The notes under the pieces are model-generated. The model had not been told where the DNA came from. It saw nothing but the letters and a program-made list of their open reading frames with translations, and ran no database searches. Positions 1 through 64,000 of a stretch of DNA of 64,000 nucleotides are shown here, one piece after another. Source of the DNA: Branchiostoma floridae (Eukaryota > Chordata > Leptocardii > Amphioxiformes > Branchiostomatidae). Location of the stretch: contig NC_049984.1 of the NCBI RefSeq assembly GCF_000003815.2, positions 10,231,087 through 10,295,086 of the forward strand, written 5' to 3'. Every line of letters starts with the position of its first letter. The first letter of the stretch is position 1. Made by a program: the position numbers and the translations under genes.

Positions 1-2102
1 TAGTCGTCTAGGATTTGGTCTGCATACAAAGTTTTTTTTTAATACGGAGACCTCATGTGGCATACATATGAATGATCAGTGTAAAACACCATCTGGCATG
101 GCGGTGCAAATTGTGTATTAAACGGAATGAGACAGTAGTCCGCTGGATTTCACTCCTCCTGGTCTTAAATAACAAGTAGAAGGGGGCCTGTGCTGTAAAC
201 ATCAGTGAAATACAAAATTAAGTCTGCTGGTATTTCGTAATATCTGTTCACCGGGTAGTCGGTCTTATGTATGCCAAAAGTTTGATGTACGTAGAAAGAA
301 TGAAGCCAGTTGCCAGTTAACTTGGCAAAAAGATTCTGATTGAATGCAGTTTAGTGCCTTTCACTCCCACGGTGTTGATGGACTCTAACTATACGCTCCC
401 AGTATTTTGCTGATGCACGTCGTCATTACACAGACGTGGGTCTGACGTGTGAAGAATGTTCGAACCGCTCAATAAAAAGGCTTTTAGGTCGGGATTAGCG
501 AGTTAAGATGCTGCACATCTGGTACGTGCTACGTGCCCGGCATAAAGGCGGAGAACGATCACGTCGTGCGGTAGGACGTTTTCGGTTGACCTGTTGCTGC
601 GGAGCCCGGGCAGACCGTGATAGATACCCCGTGTCCGCCGCCCACTTCAACAGGTCTTCTGCCCAATAGATTACGTCGGAAGCTTCCTTTGACGTATTTC
701 ACCTCCGGGCTTTCATCGATTTCCCCCTGTTTATGTAATCTTGTCCAATCACGTGGGCTATTATTAGGATGACAGTGCAGCATTGGTGACGAGATGCACG
801 ATCGATTATGGCATTTTTGCGCCCTTTTGAGTATAGATTGTTAGATATTTTAGGAAATATCTCTGCCACCGCACTAATGTCACTGAGTTGTAGTTTCGGG
901 CCATTGGATTAGTTTGACGTTAGTTACCACACGTTATGGAGGTCATTGTGCCTCCGAATTCTGAATGCAGCATAGCAAGATTCCAACTGCCAGTTATCAG
1001 ATTGTACACGACCTTTGAGGGATGGCGCATCAGAATATTTAAGAGCAGTACAAATCGCCGTTGTTGAGAAAACATCTTGATGAGATGAAGTTGAATCGTT
1101 CAGCGAAGTGTTTCCACACTTGCTACACATTATACATTACAAGTGTATGCAAGATATACCGTATTATCAACATGTATGACGTGTTGGAACTATTTACTCA
1201 AACATGTTGGACTTGCAAGGGGGTGTCCATGCGGGTGTTGAACCTTTTCACACAAAATACATCATATCTCATTTGAATGGCTGTGATAGACTACGATACC
1301 AAGATTTCTTTGAGATTCATTATTATTCAAGCCTCGAGTCACAGAAAGTTGGGAGCCAGTAAGCGTCTTACGGCTCAGAACTTCAGGCATGTAAGGGAAA
1401 TTGCAAGCTGTTCATAAATCATGCCAGCTTGAGTTCTACCTGAATGCTTAGTTTTCCTTCCCTCTAGGCCTAAGATTTGCGAGGCTTGTTCCCACTTGGA
1501 GAATTGGCTGTTACTCATTAACTGCAATCAGTAGATAAGAGTTAATTGCAGTTCCAAAATCAATAAAAGGGCTTTCTGTTTTACTCTTAGTTGTACGTTG
1601 TAGCATTATACAAGCCTAGTAATAAGGAGACAATGCAAAATATGTGCAAAATATTGTCTACAGTTCTTATTAGCTAATAGATACAATCCACATTTTTCAA
1701 TCACCAGCCTCTTTAATTGTTCTATATAAAACTTTACAATATACAAAATGATTTCCACCATCATTCATAGTATTGACTTTTCACATCGATTCTTGCTACT
1801 ACATTGTATACCAGTAGTATTTAAGGGGATACCAGCCCCAAGTATATAAAAACTCAGCTCATTTTTGGTAAAATTACATGGAAAACCACAGTTAGCATTA
1901 TGTACATCTAGTATCAAATATTTGACTTAATATACATCTTACAGTAACGAATACAGCAATTGTATGCAACAACATTGGGTTTTTATATCACTATCATCTC
2001 CATTCTATTTATTGTCTCTTGTGCTTTCACAGAAAGAAGAAAGTGCAATACTTAGGTTAATATTTTTAACTTTAATAGACGTTTTTGATAGATTATAATG
2101 AT
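1..2102. other. Intergenic DNA beyond the 3' end of gene 1
   Basis: No reading frame here looks like a known protein family. Frames of 68-74 codons at 559-783 (minus), 924-1130 (minus) and 1061-1276 (plus) carry no recognisable domain. The part nearest 2103 is AT-rich and may still be 3' UTR of gene 1 if a distal polyadenylation site is used. I see no tRNA, CRISPR array or clear transposon ends. Confidence 0.5.
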
Positions 2103-2660
2103 TTTATTATGATGATTTCATGTCAAAATAGCTTCTCACTAGATTGCTACAATACAAAGTACATGTAAGTTATGATGTAACAGTTCTACTACATTATGCA
2201 CCAGACATAGGGACACAGGTTTTTAAAAAATCATACAAACATTATGTTGTCACCATCTCATTTTAAAAATCATCAAAGTCACTATGCAGTCTTGATATAA
2301 TTATACATCACATATAAAACAATTCAATCCTCTTGGCTAAACATATATAATATTCATAGATTTCTGCATTAGATGCTAGTTTTGATCCATAGCTCTTGGC
2401 AAGAACTGTGTTGTTATTTAGCTGTTGTTCATGCAACACATATGGCTTATTGCAGCAACACTTTCTAATGCGTTGTTTACACATACAGTATGTGCACAGA
2501 TACAGGCTAATGCAACTTAAGGCACCTGTGTAACTATTTACAACAATGATATGATTGTCTCAAAATAAAATTTCCTCTCTACACCTTACCAAAAGGTGTT
2601 TGGTTGATATACAGTATCTTTGGTGTTTTTTGTCTTGAATATCTTCCCTATACACGTGTA
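2103..2660 (-). other. Probable 3' UTR of gene 1
   Basis: This stretch follows the stop codon of gene 1 on the minus strand and is AT-rich with no coding potential. Minus-strand AATAAA hexamers (TTTATT on the plus strand) occur at 2103-2108 and 2008-2013. Either could set the transcript end; which one is used cannot be told from sequence alone. Confidence 0.4.
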
Positions 2661-3397
2661 TTATAACCTTGTTGAAGGTAGTGCTTTGTTAAAGCTGTCA
2701 TCTTCATTCTCATACACAATCTTACTGCCAGGTGGAGGGCTGGGTAAAATCTCATCATTGACAAATGCTTCATTCTGGTACACAACACTGTGACCATCAT
2801 TACTACTGTTCATTCTCTTCCTAACCTGTTGGTTATGAGGTTTCACAAGACCTTGGTATTCTGAAGGCTTCAGGTCTTGGTACGTGGACGTGTTGTGATC
2901 TTCCATCACATATTCCTCCGACATCATGGCCTGTTTGATGGTGTTAGTTGCTCCTGACATGTCTGTATACTGTGAGCTCTGGGGTACGGGAGGGAGGTCA
3001 CGCCTGCTTTTTGCACTCTTGGACTGATTAACAGCATTATCAAAGTCTGTCTTGGGTACAAACTCGGACTCGGCGTAGTGATCGATCCTGAACTGATTCA
3101 AGTCTTCATAGATGTGTTGGTCGAACCTCTGGCCTGGCAGCATACTCTGGTTGTTGATGTCCTGCATGATGCCACTGTCACGGCTACCGCGGAAGGCCTT
3201 GTTCTGGTGGCCTATGTTGGCAGTGGGCGTGGGAGGAAGCTTCCGCTTCTGTTTTCTCTTTGTGTGGATGACGGCAGCGACTATGGCAACAACGATGACC
3301 GTGAGGCAGACCAGCACCACCACGATGATGATGATGAGGGTGTCATCAGCGACCCTTGGTACTGGGGTCATCTTGGGTGTTGTTGTTGTCTCCAGAC
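2661..3397 (-). CDS. Gene 1 exon 27: transmembrane helix and signalling-type cytoplasmic tail
   Basis: Residues 2048-2292. A short Thr/Pro-rich stalk leads to a 24-residue hydrophobic helix (about 2068-2091) closed by the basic stop-transfer HTKRKQKRK. The 201-residue tail has many tyrosine motifs: IYEDL, YVMED, YQDL and YQGL three residues apart, and YQNE and YENE, which fit the YxN consensus for Grb2-type SH2 domains. Proline runs (LPPTP, LPPVP, PSPPP) could bind SH3 domains. That the tail signals is inferred from motifs only. SVEP1 proteins are otherwise secreted, so this exon is the main departure from the family. Confidence 0.85.
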
Positions 3398-6300
3398 CTG
3401 TTGGAAAACAATAGAACAATTAGCCTTAATGGACATTCAGATCATGTAATACAACAAATGAGCAAAATTAATTAACAATGCATCTATGGACAGGTAACCA
3501 CATCCTATATTAGGGCACTGACTGTTGACACAAAATCTGGACCAAAATTATGTGTATACATGTATGTGTACTGATAGCTAGTATTGTCATGGTAAAATAG
3601 CTTTCACCTCAACTTGTGTTGATTATGGATATATGTGTATTTCCAACATGAGCTAGTAAACTTAACAAGATTAACAGTTGCCCACACAATATTATTTTCT
3701 GGTAATGCACATATGTACCCACCTTGGACAGACAGGGCAAATCCATTGCTGTTGGCAGCCAGGCCTCCCATCCGCCCCGTTCTCAGCTGGGTCTCCATGG
3801 CCTGCTTCAGAGTGTTCACATCTGGACTGGTCTCGTTGGCAAGGATGGAGTGCTTGGCTGTGAAGTCCACAATCACACTGCCTGACCTGTATATATAGAA
3901 AAATCAAGAGGTTAGCTTAGCTCCCTCTGATGACTTATACTGTAACCAGAACTTACAAGGGCAAAGGAGCCTTTAGGAAAGAGAAGATTACATTTGTATA
4001 ATTTTTTTTTAGATTGTACATTTGTATAATTCTGAAAAGCTTGTATTCTTTTCAGGTGGAAGAAAGTTTCAAGTATTTAACAGAGTATGTGTGGAAGGCA
4101 ACCTCAAGCCAACCGTTCACACTTACACCACATCTTCAGAAAAGATCCTGGAGCCATATATTCCCTATTTAGGAACTTTATCCAAACCAACACGCAACAG
4201 TTGCATGTATTCAACAGTTGCATTTTTCAAAATCTATGCTTCTGTAGTAGAATGAATGCAACACCAACCTGACATCAGTGATCTCTGTGACATCCATCTC
4301 CCCAGGAAGGCCAGTGGCCTGGAACATCTTCTGGAACTGTACAAAAGATGGAATCAGTCATCAGGCATTTCTTTTGCAGGGTGTTTTAGAATTCAGGGAC
4401 AAAAGAAGTTAGGAAGGTTACATTTATTATAGGATCCAAACTTACATTTCTGATGAAGCTGTCTTCAAATTCTGGAGTACGCAGGTCTGAGGTGTAGGCC
4501 AGATTCAGCCTGATGGTGGTGTCATAGAGCTCAAAGGCTGTAATGAACACAATGTATTCAGGATTAAATGAAGTTCCACTTGTGTTAATGAAAACTTCCA
4601 AATGAACGTATTTCTATGTTGTATTAAACTCAAAAACTTGATTCTATAAGTGCAGATTATCAAGATTTAAAAGAAATGAGAATATTACTGACATTTCATC
4701 AAATGCAATTAATGTAATGGACATAAACACGTCAACAATGTCAAGGACATAGAAAGGCTGAGAGGCAACATTTGGGATGCTGATAACTTTATATCACAGC
4801 AGAGTAGAATTTATTTGAATTATAATATTACCTTTGTTGCAGGTCATTCCTTCATGCTTGACTGCACAGCGGCAAACAAAGTTAGAACCTTGGGTCTCAC
4901 AGTGCCCTCCATACAGGCAAGGGTTGGGGTCGCAAGGAGTGGGAGCTGGGGTGGTTCCCAGGTAGCGGCAGTTGGCATCCATCTCTGCTGGCCTTGTGCA
5001 CTTGCAGGTGTACTCGTCTGACTCCGTGACACAGGAACCGCCATTGATGCAGGGGGCACTTGCGCAGTGGTCCACTGTCCCACAAAACTCCCCGTTAAAC
5101 CCAGAGGGGCAGTCGCACAGGTAGCCACTACCATTGTTGACGCATGTGCCATTGTTTTGGCAAGGAGGGGCCTGCTTTTGGGCAGCAGCACACGGCAACA
5201 GCTCTTCACAGTTCTCTCCCTGAGTTTCTGGTGATTGGCACACACACTCGTATCCTCTACCATTGTTGGTAGGGTTGCATGTACCATTGTTAAGGCAGGG
5301 TGACTGGCCTTCCACACATGGGTTGTTGTAGACCTGACAATGTGAGCCGATGTACAAAGGTGGACAGGAACACTGGAATCCACCCTGGTAACTTGAGCAT
5401 GTACCGTTGTTATAGCATGGACTTGAGTCACAAGGGTCAATAGAAAGTGAGCAGTTTGTCCCTCCAAACCCTGTAGGACATGTACAGGTGTAGCCATCCC
5501 TCAGGTTCAAACAGGTGCCACCATTCTGACATGGGTTGTTGTCACAGAATTGTGTCTCATATGCACAGACTTCGTTCATGATACTTGGCTCAGTGCATGT
5601 ACAAGTAAAGTCACCGTGTGAACCTGGTACACATGAACCTTCATTCTGGCATGGTGATTTCTCGCAAGGGTTGACCATCTCTTCACAGTTCCTGCCAGTG
5701 TATCCCACAGTACAGTTACAAGTGTAGCCGTTGATGCCGTCTGTGCACACCCCATTAGCACAAGGAGAGGAACTGCACTCATCAATGTTGAAGTCACAGT
5801 TCTGCCCTGTCCAGCCTGCGGGACACGTGCACTCATACGATCCACGGGTGTCTCGACACTCTCGTCCATTGCAAACATCCGAGGACTGACATTCATTGGT
5901 GTCTAGAAAATGATGGATACGACAAATGAGTAAAACTTCAGTCAATCAAAATACCTGACGTGTATTACAGTTTACACATCTTGTCCAATGACACAAGCAC
6001 ACACAATACGTTTTTTGTACATGTTCATAACTGACCCTGCATGCAATGTGGTAATGCTATCAGAGTTAACAAATGTACTGCATCTTCCGTAGAAAGTTTA
6101 GCTTTGTATGGAGAGATTTCAGGGAGATTTCAGTATTTTTGAAAGGGGTATTAAAGTAATGGCTAAGACATTGCCAAACAAGTCACCACTTACCAAGACA
6201 CCAGGACGGCGTTCGTGCCAGTAGGTCTCCATGTAAGATCCCAGCAGGGCGGAAGTCACCCCAGGCCAGCACAGTCCCGCTGGTCCTGTCCACACAGGAG

Positions 6301-9300
6301 GCGGCCAGAACCCCCACATCTCCTGCTGACAGCTTGTCATCGTACAGGTTCAGCCGGGTCAGCTCACCATGGTACGCCTCTCGGGGGTGGAAGCTTCCTC
6401 CCACACTGTCCTGATCTTGACCTGATCAAAGATTGGGACCATAGAATGGTTTTGTTTAATATCTATGTCGATGAAAGTTAGACATCCAGGTTATAAGAAA
6501 TGCCAAATAGCAGTTACTCATGACAAGCACCGGAATATGGACGTATCATTTCTTTATATCATAGTTAATTCAGAAGATAATGTAATGCAATGTTAACATT
6601 ATAGATCGCACTATTAAAATGCCTTGCAGGCTCCTACCCTCTAAGATTGAAACAGTGACTACTAACACATCTGATACAACAGTCTGGCTTCAGGGAAGTA
6701 TTTGGACAATGTCCAAGTCTCTGATGAAGCATTCCAATTACATGTAATGTACCGTACAAATTCCCATCAGAGGCATCTTGAATAGAATCAAATACCTTCT
6801 TTAACCTGTGTTTCTGTCTGACGTAACTTCGCCGTTGAGTGATTTAAGACTGACTGCCTTCATCTAAGTAGCAGCTAAAAATGTGCTTATCTAAGTCAAG
6901 ACTATTATGTATTACTTAAAAGCAACACGGCATATTCACTTACCAAGGACAACAACTCCTCCTCCCATGACCTGTGTCCCCGTGGCCAGTCCGGCCCCAC
7001 TGTTCTGTAAGTTGCCGTTCAGGTAGAACTCCCAGCTGCCACCAGCACTGACCCAAGACACACAGACGTGGTGCCACTGGCCATTGTTCACTGCCACATT
7101 CAGAAGCACCTCCTCGCCATTCACAAACAACTGCAATAGATACAGTAGACAAAAGTTAGAGCCTTTTACATGTTATCACTATTCTTTTATCACTTGTTTG
7201 TAGCTGACTGTGGAGAACTTTCAATTTCATTCAACCCTGGCAACTGAGCTTCCTGGTTTTTGCAGGATCTTTGAAGAATCCCTCAATCTAACAGGCCTAC
7301 TAGCACTTTCTCATGTCATGTGCAATCTTTTCTTTATCTAGCTGACAAATATAAGATGAAGAAGGTAATCCATGCTAGCTGTTTGCTATTTGAGTTACAA
7401 AGAAGAAAACATGATTGACCTACCGTGAGGTGTGCTGGGTCGCTCAATGTGAGTGTGTTATCCCTGTTGAGGAAGTTACTCTCAGCAGCATAAGAGAAGA
7501 TGGTGCCAGTGTTGATGGTGTCTGAAGTCCTGAGCCATGTACACAGTGTGAACTGGGGCAGGTTGTGTAGGAACTCGGCCCTGAACATGGCATAGTCTGC
7601 AGTGGTTATCTTTGTGAACACCAGGTCGAAGTCAGCTGCATTTGCTGCAATGTTGAAGATGTCATTCACAAGTTAGGTTTTTGTTTCTTTGTACAAAATC
7701 TATGTGATTCCCAAAACATAATGTTCTAGAAAGAATCAGATTGGAATTTACGAGTGCGTTTTTACAATTACACTGATAACTGCTTCATAACTTTTCTGTT
7801 GCTCTACTTCACAGAGGACAGGTTACTTTGTATAATGTGTATTTACAAGCCAAGATTGATAGGAAAATCAAAAGATCAGTGATGGTTAGAAAGTCATGTG
7901 TCGTACCATAATTGAAGATGGGTGAATGTAAGATTCGTTAAGCTGAATTTGAGAGCACGCTCAGTTCAACATTGGCTGTTATGAAATAAGAAAAACAACA
8001 ACTAATTAGATCCTTACCATGCTGGCAGGTTTTGCCAGAGAAGGATGGGAGACATTCACACACAAAGTCATTCAGTCTGTCATGACAGGTGCCTCCATTC
8101 TGACAGGTCACCCCCTCACAGTCATCAGTGTCTACCTCACAATGTGGACCTGGTGGGGAAAAATATCAGTCAAGTAAGATATATCATTCCTATAATCATA
8201 CAATCTTGCCATAAACTTAACAATACTGAGGCTGGCGCAAGATGATATCATCCCAATGTCCATCTACTAGATATGTAACATTATGTAGAAACACTTCAAA
8301 GTGTTATGGCTTGTTATCTGTATCAACAACAACTGACAGGTTAGTGAATGAAGACATTTATTGCAAATTTTTTTGGCTAATGTAACATGATGGTATTTAC
8401 AATTATGGTGTTTGTCCGTCAGGTCCACGAGGACTGGAATTACAATTTACATTACATTTGTATGTACATACAAAGAACCAATCTTCTCTACTACATTCGC
8501 CTTCCTCTCACTTCTCGGTCATTGCATATACCTCACTGTGTGATTGGTTAGAGTTGGTTTATCAAAGGCTGTGAGGAATATAATTTTTTCTTTACAATTT
8601 AATAATCTGAAGTGGGGATATTTACTTAACACATAGTTGAATAGAATGTTTCTATCACTGTCATACAAAGGACAATCTACAGTAAAATGTACTTTGTCTT
8701 CTACTTTACATATGACCACAAAACTGACAGATTCTATTGCTACCAGACAGTTGCTCACCTGACCATCCCTCCACACAGGTGCAGTTGTACATGTTGACCT
8801 GGTCGTTACAGGTCCCTCCATTCTGGCAGGGTTGGGACTGACACTCATCAATCTCCCTGTCACAGTGGTCACCTGATGAGATAGTGGTAGAAATGTGTCA
8901 CTTCATGAACTATAATGTACAATAAAAACTGTCACTTCAACCTAGCAACGAAATGTGTTCCTTCATGAACTACAATAACAATGTGGTATGCATTAAAGGC
9001 CCTAAAGAGTGGTGTCTGTGGCGTTTTGGGGGGTGTTTTTGGTGTTCAAACTACTAGTTTTACAAGCACTGTTACAGTAGGGTAATGTAGAGATTTGAGG
9101 GCAATTTAATATAAATGTAATAATTGTCAACCTTCAGTTGGTTTTTCATAAGGATTCAAATAAAACAGCATGAACATATCAAACAGCATTCACCAGTCAA
9201 AGCTAGTATTTATATTAATGGGATTATATATTTTTGTGTGATAAGTAAAGACTTTTTTGAAATAGAATCTAAACTTTTGTTTGACAACACATGTCATAGC

Positions 9301-12300
9301 AATCCCATGCTGTACTCTAAAGCATAAAAAACAACATGTTTTTTTAAAGGTCGTGGTTTTGATATCATTACAGTGGTAGTCTTACCTGCAAACCCAGGTG
9401 GACAATCACACCTGTACCCATCCACCTCATCCACACAGCTGGCCCCACTGAGACAGGGGGAGGATTTGCACTCGTCGATCTCCTGCTGACAGGAGTGTCC
9501 CGCATACCCGGGGAGGCAGTAGCACTGGTATGTGTTGAACAGATCGATACAGGTGCCGCCATGTTGGCAGGGAGAGGACGCACACTCGTTCACTTCCATC
9601 TGACAGGTGTCACCTGAAGTACAGTGGAGAGGAAGTGTTATACAAATGGATGAATACTTAGTGGTATGTACTGTCTTAATTTGCCATATTTAAAAACAAG
9701 ATAGTCTTCACTGTCCATGGGAATAACAGCCCCTCTATCCCCAAAGTTGGACAGGCTGTTATCAAGCCTTGCAAAAAAACAAGACTACAAAACTGCTCCT
9801 GGAAAGCTCAAAGAAACAGCAAGGATGATAATGTATCTTTTTTTTTAAACTTATGGACAAATCACACTCAAACCTTTATTCAAAAGTTTATCAGTATGAC
9901 GTTACTTTATTCTATGTTCATATAATATGATTTTGTTTATTCATATGAGATTAATTGATAGTACTTTCTTATTGAAAGACACAGTATATAAAGATTTAGT
10001 CAAGACTTGTTTCTATGAATTATTGAATAGATGGAGAGTTGGCAAGGTGATGTATGTAGTGAACTGTTACAGTCTCCATACACTCACTGCTGATTTTGCA
10101 TTCTGAGAACACCAGTATAATATTTCATGCCCTTCACCTTAGTATGAAGCTTTGCACCACAGCATACACCTTTGTCAACAGCTGTACATTCAAGCACCTT
10201 TTTTTTGCAAAATCAATTTTTCCTCATCTCTAAGTTAAAGGCCACCTATAAATATGTAGGGAAGCTTTGGTCCTTCCTTTGACATTTGCTCTCATGACAG
10301 CAAATTGATTCCAGAAAAGTGGACAACCGATAATTCAGTTATGACTTTTGGGTGGCCTGTGTCTACTGCATGGTGCAGCTCATTAATAGACTATCAATGT
10401 TTTCCTCTTGGGATCGATACTTCTTGACAGTTCCCATGGAATGAATAGCATGTAGCATATGCAAAACCTTGACTTGGTTCCCAAACAATCACTCAAGACT
10501 TTCGTTGTATAGAAACTGAGCCCGATGGCTTAAAATCCAATCTCTGATACAAAGCTGATTGTGCTTCTAAAGATTAGGATCAATGTTTGGCTCAACCCAA
10601 GGCAGGGCGAGGTCATCATCTCTGGATCACATTTGCTTTATTTAATGTCAATGTCTTTAGACAGATTGGAACACAAAACTTTGGGTTTCTGTTGTACACT
10701 GTACAAAAAGTACAATATTTGTGTGATCTTATTCTTGCTAACTTCTGACAAAAAGAGTTAAGGTATCAAAGATGAACCCAAGAAATTATTATGACTGAAT
10801 TAAGGGAACAAAGCTGAATGACAAAAATCCTTTATGGTATTCTCACTCATAACACTTGTTGACCTATGTTGCTCTAATTCCAGTATTTGGGATTTGTCTG
10901 TTGTTTGAAACATCAAACATAAAATTGCTAAAATACATTTAGTAGAATAAAGTACTCCACTGACCTGTATAGCCAGACACACAAGTGCAGTTGAAGCCAT
11001 TGATTAGATCCTGGCACGTTCCATTGTTGTTGCAGGGGGTGGAGGCGCAGTCATCAAGGTCCTGCTCACAGTCTGTCCCATTGTATCCTGGAGCACAGTG
11101 GCACAGGTAACCCCCCACAAGGTCCTCACATGTGGCTCCATTTTGGCATGGGTTGGAATGGCAGTTGTCATTTGCTGTGAACAAAAAGAAATCATTGATG
11201 ATTCATACTGCAGTTCACAATTTGACAAAATGCTTCAAATAACTCCATGTATGCAACAATACAAGACCCCCTAGCAACTGACCTCGGTACTGAAATGTTG
11301 GTTCATCTGGTCAAGTAAGCCAAAATTAGCTGCCTTTGCTCTGATAGGATTTTTTGAAAGAAAGGAATGCACTCTGCACTTAATGTGTAGCAGGTAAAAT
11401 ATTTCTGTTCAGATCCATGTGTTTTGAAATGTAGCACCAAGAAGCTGACCCTAATCTACAGAGGTATTTAACCTACACTCAACATTGTGCTACATGAATA
11501 TCATGGATACTGGGCATGGTACTGAGCACTTCTAGCACTTGTCTTGCTAATAAAATGATGCTTACTATTTGTACAGCTGAACTAGCCTTTCACTCTATGT
11601 ACTTTTCATTACAAAACAAGGTTCAATCTGTATACACTACAGTCTAATGGCATTTCAGCACCAAGGAAAGGTCCGTCACAAAAATGTATGAAATCTTACC
11701 AAAGCAGTCATTAGGACTGGTTGCCCCCAGGAAGAATGTTTCCTGTGTCCCAGGGCAGTCCACACAGCCCCTGCGCCCGGGGTTGGGGTTGTAGGTGTTC
11801 AGGGGACAGGGCTCGCAGGGTTGGAGTCCCGTGGGGGAGAAGTGACCAGCAAGGCAATGACCTGCACAAAATCATTGTATGAATAACTCATGATTCTACA
11901 ACTAACATCTCATACTTGATCAAACATGTGGGAAGTGCTGATTATATTATATATCTACTACAGACATTACTTGCACTGGTAAATGAATATGCAAAAGGAA
12001 GATGTTGAATCATATCCCTCTATATTGAACAAAGACATAATGTATTAAAAATACTGATGCGAGAGAAATGTTTTTATATGATCTGTTAAGTGGTATTTGA
12101 TAACTCACTAATGCACTGGTCTGGAGATGTGGAGTTCATGCCAACTGTGGACTTGCTGTCGGGACAGGCGAGACACGTGGTGGCGTTTCTCTCAGGCTGG
12201 TAGTAACCAATGTCACATGGGCTGCAGTCCTCCAGACCTGTGTCTGAGAACATCCCAGGCTGGCAGAATCCTGAAACAAAAAGTTTTCATGAAGCATAAA

Positions 12301-15300
12301 AAATAGACAGCCTCTACTTGACTTCTTATGGATATGCTTGGTTAAATCATGATCAAATGATGGTCAAATCTAATGCTTAATGATTTATTTACTAGGAGTA
12401 CATTATGTTTAATAGAAATTAAAGTAGCAAGAAATGATCAAATAATCCTTGTCACCACATCACTTTTGGATGAAATAATTGCTCCAAAATATCAGATTTA
12501 TCAGAATAACTAAAGGTGACTTGCATTTTGTACAAGACTTAAAGCAACCACATTTTATATCATGTACACACCCCTGCAGTCGGTTGAGTTCTTGGATCCC
12601 TCAGACAGAGTTGAAGTACCAGCGGGACACTGTTTACACTGGGTTTGCATCTCCTCATCCTGGTACCAGCCCACTGCACATGGCACACACACTGTACCGT
12701 TCCCATATGTACCCACTGGGCAGTTCACTGGAGACAAAGGAAAGCACTGGTTTAGGAGATGACTTGAAGTATTAAACATAGACTATTACTGAATCATATA
12801 TATATGAAAAGCAATTCATGGCCTACATCAAATTAAGCTGCCATTTCTATTGAGTATGGGTAGTTTGAAGAAGAAGAATCAGCTTGTGCCATCTTCCAAT
12901 TTGGTGCAGAAATACATCTGGCATCTGAATGAATGGTAAGAGTACTCCATAAACTTTTATTGCTCTTATGCTGTACTGTGGCTCAGGACATTATGCCTTA
13001 AGCCATTGGGATGGCACGCTTCCATGGTATACTTTACATTAAGGCTTTGAAGTTGAAATGCATCCAGATACGTGATAGCACTGGACATGAAAGGTTTATA
13101 TTGTATCAGTGTTTAAGTCAACAATTTAGAGTATAGTTCAACTTACCACATGATGCTCCAAAGTTCTCAATCTTTGCCAGTTGTCCAGGGGCACAATTCA
13201 GCTCAAACTCGGCCAAGAAGCCTGTGTAGTGCATGGGCTCCAGGGTCTCATTTCCTAGTGGTAAGTCAAATGTCTTGTTCTCCACCTTATCAGCTATCTC
13301 GAAGTACATCTCATCCAATGCAGTAGCAATGGCTGCTTGGTCATGCTGTAAGACATCTCCTCCATCACCAAACACAGCCACAATGACAAAGAAGATCTTG
13401 AGGTTTGCTTGTTGTTCGGTCTGTCTTTTCACAATTCTGTGGTCATCTGCCCTTGTTCTTATCCTGTCATCACTGACATCCCTTCGTCTTCTAAAAGTCA
13501 CTCCACACTCAACCTGAGCAAAACACAAAAAAGAACAAAATTTATTAGATAATCTTTGCTGTGATCATTTTTAAAAGGAGGGATCTTCTGTGACAGTCTA
13601 AGTCGAATTTGAGACCCAACTGGTATAAAATGCTGGCAATGTAATTGATAACTTAACGCAAATCTTTTAGGAAAAACTGAACAACCAATGATACATTCCT
13701 CAAAGTTTGCATAAAATTTGAAATGATTTCAATGGCTACATATACAAACATCACAAGGAGCTAAAAATGAATTAGCATAAAGAGGATCTACCTCAATATC
13801 AGTCACATTACAGGTGATAGCAGGGTTGACAGCACTGCAGTCACTACTAGTTAGAGTGTTGTACAGCTGAAGGAAACCCTGTTTGATCTCCTCAATGTTT
13901 TCCTCACAGTTACCATGGTAGTAGTACAGGTCATTCTTCTGGGTCGCCCTTCCAGGTCTCACACGGCCTGCAACATCAGATTAGTCTGAGTTGATTCCAC
14001 AGAATAAAGTAGAAAACAAAAGCCTTGCAAGAAATCAAAATCAATGCAAACATTTTTTTCATGTTCCAGTACAACAGCTAGTGACATCTTCAACTCACCT
14101 GAACAGTCTGGCCAGGGAAATGGAGACCCATGCCAGTTTCCACTGTAGTCACACTTGTACTCATCTGCTGGGATCACAGCAAAGTCATATCTAGTGAACA
14201 GGATAACATAATGTTAATGTTACACCTTTATATCTAGATTTTGATATCGTGATGATATCTAGTTCCAAATCATTATTTCAAATTAAGGCCAAGTTTGTTA
14301 AATACGAAAACTGTATAAATCTTCTGTATAAATCTTCCATTCTTCCCTTTTTCCCAAGCTTAATAGTTAGATACACCCTTATATACATGCTGGTTCCTGA
14401 CTTTCCAATATATATATATGTTTATCAGTGACTTGTATGCACATGCACATGTACCAAGACTGTTACCTCTCATTGCAGCGCACAGTGCAGTACTGCTGGA
14501 AGTTTGGGATGGATCCACAAACTGCTACCCCATTCTGAGGTGGGGCAGGAGCCTCACATGCAGGTGCTGGAACAAAAAATGTTAAAGGTTAAGATGTTTT
14601 CAGATCAACGTCGTACAATCAACACTCACATAAAATANNNNNNNNNNNNNNNNNNNNNNNNNNNNNNNNNNNNNNNNNNNNNNNNNNNNNNNNNNNNNNN
14701 NNNNNNNNNNNNNNNNNNNNNNNNNNNNNNNNNNNNNATCCTAATCGATATCAGCCGTACAGCTTTGACTGTGAGATTGGCAGTCCTATATGAGATTGGC
14801 AGTCTCTGCCACATAGGGCACATCTGTAGAGGGTACATGTACAATGTAGTTGTGAGAAGAACTTAGCCGTACTTACGAAGGAGAGTGATGGTGAATTTAC
14901 AGCGGCTGTTGCGTGGGAAGTTCTGAGCCCAGCAGTAGACATTGTGGGACCCCAGACTGACTGTCTGTCCCTGGTTAGCCGTGCACTCCACTGGGACTGA
15001 CTGGTTGTTGTCATCCACATACACAGGGTCTGTCCAGGTCAGGGTATGGCCAGAAGCTGACTGTACTGTAACCTCCATGTTGTCAGGGCAGGACAGCAGG
15101 GTGGGTGGCTTGTCATCTGTGGAGGGAGTAAATGTGAGTCAGATAAAGACAATGTAATGTAGAACTGTTTAATACTTGTAATGTTAGGGTGATTTTTGAC
15201 ACATTCCACCAGTGCTTTGAATTATTTTTGTATCATGCACATGATAGAGAATCTGATATACTTGTACTACATAGTTGCTGGATGTCAAGCATTGATTATA

Positions 15301-18300
15301 TTTCTCAAATATAAGTAATGCAATCTATATATGATATCTTTAAAAATGGATTTAAAGAGGATAAAACATGGGTCACCTTCCAGAGGTTGAGTACATAAGA
15401 CTTATCTTTGACAAAAAAATGATGACCAGTTTGTTACAAGATCAGTAAACTTACTCTCCACACGGATGTGACGTTGACACTGTGATGTTAAACCATACGT
15501 ATCAGTGGCGCTATAGACCAGCACATGGACTCCGACATCAAAGTGGTATGGATTAGGGTGGTTGGGGTGGACCGTGTAGCTGGGTACAGTGCCGTCGTTG
15601 TCTGTCAAAGTGGTCGGACGTACCACCCAGTGGATCAGGGTGGAGTTCATCCCAGGGTCAGAGTAGGTCAGGATGTCTGGAGGGCACACAAGTGTGGGGG
15701 TCTGGACATCTGCAAGGAAAAATGAGATCATACAGCTCTTAGTCTTGTCTGATATTTTGTCCTCTAGTAGTATGCCAGAATATATAAGAACAATTCACCT
15801 TTATTTGCTTGTGTTGCCAAGAACTAAAAATTCTCACTTTGAGTCTGAAATGAAATATTCACCTGTGCAGGTGAGTGTGCTGCCATAGTGGCTCCACCTG
15901 TCTCCTGTTCCACAGGTTTGCACAGCAGCGCCCCCTCTCAGCTCAAACCCTTCACTGCAGTTGACGTTGCACTGAGTGCCATGAGGATGTTTCCTGTAGC
16001 CACATTCTGGAGGAGACACACTCGCAAAGGCAGGGACCTCTAGGTTGGGGCATTCCACGGCTACAGAGGAAAGGTAGAGGTGTAAGTGCTCAGGAAACCC
16101 ACACACTGAATCATGATTGGTCACAGTAGCAGAACAAACTTCAGCTTACCACCAAACCTCATCTATTTCATACTATTCAACAAGATTTTTCCTTTACGAC
16201 ATTTATGCTGAGCTCAGCACAGTGTATATGTTTACAGGGTATGTCTAGTAATGAACCTTGAAAGAAAAAAGAAAAAAGCTTACATTTGCAGTAAGTGGTG
16301 GCCCTTGCTCCACTCCACAAGCCATTTTTCAGACAGGTCCTGAAAGTGTCAAAGATGGGAGTCCTGCCAACATCACACATGATCTCCAGGGTAGAGTTGT
16401 AGGTGTAGGGACCACTGGCACTGTGGTTGTACACCAGTGTGCTATCACTCACATTGGGATATGGTCCACAGGTCACAACTAGATGGAAAAGACAAAGTGT
16501 GCTACAGTCAGAGTCTGGTCCAGAGCTTAAAGGGTAACAAAAACTGAATAAATTGTTCACTACATGTATGTAGAAACAACTGTCAACTACTAATTATCAA
16601 TTTTTTCATCGTATATTAGAGAAAGATACATGCTGTGCAAGAAAAAGAAGAAAGAGGACAGCAGTTTCGTTTCTGGCCTACCTTTCTTGAAGACTTCAGA
16701 GGAAAAGGAAGCAGAACAATGATGAAAGAGAAGTGAGAGACATTTAGGATCTTGGGAACATTGGAAGGAAAATTTTCAAAAATCACACTGAGACAGTCAC
16801 TATTAACCTTACCAAAATTGATGGAATTCTTCTACAAGAAAGTAAGAAGTGTCTAAATATGGTCTAGTTACATAGACACAATTTTTTCTTGATATATTTC
16901 TTACCATTGCAGGTTGGAAGAGTGCCCTCCCACACGAAGGAGGAGTTGCAGTACAGACTGTGTTCCCCCGATGCCCTGTAGCCGGTATCACACGTGATGT
17001 AACAGGTGTTCCCAGGTGTGTTCTTACACTGCTGCATCCCAACCACATTGTAATCCACATCTCCAACAACCCTGCCGTTCACATGAACCATCGAGGCATG
17101 CTGGACTGCTGGGAGCATGGGACAGCTCCTCGCTGAAAATTGAAAGAGTATGGTTGATTTTAACGATTAAAGATGGCATGCTAGATTAATGGTGTATTTA
17201 TGGAATATATTTGAGCTCAGTAAAGCTACCAATACAACAATTGAAAAGATACAACCATCTGCTTCAGCCATTTTGATCATTTCATCTTCTTCATTTCATT
17301 TGATGAGATATTCCAACAACCCTGACTATCCCAGTTATGACTTATTTAGAAGTTTGTCGAAAATATCCCAATTTGCAAGGCTAATGTTGTTAAAAATAGG
17401 AGTGTCTGATTCCTCCCTACCAATTTAAGGCTATTTATGGGAACCAAAACACACAGGCTTTAGTGTGTTATCTTGATTTCATGGTACATTTGTTCTCACT
17501 TGTTTTCTACTTGGGTGTGAAATCACTTCCAGCTGAGCCTAGCACTTTAGAGGTACTCTAACACAGGTTAGCTGCCAGATGGTTTTTATCAAAACCACTG
17601 TGCCTTGGAATCAAGAGCTTCTCAGGAGCTACATGTAGCCTGGCTTCAAAGGAATATGTAAAAGCACCTTATGTGATAGTTACAAAGCTAAGGTTTCCAA
17701 GCAAGTGATTCCTATTACCAGTATATGTTTAATATTTCTTACAAATGCCTCTGTACATTCTTTGCTACCCACACAATTTTACAGCAAATTAAAAGCAGGA
17801 CTACGGTAGAGATGGCCATGAATAACTTCATATTTTCATATACGTCTTTTGTTTTGTTTTGAACTTGAATTGAATGAAATTGAATTCAATTTCAATTGAA
17901 TTGTAAAATTCACAAAAGGTCTCATCTTTTGTAGAGAAAAAAGTCTGGTTTAACAACAGTTTCTTAAACAAATGTTGTCATCATCCTGTCAAATGTAGTT
18001 AAAGTGTTGTGATGACATCTCACCAGCACATGTCCCGTTCCTTTCCTCCATCCCATCCCCACAGACACAATGGTCCCTTCTGGTGGCTCCTGTACCCACG
18101 GTGGTCGTCCCCTCTGGACAGGTGGTACAGTCCGTAGGGCTCAGGGTGTCTTTGTAGGTTCCCACAGGGCATGCTGTACAAGTAGAAAGCAGTGTGACAC
18201 TTACACCTCAGGTTCAATGATATTCAAGCAGTTATTGTTGAAGAATTTCTCCAAAATAGATTTGTCTAACATTGATGAATTTTAGTCATTTTGTACTAGT

Positions 18301-21300
18301 TTAGTTCCAATCCTATTAGGCTACCACTGGATGGTAGAAATGCTATATGTCACATGAGACACCTGTCATAGGAACTATCAGCTTAAGCTTCCTGTGGGGA
18401 AAATGCTGGACATTTGATTCATCAAGTGAACACAAATTCTGCAAAAAATGCCATTGGTAATGCATAGGCCTGTTCATGTTGTCTCACCTATCAAAAATGT
18501 CATATGCTCATATACAATGCAACCACAGCCTCCATCCTCTCGGCTACAGGGCAAAGCATATTGAAGGTCTTTCCTCTTGTGACCCATTATACTGTATAAC
18601 CACATCCTTCCATACCTGATACGCTCCTGGTTAATACCTACCTGTAACATCACCTCTGAGGTTTCCTCACTTAATCCATGTCAACTTCCTCCTGTGTATG
18701 TTCTGTGACATTGTGGTATAGCTACCTTTTGCACACTATACACCCCATGCCTCACTAATTGGCTGAGTATTCCACACAGATGATAATATTCTCAAACAAA
18801 TTTAAGGATATAGCTAAATTCTTTTACACAACCAGTTAATACTCACATTTTCTTGAAATTATTTTTGGAAACTTAAGGATGGCATGCTAGCTCACCAGCA
18901 TTCAGTTTAGAAGAAAATTCAGTGGTTGCAATAGATTGTGACCTTTCTTGCCAGAAACACTCCTGAGTTTCGTCACATTATTGACAAATGTGTATACGTA
19001 ATATTGAACATTTAGCCATCCCCTTTGCTGACTGCATGTTGTCCTATTGACACATCAGCAGTGTATAAAGCAGTAGTAGCATTATTTACCTGTGCACAGG
19101 TGTCCATCTCCCCCGTATCCCTCCTCACAGGAACATGTGGCATAGCCAGACTTGGAGGGGCAGGAGCAGGTGGAGTGAGAGCCACAGTTGAAGTCACAGT
19201 AGGACCTGTCCGTCACAGACCAGGACTCCTCCTGTTGGTCTGGAAAACAGTAAGGAAAAAAATGTTTCCAAAAGGCTACATCTGCTTGACTGTAGGTCGT
19301 GTTAGACTTTCTGAATTATAGTGTACACATGAAATTCTTTTCAATATACTATATGTCCAGGGCTCGAAATTCATTTTTGGGATTAGGTGCACCGGTGCAC
19401 CCAGCTTAAAGAATTGGGTGCACCAAAAAAGTGTTGGGTGCACCACTTGAATTTAAGTAATAACCTAATATCAAATTCTTAAACAAGTACCGTGACAGAC
19501 ATTTTTATTATCTTTCTAATGCTTGGATGTCAAGAATTTTACATACATTTTATACCTTTACATACATAAACCTAAGAAAATATTTGGGTGCACCCACAGA
19601 AAATAATTGGGTGCACAGCTCCAATTTTGGGTGCACCTGGGTGCACATGCACCCAGTATTTCAACCCCTGATGTCTAAAGGAAAGAGTCAGAGTTTTCAT
19701 CAGAATATTTTTATTTTATTTCCAACAGGTGGTTGCTAAAAAAACACTAGAATATGATATGATATGAATGATTACAGTATATGCAGTCAGAATCAATTCT
19801 TCATGTTGAGTCATAACTTCTTTATCAGACCTTAATCATTAGTTGCTTAGTTACCAACAAAACGGCAACAAACCGTTTCACTTGGGGACTAGTGAACAGG
19901 GCATTAGTAGACAATGGGCAGGTAGTATTTGTATTGTATCTCTGTGTATCCATTTGAGGGATCTGGGATCTTATGTTGACAGTAAAGTAATGTTGAGACA
20001 TCACAGTATATTTACAGTGGAAGCCTTTTGTCTTTTCTTTTTTATGCCTCAATCACTCTTTTGACAAGGTTCTTTCCAAGAATCCAAGCAGTAAAAATGT
20101 GCAGATTAGTTTTTTTGGGATCACCTCGAATTTTTTTTATGACTGCAAGTCCCTGCAATGTCAATGAAGCACTGTTTTGCCATGGATGCTTAGATTGTGT
20201 TGACACAAGGATGTGCTTACGACAGTCAGCTGTTCCAAGTGCATGTTGTAGACTCATTAAGCAACATTCTTTGGACTGTATATGATACTGTAATGCCTAA
20301 TGAGCTTCCTAACAAACACACAACAAATTATTCCAGTTGTTTACAAAATGTTGATGTTGAAATCTGAAGTGTGGGAATGTACGTTGCTGTACCACACACA
20401 ATATAAATAACCCATGCCCTTATATGGACACAGGTGCCCAAACATATGCAAGAGCATGACCTCACTCTATAGAACAGGCTTCGTCCGGAAAGAAAGTATT
20501 TGCATGACAAAAGGTGACCTGTGACGCTTTTGTCCGTCCTTCCGTGCTAGGTAGGGCCAGGAAGACTGAATGATCCAATAGAAACTTAACTGATTTCAGT
20601 TCCTCTTTCTAAAGATGCTAAGTAAATATATCATTCTAACAGTTTCTGAGCCAAGTAAAGCACTACCTCTTTTGATTAATGTGAGGCTAAATCTTTTATA
20701 ATATTGAGATCCAACCCCCATCAACACTACAAAGAAAATCGACAAAAACAAATTTGAAACCTTTTTGTCTGGTGATTCAACTTGTCAGTGAACGTTTTCA
20801 ATAACCGCCATCTCACATTATGTCACAAACTTTGTTGACGTTATAATATGGAAATTACAAGTCATAAACAACTTCTTGTAATACAATGTTAACAGATGGA
20901 CGTTTAGCTTGTTCTTCAGAGCACAAATACTAGTTAGGATCAAGATATACCAGTCACTGTTTGTTTTGTTCCCACCACTTGGCCCAGGTGTGTCATACAT
21001 TCAACAGTGTCTGCATCTTTTCCTGCGCATTCTTGACCGGTCTACCTGACACGCAGAACCTTGGGACGCACTCTAAACATCGTGCCATGTAATCCTGGGG
21101 GCCTTTTTGAGTCACCTCCTCAATAATGCATGATCGTATCAAGTCTAACTGTGTCATCGGATACAGCTGGTATTTGCACTATGTGTTGGCTAAATTCAAT
21201 GGAAAGGCCAATGTAACTACCCGGGGACAAAATACTGCTTTTAGAATTCTTAGTTCAACAGTTTGCACGTTTTCAGTAGAATTCTGGGCTGTAGAGGACT

Positions 21301-24200
21301 TGGATATGATAGTAAAAACATGAAGTCTTGATCTTCTGAAGTTCATAAAATTGCAATATCATGCCTAAATTAAATTCAACATCTCCCTGTATTCACACAT
21401 TTAAGTCCCAATAAGGGTAGGAAAAAATTTGCCCTAAATGCCATTTATATTCCACCTTCACCATTTCCATCACAGTGTAATTTCCTGTAGTAATCTCACA
21501 ACATGCTGGAAATGACACATGGGATGTTTGCGTGTGAGTCTAATCCAGGCTTGTCCTGCACGGAAGCAAATCTGCCCTTACCATGAAAGTGTGTGTACGC
21601 GTGTAAAGTAAACATCTGAATGAAAACTGTTACTTTAAATGTTTATCTTATTTCTTTTTAAGGGTAGCCATAGGGTGGAACTGTTTTTGTACTGAAGTCA
21701 ATCACACGTGTCTGCGAGCCTATTTTAGCAATTTTGGGCTATTTGGGATTATCCACACTAAGCTAATGTCAATCAAGATCTGAGCAAGATTGAAAATTTT
21801 GGCTTTATCCAGTAAATTGAAAAAAAATTAATCCAAAATAGCTGATGTGGACTACATAATGGTTAGCCAAACAAAATACCATAGATGGAAAAAGAATTTT
21901 GTCATTAAAAAGTGTGCAGGACAAGTCTCTTTTGCCCCCATATGACCATGACGAGTAGCGTATACGTACAAAATCACAGTATGTGGCTTTAGACAAGGAC
22001 AATGCCTGTCTACCATAAGTAATAACAGAGTACCGAGGACAATGGCCTCTTGCCCTGATGCCACAGGAGTAGAGTATAATGGCTCCTGAGACTGACACTA
22101 CCCCCTAGCTTTGAGAATGGACCAAGTCTGACACAGGCATAATTAAGGGCTAAGGGAGGAGAATCAATGATCTCACAAATATGGCAGTAACAAAACAACA
22201 AACCTTTGGGCAGGACCTTCACAGGTACCGGTCTGCCATTTTGGCTCTCAAAGTGGAAAAACTTGTTGTAACCAGTAAAACGTACTCAGTAGTTCTGAAT
22301 GAAAAGATCTTTTACAAGATGTGACATTGTCTAAAACGTTGTATTTCACCTCAAGATTCCTGTAACCTACTAGAAATGAGTATCTTTGTTCATATATCCA
22401 CTACATTTACCAATGTGGTTTTTGTAACAGATGATATTAGAGCTTTGCTACTGACAATTCTACTTTTTTTTGTTCACTTTTATGTCCGACTTCTTTACAT
22501 TATTTGTCCAAAAACAGAATCAAGCCTTCCTAAAACTGACACTGCTTCACATCGGAAAACTGTTGGGATGTTTATTAATTGAGGAGGTTTGGCCAGAATC
22601 GATTAGACACCATATCCAGCATGACTGGTTTCTCAGGGGACCGGCTGATTAAACATGGTATTTACCTGATACAGTAGGCACTGGGGCCTCATTAGTGGGA
22701 GTGCTGCTTCACACTGAGAAGGCCCCTCCCTGGCACTGTACAAACTACCATCATTAAAGCAACATCAAGACAACAACTTACAGTGTCAGGGGAATTCTGC
22801 CAATCAAGCCAGCTATATGTGTGTTTTGGGAAAATGCAGTGTCTACAAAAAGGCTAGTTTTGGCAATGCCATATGGAGTAATGGGAGGAAATAAAGCATG
22901 ACCTGTTAGTGTTACTGACACTACTACTGATATCTATTCTATCATAGGAACAATGATTACAGTATATACAGAGATAAGTATTCTGGAACATAATGTATGT
23001 CACATTTATATATTGCCCATGATTGTAGTCACCATAACCATTACCCTAAGTTGAAAGATGAAAAGGACTGGAGATTGTACTCAAACAAGTAGCAAATACA
23101 ATTTAGCCTGTTCAAGAGCCAGTTTCCATAATTTGTTCCTCTCAATCCGCAGTTTATAGCCTCATAACACAGGTACATAGAAACAAGTTTGAAAGGTTTT
23201 ATGGTGATAAAAACAGAACATTGATCACTGCAATCAGGGAATAACAGGTTGTCCCCAACATAATGTGATGAGTCAAAATCACCATGTAGACAGTCCTGTT
23301 TGTATTTTGTCCTTTAATTAGCCCAGTCTTTCTCCATAATTACAAGTTTTAACGTTACTTCAAACAGTGTATGAAAAATATGTGAACTGTCTTACCTCCA
23401 TGCAGAAGCCTTGCCAGAAGACTGAAGTCTTGGAAGTTGTCCAGAAGGAAGTAGTGATCCTGTTGGCTTGGATAAGCAATGGATCTCAACTCAGCTTCCA
23501 CTGCATCTTCAATTCCCAAGGCAAAGATTTCCACCTGTCGGCCTTGTGCATCCATGTTCCATCCCGACCACCTGAGATTCGCAATCTCTCGCGCTGGAAT
23601 AGAAGGTGGCTGTCCAATATTTGAGCGACCGTCGGTTAGAAGGAAGATGGCTTTCTTCGCTGCTGGTCGACTTGTTAAGAGAACTTGTTTCGCCCTCTCT
23701 AGAGCTGTAGTTGTCGCTGTCCAACCATGTAGAGCTTTGTTCCTGAGCCTTTTCTCAATGTCATCATTGAGTTTGCACTTTGTTAACCTGCTAGAGGCTG
23801 ATCCATCGCTCAGGTAGTCCACATCCACGGATACTGTGGTGCTGTAAGTGATGATGGAGACCCTGGTGTGTACTGAGTTAACACTGAACTCGTACAGGAG
23901 GTTTTCAACAAACTGCAGCATGGAATCCCAGGCTCCGTTGTACCATCCTATACTAGCCGACCTGTCCAACACGAAGATCAAGTCTACCTGTCCATTCAAG
24001 GTGTTTAGCAAAGGTGTGACAAACGACGTGTTCAGTGTCAATGCCATCTGTTCCAGTGTCTCCACGGAAGTTTGTGCGGAAAGTTGGCAATTTACAGGAT
24101 TTAGGAACATCATCGCTGTCAGGAAACAAAATGTTCTGAAAACGGTAAAAGTCGCGCCCGTTTTGGGACGATGCGTCCTTGTGTCGTCTGTTGCCGCCAT
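2661..24200 (-). CDS. SVEP1-like: SVEP1/polydom-like type I membrane protein: vWA, sushi, HYR, EGF, pentraxin, SEA, TM
   Basis: Twenty-seven exons joined by GT-AG sites and phase give 6879 nt (2292 codons plus stop). Plus-strand exon limits, 5' to 3' of the gene: 24200-23396, 19239-19090, 18173-18024, 17132-16905, 16478-16284, 16060-15863, 15709-15455, 15116-14877, 14566-14467, 14190-14099, 13967-13792, 13513-13147, 12727-12572, 12270-12109, 11861-11700, 11174-10965, 9613-9386, 8872-8759, 8149-8018, 7635-7424, 7130-6944, 6421-6194, 5902-4832, 4537-4446, 4336-4269, 3886-3723, 3397-2661. The order up to the pentraxin matches SVEP1, a large secreted matrix and adhesion protein. This product instead ends in nine EGFs, a SEA domain, a helix and a 201-residue tail, so it should be a cell-surface receptor or adhesion molecule. 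The ATG at 24198-24200 follows an in-frame stop at 24285-24287 with no ATG between. A 100-N gap lies in the intron between exons 8 and 9; phases still match across it, but a hidden symmetric exon cannot be excluded. Confidence 0.88.
3723..4537 (-). CDS. Gene 1 exons 24-26: juxtamembrane SEA domain
   Basis: Three exons (4537-4446, 4336-4269, 3886-3723; phases 1-0, 0-2, 2-1) encode residues 1940-2047. They begin [13 protein letters not shown], continue with a Thr/Pro/Glu/Phe strand, and contain SGSVIVDF. In SEA domains the G^SVVV-type loop is where the fold cleaves itself, leaving two non-covalently bound halves. The GSVIV here is close to that consensus. A length near 108 residues and the position just outside the membrane are typical for SEA. 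Confidence 0.8.
4832..5902 (-). CDS. Gene 1 exon 23: nine EGF-like repeats in one exon
   Basis: A single 1071 nt phase 1-1 exon encodes residues 1583-1939. I count nine six-cysteine EGF units, opening with [15 protein letters not shown] and [15 protein letters not shown]. The second has the DECxSSPC start and aromatic positions of calcium-binding EGFs; later units are less canonical ([32 protein letters not shown]). Every other EGF exon of this gene holds one or two units. SVEP1 has sushi repeats at this position instead. Confidence 0.9.
6194..7635 (-). CDS. Gene 1 exons 20-22: pentraxin domain
   Basis: Exons 7635-7424, 7130-6944 and 6421-6194 (phases 1-0, 0-1, 1-1) encode residues 1374-1582, about 209 residues, the usual pentraxin length. 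The middle exon has HVCVSWVS, which fits the pentraxin signature H-x-C-x-[ST]-W-x-[ST]. The third supplies [12 protein letters not shown] across the splice and then [12 protein letters not shown]. The acceptor at 6422 was chosen over one at 6411 because only it keeps this frame. Pentraxin folds bind ligand through calcium; six EGFs followed by a pentraxin is the SVEP1 order. Confidence 0.88.
8018..11174 (-). CDS. Gene 1 exons 16-19: six EGF-like repeats
   Basis: Exons 11174-10965 (two EGFs), 9613-9386 (two), 8872-8759 (one) and 8149-8018 (one), all phase 1-1, encode residues 1146-1373. Most units show the DDC/DEC-C-NGGTC pattern and the [DN]xxYxC stretch of calcium-binding EGFs, for example [10 protein letters not shown] and [14 protein letters not shown]. 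Six EGFs before a pentraxin is the SVEP1 arrangement. Introns between them (0.4-1.4 kb) hold no other gene. Confidence 0.9.
11700..12727 (-). CDS. Gene 1 exons 13-15: three GCC2/GCC3 (ephrin-receptor-like) cysteine-rich modules
   Basis: Exons 12727-12572, 12270-12109 and 11861-11700, all phase 1-1, encode residues 986-1145. Each unit follows the pattern C-x-G-x-[YF]-...-C-x-x-C-...-T-x-C, as in [15 protein letters not shown] and [14 protein letters not shown]. These small modules occur in tandem in SVEP1, SCUBE and ephrin receptor ectodomains and probably act as rigid spacers. Confidence 0.85.
13147..13967 (-). CDS. Gene 1 exons 11-12: unnamed module with basic (furin-like) site
   Basis: Exons 13967-13792 and 13513-13147 (phases 1-0, 0-1) encode residues 805-985. 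I do not recognise a named domain. The first part is helical-looking ([17 protein letters not shown]) and ends with [12 protein letters not shown] basic run FRRRRD follows, then VKRQ, a hydrophobic strand [11 protein letters not shown], a second helical segment, and a closing part with ELNCAPGQ and FGASC that runs into the GCC2 array. RRRR before D would suit furin-type cleavage. A homologous segment sits in gene 2 at 44255-44704. Confidence 0.75.
14099..14566 (-). CDS. Gene 1 exons 9-10: fourth sushi (CCP) module, split by an intron
   Basis: Exons 14566-14467 and 14190-14099 (junction phase 2) encode residues 741-804. The first half has [15 protein letters not shown] and CTVRCNER; the second has [11 protein letters not shown] and PWPDC. 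This gives the sushi signature of a late Cys-x-(5-6)-G-x-W and terminal Cys. The other sushi modules in this gene are single exons, so the phase 2 intron is a local peculiarity. Confidence 0.8.
14638..14737. other. Assembly gap (100 N)
   Basis: Exactly 100 undetermined bases lie in the intron between gene 1 exons 8 and 9. A round 100 usually marks a gap of unknown size. Exon 8 ends in phase 1 and exon 9 starts in the matching phase, so no exon has to be missing. A phase 1-1 exon could still be hidden. Confidence 0.95.
14877..15709 (-). CDS. Gene 1 exons 7-8: two HYR (hyalin repeat) modules
   Basis: Exons 15709-15455 and 15116-14877, both phase 1-1, encode residues 576-660 and 661-740. Each starts with the HYR pattern: [10 protein letters not shown] and [13 protein letters not shown]. 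Each goes on to a W-containing strand ([20 protein letters not shown]). The first ends [15 protein letters not shown] and the second [17 protein letters not shown], both like HYR C-terminal strands. HYR modules are Ig-like folds involved in adhesion; the HYR pair between sushi modules is a SVEP1 hallmark. Confidence 0.87.
15863..17132 (-). CDS. Gene 1 exons 4-6: three sushi (CCP) modules
   Basis: Exons 17132-16905, 16478-16284 and 16060-15863, all phase 1-1, encode residues 369-575. Each has the four-cysteine sushi pattern: SCPMLPA ... [13 protein letters not shown] ... [15 protein letters not shown] ... IMCDVGRTP ... [19 protein letters not shown] ... [13 protein letters not shown] ... [12 protein letters not shown]. 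Each module is about 65-76 residues, slightly longer than the usual 60. Confidence 0.88.
18024..18173 (-). CDS. Gene 1 exon 3: GCC2/ephrin-receptor-like module
   Basis: A 150 nt phase 1-1 exon encodes residues 319-368. It reads [18 protein letters not shown], then [11 protein letters not shown], and ends [14 protein letters not shown]. This is the single cysteine-rich module that precedes the sushi triplet in SVEP1-type proteins. Confidence 0.82.
19090..19239 (-). CDS. Gene 1 exon 2: EGF-like module after the vWA domain
   Basis: A 150 nt phase 1-1 exon encodes residues 269-318. Cysteines are arranged as [18 protein letters not shown] followed by [16 protein letters not shown], an EGF-like pattern with an unusual extra CSC. 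The splice from exon 1 reads [13 protein letters not shown]. Confidence 0.8.
19240..23395 (-). other. Gene 1 intron 1 (4.2 kb)
   Basis: This is the longest intron of the gene, between the vWA exon and the first EGF exon, with GT-AG ends on the minus strand. Apart from the element at 19358-19670 I find no gene or clear repeat. Scattered frames of 60-97 codons have no recognisable domain. A long first intron is a common place for enhancers, but nothing specific supports that here. Confidence 0.7.
19358..19670. repeat. MITE-like element rich in GGGTGCACC
   Basis: A 313 bp segment in gene 1 intron 1 opens with CAGGGCTCGAAATTC and closes with the reverse complement of CAGGGGTTGAAATAC. Both ends are flanked by ATGTC (19353-19357 and 19671-19675), a possible 5 bp target duplication. 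Inside, GGGTGCAC or its complement GTGCACCC occurs about nine times. The CAGGG termini recall hAT-type elements, but an 8 bp duplication is not seen, so the class is uncertain. It has no coding capacity. Confidence 0.65.
23396..24200 (-). CDS. Gene 1 exon 1: signal peptide and von Willebrand factor A domain
   Basis: Residues 1-268. After about 18 polar residues comes a hydrophobic stretch ([13 protein letters not shown]) ending at NC-QLSAQ, a plausible signal cleavage near residue 38. The vWA fold begins [15 protein letters not shown], whose D79-x-S81-x-S83 is the MIDAS metal site. [12 protein letters not shown] (about 160-171) supplies the MIDAS threonine and [10 protein letters not shown] the aspartate D190. 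The whole vWA sits in one exon ending in phase 1 at LLHG. AAAATGG around the start is a good Kozak context. Confidence 0.9.
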
Positions 24201-24287
24201 TTTGAACGTTAATCCTCTGTCGTCTGCAGAATCTAACCGATCGCTTGAAGACGTTTCCTCAATAGTTCTTCTTGTCTGACAGATTTA

Positions 24288-25227
24288 CGACCAACTTCTA
24301 TGAAAGGTCCCTTTGACTCCTGAAAAAAATGAACACACAAAGTAAAGTGAGCAGTTGTTTGCTGAGCTGTTCAGGACGGAAATGCCGGAGAGGTAACACT
24401 GCGTTAGACGACTTGCTCCCAGCAACACACGTCCATCGTCCCGCGCAGGTACTAGTACATAATACACCGTGAAAAATCGTTTCTATCCACCACAAAGACA
24501 TCAACACACACCATTCGTAACCCTTACCCTCTAGTAACCGTCCGCCTAGCAATGCTGGTACTTCTGATGAAGAGGTCACGGAAATAATAACAGAAATATT
24601 TCAGGTGGGCCTTGTGATGACTAAGCCTCCCCCTCTATATTTGGGCAACACGTAGTCTCGTCATACCTGAGCGGTCTCACCTTCGGTAGTCATTACGTAT
24701 GACTGGTTCCCGTGCTCTGATTGGAGCGACCCATGCCTTCGGGCCAACTTGCAAGACTGCGCATTCTTTCTCACTGTTGTGTCCAAATCCTTTGGGTCAA
24801 CTGCGATCACCATATTCGATTCTCATGTAAAGTAGGACAAGTATTGAGTGAGAACAAGAGGATACAACTTCGGAAACGTATTTTTCTATCGTCGTTCTGT
24901 GCGCTTTAAAAGTGTCCCTTTGTCCAGGACACTGGTAATGCTGTCTATGGATTATCCAAATCTTCAGTACGTTATTTTAAAATTTTTACAACGAACAAAA
25001 TAAACTCTTATTGTATTCTTGATGTTACGCCCTGAGAGCGAGTCACCATTGTTTGAACAAGGTCTGTGATTGGCTAGGATGATCCCGGGAAATACCCCCG
25101 CGGCGGTTTCCGATGACGTCAATACAGGGCGTGTCCGCTGGCAGACAGGTGTTTCTTCCTATTCGACATATAAGGCAATGGTTCCAGGTAGCTTGTATTG
25201 TTTTGCGTACAGGTGTGATTTCGTTTA
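24288..25227. other. Intergenic DNA upstream of gene 1
   Basis: This stretch should include the 5' UTR and promoter of gene 1 on the minus strand, but I cannot place a start site. A consensus CRE, TGACGTCA, lies at 25114-25121, and an ATTGG (inverted CCAAT) at 25069-25073. Neither is close enough to a known start to assign. No reading frame here is convincing. Confidence 0.4.
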
Positions 25228-26282
25228 TACCCCCTTTCCACTAAGACGGCGCTCTCACGGCGCTCTCTCTGCGACCTCAAATTGGGAAGAGCGCGGTGAG
25301 AGCGCGGTGGGATCGCCAAGGTCGCCATGGGAGCGCGCAGAGAGCGCGGTGGGAGCGCCATGGTCGCCATGGTCGCCATCACCACCGCGACTGCTTTGAA
25401 CCTGCTCAAAACAGTCGCCATGAGAGCGCCGTGGACGGCGATCCAAGGTGAGCGCAGAGAGAGCGCCAAGAGAGCGCGCAGCGAGCGCCGTGAGCGGCAA
25501 CAGAGCGCACAGCGAGCGCGGCGAGCGCAATAGGCCTCAACAGTGGTTTATGATACCAAATTAGCTAGGACGGCGCTCTCACCGCGCTGTCTCTGCGCTC
25601 TCAACTGCGGTTTGTGAAGAAGTATATTTGACACAGACAAAACCCGGAGAAATGTTTAATATGTACCGATGATTTGCAATTAAGCAAACTGAGAAAGAAT
25701 AACCAAAGTTTAAAAAAACAAAGGTTTATCATTACTCATTATCTTTTGATTTCAACATGATGACATTAGGGTTCTTGTTGTTCATCTGTACATTTAGATT
25801 ATTGAAGTCCCATTTTCAATAGTTTTTTTTCTTCAATCGAAGTGTTTCAGTGTTGTATGAAAAATAAATTTATGGTGAACAAGCTTTATGACAGATTTAA
25901 GAAGAAAGCAGCGAGACAAACGTGTATATTTCAGTCTGAGTGACTGTACAGTTAATAAAATTGGATTTGTTTACAGCCTTGATTTTATACTTTGAATGTT
26001 ATGTAAGACGTAAAAGGGTGACTTCAAAGATACCAAAATACACTATACGTCAAAAGATTCGTTCTTTACCTCTGAAATTCGTTGAATAATCTTTCGAACC
26101 TTTGCTAGCTCATAAAGAGATGCTGACATTTGAGTTTTTCATCGCGGTGAGAGCGCGCTGGGGTCGCCGGAGAGATTCCACTTGAGCAGTTTTTCTGGCG
26201 TCGCGGCGCTCTCACGGCGCTCTGGCCAATTTTCCATCGCAGCGAGAGCGCCGTGAGAGCGCCGTCAAGTGGAAAGGGGGCC
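25228..26282. mobile_element. Non-autonomous terminal-inverted-repeat element, GAGAGCGC-rich
   Basis: The left end (25230 on) reads CCCCCTTTCCACT then GACGGCGCTCTCACGGCGC; the right end (to 26280) is its inverse with a few changes, giving inverted repeats of about 36 bp. Flanks are TTTA (25224-25227) and TTAA (26283-26286), near-identical and close to the piggyBac target TTAA. The interior has dozens of GAGAGCGC or GCGCTCTC motifs in both orientations at 25230-25590 and 26140-26270, and an AT-rich middle. No transposase frame is present. The piggyBac-type assignment is tentative. Confidence 0.75.
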
Positions 26283-26451
26283 TTAAGGATGAATGATATC
26301 TTGTGCGTGATGACCCTAAAAGAAAATTGTTTTCTTTTAGAGAGCCGCAAACAAAATTTGTTACATACGCCTCATAACCCATATTGTGCTACATGTATGT
26401 TATGCTATGCGCTATGTTATTCAACAGGTTACGATTAATGAATGCCTAGGT

Positions 26452-27159
26452 AATCTATACATATATAACTCGTAACCCGAGTAACATATAACTGTATACC
26501 TTGATTATCCAAGTTTCCAGCTAGAATTTGTGAGTTTGCCTGTTGCGAAATCTGAACGAATTCCAGAGTTGTTTGCTTGATTGTTTGTCTGTTTTCACAT
26601 ATTCATTGTCAGTTCTATTGTTTGGTGCTATTGATTTAACCATTGTGACAAGTATGGCAATTCATGAAAGTTCAATTAGAATTGGCGTGGTCTTGACCCA
26701 GCTTCTTCTTGAATCTTGACCGGTGTCTGAATACACATGGGAACGCCAGCAATTACAATATGTGTATTCAACGGCACCTACGAATAGTGTTCACTATTAT
26801 ATAGTCTATGCGTATATTACTCGTAACCCGAGTAACATATAACTTTATACCTTGATTATCTGACTTGTATTTTCTGAGTTTGCCTGTTGCGAAATCTGAA
26901 CGAATTTCAGAGTTGTTTGCTAAATTTGTTTGTCTGTTTTCACAGGTTCATTTGCAGTTCTATTTAATGGTTTAATCCTAGTGTTTGGTGCTATTGATTT
27001 AGCCATTGTGACAAGTATGATAATTTGTGACAGTTCAATCAAGATTGGCGTAGTCTTGACCCAGCTTCCTCTTGAATCTTGACCGGTGTCTGAATACACA
27101 TGGGAACTCCATCAATTACAATATATGTGTTCAACGGCACCTACGAATAGTGTTTACTA
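26452..27159. repeat. Tandem duplication, two copies of about 350 bp
   Basis: Copy 1 (26452-26798) and copy 2 (26803-27159) are offset by 351 bases and are close in sequence throughout. Shared landmarks include CTCGTAACCCGAGTAACATA, TTGCGAAATCTGAACGAAT and TCTTGACCGGTGTCTGAATA. Copy 2 has a small insertion near TTTAATGGTTTAATCCTA. The first landmark contains the near-palindrome ACTCGTAACCCGAGT. No reading frame is conserved. It lies between the two divergent gene starts. Confidence 0.85.
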
Positions 27160-28848
27160 GACAACAACATTAATTCATTAGCACCCTGCTGTTGCTCAAG
27201 ATTCACTTTTAAAACATCCATTTATCTCTTGTATAGTGTCTGCAACAGTTTACCACAACTATTGAATGGAATAGTCATATTCCCGGGGAGTGTCTGGCGC
27301 GGGCGGTTACGCATAGTCACCGTGAGCTTTACCAACACAGGCGCCATCAAGAGTTGTCTACTATAATGTACCACTATGTGCCAATGGTAACGCATGTGAT
27401 ACACATTGTAAAGTACAAACGTGTATTGGAATTTGGAAGAAAAAGCCATTCGACGGCTTGTATCTCAATGTCATTGTTTAAGAATTATTATGCGGAAACT
27501 TTGGTTATCTGGTTGGTTATTGTTTCTCGTTTAAGCATGGTCAATAGGCCATTGAGTTTTTGCCGAAGGCGCTGTTGCTTTCTTTGCACATGCATTTGCG
27601 TATACAATCAACACACACTGTATCAACACATTGTATACTCAGTTCATCGAATCAAATAACAAACATTGTTTGCAAACACTCTGAACTTGCTCCGTTGAAT
27701 CATACACTAAAACACGCACGGGGTGCTCCGTCTAATTTTCAAGCAGATCCTACGGTAGCACAAGATAATCAAAAGCTGCCAGAGGAGTGAAGTCAGCCTA
27801 GGAGTGTGTTTGACTCCCTTTGGCCGGCTCTCCTAGTTTAGTTAGCTTTGATACTATCTTATGTCACTTGGAAAATCTGACTGGAGATTAACTTAGTCCA
27901 CGGCGACGGTCTTGTCAAGGGGATAGTTCGCACAAAGGCCGATGGTAATAGAACAGTTTCGCAGTTTGCTGGTTTGCTCAAATGCGAACCCCTGCTCGAA
28001 CCGATAGAACCGTCAGGGGGCTAACTTAATCAAAATGAGATCTTGCGGAGGCGTTACCATACCAGGAACTGTGTATTCAATAGTACTTTGGGAAGATCTT
28101 TACATTCAAAATACCACATACTTCTTCTTAAGACGTCAGTGTCATTAAAACTTATTTATCTTCATTCGAAAATGATTATAAGTCAATAAGTCGAACCCAG
28201 TAACTTAGAATTTAGAGATAGCTTTCAGACTAGAATAGACCTTGTTTTGAATTGTTCTACACTATTTGTCCGTCCCGATGTTACCTGCAATTAGTCCTCG
28301 GGCAAGATTTCGCAATAAACTTATCTAGCGATTGATAGCAATCTTCCTTCATAAAACAAATGTCATCGAAAACTGAATTTGACAATTGATGATTTAGTTG
28401 ACAATTGATACGATTTTACTACATTACGGAGCAATCATATCTTATGGTACTAATAATACATTTCTTCAAGTTATGTTGCAATAACATAAGATAAGTACTA
28501 TATTGGTCGTGAATCAAGTTAACGCTTGAATCAAACAGAGAACTCCATCGCCGCGACCAAGTGTGGTCCTGTTTTGCTGCTTGCAAGAAAAGGAGAACTT
28601 GAACTAGTCACGCAAGAACAGACATGAAGGAACAGGTATGTTTGTGCTGTGTGTAGGTAACCGTATCGGCATGTCTTACAAAGGAGGTGGTCACACGACC
28701 ACAAAGGGCCAATCACGCATCATGTCCAAAGCCTTGTGTGTCCCAAATTAGGACGACACATCATAGGGACTTTACGCCAGTTAAGAGCCTGCTCAGCACA
28801 CACCATCTGCAGGCAGCAGTTCCTCTTTCATTGTCGCGCACGCTGAGA
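27160..28848. other. Intergenic DNA upstream of gene 2
   Basis: No convincing gene; the frames present (for example 27354-27659 plus) show no domain. The right part should hold the promoter of gene 2, but I see no TATA box at a sensible distance from the start at 28921. Confidence 0.4.
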
Positions 28849-28920
28849 TGAAGTACAGTAGAAGCAAGACTCCTAGCTAGCGAAAGTTACCAGGATTTAA
28901 CTGACCAAGCTTCGAGCAAA

Positions 28921-29008
28921 ATGCGTCGTGGAGGCGTCACACGCAGTCCGCTTGGGTTGCCCATGACATGCGTCGTTGTTTTCTTACTCTTTGCGGTTGA
29001 GAAACTTG
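28921..29008 (+). CDS. Gene 2 exon 1: start and signal peptide
   Basis: Residues 1-29. [12 protein letters not shown] is basic and polar and is followed by the hydrophobic core [12 protein letters not shown], a standard secretory signal. The donor TTG|GTGAGT closes the exon in phase 1 and joins DASLLVTNG, the first strand of propeller 1. Confidence 0.8.
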
Positions 29009-32000
29009 GTGAGTTGTACTGTCATGTTTCTGGCTACGTACAGGAAGTTTATGTTTGTAAAGTAGCCCATTTGTGGGCGATAGTGGTACTGTTAATGTAA
29101 CCCCAAACTCACAGGACGTCCGGTAAAGGGCTTCTAACTTTTCGGAGGTAAATCATGATACGAAGTGCAACGCAAGAAAATGGAGCTAGTCAGGTATACA
29201 AACATGTAGTTGCACCATAATTCAGGTAGACATACGTATGTCTTACCACACCGACATTATCTCTGAAATGAAACTTGACACAAAGAGCACGTGAAGAAGA
29301 CATTGTAACTAATAATCCGTACCTTTCGTTCAGATGCAAGTCTGTTGGTGACCAACGGAACCAATATCATCAGCTATGACATCTCGACAAGCCAGGAGAC
29401 AGTATTACCTGTGTCGGTAAGTACACATCAACCTTACGTTGGCGCTCTGTTCATTAATTTATTGGCTGTATGTGTCAGATTTTCAATTTGTTATCAAGTC
29501 AAGAGCTGATGTTTGCCTTGTATGCTGTTACTAGACTTAATTGTTTAAAAAAACTGAGGCAAAGTTAAGGTCGGAGAATTTTCGGATACAACGTAGCAAA
29601 AGATAGTGGTGGTTCTAAGTTTGAAGTATAGATATGGCCATGTATGCAGTCTGGCAGACGAATTCTCCTACGTCATGTCTATCTTAAGATTTTGGTGCAC
29701 ATGTACTTAGAATGGTGCCCTTATGTAACCATGCATGTGTGTATGTAGCAATAGAGGTAAAAAAATGTCCCGTCGATTTGTGTATAAATTTTGCTAGTTG
29801 TTTCAAAGACAAAAAGCAATACTCTTCCAGTATAAAAAGATCACAGTAGATATTTTGTAAAACGCAGGGACAGGACTGTATTTGTATTTTTTTGTCGAAA
29901 CAACGGTAACGGAAGATACATGACAAATCGATTGAAAATAAAATTGAGATTTTGCATCGTCCCAGTACAGCTGACTATTTTTAGCGGTATCACTCCATCA
30001 TTATTGCACTCTAAAGGACTATATATATAACACGTACGTGCCGTTGCTTCTTCGTTCGTACTTTAGCTTAGCACTTGGAATTGATTTATTAATTTATTTC
30101 CTTTAGTAGCAGGGGGATTTTTTTTCGACACCCCAACTCTAGTAGGGGTGGTTTCCATACCGAGTCTATACCTATTTTGTTACAAGCTTTTGAGGCAAGG
30201 GCACGCAGTAAAATTGACGTCGTTTTTTCTTAGGAAACTGGGGGCATCGTTGCCCTTGCCGTTGACGTTGATCGGCAACTTCTGTACTATACAAACGCCG
30301 AAACAGGTGCGATAGTTCGGTGTGGAGTCGACGGTTCTGACCAGCAAACCATCGCCAGCACAGGTAGGACATTGATTTCCTTGAAAGTATCAAGTTACAA
30401 CATCAACATACATGAGGCTAGGCTATTCATCCCGCCAGGCTAGTATAAACATGTGTACTGCTCTGCGCACTTAGTAAACAATGAGTGGTACGGCATTGCG
30501 CATGCGTAATTTCCTTGAAGGGGGGTTGGGGTACGTGGAATATGTGCAGGTCGCCATGGTCATGATATTGTATAGATATTAGTCTAGTGGGGAAAGTGGG
30601 AATAGTTTAAGATATATATAAAAGTATCAGATTAGACACCACATTGCATGAAGAGAAAAGTTGGTTAACACGACAAGAGCTTGAAATATCGCATATTAGT
30701 CTAACCAAGTGCCACGTTTAGCAAGTCTTTCTACAAAAATCATACAGGCCTGAAATCTTATCAGCACCCTGCATCTAAAAGAATGAACGAAAATTGAACG
30801 AATTTGTTTCAACGTTTCTATGTTCTATCTATAGTTTTGCATAAGCTTTAAAGGCCTGTGATGGCTTAACAGTGCGCGAAAAATAAGTTTCTGGGTCGGA
30901 AACACCGGTACATTTACCCGGATATTCAAAATGTACGGACGTTTACGTGTATGTGCCGCCCGTTCACTTGATGTAGACGGACCCACAAACGCGCCGTATA
31001 TGCACAACTTAAGTGTACGGAACAAGTAGAGGTCCGAAAAGGATCGGGCGATGCAAGTACTTTTTAGCGCAAAAGTAGCTGTTTACTTATTTATTTACTG
31101 TTTATCATGTCAACAGAACAATTTTTACTGAGAACTTCGGTCTCAAAATACGCTCTCAACGTGCAGTCCGCAGATGATGTAACGTTAGTATGGAAGTTGT
31201 GCATGTTGAAAAAAAGTGCGACAACCTGACGCTTTTCCCCCCAGACGTGACCCAGCCCACCGGTATCGCCTATGACTGGGTGTCCGGGCTGGTGTACTGG
31301 ACAGATGAGGGGCGGGGCACGGTGGAGGTTGCCCAGGGAGACGGCGCCAATAGGAAGACCCTCATCTCGGGACAAATGTTCCCCAGAGGGATCGCCGTGG
31401 ACCCTATCTCAGGGTACGGTCATTGCTATCGTTATGATCGTTTATTACCCCGTTATTTGCCTAAGAAGATTACACAGCACGCAGATGTACACGAAGACCA
31501 TACACACCGGGCTCGTATATTGTCTTGTCTTTTTTGTTACAAAGATAACGCTAATTCACCTTTATCCACGGGTATATCCGTTATATTAACAAACAGGGGA
31601 TTTAGGGATATCAAGTCGACGGACGGTGGTTTCAAACTGCAATATTGTCAAAATATTGCAGTTTTAAACCACCGTCCGTCGTTTTGATACATTGAAATAC
31701 CCAGTTTTCAAAAAACAACGGACTCGCGGACATAGGTGAAGTAGGGTTACTCAACTCGCAGATGCACACAGAAACGATACACACTGCCCTTGTATATTGT
31801 CTTTTCATTTTTTTCCAAGAGGTAACGTTATGTTCTACAATAAATTTGTAACTTAGCTGGCGTAAAGGCAACAATTTAACGTCAAGTTTCGTAAAGTTTC
31901 AATATCCTTAGCAAAATGTTAACATTAGTGTATGTGCCCTGGTTTGATTTCTGAGTGTATCAGATACGCCCTCTCGCGGTTCAAAATAGTGCTTCAGAAT

Positions 32001-35000
32001 CGCCAACTGGTACTGATAGATAACTGACAGTCAGTGTGAATGTCGCTCAGCGTTATGCGTGGATTTGCGTAAAAAAGGTTTTCGTCTTTAATACGTGAAT
32101 TCCCTTCAGATATCTGTTCTGGGGGAACCAAGGGGACTTCACTATCCGGCGCGCACGGCTGGACGGTTCTGATGTGGAGGTCCTACACCACACAGGGCTC
32201 TTCTGGCCGAACGAACTGGTTGTGGACGTTCAGCAAAGGTAAGAAAGCATAATCTGGACCCCCCCCGTGCGCCCCCATAAGAAAACATACACACGTTAAC
32301 ATGAGTGTATGTAACTGTAAGACTTTGTAACAACTGCCATTGATGCTATTAAGTAGGAACACTTACCCTTCCGACATCAGGGCCAGTTCGACATTTTGGA
32401 AGGAAAGGTCGAAGTAGCAACAGTTGAACAGTTGTGGTGCTCAATCCTACACCCAGATTTTATTCAGCAGTTGCTTTCTCATTACACTACGTTACCAGAT
32501 AGAAATGTGTTATATTGACTGTCACCACCCGAAGAGGGATATCACAAACTGTTTTGGTAATGAATACGTTATGGTAGCAGCCTTGTATGGGTTACAATGA
32601 CACGCCTTACTGTAGCTTTGAGACTAGCTGAGGGGTTGGATTTCAGCATTCAACTCAGGCGCTATGACCCTAGTCTTTTTTCATCAGATCACGGTTTTAT
32701 TCTGTACATTGAGTGGTTGAAAACTCTCTTTTCAAATTAGTAACATGTACTCTTTTGGACAGGTTGTAAAATGTCAGGTAAGGTTACACTAACCTTTTCA
32801 TCGATGAGTATCATACTTCACAGGCCCACAGACCACTCTGTACTTTATATGCAGTTGCAGGATGTTGATGACTTTAGGGTCCGGGTCTCTTCTGTCCCTT
32901 TGCAACGGATAGAATGTTTATGTCTCCTCTACTATCTAACAAAAATGAAGGAACGAAAAAACTAAAAACAAAATTGACTTGAAACAAAATTGAGACAGAT
33001 CTTGATAACAATCAGGAGTTTTCTCCCTAATATTATTTATATATCTGATATAATGCCTTTTCTTGAAGTTAACACACAAGGTTAATAATTCAACACTGTA
33101 ACATCAACCAAAACTTACTTTGTATGTCCTACAGTCGCCTGTTCTGGGTTGAAGGCTACTACGGATACATTGGGTCCAGCAACTTGGACGGGACAAATCG
33201 GACTGTCGTCGCTAATGTCTCCTCTGGCCATGTGCTGTTTGGACTTGCCCTGCGTGAGGACATACTGTACTACACCTCCTGGGACGGCAAGGTGTTCTCT
33301 GTGGACCAGAACTCTGGAGAACTGAGCGAGGTTGTCAGCGAGGAAGAGTCCGACAGATTGCTCGGACTTGTGGCTGTACATCCAGATAGGCAGCCAACAG
33401 GTAAACATTAAGAATGCATCAAAGTATTGTCTTGTCTTAAATCAGTGTCTAAATAAATAGGGAAAGGGTAAACATCAAAGATTCAATTTTGTCTCCTGTG
33501 AGAATTTATTAAAAATAATTTCTTAGATAACCAGCAGATCATAAAATGATCATTACCTATATTCAATTTTTAAATTGAATATATTTAATATACAACTGGA
33601 TAAAAAACTTATTTATTTCCAGATGTTTCAAGTCACATCCATCACTCTTTTTCAGCGTTACTAGAATAAACTGAAGTTAATGTCCATTTTTTCTCCAGTT
33701 GTAGAGATTGAATTGTATTTGAATATTGTTTACCTGGATGTCTAACCATCATAAAATAATCATCATTTCTATATCAGGGAGTAATCAGTGCCAGACTGAC
33801 AATGGTGACTGCAGCCATCTGTGCCTCCCCACTGGACCAGACACCAGGATCTGTACCTGTCCAGATGATGGGGGACTGGCCATCGGGATGGACAACAAGA
33901 CATGTGCAGGTACACACTATCATTCATGCTGATTTGTCATCATTCGCAACTTTTGTCATTATCGTAAACTTATACCCTGACAATTAGGGGTGGGTACCGA
34001 TACAAAAAATTTAGGTACAGGTATATGACAGTCCAGGTCCAGAGGACCAGGTCTAGGTCAGGACCTGAACCTGAACCTGAACCTAATTGTAAGTGAAAAC
34101 TTTCTCTAATTCACTCTTGTCACTTTCTTGGTGCCCGAAAACACTGACAAGGTGCTAGTATAATCTGTTCATTTTCTCATCGGTCCAAAATCTGGTCCAC
34201 TGTTTTTTTTTCAGGCCTGTTCTTTCCAGACTGTTTTAAGAAGAAGAAAAAAAGGTTTTGTACCAGTACACCAGTAACCAGCCCTACCAACAATAATTGT
34301 GTTCAAAGCTGTATTGGACAGTTTTCAGAGGATTGCATTGTAAAATTTAATGCCTTTCTTTCTATCATGATCATCGGGTGAATTTTCCCATCCACAGAGC
34401 CAGGGCGCCAGTTCCTGCTGTATGCTAAGGCAGATGAAGGACAGATCATGATGTTGACCTCTGACCTGAGCATGGCAGCCAGGCCTGTCCTGTTGGACCA
34501 GGGTGTGCGACCGGTGGCTGTGGCTTATGATCCTGTGGAACAGGTCTCTTCCAATTGACTTTAGAACCTATTCATTGTTTGCCAGCTGAGATTAATATTT
34601 CTTCTAATAATATAATTTGTTTTAATAGCTCAAATGCAAAGTCTCATAATATCTGAGTAATGTCACTGTTACTACTAAGGTGAAGATGCATATTTGGTAG
34701 AGATAGAAGTCATGTCAGCATGTTAACATTTTTATATTATTTAACTGATATGAATTGCTTAATGTAATTTCTGAGTTATGTTTCTATATTGTAACTGTAA
34801 TTACAGGAAGATGCACATGATAGAGATAAAAGTCCTTCAAGTACCTGAATGTTTACATGCCGTTATGTTTTTGTTTGTTTGTTTGCTTAGAGATCACCAA
34901 TTACATTGTGCCAGTGTAATAGTTAACATCAATACACTTGTCAAAAACATAATCATTGTTTCCACCCAGAGAGTGTACTGGAGTGATGTGGCCACTTACA

Positions 35001-38000
35001 GTATAAACAGAGTCTTCCTGAATGGGACAGGCTCAGAGGTGTTCCTGGACAGCACAAATGGGATTGCATCAGTAGAAGGTATAGGATATGCTTCAAATTT
35101 CCTATGTTCCAGTATACAAAATATTAATCAAACTATTCCTGAGGAGAGTGTGTGCCTCCATGATGCTAATATAGCACTAGATAGTTATTAAGGATAATAG
35201 AATATTCTTCAATAAGTGACTCTTGGAAACACGTAAAACACGTATCTCCAAATTTTCGATGTCTGCTCAGTACATCTTGATCAGGGAATGACCTAGTCTA
35301 GCAAAATAATGAGACTAGATCCAAGACTTGCGTGACTTGCAGCCCCCCAAATCCTAAGCCAATCATAGAACTCCCACCCCCACCTCTTTGCGGAGTAGGG
35401 GAAGGTAGGACTTGGTCAGCTCCCAGCCATTATAAGAAGGTGAACTGAAGTTTTCCCCATTGTCTACACAGGTCTTGCAGTTGACTGGCAGAATCAACGG
35501 CTGTATTTCTCCAACCTGGGCCTGCACTACACAGGTGTGAGCTGGGGGAGGGTGGAGATGGTGGGGCTGGACAGGACAGGACACCGACGACTGCTGGAGG
35601 AACGTGTACAGAAGCCAAGATCCATAGCACTGGACCTGGAGGCCAGGTAGGCGCAGAAAAGTCTTCAACATCAGCATTTACTGTAAATGCATTTAAGTTC
35701 ACGAGGATTTGATTTCGCAGTGGCGGGAAAAAGGACTTTTCGCGGTTGCTTTAAGTTTGTGGTAACACCATAGACTGCAGTCTAATACCATAATAGAAAA
35801 ATGTTCGCGGTGGTTTTAAGTTCGCGGTGAAGTGGTCACCACAAAAACTACGAATCCACCGTGAACATTTCTGCATTTACAGTACTTTTTCAGCTGTATT
35901 TGAGTAGAAGCAGTACTTTATTTAGTTGTGTCTAAAACTTGCTTTTGTGATGGATGTTCCATTATCAAGTCTCAAAGTCAATGGAAAAGACTTTTTCGAC
36001 AATAGGGACTTTTGATATTCCATTGAAATAAATGAAATGTTAAGCTGAAATGTTGAACTAAAAACTTTCTTAAGTTCCAATGAATAAAGACACAAGCAGG
36101 GTACTAGAAACCCCAATTTTGTGCTTTTCTTTCCTTTGCCAGACACATGTACATCACAGATTGGGGTGAAGAGCCTAAGATCTTGAGGGCAGACCTGGAT
36201 GGCAGAAATCCCCAGACTGTTGTGTCATCAGAGATGGAGAACCCCAATGGCCTGGCCATCGGTGATGGCAAACTGTACTGGGTCGACTCGCATGTGAAAA
36301 GTGGGGAGAACAGCACAGGAACCATGGAACAGGCAGAACTGGACGGGAGCAACAGGGCTGTACTGATGCAGGATTTACCCTTTCAAGTAAGTAAAAAAAT
36401 CATGAAACAATAAGTCTAGTTCTAGTAGGAGGATAATCACCTGGGACAGGACCAGTGTTAAGTCAGTGGGAGGATAATCAGTGTCTATGTGAATACAGCA
36501 CCAGGGACAGGACCAGTGTGAAGTCTGTAGAAGGATAATCAGTGTGAATGTGAGTTCAGCACCAGGGACAGGACCAGTGTGAAGTCAGTAGGAGGATGAT
36601 CAGTGTGAATGTGAGTTCAGCACCAGGGACAGGAACAGTGTGAAGTCAGTAGGAGGAGAATCAGTGTGAATGTGAGTTCAGCACCAGGGACAGGACCAGT
36701 GTGAAGTCAGTAGGAGGATGATCAGTGTGAATGTGAGTTCAGCACCAAGGACGTAGTTATGGCAGTATGCTTTTGAAGTGCAATGTAATGTTAGCTAATG
36801 CAAATGTCACTGGTTTATTGCAGATCCCCTTTGGCCTGGCCATGCATGGTGACAGCCTGTACTGGACAGACTGGGGAGAGGATGGGACAGGTGCTCTGTT
36901 CCAGGGAGACAGGGGGACAGGGGACCATCATGTGGTGGTGGGAGGACTGGGAGACCCCATGGCTGTGACTGTCTGTAACAAGTCATACACCACTCCTGAT
37001 GGTGTGTGGGGTCAGGTTTACATTTGTAGATATCCTAAGTAGATTGTATGCATCTAAATGTGACAAAATGTTCAACATACATGTAATGATAACTATTGTC
37101 TTTCTTTTTTTCAGAGCCCAGCCCGTGTGCAGGACAAGACTGTAGCCACATCTGTGTCCCCACTGCTGGGTCCTACAGATGTTTATGCCCTGATGTTGGA
37201 GGTTTGGTGCTTGGAAGTGATGGCAAATCTTGTATTGGTAAGTCTACTACATGTGTATTAAAGGGAAAGTTCAGTTAGCTAATGTTTCTTAGACTAGTGG
37301 TGACAATTTAAGGTCACAGAAGTGACCCATCATCCCTGAGGGTAGACTTCATTTATTGCATGGCTCATATGTAGTCTTAGTTATCATCCAGCATGACTAA
37401 GCTTGTACCTCGTATTAGCTGAAATGAAGTTCTCTTGGACAAAGGCTGTGTTATTTCTTGCATGGATATTCCAATCTTACAGTCTCGCAAAAAGGGTTAT
37501 CGCAAAAAAATGTATGATAAATATTGTAATGAGTAAACATTTAAAAATCATATTTTGCGACCTCTCCCTTCAGCACCAGAACAGTTTCTCCTGGTTGCTG
37601 ACTTGACAGAGATCCGCATGGTTTCCATGGACACCCCTGACAGATATCCCTACCCCATCGTCCAAGTTCACGACCTCTACAGCAACATCGCGGCTGTGTC
37701 CTACGACACAGAGTCCCAGATGGTGTACTTCAGTGACGTGGGGTGTCGGTCCATCCTCAGGGCCTTCCTGAATGGCACAGGGCTGGAGGTGGTGTACAGT
37801 GACACAGGTGTGTCGGACGGGATGACCATTGATCCTGTGCACAGGTACCTGTACTGGACGGATGGGGAGAGGGGAACCATTGAGAGGATGGCACTTGATG
37901 GTGGTGAGGAGACTCACGAAGTCCTGCTACAGGGGCTGGATAGGCCGAGAGCCATTGTGGTGGTTCCAGCAAATAAGTAAGTACTTTAAATGTTGAAATT

Positions 38001-41000
38001 TTGCAGTGATCTCTTCTCCACAAACTTAAAACCACCAAAAACTGCTTGCTCCACCTGTCTAACCCATTGTTTCATGTGCAAACAAACCACAACAAATACC
38101 CCATCTTCTAACTACAGCAAAATCAAATCCCTTTTGGCTGGACTTTCTTTGATTAGTAAATGACAGATGAATACAACTGTTACAACTTTTCTATTGTCTT
38201 AAATTTTCTATCATTGGAATGTTGAAATCATTTAGAGAGGCACACAGTATGATTATAGAGCTCTGCCTGTTGTTGGTTCATGAGGTGTAGGTAAAGTGCA
38301 CATATCCTTCATTGACACTATCTGTCTTCTTTGTAGCTACATGTACTGGACTGAGTGGGGTGAGAGTCCAGCTGTGAAGCGGGCATCCATGGAGGTGAAT
38401 GCCACAGATGTGCAGAGCCTGGTGGAAGGGGACCTGGTCTGGCCAAATGGACTTGTCGTCGATGACGAGGACAGCAGACTCTACATCGGGGAAGGCAACA
38501 ATACCAAGATAGAAGCAGCACAGTTGGATGGTAAGTTCAAAGGCCTAAAGCACAAAATGTGCACAGATTGGTTTGCACATTTGTTCACCTTTATCAGAAA
38601 CAAGTACAATATGACTTCCCAATAAAAGTGTCATTCTTCATCAGTGACCTGTTTTATGTAATTTATTGCTGTCATTGGTAACAGGGTCAGAAGTAGATGC
38701 CAAAAGTATGATAGAAACATTTTTGTACAATTCTATAAACAGTGAGCAGATAATTATTGGACTGAGCATAGCACTTTGGACTTGCTTTTGACTGTTTACA
38801 GCTTAAAGGTATTTTTTAGAAAAATGTCTCTGTTACACAGTGGATTATTATCACCCTTAGCGGGGGTCTTCATGCATCATCGATACTGGAAAAAAATTGA
38901 AGATTTGTGGGTAAATTACAAGATGTTTTGAGACAATCTTGACATCTTTTGAGACAATCTTGAGATTGCTCGAAGCAATCTTGAGAGTTTTCATAACAAT
39001 CTTAAGATCTTTAAAAAAATGTCAAGATTCTTTGAAGTGATCTCAAGATTTTTTCATACATCTCAATACATGGGTCCTGACTTTAAAGCATGTTTTAAAA
39101 TATCTTGAGATTTTTGCAAAGCATCTTAAGATTTTTCTAAAACATGAAAAACGTGAAGACCCCTGCTAAGGTTCATTTTTATTTGTTGAGTACCAGATCA
39201 GAGAAGTTACTCACAAAATATCAGACATAACATTTATAGTATTAAGCTATAAAAACCTACAGGTATGTCAGTGCAAAGTGCTCTGCCCACCAATAATAAT
39301 CTGTTCGCTGTTTATAACATTCAGTCTGTTAGCAGGTTTTGTGTGCATAAATGCCTCAAGGATGACATACATGCTTTAATTTCTGTTTTCAGGTTCAGAT
39401 CGGAATGTAATCTTGGATGAAAGCAGTGGCCACGTGTACGGGCTGGCTAAGGTTGGGGATGTCCTACTGTGGAGTGACTGGGCAGAACAAAGTGTTAAGA
39501 TGATGACTCTAGGCAGTGGTGTAGTACAGGTTCTCACAGCTGGGCTCATCAGGCCAAGTGAACTACATGTGTGCCATCACTCCAACTTCACTGACCAACC
39601 ATGGCCCATTGTCTCGACAACACCTGTACAGCTTATTGCAACCACTGTTGTTACAACTACCCCAAATCCTACAACAAGTTTTAACTACGCAACCAGTGAG
39701 GAACCAATCACGGTGACCACTGATGTGCAAACGGCCTCAGGTATACGTACCACAGATGTGCCTACCACCACAGATGTGCCTACAACCACAGATGTGCCTA
39801 CCACCACAATGGTCACAGCCACAGATGTGCCTACTACCACAGATGTCCTGACCACCACAGATGTGCCTACCACCACAGATGTGCCTACAACCACAGATGT
39901 GCCTACCACCACAATGGTCACAGCCACAGATGTGCCTACTACCACAGATGTCCTGACCACCACAGATGTGCCTACCACTACAGCAGTACCTATCACCACA
40001 GAGGTACCTACCATTTCAGATGTGCCAACCACTACAGAGGTGCCTACTACTACAGAAGATGTGTCTACCACCACAGAGGTGCCTACCACCACAGATGTGC
40101 CTACCACCACAGAGGTACCTACCACCACAGAGGCGCCTACCACCACAGAGGCGCCTACCACCACAGAGGCGTCTACCACCACAGATGTGCCTACCACCAC
40201 AGATGTGCCTACTACCACAGATGTGCCTACCACCACAGAGGTACCTACCACCACAGATGTGCCTACCACCACAGAGGCGTCTACCACCACAGATGTCCTG
40301 ACCACCACAGATGTGCCTACCACCACAGATGTGTCTACCACCACAAAAATGGATACCACTACACAGCCATTCACATGTGTGAAAGGAGGTAAATAAAGTT
40401 TATCCTGCTAGCTAGACAATAATGCAAAGATTACAGCAGGCCTACCAGACTTTTTTCTGAGGAATGTAACCGGGGAGGTGCCCTAAGATGGTACCCCCTA
40501 AGATGGCACAAATTTTTTGATCTTATTAAAGTACACTGCATTTGTTGCCACTGACCTTGCTGATTAGATAGGTATGCACACAGCTGTTATTTGCATTCGA
40601 AATATACTTAAGTATATTCACTTCATGTTTTTTTTAAAAACAGAATTCTAACAATAATGTTGGTAGTGATGATAACTGCTTAACTGCCTCTGTGTATTGG
40701 CGGCTCGTGCCGCTAACTACATGTATACAAACTCTATGCGTGAAAATTCATGCCATGTTAGAACACCTCCCATTGATTCTTAAAACTTTTGTATATTACA
40801 AAACATGTTCAGGACTCTAAAACAACAGTGAAACCATTGTGGTGTCAGCTAACAAAGGCTTTGAGACAAATTTCAAAACTGTTGAAAGATGATATTCAGC
40901 TGGTGTCACTACCTACATTTGTACTAAGTGAAAGAAACATGAAATGTAACCTTTGGGGAATGCATCATAACATTGGACAATGCATGATTGATTATATATG

Positions 41001-44000
41001 GGGATCATTCTTTGTAACTTTGCTGATTCTTCATTTTACTTTGCATGGTAACACTGTTGAAATGTTTTTGTTGTTGCCTGACATTTTTCTTTTATTAATT
41101 CACAGCAAGCTATCCCTGTTTTGTGAAATGTCAAGCCATCACATTGGATCTTCCGTCCACTTCCTCCTCCGTAACAGTAGACTTCAGCCAATATGTGGTG
41201 GCAAGAGATGAAAATGGTGACCTGTTGACTGATGTCAGTAACAACCTACCAGATGGTGGGACTTACACAAGTACAACATTCAATGCTGAGGACGGTAGCT
41301 TGCAGTTTTCAAATGGCTCCAGCTATTTCCTATTTGGCACTTACCTATTTGTGTCGGATGGCAATATCTGCGGTGTCAACATACAACTCCATGGTGAGTA
41401 ACTTCAAAACAACCAGTCTTTTTCTTGTCATTTGTCAATTTTCTGTTTAAAAAAGAAGTTTTGGCTTGTAGCAAGCAGTCCATTAGGGTGGAAACAGTTT
41501 ACATGGCTAGCTGGAAATGTTATAATAATAACTAAAGATTATTGCGAATTCTTGACTGTGGGCTAATTGCACGTAACATGATAGGCTCAAACAGTGTAAA
41601 AAAACAATATAGCAAGTGTCTACTCTAGTCTAAAAGCTAACTCTAGATTCTGAGTTATTGGGTTTGACTAATCTTTTTCAGAGACAGTGGAAGACGAATG
41701 GTCCCGCATTTTCTACTAGCTTTCATGTGTGGGTTTTGTGATGTTAGAAGGAGAATTGCTTTCTTATATGACTTTGTGCATTTAGTTTCGTTTTCTAAAT
41801 CTGAAAATTCCTTTGTCATTGTCCATATGCAACTTTATACAATTTTCAAGTGACCTTAAGTTGAGAAAGCTTCCCCTGTGCTGTTCTAGTGAATTTGAAA
41901 AGATGTTATGTGATTGTATCAAGTCCTTCCTTTTAAAAGTCTGTTTGATCTTCTTTTCCTCTTTTCAGATGTGTCACCACCTGTTGCTACATCCTGCCCC
42001 AATGAACCAATTGATATCCAAGCTTTACCTGGGTCTGAATCTTGTGCTGGAGTAGATGTGAACCTACTCCCAGAACTGAAAAACAATTGTAGTGCATTAT
42101 GGTTTCAGGACAATGTGAAAGTTACAAAATGCATTGACAATGTTGAGAGTCTCACTGAAATCAGCATTGGTGATGAAGTGGCCATCCAGTGGACAGCAGA
42201 AGATGACAGTACTCATTCATCAGAGCCATGCAACACCACAATTCGCTGTGTGGCTCCAGGTGAGAAATATTTCAGATAGAACATGTTTCTTTCCTCAGAG
42301 ATGAACTAATAGTCTTCTGTCTCACTGAGATTGGACTGTATACTTGTCATGAAAGTGTGCCTATTGACTTGCAAAGGAAAATTGAGAGCAGCTGAAGTAA
42401 AAAGTGCACCAACTCATGAAAATTTTTGCATGATCTCCCAAATACACATGCAATCCATTTTGGTTTGTTAGCTTATTTGCGGAAAAGTATTCTTATATAC
42501 TTGTACTTAAATAGGTCTCTTGATATAAAGCAATAAAGGCTTGCACCAATGGTATCTCTCCCATCTATCAATTTCTGCTTTAAATGTTCTCAGTTACGTC
42601 CACTGTTTAGTTCTGTCAGTTAATCCGGAGATTATTTGTATTTCCTAAGTGGCTGGTTGGGTTAGTCATCAAATATTTACTCCAGGTGTGTTTTTTACCT
42701 TTACTTGATAACGTTTCGATTTTTATTGTTATCAATATTTTTTCCTTTTTCAGCATGTGACCCTCCAACATATGCCCCCAGATGTGGTATCTTGGCATGT
42801 GTCTGGACAAAGAATGAAGATCAAAAGTGTACCTCTTTCTGCAAAGAAGAATGTAGAAGCATTGGTCGAATCTATCACTTCAGCGAGAGAATGGGTAAAG
42901 CTGACCTGGAAGTACTACATGATAAAAGCCATACATTCACCTGTGAGCTTGGCCTATGGAAACCAAACTTCCTCAACAATAATAAATTCCTGAATAATTA
43001 TTGCTGTAAGTATGAACTTTTTGACATTAACAAGTGATCTTAATAGTGTCCAAACTGTAGCTCTGATGCTGTGGGACGTCAAAGTTTCTGCTAACCCATC
43101 TAATTGTCAGTGTAAGCAAAGAGCAATTTACCAATCCCATGTTAAAAAGACTGTCCTTTAAGCCCCGGTTACACATATATAGACTGTGAAACGGCTGTGA
43201 AACAGCTCTTGAATGCTAGCCAACTAAGGTTGGCAATAGTCATGAAGTCTTTTTGGCCATGCCAATCTTTTAGCTCTGTAATTAATAACAATTAGTCCAG
43301 AACATGTCGTGAACATGTCCCAACTAGTAAATGAATTCTCCCAAGCGAGCTTCAAATGCTAACCTTAACTCCCAATATCCCAACCTCTAGCTTCAGACTG
43401 CCGAGTGACCCTCCTGACTGATTCCCAACCCTTCCACCCGAATTAAATTGAGAAAAAGCAGCAATTTTTATGAAAAGAGATAGAACTTTAAACAGAATGA
43501 TTCATACTTTTATGTGGTAAGCTAGGATTCTTCTGTATTTTAGGCTGCATGTCGTTCAGGTCAAGGCCAGGGGTGGTTGGTGCACATTCTGGTAGCTGTT
43601 CATCTTGGTTGAGATTAAGTTTAAACTTAGCAAAAATCTTTCTAAGTATCTGGGGCAAGCTGTAGGCAGATTGGGAACCTAAGTTAGGAGTAAGTCAGCA
43701 GTACAGTGGTTATGCCGTGGTTATGGGTGAAATTTGACTGCTGACTAATATTCCTGAACACCAGCCAAACACCAGCCAATCAATTCCAGACTCCTGTCCA
43801 CAGCTGAATGATTTGAAAATTCCAAAACATTTGGCTGGCACAGCCGGTGAAGCACAGGCCAACTGAGCCCAACACCAGCCGACTGAGCCAAATGTCAGGC
43901 AACCATCTTCCGAATCACTTAGGAGGCCGTGAGGCCATGTTTCAGGCTATGTGTATAACCCAGGCTAAGGACTGCATGTTGCAGATTTACTATAATCTTA

Positions 44001-46412
44001 TTAGCAATATGTTGCACAATGTTTCTCTCCATGCACAGATTTGGCTCTGAATGTTTTTGACAATTTCAGCCAGTGGACATGAAGAAAACGGTGCAAGATA
44101 GAAAACATGAAACAATGCCCCCCAAAATGTCAAAACAGCCAGAGCCAAACCTGAGACTGTTTGGAGAGTAGCAGAACATCATGTTGTAATTCCGGCCAAA
44201 TGTGGGTACAGAAGTTAGATGATTGATATGTTTGTTTTTTTTTCTCTCCTGTAGATTTCAGAGATCACGCCACTTGGATATCGTTTGATGTGCGTTTCAA
44301 ATTCAAGCAAAAATGTGTGAAACAAACCATGAACAAGAAACTTATTAATGAAATCAAAGCTGTATTAAACAATCTGTGTAATGATCACTATACATTGTGT
44401 AAATTTGACATTATTTGTGGTGACAATGCTGACACACCAAATCGAAAACGTCGCAGTAGTGACTTATCACTATGGGCCAGTATAAAGATAACTGCAGCTG
44501 AAGACTATGACCCAGCAACAACATTTCAGAAGGTCAACACAACAGTGTACACAACTATAAGCATGATACAGGGGTTAGTGGAGTCTGGTTCTCTGGTCAT
44601 ACCAATCAATGGCACCAACTACACAGCAGACCCCACCTCCTTCACAATTGACTTTGGCAACTGGGGCTGCCCGGAGGGACATATCTTCTATGCTGGAGCA
44701 TGTTGTGAGTACCAGTGTTTGTTTTCTAAAATGAAATTGTAAGTGTTTATGAAGGTTAGACATCCAGGTAAACAATATTCAAATTTTTAAGCGACGCTGA
44801 AGAAGAGTGTCACTCAAAACATCTGGAAGTAAATCTCCCTTTTTTTATCCAGTTGTAGGGATTGAATTGTATTTGAAAATTGTAAGTGCTCCTTTCAAAT
44901 TATATACTACGACCATAAAGTAACATTTATTAAGTAATACATGAGGATATGAAAATTAGTATCCCCTCATAAAAAATGTTTCACTATATCTAGGTTCTCT
45001 TTCCACATGTTAGGGAGAGGTTGTTAGTGTAACAGTAGTGCTATTAAATGTAAACAGAATAGCAACTTACACAATCGTGCATCTCTTTCAGACCCATGTT
45101 TGGAGGGAAGCCACTACATTGGCATCGACAGTGAGTGTCCCAGCTGCCCAGAAGGCACATACCAGAACAAGACTGGACAGATGACCTGTAAGCCATGTCC
45201 TGATGGAAAGTCAACCAACGGCACTGGGGCAACCAGTGAGGATGAATGTCGAGGTACGTGCCGTTAAAATGACAATTTGGCTAACATATCTACAGTTACT
45301 GCTTTTGTGGCTAACATACAGTTACTGCTTTTGAGGATGCAACGTTAAGTCAGAGGTGTAACTGTACATGTCAACATCATGTCACTTTTGTTTTGGTATG
45401 TTATGACATCAATCTGGTCTTGTCAATCAAGTTCAACCAAGACAAAGTTTTCACAAGCAGTGAACCTCATACCAACTTAAAATGGTTTTTGATACTTTAT
45501 AATAAATTTGATTTTTTTTTCTTGATTTTTAAGCTACAGACATCTTGTCATGCTTTCAAATGTAGTAAAGCTAGAAATAAGGCCAATGGGTCATTTATTG
45601 TGATCTGACTGACTGATTTTATAAAAAGCTTAGGATTTGTATAATTCTCTCTAGGGATTAAAAAGTCATTATTAGATTTAAGAATCATGAAGAACACTCA
45701 GGCTTTTGCACATTCTTCTAATCATGAGTTCCTCTGGAAGTTTCTTTTTTAAATTCACTGACATGCATGACAGCCTTCCCCTTGCAGAGATATCAAACAA
45801 ACTACTGTACTATTTCATGTTTCAAAATAAAATTTGATGTATAATGAAATTTAGGACATGATTATGAACTGAAAAGATAAGGAGAATATGATTATTTTTC
45901 TTTGTCCTTATATGTGTAATAGATTAGACAGCTGTCTGAGTTGTAAATGTTTATTTTCACATTTATTCCGTCCGGTTGATGCAGGACCACAGGACAGCAC
46001 CTTTCATCTTCCACCTGAAGTATTCCTCGCAGTTGGCTTCATCTGCTGGCTCGCTGTAGTGGCTGGAGTTGTACTAGGTGTGAATCGCTACTGCAAGAAG
46101 AGAAAGTCTGATAAGGTAACCAAGGTGAAGCCATTTGTAGACAAGGCTGACATACAGCAGATTATTGGAAGTGATGAGTTTGGTTTCCCTAAAGACCTAA
46201 AGGCAAAATCGGATAGGATTATCATTCCAGCACACTGGTCCAAACAGAGAATATCAGCATGGGATTCCTATTGCAAGGACCCAAAGGGGTGTCCAATGGA
46301 TGCCAGTTTTGTAATGTTACCAAGTACAACTATCCCACCTAAGGGAGAAGTGCGTGACAAGGGCATACTTCCCCCACAGGTACCCAACATGATTGTAGAG
46401 TCAGATTGTTAG
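28921..46412 (+). CDS. Three-propeller LRP-like type I membrane protein with mucin stalk and SVEP1-like HYR/sushi/GCC2 block
   Basis: Twenty-two exons joined by splice sites and phase give 5436 nt, 1811 codons plus stop. Exons: 28921-29008, 29334-29416, 30234-30363, 31245-31413, 32110-32238, 33135-33400, 33778-33909, 34398-34543, 34970-35078, 35472-35646, 36143-36386, 36824-37001, 37115-37237, 37574-37976, 38337-38530, 39393-40388, 41106-41393, 41969-42259, 42754-43005, 44255-44704, 45092-45253, 45985-46412. The N-terminal half resembles LRP5/6-type receptors (propeller-EGF-propeller-EGF-propeller) but lacks LDLR class A repeats. The C-terminal half is a Thr-rich stalk, two HYR-like modules, a sushi-like module, an unnamed module and one GCC2 before a single helix. 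An in-frame TGA at 28849 with no intervening ATG supports the start, which has A at -3. I know no named gene with this architecture. The ligand is unknown; propellers of this class bind protein ligands such as Wnt antagonists or laminin. Confidence 0.87.
29334..33400 (+). CDS. Gene 2 exons 2-6: first YWTD (LDLR class B) beta-propeller
   Basis: Residues about 30-289. Blade motifs in order are LLVTN, LLYYTN, LVYWTD, YLFWGN, RLFWVE and ILYYTS, six in all as expected for a closed propeller. Each repeat carries the LDG or equivalent turn (GVDGSD, GDGANR, RLDGSD, NLDGTN) and the G[IL]AVD strand (IALAVD-like, GIAVDP). Exons have mixed phases, unlike the shuffled modules downstream. Confidence 0.88.
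29417..31244 (+). other. Gene 2 introns 2-3
   Basis: Two introns (29417-30233 and 30364-31244) around exon 3. I find no other gene or clear repeat ends; frames inside have no domain. Confidence 0.6.
31617..31681. repeat. Near-perfect 30 bp inverted repeat (hairpin)
   Basis: Arms 31617-31646 and 31652-31681 match at 29 of 30 positions around a 5 base loop. The outer arm reads CGACGGACGGTGGTTT. Short further matches (TATCAA) extend the arms. It lies in gene 2 intron 4 and may be a fold-back MITE remnant. Confidence 0.85.
33717..33747. repeat. Dispersed repeat end, inverted copy at 44754-44784
   Basis: These 31 bases, containing TTTACCTGGATGTCTAACC, are the exact reverse complement of 44754-44784. 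Just before them CCAGTTGTAGAGATTGAAT also recurs, in direct orientation, near 44851. Both copies are in introns of gene 2, so they are probably termini of one transposon family. Confidence 0.75.
33778..33909 (+). CDS. Gene 2 exon 7: EGF-like module after propeller 1
   Basis: A phase 1-1 exon of 132 nt, residues 289-332. It reads [14 protein letters not shown], then [12 protein letters not shown] and ends NKTCA. This is the LRP-type EGF (C-x-x-NGxCSHLC) that packs under a YWTD propeller. Confidence 0.88.
33985..34286. repeat. MITE-like repeat with GGTACC-type ends
   Basis: In gene 2 intron 7 the sequence opens TAGGGGTGGGTACCGATAC and closes with an imperfect inverse (ACCAGCCCTA). The interior has overlapping GGACCT and AACCTG units at about 34040-34085. 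No coding capacity is seen. Confidence 0.5.
34398..37001 (+). CDS. Gene 2 exons 8-12: second YWTD beta-propeller
   Basis: Residues about 333-616. The domain starts [17 protein letters not shown], as LRP propellers do after an EGF. Blade motifs are [26 protein letters not shown] and SLYWTDWG, plus the opening strand, making six. Repeat turns include ELDGSN and DLDGRN. The intron between exons 11 and 12 holds a minisatellite. Confidence 0.88.
35679..35884. repeat. MITE-like element with TACTGTAAATGCA ends
   Basis: A 206 bp segment in gene 2 intron 10 starts TACTGTAAATGCA and ends with its exact inverse TGCATTTACAGTA. Between them are repeated TTCGCGGT and TTTAAGTT blocks. No coding frame. It is a short non-autonomous element. 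Confidence 0.72.
36430..36753 (+). repeat. Minisatellite, 61 bp unit, about five copies
   Basis: The unit contains AATCAGTGTGAATGTGAGTT and CAGCACCAGGGACAGGACCA. Copies 3-5 are nearly identical; the first is shortened and the last is partial. It occupies most of gene 2 intron 11 (36387-36823). Confidence 0.9.
37115..37237 (+). CDS. Gene 2 exon 13: EGF-like module after propeller 2
   Basis: A phase 1-1 exon of 123 nt, residues 617-657. It reads [16 protein letters not shown], then [14 protein letters not shown] and KSC, the LRP-type EGF pattern. Confidence 0.88.
37574..39610 (+). CDS. Gene 2 exons 14-16 (first part): third YWTD beta-propeller
   Basis: Residues about 658-929. It begins [16 protein letters not shown]; blades are [26 protein letters not shown] and VLLWSDW, plus the opening strand. 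The closing strand runs [15 protein letters not shown]. Normally an EGF would follow; here the same exon runs straight into the Thr-rich stalk, so the third EGF is missing. Confidence 0.85.
38855..39171. repeat. MITE-like element with CCTTAGC ends
   Basis: A 317 bp segment in gene 2 intron 15. The left end CCTTAGCGGGGGTCTTCATG and the right end, inverse of CCTTAGCAGGGGTCTTCACG, match at 18 of 20. The interior is built from CAATCTTGAGAT-like units, some inverted. No coding capacity. Confidence 0.75.
39393..40388 (+). CDS. Gene 2 exon 16: end of propeller 3 and Thr-rich mucin-like stalk
   Basis: A 996 nt exon. From about 39747 to 40352 (residues near 975-1177) it codes for about thirty copies of TTTDVP and variants ([18 protein letters not shown]), an 18 nt repeat. 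A 105 nt higher-order unit that includes [11 protein letters not shown] occurs twice in succession (from 39801 and from 39906). Dense Thr and Pro predict heavy O-glycosylation and an extended rod. The repeat leaves an open frame on the other strand (39685-40374), which is a shadow. Confidence 0.88.
40389..41105 (+). other. Gene 2 intron 16
   Basis: AT-rich intron between the mucin exon and the first HYR-like exon. A frame running through its end (40789-41211) is intronic plus shadow. No repeat ends recognised. Confidence 0.6.
41106..42259 (+). CDS. Gene 2 exons 17-18: two HYR-like modules
   Basis: Exons 41106-41393 and 41969-42259, both phase 1-1, encode residues 1189-1284 and 1285-1381. The second is the clearer: [11 protein letters not shown] at its start and [17 protein letters not shown] near its end match HYR strands. 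The first is diverged ([12 protein letters not shown] ... [18 protein letters not shown]) but has the same size and order. I call them HYR with good and moderate support respectively. Confidence 0.68.
42754..43005 (+). CDS. Gene 2 exon 19: sushi-like cysteine-rich module
   Basis: A phase 1-1 exon of 252 nt, residues 1382-1465. It starts [15 protein letters not shown], has CTSFCKEEC in the middle and [11 protein letters not shown] near the end. The order Cys, CxxxC, FxC-x-x-G-x-W recalls a sushi module with extra cysteines and ends CC over the splice. It aligns with the fourth sushi of gene 1, which is split there by an intron. Confidence 0.65.
43006..44254 (+). other. Gene 2 intron 19
   Basis: A 1.25 kb intron between the sushi-like exon and the unnamed-module exon. 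Short repeated words such as CAACACCAGCC occur near 43760-43890, but I could not delimit an element. No gene seen. Confidence 0.55.
44255..44704 (+). CDS. Gene 2 exon 20: unnamed module with furin-like site, homologous to gene 1 exons 11-12
   Basis: A phase 1-1 exon of 450 nt, residues 1466-1615. Order of landmarks: a helical segment ([16 protein letters not shown]), CKFDIICGD, the basic site NRKRRSSD, a hydrophobic strand LWASIKI, a second helical segment ([11 protein letters not shown]), then [13 protein letters not shown] and AGACC leading into GCC2. Gene 1 residues 805-985 show the same landmarks in order. RKRR before S fits furin. I know no name for this domain. Confidence 0.75.
45092..45253 (+). 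CDS. Gene 2 exon 21: GCC2/GCC3 module
   Basis: A phase 1-1 exon of 162 nt, residues 1616-1669. It reads [17 protein letters not shown], then [14 protein letters not shown] and DEC, the ephrin-receptor-like cysteine pattern. Gene 1 has three of these at the equivalent place. Confidence 0.85.
45254..45984 (+). other. Gene 2 intron 21
   Basis: AT-rich intron before the transmembrane exon; nothing recognised apart from a short duplicated stretch (TACAGTTACTGCTTTTG, near 45290-45340). Confidence 0.55.
45985..46412 (+). CDS. Gene 2 exon 22: transmembrane helix, cytoplasmic tail and stop
   Basis: Residues 1670-1811. After PPEV comes the 21-residue helix [21 protein letters not shown] (about 1682-1702), split here only in description, followed by the basic NRYCKKRK. 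The 109-residue tail has no known domain and, unlike gene 1, few tyrosines. It contains [12 protein letters not shown] and [16 protein letters not shown], which do not resemble LRP5/6 PPPSP repeats, so Wnt co-receptor signalling is not suggested. The frame ends TGT-TAG at 46412. Confidence 0.85.
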
Positions 46413-46920
46413 TGAGTTAGTGAGTGATTGTTGATGGAATTTCTCAACAGCTAACAACTGAAATGAATGCTGCTATTTTATTCTGTATATAACATATCTT
46501 GTGTTAAGTTGACAAAGCCAGAAGAACTCTGTAAAGCTATGATCTCATTGTACAGTGAGTGAGAGTGTTGACAAGTGAGAAACTCATAACGTTACCTTAT
46601 TCAGAATTTATCTGGCAGATAACAGTACTAGTCTAGAGAAGTTATCACAAATGAAAAGTATGTATGTGTGGATTAAAGCCATATTCATATATATTGGTGG
46701 CTACTGAAAACTATGTTAGACATAACGTACATGTAAATAACCCAGTGTTTCATAACCTCAAAGTCATATATTTTTGCCATGGATTTATCAATGGTCTGGT
46801 AAGTTGCTGTGTAGTGAGTGAAGTTATACAAACCTTGTCCTTGTGACTTTAAACATACAAATGATAACGACTGCATGTTGAATTGGTGTTGCTTTTAATA
46901 AATGTGACCTATTCTGACGA
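46413..46920 (+). other. Gene 2 3' UTR with polyadenylation signal
   Basis: About 500 bases of AT-rich non-coding sequence follow the stop. AATAAA at 46897-46902 is the best candidate polyadenylation hexamer; the transcript would end near 46920. Confidence 0.6.
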
Positions 46921-47196
46921 GATGTGTTCAGTGTCTCATGCATGTGTCGCAACAGGTGTCAATTGTCCAATGCTACTTAATCATAGTAAAATTAAAGCAG
47001 ATGGAAGGAACAACCAAGACACTGTCTTCTGAAAGGACCTTAGATCAGAGTCATATCAGCAGTAGTCCATCCTTAAGAAGCATCCATACTTTTATCACAT
47101 GTTCAGATTCACTAAATCTATCACACAAACTGGTGGGTCTAAGATATATCTATTAATGAACAATTTCATTTTAGTAACTAGAGTTCGGCGACCTCA

Positions 47197-48240
47197 TACC
47201 TCCATGAAAATTTAGAGCTTTTGTAAATTTCATGCAAATGACTACCATTTACATAATTTATGTATGGCGATGTTCATTATTGACTAACGTACACATGTCA
47301 CAATTATGAAATTCTCAATATTAGTCATTATGTGGATTTGCTATTTCTGTATATATTATACAAATCAGTTCCTCACTTGCATATTTGGTATCTGCTTATC
47401 TCTCGCCTATCATAAATTACATGTGTTACATTTACGTAAGTTCAGCTATTGAAAACAATGGAATTGTACAATTTCCTCATTAATTGTGCAAATTAAGTCC
47501 TCATTTGCATAAAATGTATATCATTATAAACATCTTTGCCTAAGCTACCTGCATGCCAAAAATGATGGCAATCCATCATTCCTTTCTATAGTTATCCTCT
47601 TTGGAGTGTCTTGACAAAAACACCCCTGCAGTTCCACAATTACATGTTAGGGGGCTGAAACTTGCCCCACTTTGCCATGACGTTGAAAGCTATCTACCAC
47701 CCAAATATCAAAACCATATCATGTCGGGTACAAGAGATACATTGAAAAACTGCTATGATAGCATAAGCTCATTAATTATGCAAATGTAATCTAATTTTGC
47801 ATAATTTGTCTTTTATCTTGTATAACACTGTCTAAGGTACCTACATACCCAAAATCATGAAAATCCATTGTTTCCTTCTTGAGTTATCCACTTCAGAAGT
47901 TTCTGACAAAAATGCCCCTGCTATCCCAAAACCAGACGCTAGGGGGCCCAAACTTATGTCACTTATTCCTGAGCACAAGAGCTATCTAACACCCCAAAAT
48001 TGGGACCATATCTTGTTCAGAACACGAGATAGCAAAACCAGAAGTGGCGCTGCAGTACCAAGGAAAGTTGCTAGGGGGCCCAAAATCTAATCACTTCTAG
48101 CTTTCGTCACACCCCACCAACACACCAAATACTAGTATGAAACTAATCCATCCAGCCGTTCTTGAGTTATCTTGTTGACAGACAGACAGACACACAAACG
48201 CAGGGTAAAATATCATGGAGGGTGACATATCATGGAGGTA
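47197..48240. repeat. Interspersed repeat with TACCTCCATGA ends
   Basis: The left end TACCTCCATGA (47197-47207) is the exact inverse of the right end (48230-48240). The interior has two or three diverged subunits, each with CATTAATTATGCAAAT-like and GCTAGGGGGCCCAAA-like words, and a GACAGACAGACAGACAC stretch near the right end. A related sequence in the other orientation lies at 52334-52760. No coding frame. Confidence 0.6.
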
Positions 48241-49560
48241 ATGACTACAATGTGTAACTGCCATGCTGCTAGGTTGAACAACGGTTATATTACACACTAA
48301 GGAGCTACTGTAAAGTAATGACTTTTAAACACATTTGAGTTTTAAGAAGTGTTCAAATCACACGGTTAAAAAGCGCCGCCCAACGGCTGAAATTTATTAT
48401 TGCAAGTAAGATCCGAATCTGCAGAGGCAAAAATAACTTGAATCGCTAGGGGTCCCCATTGACACATGTACGTCAAAGAGTTTCATGTGTTTATATTATT
48501 ACCTCGTGAATGTTTCGTGTGTTAACCGATAGAAGTGGTTGGGTGCACATTTCCTGTGAATTGCTATGTTATGAAAGGCTACCATATTCGAATTTTCATC
48601 CTATGTTGTACGACGTTCGACAAATGAGACATGTAAAGGATATCTGTGATGATGATGAACAGAAAGGTGTATCGATTATTATTGTCACTTACTTGAATGT
48701 TAGGTCTCGGTTTTACGATGGCAAGGCATGTACCCCACCTTCCAACTCTTGACAGTACTGCAGTATTTAACACTGCTGAAACTTCACTGTTGGCCATATT
48801 ATGTTCACCAGACAGCTGCTCTGTTTTATTCCGGAAAAACATCCTGTGAGAGTAATAACCAACAAGAAGAATGTCAGTGTGGATGGAGGCAGTACATGGT
48901 AATACCAATGGGTCCTTCTGGCCAAACGAAAGTAAAGAGAGAATTGTTTGGTAAAAGGAAAAAATCTGTTCGAAACCAAAATGTGATCATGAAACCTACG
49001 CCTGGGATCCAGGACCTAACTTCAGCTCGGTAGGACCAACACCTTTAAACTTTTATCACTTCAAAGGAATATCTAAGACAAACAAAACGATTCGTGAGAC
49101 AAAAGAAGCTCTGATGATGAGTCTCTGGGTTTACAATACATGCATACATGTATTTCTTTTAGTTTGTATCAAATGACGTCATATTCTCCCAGACTGTGTC
49201 GCCCAGCACCAGGGTTAACTGGTGGTCTTGTACTTGTGACGTCATTGATACACTGTACTGAATGGAATTACGTAGTTCGCCCGGATTCCTCCAATCTGCT
49301 GGACAGACGAAAAATATGTATGTTACCTCAAGCAAACGGGATCTGAGGTTTTCAAAAGTTATCCATTGAATTGAATAACGTACGGTAGCATTTTACGTAT
49401 GATAAAATCATTTTCTTCACTAGAACTCACTTCCCCCCACAATTATATCTAGTGTTTGGCCATAAGGATAAGAGAGCAATAATCTAACGTTACCACTGTG
49501 TTTAACGATAATTTGGCAACTTAGTTTATTGATATAAAAGCCACCAACATGTATAATATA
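48241..49560. other. Intergenic DNA, no gene seen
   Basis: Overlapping frames of 60-109 codons on both strands at 48510-49033 show no domain and no splice context I can defend. Confidence 0.4.
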
Positions 49561-49569
49561 TGTAGCTAG

Positions 49570-49740
49570 TACTCCTAGGGCTCATGACGCAGCCTCCTGG
49601 AGATGATAGCTTCTCCTTCTTGCCCTGAAGAAGGTGACAGAAAGTCAACGAAACGTTGGTGAGACTAAAACAATGGTTGTGTAAAAAATAGTCTCTTTAT
49701 TCAATGACGTGCCCACCTGGTGAAACTATTCACGGATTCC
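49570..49740 (+). mobile_element. Possible Penelope-like retroelement terminus
   Basis: The stretch around GAAGAAGGTGACAGAAAGTC followed by AACGAAACGTTGG resembles the repeat ends of Penelope-like elements, which often carry a GAAACGT core. CTGAAGA (49625-49631), a short imperfect stem (GGTGAC/GTCAAC) and GAAA (49650-49653) recall a hammerhead core. There is no reverse transcriptase frame nearby, so this would be a fragment. Confidence 0.35.
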
Positions 49741-51860
49741 TCCCCGATAGATACATTGAACGACTTGCGCTGGTTAGTCTGTATGATAACGTACAGTATC
49801 TTTCATTCCCTTCATCTGTAGAAATAATTGATAATCATTAGATGATTGATAAGCATTTGAAGTTTACCAAAATTCTATCATTTTCCTCAGACAAAGGTCA
49901 AGAAAAGAAAATCAAGCGCCATCGAAAGAAAATCATTATAGCTCTTGAGCTATCTTGTAAAAGACGAAATCAGGCAGAAAAAAAACAGTGAAAGCGCAGC
50001 ACGGAGTCCCCATCTCAAGTAAAAAGCATCACTTCTAGCGACGCTTATTACTCCAGTAACTATGTAATCTAACTTTTCCTTTCTTTAAGGTCACATCCCA
50101 AACTTTTAATGTCTTACACATTCCAAAACTAATCAAACGCTCGATGGGAAGGTGTCGCGAAGACCCTGTACCCACCCAGATAATATCCCTAATGTCTTTA
50201 CGTATAATAACTTCCCTTCCATATAATAACAGACCGCTGTGTCGCAGCCGCACCACGGTGAAACTCATTTGGTCGTGGATTAGCGGCGGAGTCTGGCGGA
50301 TCAGCCGTACCGCTGGTGGAAGCGCGCGCGCACTGATCCGCGCGTGAGCCGGGCTGAAATACGGCCATCAGCCACTACAGCTCCTGTAATTAATTCTCAT
50401 CGAACTGAGCTCCCCCTGCCTCGCCCGCTCCCAGTCTCATTACTCACTCTCCATGAAATTACAAAACGACAGCTTCAATTAATGCAGTCGGACGTTGTGC
50501 CGGTGATATCTGATGGCCTCCTGTTCCCTCTAACTCACCGTCCTTTCCATCCTTGTTAAGGTCCTCCCCTATTAATTAAGGAAAAACGATACACTCAGAG
50601 TTCTAATTTGCGACAAGTGAACCCTAAAAGAGGGAGAGACAGGACACCTTTGTCGTTATTCCATCACAATTAGTCAGCGCCTGGGCCAAAACCAACAAAA
50701 GCAACTATCAAACACATTGTTCATTTGTAAAACTTATTGAAAGAAAAGTAGCCAACAGTATCTTAGCAACATTATGGACTTACGTTGCCGCTTATTGTTT
50801 TGACGTAAACAAATCACTATCGTAATCAGACACACTAGCATAAAAACGTAAGTACGTACATTTATCATCGATGACGATAGTAGTGGCACTGGTTTGTTTC
50901 AACGTTTTGATGTCATGACAGAGGTATGCGACAGCACTTCCTTCATCATATTATAAACCTTATCATTAAGTTAAAATGGAATATCATCTGGTGCCTACCA
51001 CTTACCAACAAGTAGGGCTTGGTCAATTGATAAGCAGAACGATGTGGCGTTTTGTCATTCTACGTCCACGATAAGATACACTTTCCAGAAAAAAATACAC
51101 AGAAAACCTCGCTTTTAACAATTTACCCAATGGCAATGCCCAAAAATCACAGCGAAAGAAAATAGGGTTTTGAATTACTTTTCTGCAGCATTGTGTTTGT
51201 ATTATAAACAAGGACAATAAAAGGGTTATCAAGATGTTACAACGACAGAATAGTGCTTCTTCTTCATCTTGGAGATAATCATTGCACATGTATAGATGAT
51301 ATTTCACCACACATTGCGAGGTGCGCTGTTTTATGAAGTACGGCTAACGCTTTATTATGGAGTGGTGCATCATGAACAATATTTTCCCAGTGTCTCCGGG
51401 GACAGAATCAGATTTACAACCTCAAAGCACCATAAACAGAAAGTACTTGAAGTGCATGAAATGCGGGCTTCCAATTCCGAATGTAGGTCAACGCTCATCA
51501 GTCTGCAGCAAACGCGCGCACGGCAAAGCACCACCACCATTACTTCTCGTTACTGTTTGATCTTTAAAGTGTCTTACATTGGAAGCTTTAGTTCTACCGA
51601 TCGTCCTTTTTTTATTGTTCACTCGGCATTAATTTCTACATATGGATATTTGTCGTTCGCACATTTTTTCGGGTCAATTCGTTTGCACGTTTCTGAGCCC
51701 TTGCGTTAAAGTAAGATCTGTTCACTAATGAGGAAGTATAGGAGTAGATTTTTCCTAGCAAACAGCGTATTTCAGGCCGAATTAGGGTGACCCACAAAGT
51801 TAATGGCCCTGAATGGCCGCTTTTTGGCGGGTGTGAGTGAGCGGTGCTGATTTATGCCCG
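49741..51860. other. Intergenic DNA, no gene seen
   Basis: GC-rich patches near 50230-50350 alternate with AT-rich sequence containing TAATTA words (50390-50580). The frame at 51296-51709 has no recognisable domain. Possible regulatory DNA, not demonstrated. Confidence 0.4.
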
Positions 51861-51868
51861 GTGCCGGG

Positions 51869-51926
51869 CGCGCAGCTGTTGCGCCTAAGCCATTGATCCT
51901 GAGTAACAAGTTGACGTAGCGCTCTC
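51869..51926. repeat. Diverged direct repeat, copy 1
   Basis: CGCAGCTGTT, CATTGATCCT, GTAACAAGTTGA and TCTC line up without gaps with 53339-53396. I count 47 identities over 56 aligned positions. No frame is conserved. The pair lies 1.47 kb apart in non-coding DNA. Confidence 0.75.
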
Positions 51927-52333
51927 CGGGGAGGGCTGGCATGTCATCTGATGCATACCAGCCAGCCAGTCGTATAATTCAAAATAACGATCACGGCGTA
52001 AAATTACAAAACTTTGGCAACAAGAGAAAGTAAACTTTTTAACGAGGTTGTGCGGTGCGGAGCAGTAATGAAATTTTTTTACGGTTAATTACTGTAACTT
52101 AATGGAATAACACCGGACCGCATCTTCCAATGGGAGCCGTTAACACTTACGAGACACAGTTCGTTACTCCCAAACTAATGACCAAAATGTCAAGGTTTAG
52201 CCCATAATTATAGTCGTCATTGCGGCCCTAAAGAGGCACGAAGCATCGCCAAGCTGTGGAAATGTTGTTGGTCGTCTCCAGGGATATACAGCGAGCACAT
52301 AGAACACAGAGAGGCACGGGAGCTGCCGGTACT

Positions 52334-52760
52334 TACCTCCATGAAAAATGGAGGTATTGTTTTTGTATGTGTGTTTGCGCGAACGTGCGCGCGTGCATGT
52401 ATATGTGTATGTGTGCATGTCGTCATGTGTTACCGGAATTCCGGATACTTGTGGTCAGCATGACGTAAGAACCTCATTGCGATGATATTTGGTATGTGGG
52501 TAGGTCGTAGGATGGCCAAGGTTAAGGTCAATTTTGGCCCCCTGGCGGCTTTCTTTCTTGTTATTAGTACCGTCTGGATACGTGCAGTTGTACTGTTGTT
52601 GTTCGTTATACAACAGAGTAGACGCACAGTTAGTTTTAGCTATAAGATTGACGTATTAACGATTTTCCACGGGGACAGAATTGTTATCAATCAACTCATA
52701 GCCACAAGATATGATTCTAGACAGATTTCAGCCTCCTCGACTGGGATTCCCTGACGACTT
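52334..52760. repeat. Repeat related to the 47.2-48.2 kb element
   Basis: It opens with the short hairpin TACCTCCAT-GAAAA-ATGGAGGTA (52334-52356), followed by a TG/CG-rich alternating tract (52359-52420) and then GATATTTGGTATGTGGGTAGG-like sequence and a GGCCCCCTGGCGG word. These parallel the inverse of the 48 kb repeat. The right limit is uncertain. Confidence 0.5.
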
Positions 52761-53338
52761 GATTTTCATCAGCATGCCGAAGTCTCTCCTCCCCTACCTG
52801 CAGGTCGAAACTAACGCTAGTATCTAAATCTAATATAACTTAAAACACAGGGGAATTATGCCTTGATATTGTCGTTCAGATATGGCGCAGAGGCAAGTCA
52901 TTGTGATAAGCGCACATAAAACAACAGAACGCCTTTGGCGTGCGACTTTTCTCTCTTGGAGTTTTCTCATTTTTGTCATAACCTTTTTTCGGATTTCCTA
53001 CATTTTTCTCATAACTGTTTGACGATTTAAGTATTACCTATTTGTTATGCGATACAAAATTAATGATACCGTGCATTATTAACAACGTGATTAAATAAAC
53101 CCCGAGTCTGTTATTCCACTACAAATTGAAGATCAACAATATCATCTCGTAATTACGTATTACTGGCGATGATATAGAACACATCAGTTCTACAATCCCC
53201 CAACAAACTGTAGATAATAATTTATACGATACAACATTTATCTGTTTACAACACACCGATGAATAATTTACGTGTGTGCCGTACCCGCTCCTGTCCCGGT
53301 GAATGCTATATGATGATCGTTTTCCCGGCTCAGCCCTG

Positions 53339-53396
53339 TGCGCAGCTGTTGCATCAGCGCCATTGATCCTGCGTAACAAGTTGAGGAAGCGGTCTC
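53339..53396. repeat. Diverged direct repeat, copy 2
   Basis: Partner of 51869-51926; same orientation and ungapped alignment. Both contain the E-box CAGCTG. Confidence 0.75.
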
Positions 53397-53464
53397 ATGT
53401 AGGATTAGGCAGTACGGGGTTCTCGTCACCGGGCTGTAATTAGAACGTTACACCACTCCAACAT

Positions 53465-53757
53465 CACTGCCAATTTTTTAAAAACCCTCTAATATTAAGA
53501 AGTGCAGTGAGGAAAGCAATGAATATGACATTATTACAAAAGAAAGATTATCTACTACACTTTCAAACATACAGTAGCCTTGAACACCTCTCAAAACTGT
53601 CAAAACTTTCTTGATTACCGTACCAATTACTCCCATACTTTTAGCCAAACAGAAATACAAGGGACGGAACCGAGATGGAACCATTTTTGAAGCAGAAGGA
53701 AATTAGATAACAACAAAGAAGTTTTCAGCACCAAGGAAAGGGATAACCAGTCTATTT
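53465..53757. repeat. Direct repeat pair, copy A (about 290 bp)
   Basis: Aligned with 55447-55740 over its whole length with very few gaps. Shared words include CTACTACACTTTCAAACATAC, trimmed here to the first 20 bases CTACTACACTTTCAAACATA, and CAGCACCAAGGA followed by GGGATAACCAGTCTATTT. Identity looks to be near 80-85% by eye. Frames across it (53478-53684 minus) are not conserved in copy B. Confidence 0.8.
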
Positions 53758-55446
53758 TCCACGTTTTATCTGTTTTCCTGCATGTATTTTAATGCATACT
53801 TTAATATCGTGCATCATATTTCAATTATGATATCATCGCTCACACAAATACAATTTCGGTCCCTGTATAGTCTATCAGCGATGGTAGTCTTTCCGACAGA
53901 AACTCATACCTCACACCCAACAACATCTCTGGCTTGGAAGCAATGCGGAAAATAAAGACAGTAAATAAGAACATAAAATGACAGTTACGCTCACAAACTC
54001 ATATCTGTCTAACACATTGATACCATCGTTGGATTTCAATGGCAGAAAATCATTATGACGCCATCACAGCAATCAATCTTATGGCACGTTAGAGATGTTC
54101 ATCATGCTACGTGATTTAACATATTTGGTGGCATTAGTTCCCAGGTAACGAATTTCTCCTTGTCGTGATAATTAATTTTTGTAGACAAGTCAGATTAACC
54201 ATTTGGAAGCTTTGCCGGGTTGGTGGCTAAAAAGTCCATTAAGAAAAGTCGTCTAACGTCTTCCGGGGATTTCTCAACATCAAAAATCCTTCATGCTTAA
54301 GAAAGTAGGTCATTACAGACATACCCATTTTCACATAGTACAAATATATTGCTATCGACTGCATTAATTTTCAGAGACAAGTAAGTCTTTTGAGAGTCCT
54401 GACTTGTTCCGACCAGAGCACAATAGGATTGCTTTTATTGACTACCCAAAAGTTGTCTGCAAAAGAGAAAGTCTTTTGAATTACTTTGGCACCACTTCTA
54501 AGGAACGAAATCATAGGACTTAAAGTTAGCGTTCGTGCGTATTGAAGGCTGTCACAGTAATTTGTATGAATTGAAAGAAGCAGTTATGTACCCGATGTAG
54601 AATTATATTCTACCATAATCATTAGCGGCTTTCATCCCGCCGTTTACGGAAATCAATGGTTCCTATACAAGGCCCGTTAATCATGGGAAACAAACGCGCC
54701 GATTGTCGTGTGAAAAATAGCGCAGACCCCAGCAAACATGTTCACATTGATCCCCGGAACAAGGTACGTAAGCTCCCTCCAGGGGAACTGCAATCAAACG
54801 TAAGCAGGTTATACCGCGTGGTCACACGTGTAATTCAAAATAACGATCCCATCATGAAATATTGATAACGTGGTAAACATATCAACAATTATTTTACACC
54901 AAGGGCAAAGCTGCGCAACTGACAAGGACAAATGCACTGATACAGAAACGATTGAGATTATTGAAGTTTGGCGCCTTGTCAAATGTTTCTGTCGGAAATG
55001 TTAAGGAACCGAAGGAAGAATGGTGATACTGACACGTTAATTCAAAATACGTATACTCTTAAGAGCCTCATTAAAGCTTGTTATGTGCCTTGTTTATATC
55101 ACGAGCAATGCTAAGCTATGTTGTAATCATGCAGCTGCACTGTTTATTACAGTTGTTATGTTTTGTGGCGTGGTCTTGTAATGATGAAGAATTTACATTC
55201 CGCTTGATGGAAAAGCCGTGGGTTTCTCTTAACATTTTTCCTGGTATTGGATACACTTAACAAGAAATTTGTGACACAAAAATCGTTTGATACACGAGGA
55301 GCGGCTTTACGAATTCATTCAGTAGGCACATGGATTGAAAGCTTTCCGATGGATTTCGCCCAAAGACCTGCTGTAAAAGTCTGCGTGCTCAAGCAGAAAA
55401 ATACACAATAAATCTGTCCTTAAACAGTCCATGTTACATGTAATAT

Positions 55447-55740
55447 CACTGTCATACTTTCAAAATTCTTCTAACGTTAAGAAGCGCAGTGAGGGGAATA
55501 ATGAATATGATATGTTAAACAAAACAAATCTTACCTACTACACTTTCAAACATACAACATCCTTGAACTACACTCAAAACTGTCGCAACTTTCTAGATTA
55601 CAGTACAAATTACTGCCATACTTTTAGCCCAGCAGAAATATAAAAGACGGCACCGAGATGTAACCATTTTTGACGCGGAAGGAAATTAGATTACAACAAA
55701 GAAGTTTTCAGCACCAAGGAGAGGGATAACCAGTCTATTT
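55447..55740. repeat. Direct repeat pair, copy B (about 290 bp)
   Basis: Partner of 53465-53757, displaced by 1982-1983 bases in the same orientation. Confidence 0.8.
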
Positions 55741-56970
55741 CTGGGAAGATGGAAGACAAGTATAAACCCCTCCGACAAAGGCACGCTGACAACCATTAAC
55801 GAAAGACGCTCACTGTATTCTATAAGGAAGGACATCTTAGTGCTTAATGAGATCATTTGTTACAGAAAAGCTGATATATCGCACATCCTGGCACCACTGA
55901 AGCTGTAAGACGTTCTGTATCATTTCAATGGTTCGTAAGATTACCAGTCATCCTCGTGTTCACAAAATGTAGAATGGTGCATGGTTAAATCTCCGTTATG
56001 TTATTGTCCAAGACGGCGCCTGTCTCTAATTTGATAAATCACTCTGCTTCTCTTGTGTCCGCCTCCAGAGACGGCCTGACAGCCCTACCACCGGCGCCCC
56101 GGGTCTGCAGCACCAACTCAGATATCACTGCCAGACATCGCTCTCGGCAAGACGTACGTGTTGCAGAGATGGTTCACTGTTAGCGCAGGCAAGAGTTGGA
56201 GAAGTTTTCGGCAACTTTGTGCGACTCCCTTGGCAGTTTTTCTTAATCGTACACACATATCCTGTGTGTGAATTTATGGCAAAATCGAAGTAACTGTTTG
56301 GTAGTAAACAATTAAAAGTGATAAGTTAAGAGTTATGAAGTATGTTCGTGGTCACGTTTTTAATGAAGAGCTATTCAAATCGTTGGCTTCCTTGTACAAA
56401 CCTGTCCTTTATTACCCTACGTTGAATGTTACTGCACCAATTTGAAAGTTGTCATTACGATGCGACAGCTGTTGAAACATAGTTCTGGTAATGTTCACAA
56501 ACGAACTATCCATCAAGCAGACGGTCCTACTGTCGATGTTAGGGGGTGTCCTTGACTGGCTACAAGATATCGATCAGAACCTTTGACGCACTTGACCTCA
56601 CCTTACCCACCATATCACCGACCTTTCGTGTGACCTTACAATTCAGTCAGAGGCCAAAGCATCCATCTGAGGCCCTGCCTTACATGCGATATGGTGAGTT
56701 CACGACACGAGATTTGCTCTGGAAATGTTTACGACTTAGTGTATGGCAAAGACTATCTGTCTTGGCACTCGCCTTGGAGATGTGCTAAGATAGAGTTTAA
56801 GTCCAGTCTTGAACGTGTCTACATTAAGTAAAATTTAGCTCGTCTCCCAGTCCCATCTAATGTAGCCCCGTATATGCCACTCACAGTTAACAAATCTGCC
56901 AGCGCTAATAAGATTTTCTGCGCAGCGTAGAAAGCCAACAACATTAACTCGGGGTGCCTGGGGCAGCGCT

Positions 56971-57038
56971 GATTAGATAACTTTACTAATTACGGATTAA
57001 CACGATTAGCGTAAGGAGTGACAGTCACCGGCCGATTA
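56971..57038. promoter_or_regulatory. Cluster of homeodomain core sites
   Basis: Within 68 bases there are GATTA at 56971, TAATTA at 56987-56992, GGATTA at 56994-56999 (Otx-type), GATTA at 57004 and GATTA at 57034. A GC-rich flank follows. Binding is inferred from words only. Confidence 0.35.
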
Positions 57039-60000
57039 GCCTGCCCCCCACGCGGGCAGGAACAGGCGCCACTCGGCCCATTTTCACCTAACGCGTGACG
57101 GGATCTGGTTACACAGATATTTAGGGACCGTGACTTATGAATATGACTATAATAGCGCTCAACAGTCATTGTTCCGTTTACGTTGATGCCGCCACGTTGA
57201 TAACGGTATTATTTTGCTCGTAGATAATTCCGTCGCTCGTTTGTAACGCATATCATGACGTGTCGATTATTGTTGCGCGTGTTTGCAAAAGTCACGGCAA
57301 ATTAAAACATACACAAAAACATCATTATTCCGCCTACGAGGTGACGCCCCCGTGCAAAACTTCCTAAACATTAATTTTACAGCACAGAAGGTTCGTTATA
57401 TTTTGTAGCAGGTATATACAGGTTGTATTACTTTAGTGTTTCGCCTCACGGCGTGAGCGCACTTAGATATCACCGCTGGAAAAAAACCGCTCGCGGTCCG
57501 GCCGGGCATGACCCCCGCAGTCCACATATTCTAAACCCGACGCGTACTCGTTAAATTAACGCTGACGAAATTAAACACTTGATCGCCGCTCTGAGCCTCT
57601 GACCTCGCGTGCTTACCTTCAATTTTGCAGTCATTCCTGCTTTCCCCCCGATAGTCCCACATCACCATAGGTGTTAATCACAATCAGTGGTACCTTACAG
57701 TAACCTGTCCAACTGTCGCACATCACACTTTTCCCGGTGAAGTCAGTCTGTCATATTGCATTGACATTACTAACGTTGGATTGGAGCGAAATATGTATGT
57801 CATAAAGGCCCTACACAAGTACAATGGCAGATATTACTACATTTTGTATGTGCGGAACATGTTTTTGCATATCTATAGCACAAAAAGTGTTATCATGGAC
57901 TAATGGCTTGTGGAGTTACAGGCTACCACCATCTCACACAACCTATGTTCCATACTTGAATTTGAACTTGTGCGACTAATGTACTGAGAGAAGGCATTAT
58001 GGAAAGGACAGGAGCGATTGATGATCTTTAATTAGGTGCTGATATAGCTGTGGTTTTACAATCGGCTGATTACATTTTTATACATACATATTTCCCTGCC
58101 TTCATTATACCAGTACGCCATTGTTTCCTGACAAAACGGCATTCAGCGCCCTCCCTTGTTTCCCCTATCGTCACTACACATAACTGACACCTATATGACC
58201 GGTGTATCCTGAATTATGCTGACTCTTGGTTGACCTTTTCGGGGTCATGTCACCATATCCCTTTCCCCCTCTTCGACCGCAGATGTTAAGAACTTTATAA
58301 CTGCAGGTTGTAATAGAATGGAGCCATAGCCAACTGATGAAACGGGTTTACCGTTCAAACCTTGCAATATAAAACCACCCAAACGACCAGTATAGAAGCC
58401 AAGTGCGCCATTCATTTTCGGCGACGTTTCCGGCCTAGCCGCTCTCCATGTGCTAGCCCCGGCTTCGCTGGAAATTCCGTGGAGTTATAAACCTCGCTTA
58501 TCTGCCTTTTTCTGACGCACAGTTCTGCCATTTCCCGACCCAATCTCAAGAGCGCCTGTTTCATTTCGCAAAATCTATCTGCAGTTCTCGGTGGGGTTAA
58601 CGTCGTCTGTCGGAGAGCTTTTATTAGCGAGGGTACGGTATCGGGCATCTCCTACAACCCGATACGTCAATAAAAATACGAGACTCTCCATATCGATATC
58701 AATAAGTGCATTAGGGTGAGATTTCTCGTGGAAGGGTGTTGTGTTACACGTTGAGTTATGCCCAATGATGCGCGCGATACGGCCAGCTAAAGTTCCGCCA
58801 TGCGTGAGATTGAGGTATGGGAGTGAATGGGGAGAATGGGGCCCGATGTGCGTTACACGGGCCGACACATACACGATGAGCCAGGGAAAATGTGGCAAAC
58901 GACTTGCCCAAACGTTCCGCACAAAAATAAAACTGTCTTGGACGAAAAAGTAATGAAAAGTCTCCCAATACAAGTTGAAGCATTTTCGTCGTAAAAGTTG
59001 ACAACTTGTACGCGCCGTTACCCATTCGTCTGCAGTGCGCAGCAAATAGATTGTTTGTGGGACGTGTTACATTCTGTGACTACAGAGTTTTACCTTCAAT
59101 TCTAGATTCGTACATATGTATGACCAAAACTCACAAGGTGTATGCATTACACCTACCACTCGCAATCACTCCAATAAAGTTTCATGGCGACCACAAATTT
59201 TATCAGTTGTAAGTTAACGTCGGCCCTGCCTTGATTTAACACAATTTTATTCATATCGAGCAATAAAAGGTACATCCAATAACAGAATTTTGGCTACCAT
59301 TTCAATCTTATTTTTTTATATCTATAAACACAAACGTTCTGTGGGTATCATTTCTTTTAGATTTGAACCACTACCCTTTCTCTGGCACTGGATAAGGGAT
59401 TCGGTACCGCCCGCACTTCTTTGATACGTAGATGCTGTGAAATTACGAAAACGTGAACATTTTAGAGCTTATAGCTTATTATACGTACTGAATACTACTA
59501 GTATTCTGTTTTTCATATATGTACTGAATACTCTTTTGTTTTATCATCCGTCGGCTTATATAGTTTTATTCATAGATTTCCCAGATTCTCTGTGAATTCA
59601 AACTTGCAATGACGTCATCGACCGGAAGCCCGACCGACTCCAGCAGGCCTTTAATTACCTAATGGCTAATCAAAAGAACAGCCTTTACGATATGCCACCA
59701 CACGAACTCCAGTTTTACCAGTGGATTCCTCTGCACCGTTACTTCAACCCTATAACGCCGTGCCGCACGTAGCCGCCAGATTATTTTCAAGCCTGCATTC
59801 TTCACTTGAATCCAAGAAATTCCCCCAAATTTCCTCTCGGCTGAATATCGGAGAGGTTTCGGAAGCCTCGACCCGTCAATTCATCATCCCAGGAGCCGCC
59901 TAACGACTCGGCATCGCGCCGCCATCTTCCACCTGTTCGGAGCTCATTCGTCCCTCTCCCGACAACGAGTTGGGGTATCATCGGGGGACCTCTCATTTCG

Positions 60001-61175
60001 CTCAATTTCCGGGCGCGCAGCCCCCGCGGGAGGGAAAGATTAAATTTGGCAGCACCTGTAGGTCAGAGCGAGGCGGAAGTAATGATGAACATGTTGATTT
60101 GAGGCTGCCACCAGTTGGCTGGGATGATTCAACATGTAGAGAACGTGTAGCTAGCAATCCGCCGCTCACAAAAGGGGACGTGCTGCTCCATCTGAAGTAT
60201 AGGGACGTGTGTAGTTTATCATTCTGCGTTCTGCAACGCCCACAGACCTTACACACCAAAATAGATCACGACAGTCGTCTGCAATGCCTTGATTATCTAG
60301 GTAAAGTGCACCTGACTGATTTCGCAAAAACAATCCCACGGAGATGAACATTTTTCTAGGAATTTCTCTAGGTTTAGAATCGTTGGAGACGTCTGAAATG
60401 AGCCGATTACAGTAATTTAGAGCCGACTAGGCGTGGTGCCGGCACGCCGGTGAGATGAAATAAAACGCGGGAAAGACACGCAACCTTGATCCTCATCAAA
60501 CAAGGCGATATCTTGTCAGATCCCCTGTAATCTGAGCCAAGTGTGCGGAGCAGATACGGCAAACACCGTCATATCTCCGACTTCACCTTCGGTAAGAACG
60601 CCGCTGATCCGTCACACTCCCGACGGGATAAGGCGTGGGGCTATTTTTAATTACTTTTTAGGCAACGTTCTTTTTTTCCTCAACGTTTACTTGTACAAGA
60701 CGACATTCTCAGCAAATTTCGGTCTCACTTTTCCCAAAACTGGTTCCAGTGGGACGAGGGGGAACCGTCAAGGAGATGAAATTGTAATTGATTTAATTAT
60801 AAGGCAGATTATTAGGTGGAATATGTAGGTAAAGTTATTACATATGCGGCCCGCGAAAGTAATATCTCTGCCAAGGGAACTTCGGGAGGTGTCAGACTGG
60901 GACTATTACAGTCGGAGTTGTTTTTCTTCTGACTCACTCAGCAGGCTGGGGATCACAACCGAGCGCCGGCGACGAGATGAGAAAATGACAACGTGACATT
61001 TGAGAGATATTAATAATATTTCACGGAGCTCCGAGCAAATAATGGATGATCTAAAGGTTAAATTGCTAATGGGGGGAAGCATCGTGTGGTGGATGACATG
61101 CAAAACCATTGCGGGAAACCGTCTGTTTTCACACACGGATAAATAATCATCTTGGGTATCAAATATGTAGATACT

Positions 61176-61275
61176 AGCCTGGGTACCAGCCTTTTAGCTC
61201 TACTCCGGATCCGGTAGCAGTAGTAGTAGTAGTAGTAGTAGAGAGTAAAGCCTAATGGCTGACGCCCAGGTTATA
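61176..61275. repeat. Short inverted-repeat element with an (AGT)n core
   Basis: Left CCTGGGTACCAGCC and the inverse of the right end, CCTGGGCGTCAGCC, match at 11 of 14. Between them is a run of AGT triplets. Probably a small MITE carrying a microsatellite. Confidence 0.5.
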
Positions 61276-63125
61276 TGTAGGTACAGTTCCAAGAAAAATA
61301 TGTTCCTCATGCTGTATAATCTGTGGAAGAATCTTTAGCAGGAACATATCAGCAATTAATAATTCTTTTGAAATCAAAGAATACTTTTTTGCGGCCTGCA
61401 ATAGTCTATGTAACCAATAGAAAGCTTATGGTATAATAACAGTCAAAATCTTGCCAAGGAATTACCTTTCTGTCTTATAGAATCAGCGGAACTAAGCCAT
61501 GTCTAAGAAGGGATATGAATAATTATGGGCTTTTCATATCTTGTAACGGTGATAATTGTTCACTTTGCCAATACAATAAGCTTGTCTGCATGTCTCAGAC
61601 AGGCACGAAATTAATAGGTCTGCGGAACCAGAAAAATAACCGAAACTAATTCTACAAAATTACCGGTAAAGAAGAGCGTCATTTTTCTCAACATTAGCAG
61701 AAATGTTCAGTTCTAAGGGGTAGTTATGATGGTTCCTATGGTTATCATTATTTTTGTAACACCCAGCGGATTTGCTAGAGTTGCTGAGACGTCTCTCGCT
61801 AACTTCTTTCATCGTTGCCATGAAATATCATCACAAACAATACTGCAGAGCTTCGATGTCTATCTGTTTTCTTTTATCTCGAAACAAAATGGCGTCACTG
61901 TGACCTTTGATCTGATTTATGTTTTAATTGAAAGATACCTCTGAAACACACAACACGCCAGAAGACATATAGATCCGTACATCCCCGCTCTTGGCAATCA
62001 GCCCGGCACTACATCAAAACTAGCTTTTGGTTGGAAATACGTATAGATATTAAAGAAAGTAGTTTGCCCTTCAAAGCAACGCTCGACAGTTTGGGGTACA
62101 CAGAGAAGAAAACAAGTGGGAGAGACGTAGAAGATATATGGTTTAGTAGGAGAGAGATTTAATCATCGACCCCGGAGTATATACACGGCGTGGTGGGGGT
62201 CCCAATTTCCCTGCGAACATAAAGTCGCCGTGCAACAGGATCTAGCGGCGGATAAATCCTGCAGCTAGTAGAAGGTGGGACTGTGATAGCGAGCCGTGAG
62301 ACTTGGTAATGGCTGCCGATAAGGAACTTAATGAACGGATGATAGATTGAAAAGGGCGGGTTATGAGGCGCGTATTACTTTTATTCCTCTTGAGTGGAGT
62401 GCCTTGAACGAAAATCGTAACCAAGTTAAAGTTTTATGTACATTTCTCTCCATCTGTTTTGGCAGACGGAGATTCCCTGTTGTGCTCTAGGCACGTATTG
62501 AGATATGACGCGATAACCTCCTGTAAGCCATGTAGATGGAAACCGTACCCCTTTCCAACTTTTCCAACCCCCGGAGCGCCAAATGTCTTCTCAAAAAGAC
62601 GGAATACATATCAACTGCATGGAGAACAGGAAAATTATTACTCAGAAATGATTAATGAGCCTGGGGGTACGGAAGTCAGACTGGGGAATCATATGATAAC
62701 GCCCTTCTAAGGCATAAAAGAAGAATGGCTTTTGAAGTTGACAGCCGCGAAAAAGAAAACATGCAACCTCAGAGAGAGAAGCTACTCTGGAAACAGATGC
62801 GTGGGCCGGTTTATGCCAGCTCTCTGCAGCGTCTTCATTACTCACGGGGGGAGCGCAATTTGTCAGTACCGTTGGCTATAAAATCCACCGGTAAACAAAG
62901 CCATACAGCTCTGCTTGGCGATTGGTTTCTAATGTCCTTTGAGCTGGACGCAAGAAACACCAACACAGTGCTACCGTATCTCGCAACAGGTAAGAAGCTT
63001 GTGGATTCCATGATTACAGGATATTTGCACGTTGTTGACAAAGATGAAATACGGTAATAAAATTAAGTAGGCTGATTTCGTATTGCGGCATGACCTTCAG
63101 AAGCAGCTTCGTCATTGTTTGAAGG

Positions 63126-63447
63126 GTATATATACCTCCCCGCGGAAGGGAAGCCATCGGAGTACTCCATCTCCGCCTCTTGTTCTCCTGTTGCGGCGTG
63201 TTAGGACGATATGGACAGCCTGTGTGGCATGCCATTTACCGATGATGACTTTAGATTGGTGCAGAGATTACCGTCTGGAATTGAACGAGCCCATCTCGTG
63301 CGGGATAGAAGCTATCTGTGTCTGCCCCCACCGCGAATCTGTGCCATCTACGCTTGCACTGCCAATATAGACACAGACAATACCCTTGAGAAAACCGCCG
63401 GCAAGGGCAATTCTCCAAGGTTTGCAAAAGTTAAAAAGAAAACTTAA
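63126..63447 (+). other. TATA-like box followed by a 78-codon frame
   Basis: TATATATA at 63126-63133 lies about 80 bases before an ATG at 63211. The frame runs to 63447 and begins MDSLCGMPFTDDDF. I do not recognise it. The C-terminus is lysine-rich. The distance would suit a core promoter with a short leader, but one short frame in a non-coding region can easily be chance. Confidence 0.2.
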
Positions 63448-64000
63448 TAACGGGTCAGAGCATAGAAATAAAAGCTGAGCGTTACCTGGAAAGTACTCCA
63501 CCAACAAGACTCGACAATGACATATACCCAATGTCATCGTGACCTTTCCTGCTACCATTGATCGTAAAACAAAATTTATGGAGGTGTTTACAACATTGAT
63601 TAACTTTTTACCTTTCTCTCCTTTTGTGTCAATGTCATCGTGAATTGTCGCCCAGTCACAGCGCCATGGCATTGTTATTTCTTACCGGTAGCCCTTCTCA
63701 TAGTTTCCCCCCGCGCAATAAATACTCCAGGCAGAAGAAAGGCACCGGGCCTTTTAAGAATGAAATATGAATATGATCTTCCATTGAGGATCAACGGTTT
63801 TCGCAGCCTCCCAAACATCTCGACAGATCAGAATGGCACCGCGTGAACCACGGCGAATTTCCCCCGCGGCCCTTATCAGAGCACTCTATCAGGAACCCAA
63901 GAACCACAAGTATAAGCCTGCGGATTTAACGAATATGCTCCTGCGAATTTATGACTCCATGTGTACATATTGAGCCCAGTGTACTCAGGAGAGCGGCAGA

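Follow-up and report, generated by a model that had tools for sequence, protein, structure and literature searches.

A shared HYR-HYR-sushi-U-GCC2 block in two head-to-head lancelet genes and its relatives across the genome

Two divergent genes and their modules

The window analysed here is the whole stretch of 64,000 nucleotides at C6:10231087-10295086, read on the forward strand, of a genome assembly of 513.4 Mb in 431 contigs. It contains two genes, here termed gene 1 and gene 2 (Table 1). The first exon of gene 1, on the minus strand, is at 23396-24200 and that of gene 2, on the plus strand, is at 28921-29008; the two predicted start codons are approximately 4.7 kb apart. Gene models were built from open frames, splice scores and a codon/splice-site dynamic programme, and the final sites were chosen by hand. 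The open reading frames inspected in the window and at later loci were filtered on length and on number of cysteines, and Pfam domains in the window genes were called at a cut-off of E 0.05.

An initial annotation of this DNA described the genes as adjacent and head to head, and as sharing a run of HYR, HYR, sushi, an unnamed module (U) and GCC2 at residues 576-1037 of gene 1 and 1189-1669 of gene 2. The gene models are divergent as described and reproduce these residue numbers. They also agree with the intron phases reported, i.e. five phase 1-1 exons in gene 2, and an extra phase 2 intron in the sushi and phase 0 intron in the U of gene 1. It should be pointed out that the pattern in gene 2 depends on the splice sites chosen: the U donor at 44704 scores 3.7, below the 4.2 of a phase 2 donor at 44738.

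Table 1. Genes and modules in the window, and related genes elsewhere in the genome (window positions unless a contig is given)
Feature	Position	Strand	Remarks
Gene 1, SVEP1-type	2661..24200	-	exon models; Pfam VWA, Sushi (2 stretches), HYR, Ephrin_rec_like, EGF, Pentaxin
Gene 1, module order	2661..24200	-	vWA, EGF-like, GCC2, sushi x3, HYR x2, sushi, U, GCC2 x3, EGFs, pentraxin, EGF array, SEA-like stretch, TM, tail (EGF array, SEA-like stretch and TM by eye)
Gene 1 EGF array	4832-5902	-	by eye
Gene 1 HYR 1	15455..15709	-	phase 1-1 exon; model and Pfam
Gene 1 HYR 2	14877..15116	-	phase 1-1 exon; model and Pfam
Gene 1 block sushi	14099..14566	-	exons 14467-14566 and 14099-14190 with a phase 2 intron between; own profile, no Pfam call
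Gene 1 U module	13147..13967	-	exons 13792-13967 and 13147-13513 with a phase 0 intron between; RRRR at residue 871
Gene 1 first GCC2 (Ephrin_rec_like) after U	12572..12727	-	model and Pfam
Gene 2, YWTD-type	28921..46412	+	exon models; Pfam Ldl_recept_b, FXa_inhibition
Gene 2, module order	28921..46412	+	signal-like N-terminus, YWTD propellers with LDLR-type EGFs, threonine-rich linker, HYR, HYR, sushi, U, GCC2, TM (by eye), tail
Gene 2 threonine-rich linker	39749-40345	+	tandem 18-base repeats
Gene 2 HYR 1, strongly diverged	41106..41393	+	phase 1-1 exon; HMM-HMM E 1.4e-4 over 34 columns; nearest is a C15 copy
Gene 2 HYR 2, diverged	41969..42259	+	phase 1-1 exon; nearest is a C167 copy, 39% identity over query 7-95
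Gene 2 sushi, diverged and enlarged	42754..43005	+	phase 1-1 exon; HMM-HMM via relatives
Gene 2 U module	44255..44704	+	single phase 1-1 exon; RKRR in middle loop
Gene 2 GCC2 (Ephrin_rec_like)	45092..45253	+	phase 1-1 exon; model and Pfam
Gene 3 (L070)	C6, 10.12 Mb	-	YWTD, HYR, HYR, sushi, U, GCC2, TM; one HYR recognised by Pfam
Gene 4	C2, 12.86 Mb		YWTD, EGF, sushi, U, GCC2, TM; weak HYR-profile match (E 4e-3) ahead of the sushi
Gene 5, SVEP1-type	C6, 10.168-10.184 Mb	+	sushi x3, HYR, HYR, sushi, U, GCC2 x3, EGFs, pentraxin-like stretch, EGFs
C12 YWTD-type copies	C12, 19.60 and 19.55 Mb		YWTD, EGF, threonine-rich stretch, sushi, U, TM, tail
C13 YWTD-type gene	C13, 18.26 Mb	-	YWTD, EGF, alternating sushi/HYR, then sushi-U-GCC2 in the overlapping locus L041; probably a single gene

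The vertebrate SVEP1-type protein is secreted. Its domains are listed, in a published account of polydom/SVEP1, as vWA, Eph-like, HYR, thyroglobulin-2-like, EGF, pentraxin and CCP (sushi) (PMC10281526). Gene 1 resembles SVEP1 in having vWA, sushi, two HYR, GCC2, EGF and pentraxin modules in order, a likeness drawn from the domain list. It differs in that there is no long C-terminal sushi array; the model, followed to the stop at 2661, ends in EGFs, a predicted TM segment and a tail. Pfam recognises two of the first three sushi modules and misses that of the block, where it finds HYR (two stretches) and Ephrin_rec_like, i.e. GCC2 (three). Upstream of the TM segment is a SEA-like stretch seen by eye (window 3723-4537; GSVIVDF), with no Pfam SEA call, and the predicted cytoplasmic tail (window 2661-3397) appears by eye to have many tyrosines and prolines, which is unusual for a SVEP1-type protein. 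An assembly gap of 100 N (14638-14737) lies in the interval between HYR 2 and the sushi.

Gene 2 resembles LRP/LDLR proteins in its YWTD propellers, LDLR-type EGF modules, TM segment and tail, with Pfam matches to Ldl_recept_b (E 4e-62) and FXa_inhibition (E 6.1e-15). Unlike these proteins it has no class A ligand-binding repeats (Pfam at E 0.05 on residues 1-928, the block and the tail), carries HYR-HYR-sushi-U-GCC2 beside the membrane, and shows no NPxY by eye in its tail. In the gene 2 block, Pfam at E 0.05 finds GCC2 alone and recognises neither HYR nor sushi. One intron (36438-36752) has approximately five copies of a 61-base tandem repeat, some of them with splice-like open stretches.

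Homology of the two blocks

The genes show no DNA similarity by blastn at E 0.01. Direct blastp of the two blocks gives a match of the U end plus GCC2 (E 2e-7) and of part of HYR-HYR-sushi (E 7e-5). The two U modules are only 14% identical. The gene 1 U family compared with gene 2 U alone by HMM-HMM gives E 0.0059 (probability 6), and the relatives of gene 2 U compared with gene 1 U alone give E 0.012 (probability 4).

A different picture is obtained through relatives of each module. HMM-HMM comparison of the gene 1-type and gene 2-type families gives E 4e-8 (probability 95) for sushi, E 2.2e-6 (probability 89) for HYR2 and E 3.4e-6 (probability 88) for U, the last falling to 2.9e-5 (probability 74) when gene 2 is left out. 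HYR1 matches weakly, with probability 53, at the E-value and over the short stretch given in Table 1. As background, 14 comparisons across unlike module kinds all give E 0.045 or worse. On the negative side, gene 2-type HYR1 compared with gene 2-type HYR2 gives E 0.48. A U profile that excludes both genes matches gene 1 at 3.9e-22 (other exon 4.2e-13) and gene 2 at 1.6e-6. The sameness of the blocks asserted in the initial annotation is thus found between families, for U, HYR2 and sushi and weakly for HYR1, but not when gene 1 U is set directly against gene 2 U (E 0.31). Judged by sequence comparison, the runs of genes 1 and 2 are homologous.

It might be argued that the likeness arose by independent assembly, with common phase 1-1 HYR, sushi and GCC2 modules having come together by chance on two occasions in one and the same order. 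Each of these modules is common in itself, and most of the exons are symmetrical. However, U, an uncommon module, has sushi before it and GCC2 after it in both gene types, and the U family of one type matches that of the other by HMM-HMM. Chance assembly appears to be the least probable of the explanations considered, and scarcely credible.

Dispersal of U and origin of the shared block

U is found at approximately 47 places on 16 contigs, genes 1 and 2 included, in a hand tally from match tables that takes in several partial matches, some places on small contigs that may be alternative haplotypes, three C12 places (17.47, 17.54 and 17.55 Mb) resting on E 2e-5 to 0.007, and the loci L029-L031, which had E 0.03-0.05 in the gene 1 U search and 7e-12 or better in a later search. 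Among 37 loci inspected, 26 have a U match; of these, 21 have sushi ahead of U and 24 have GCC2 after it, with no departure from this order. These loci are mostly about 3 kb long, and some missing sushi or GCC2 modules reflect locus edges.

The two window genes have different relatives. A search of the genome with gene 1 U gives 34 matches at E 1, of which two are its own exons and one is a GCC2 stretch, and gene 2 is absent; a search with gene 2 U has C12 as the best match, and gene 1 is absent among 38 matches, mostly to the GCC2 part. Gene 1 U is 42-43% identical to C11 copies, 41 and 36% to C4 copies (41% for that at 31.7 Mb) and 31-35% to copies on C180, C10, C19 and C1, among others. Gene 2 U is 20-24% identical to C12 copies and 21% to that of C13. 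Profiles built without genes 1 and 2 behave in the same manner: that from C11, C4, C10, C180, C19 and C1 matches gene 1 at 6e-24 and leaves gene 2 unmatched at E 1, and that from C12 matches gene 2 at 3e-10 and leaves gene 1 unmatched at E 1. Among the copies compared, the closest relatives of gene 2 HYR2 and sushi are C167 copies and that of HYR1 is the C15 copy, and for GCC2, gene 5, gene 3, the second GCC2 of gene 1 and others lie within 0.02 in score. Gene 1 is the nearest relative of no gene 2 module among those copies.

Intron positions differ as well. The phase 2 sushi intron of gene 1 is also present in its C11/C4 kin (L003 shows both halves, L004 and L007 the donor half) and is absent from gene 2. 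The U modules of gene 1 (13513/13792) and gene 3 both have a phase 0 intron, at different positions, and these introns therefore probably had separate origins.

Trees were made from 21, 22 and 23 U modules of the approximately 47 places, the remainder, including two more C12 copies from the YWTD region, being left out; a partial C5 copy (L040) was excluded from both trees and motif counts. In the 21-module tree a branch with 100/100 support separates the gene 1 side (12 rows) from the gene 2 side (9 rows). A clade of gene 1 U with gene 2 U is rejected by the AU test with 21 modules (p 0.00207), with 22, gene 4 being added (p 0.000692), and with 23, gene 5 being added (p 0.0221). In the best trees gene 2 U groups with U modules of YWTD-type genes (support 93/91, 84/81 and 68/85), and in the 22-module tree the six YWTD-type modules form a single clade (84/81). 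Adding rows lowers the support for this clade from 93/91 to 68/85, the 23-module tree carries a long-branch warning, and gene 2 U has a long branch and odd composition in the 21-module tree. A placement of gene 2 anywhere on the gene 1 side is not rejected with 22 modules (p 0.0531) or 23 (p 0.225). Since the sister clade is rejected and the looser placement is not, a copy from gene 1 is rejected, and the deeper position of gene 2 is less sure.

These results bear on the origin proposed in the initial annotation, a local duplication of the gene 1 block into gene 2. The adjacency, head-to-head orientation and identical module order suggest such a duplication, but it is contradicted by the three U trees, by the 14% identity of the two U modules, whereas gene 1 U is 41-43% identical to the copies on C11 and at C4:31.7 Mb, by the absence of DNA similarity and by the sushi intron that gene 1 shares with C11/C4 and not with gene 2. 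In addition, gene 3 has the architecture of gene 2, yet is not adjacent to gene 1. A recent local copy is therefore very improbable. As to the grouping of the gene 2 block with gene 1, its U goes with YWTD-type genes and its HYRs and sushi are nearest to C15 and C167 copies among those compared. The accompanying idea of a SVEP1 core captured by an LRP-like gene survives in part, in that gene 1 is of the SVEP1 type and gene 2 combines an LRP-like YWTD portion with a SVEP1-like core; copying from gene 1 at this locus does not.

By its sequence, gene 2 appears as a member of a family of YWTD-core-TM genes on C2, C6, C12 and probably C13, and, as other such genes exist, it is not a unique fusion. 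Genes 2, 3 and 4 and the C12 copies have a YWTD part and, after it, sushi-U and a TM segment; the HYR pair is found in genes 2 and 3, and no GCC2 was seen on C12. Two C12 relatives (L034 and L037) have NPVY, an LRP-like endocytosis motif, in the tail.

The neighbourhoods of these genes raise the question of an older local event. The order on C6 is gene 3, YWTD-type (-), gene 5, SVEP1-type (+), gene 1, SVEP1-type (-) and gene 2, YWTD-type (+). C13 has a candidate pair, a YWTD-type gene (-; U 18.26 Mb, YWTD 18.27 Mb) and a SVEP1-type gene (+; U 18.314 Mb, pentraxin match 18.320 Mb, E 5e-4). YWTD-type genes near SVEP1-type genes at more than one place exceed what is expected from dispersal alone. 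Because of the second, mirrored pair on C6 and the candidate on C13, an ancient local capture has to be weighed: a SVEP1-type and an LRP-like gene may have lain head to head, with the core copied there and the pair later duplicated, mirrored on C6 and again on C13, so that genes 1 and 2 would be one old pair. The mirrored order and the proximity on C13 fit this, as do the HYRs of gene 1, each nearest to the HYR of gene 5 in the same position among those compared, and the third propeller of gene 2, 51-52% identical to gene 3 (although gene 4 on C2, at 47%, is its best single match). Against it, the U sister pairs expected from a simple recent inverted duplication of the pair are rejected, both gene 1 with gene 5 (p 0.02) and gene 2 with gene 3 (p 0.026). 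The sequence read covers genes 3 and 5 up to a stretch of about 39 kb between them, and the C13 pair up to one of about 45 kb. In addition, no pentraxin or SVEP1-type U match was found within 1 Mb of the YWTD-type genes on C2 and at C12 19.4-19.7 Mb. Ancient local capture is a serious competitor, although a less probable one.

We consider it likely that the block is an old, genome-wide cassette that two gene types inherited separately, that the gene 2 family gained the core before gene 1 left its C11/C4 kin, and that U is probably cleaved. The cassette would be an old extracellular unit, (HYR)-HYR-sushi-U-GCC2, with U at its centre. Gene 1 is a SVEP1-type gene, in this case with a predicted membrane anchor at its end; the YWTD-type, LRP-like family would have acquired the core before gene 1 split from the C11/C4 copies, an age that we infer, and the gene 2 copy would have diverged strongly after uptake. 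For the C15 gene, inspection by eye of open reading frames from 10 kb upstream gave no YWTD but did show other extracellular-looking stretches; hence the cassette has probably moved among gene types. In place of a one-off event between neighbours there is an uncommon module at about 47 places, usually as sushi-U-GCC2 and in two gene types. A literature search for the amphioxus HYR domain with sushi found no paper.

U as a possible cleavage module

U has approximately 150-180 residues and no Pfam model. Its predicted topology is beta-alpha-beta-beta-alpha-beta, with a putative basic convertase-type site in the loop between strands two and three. Of 23 copies, 15 have the motif RX[KR]R in the middle loop and eight lack it, and two motifs lie elsewhere; 14 of 22 modules have it compared with 1.5 expected from shuffles, although the modules are mutually related. 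A single-sequence structure model of gene 2 U is ferredoxin-like, of low confidence (mean pLDDT 57.9). Compared with known structures, this model matches generic ferredoxin-like folds; SEA and Notch HD are not among the 50 matches listed, which carries no weight either way. Among solved structures, gene 1 U has no relative at E 10 and the U profile has four matches at E 0.15 or worse. The second U exon of gene 1 has no tblastn match in prokaryote genome contigs.

In the SEA domain and the Notch heterodimerisation domain (HD), the cleavage site is in the loop between strands two and three of a ferredoxin-like fold. U would resemble these in having a basic site in the same predicted loop of its low-confidence model, and differs in that no sequence match to them was found. 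Cleavage within U is proposed because polydom/SVEP1 is known to be cleaved on secretion, into parts of 115 and 270 kDa in the account cited above (PMC10281526). Gene 1 up to RRRR amounts to 91.9 kDa with 10 sequons. A literature search on the polydom cleavage site or N-terminal fragment gave nothing on polydom among the matches listed. U may be cut inside by a convertase. Most likely this would take place at the basic site in the strand two/three loop during the secretory route, and the cut U would then either keep both chains joined or release them.

U is presumably present in vertebrate SVEP1, to judge from the spacing of its annotation. A further and rather doubtful proposal is that U represents a ferredoxin-like module not described before, which a proprotein convertase cuts between its halves in the manner of Notch HD, that this would explain polydom/SVEP1 processing, and that lancelets have head-to-head gene pairs, one member a matrix-type protein and the other a YWTD receptor, with this core in common and perhaps acting together. 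Polydom/SVEP1 is a vascular disease protein. If U is indeed its cleavage module, the site of processing can be tested directly, and the YWTD-type genes would represent a receptor family built on the same core.

Two C15 loci (L067 and L069) have HYR, HYR, sushi and apparently the first half of U only, followed by a threonine-rich stretch and a TM-like segment. Judging from these loci, the halves of U may be separable.
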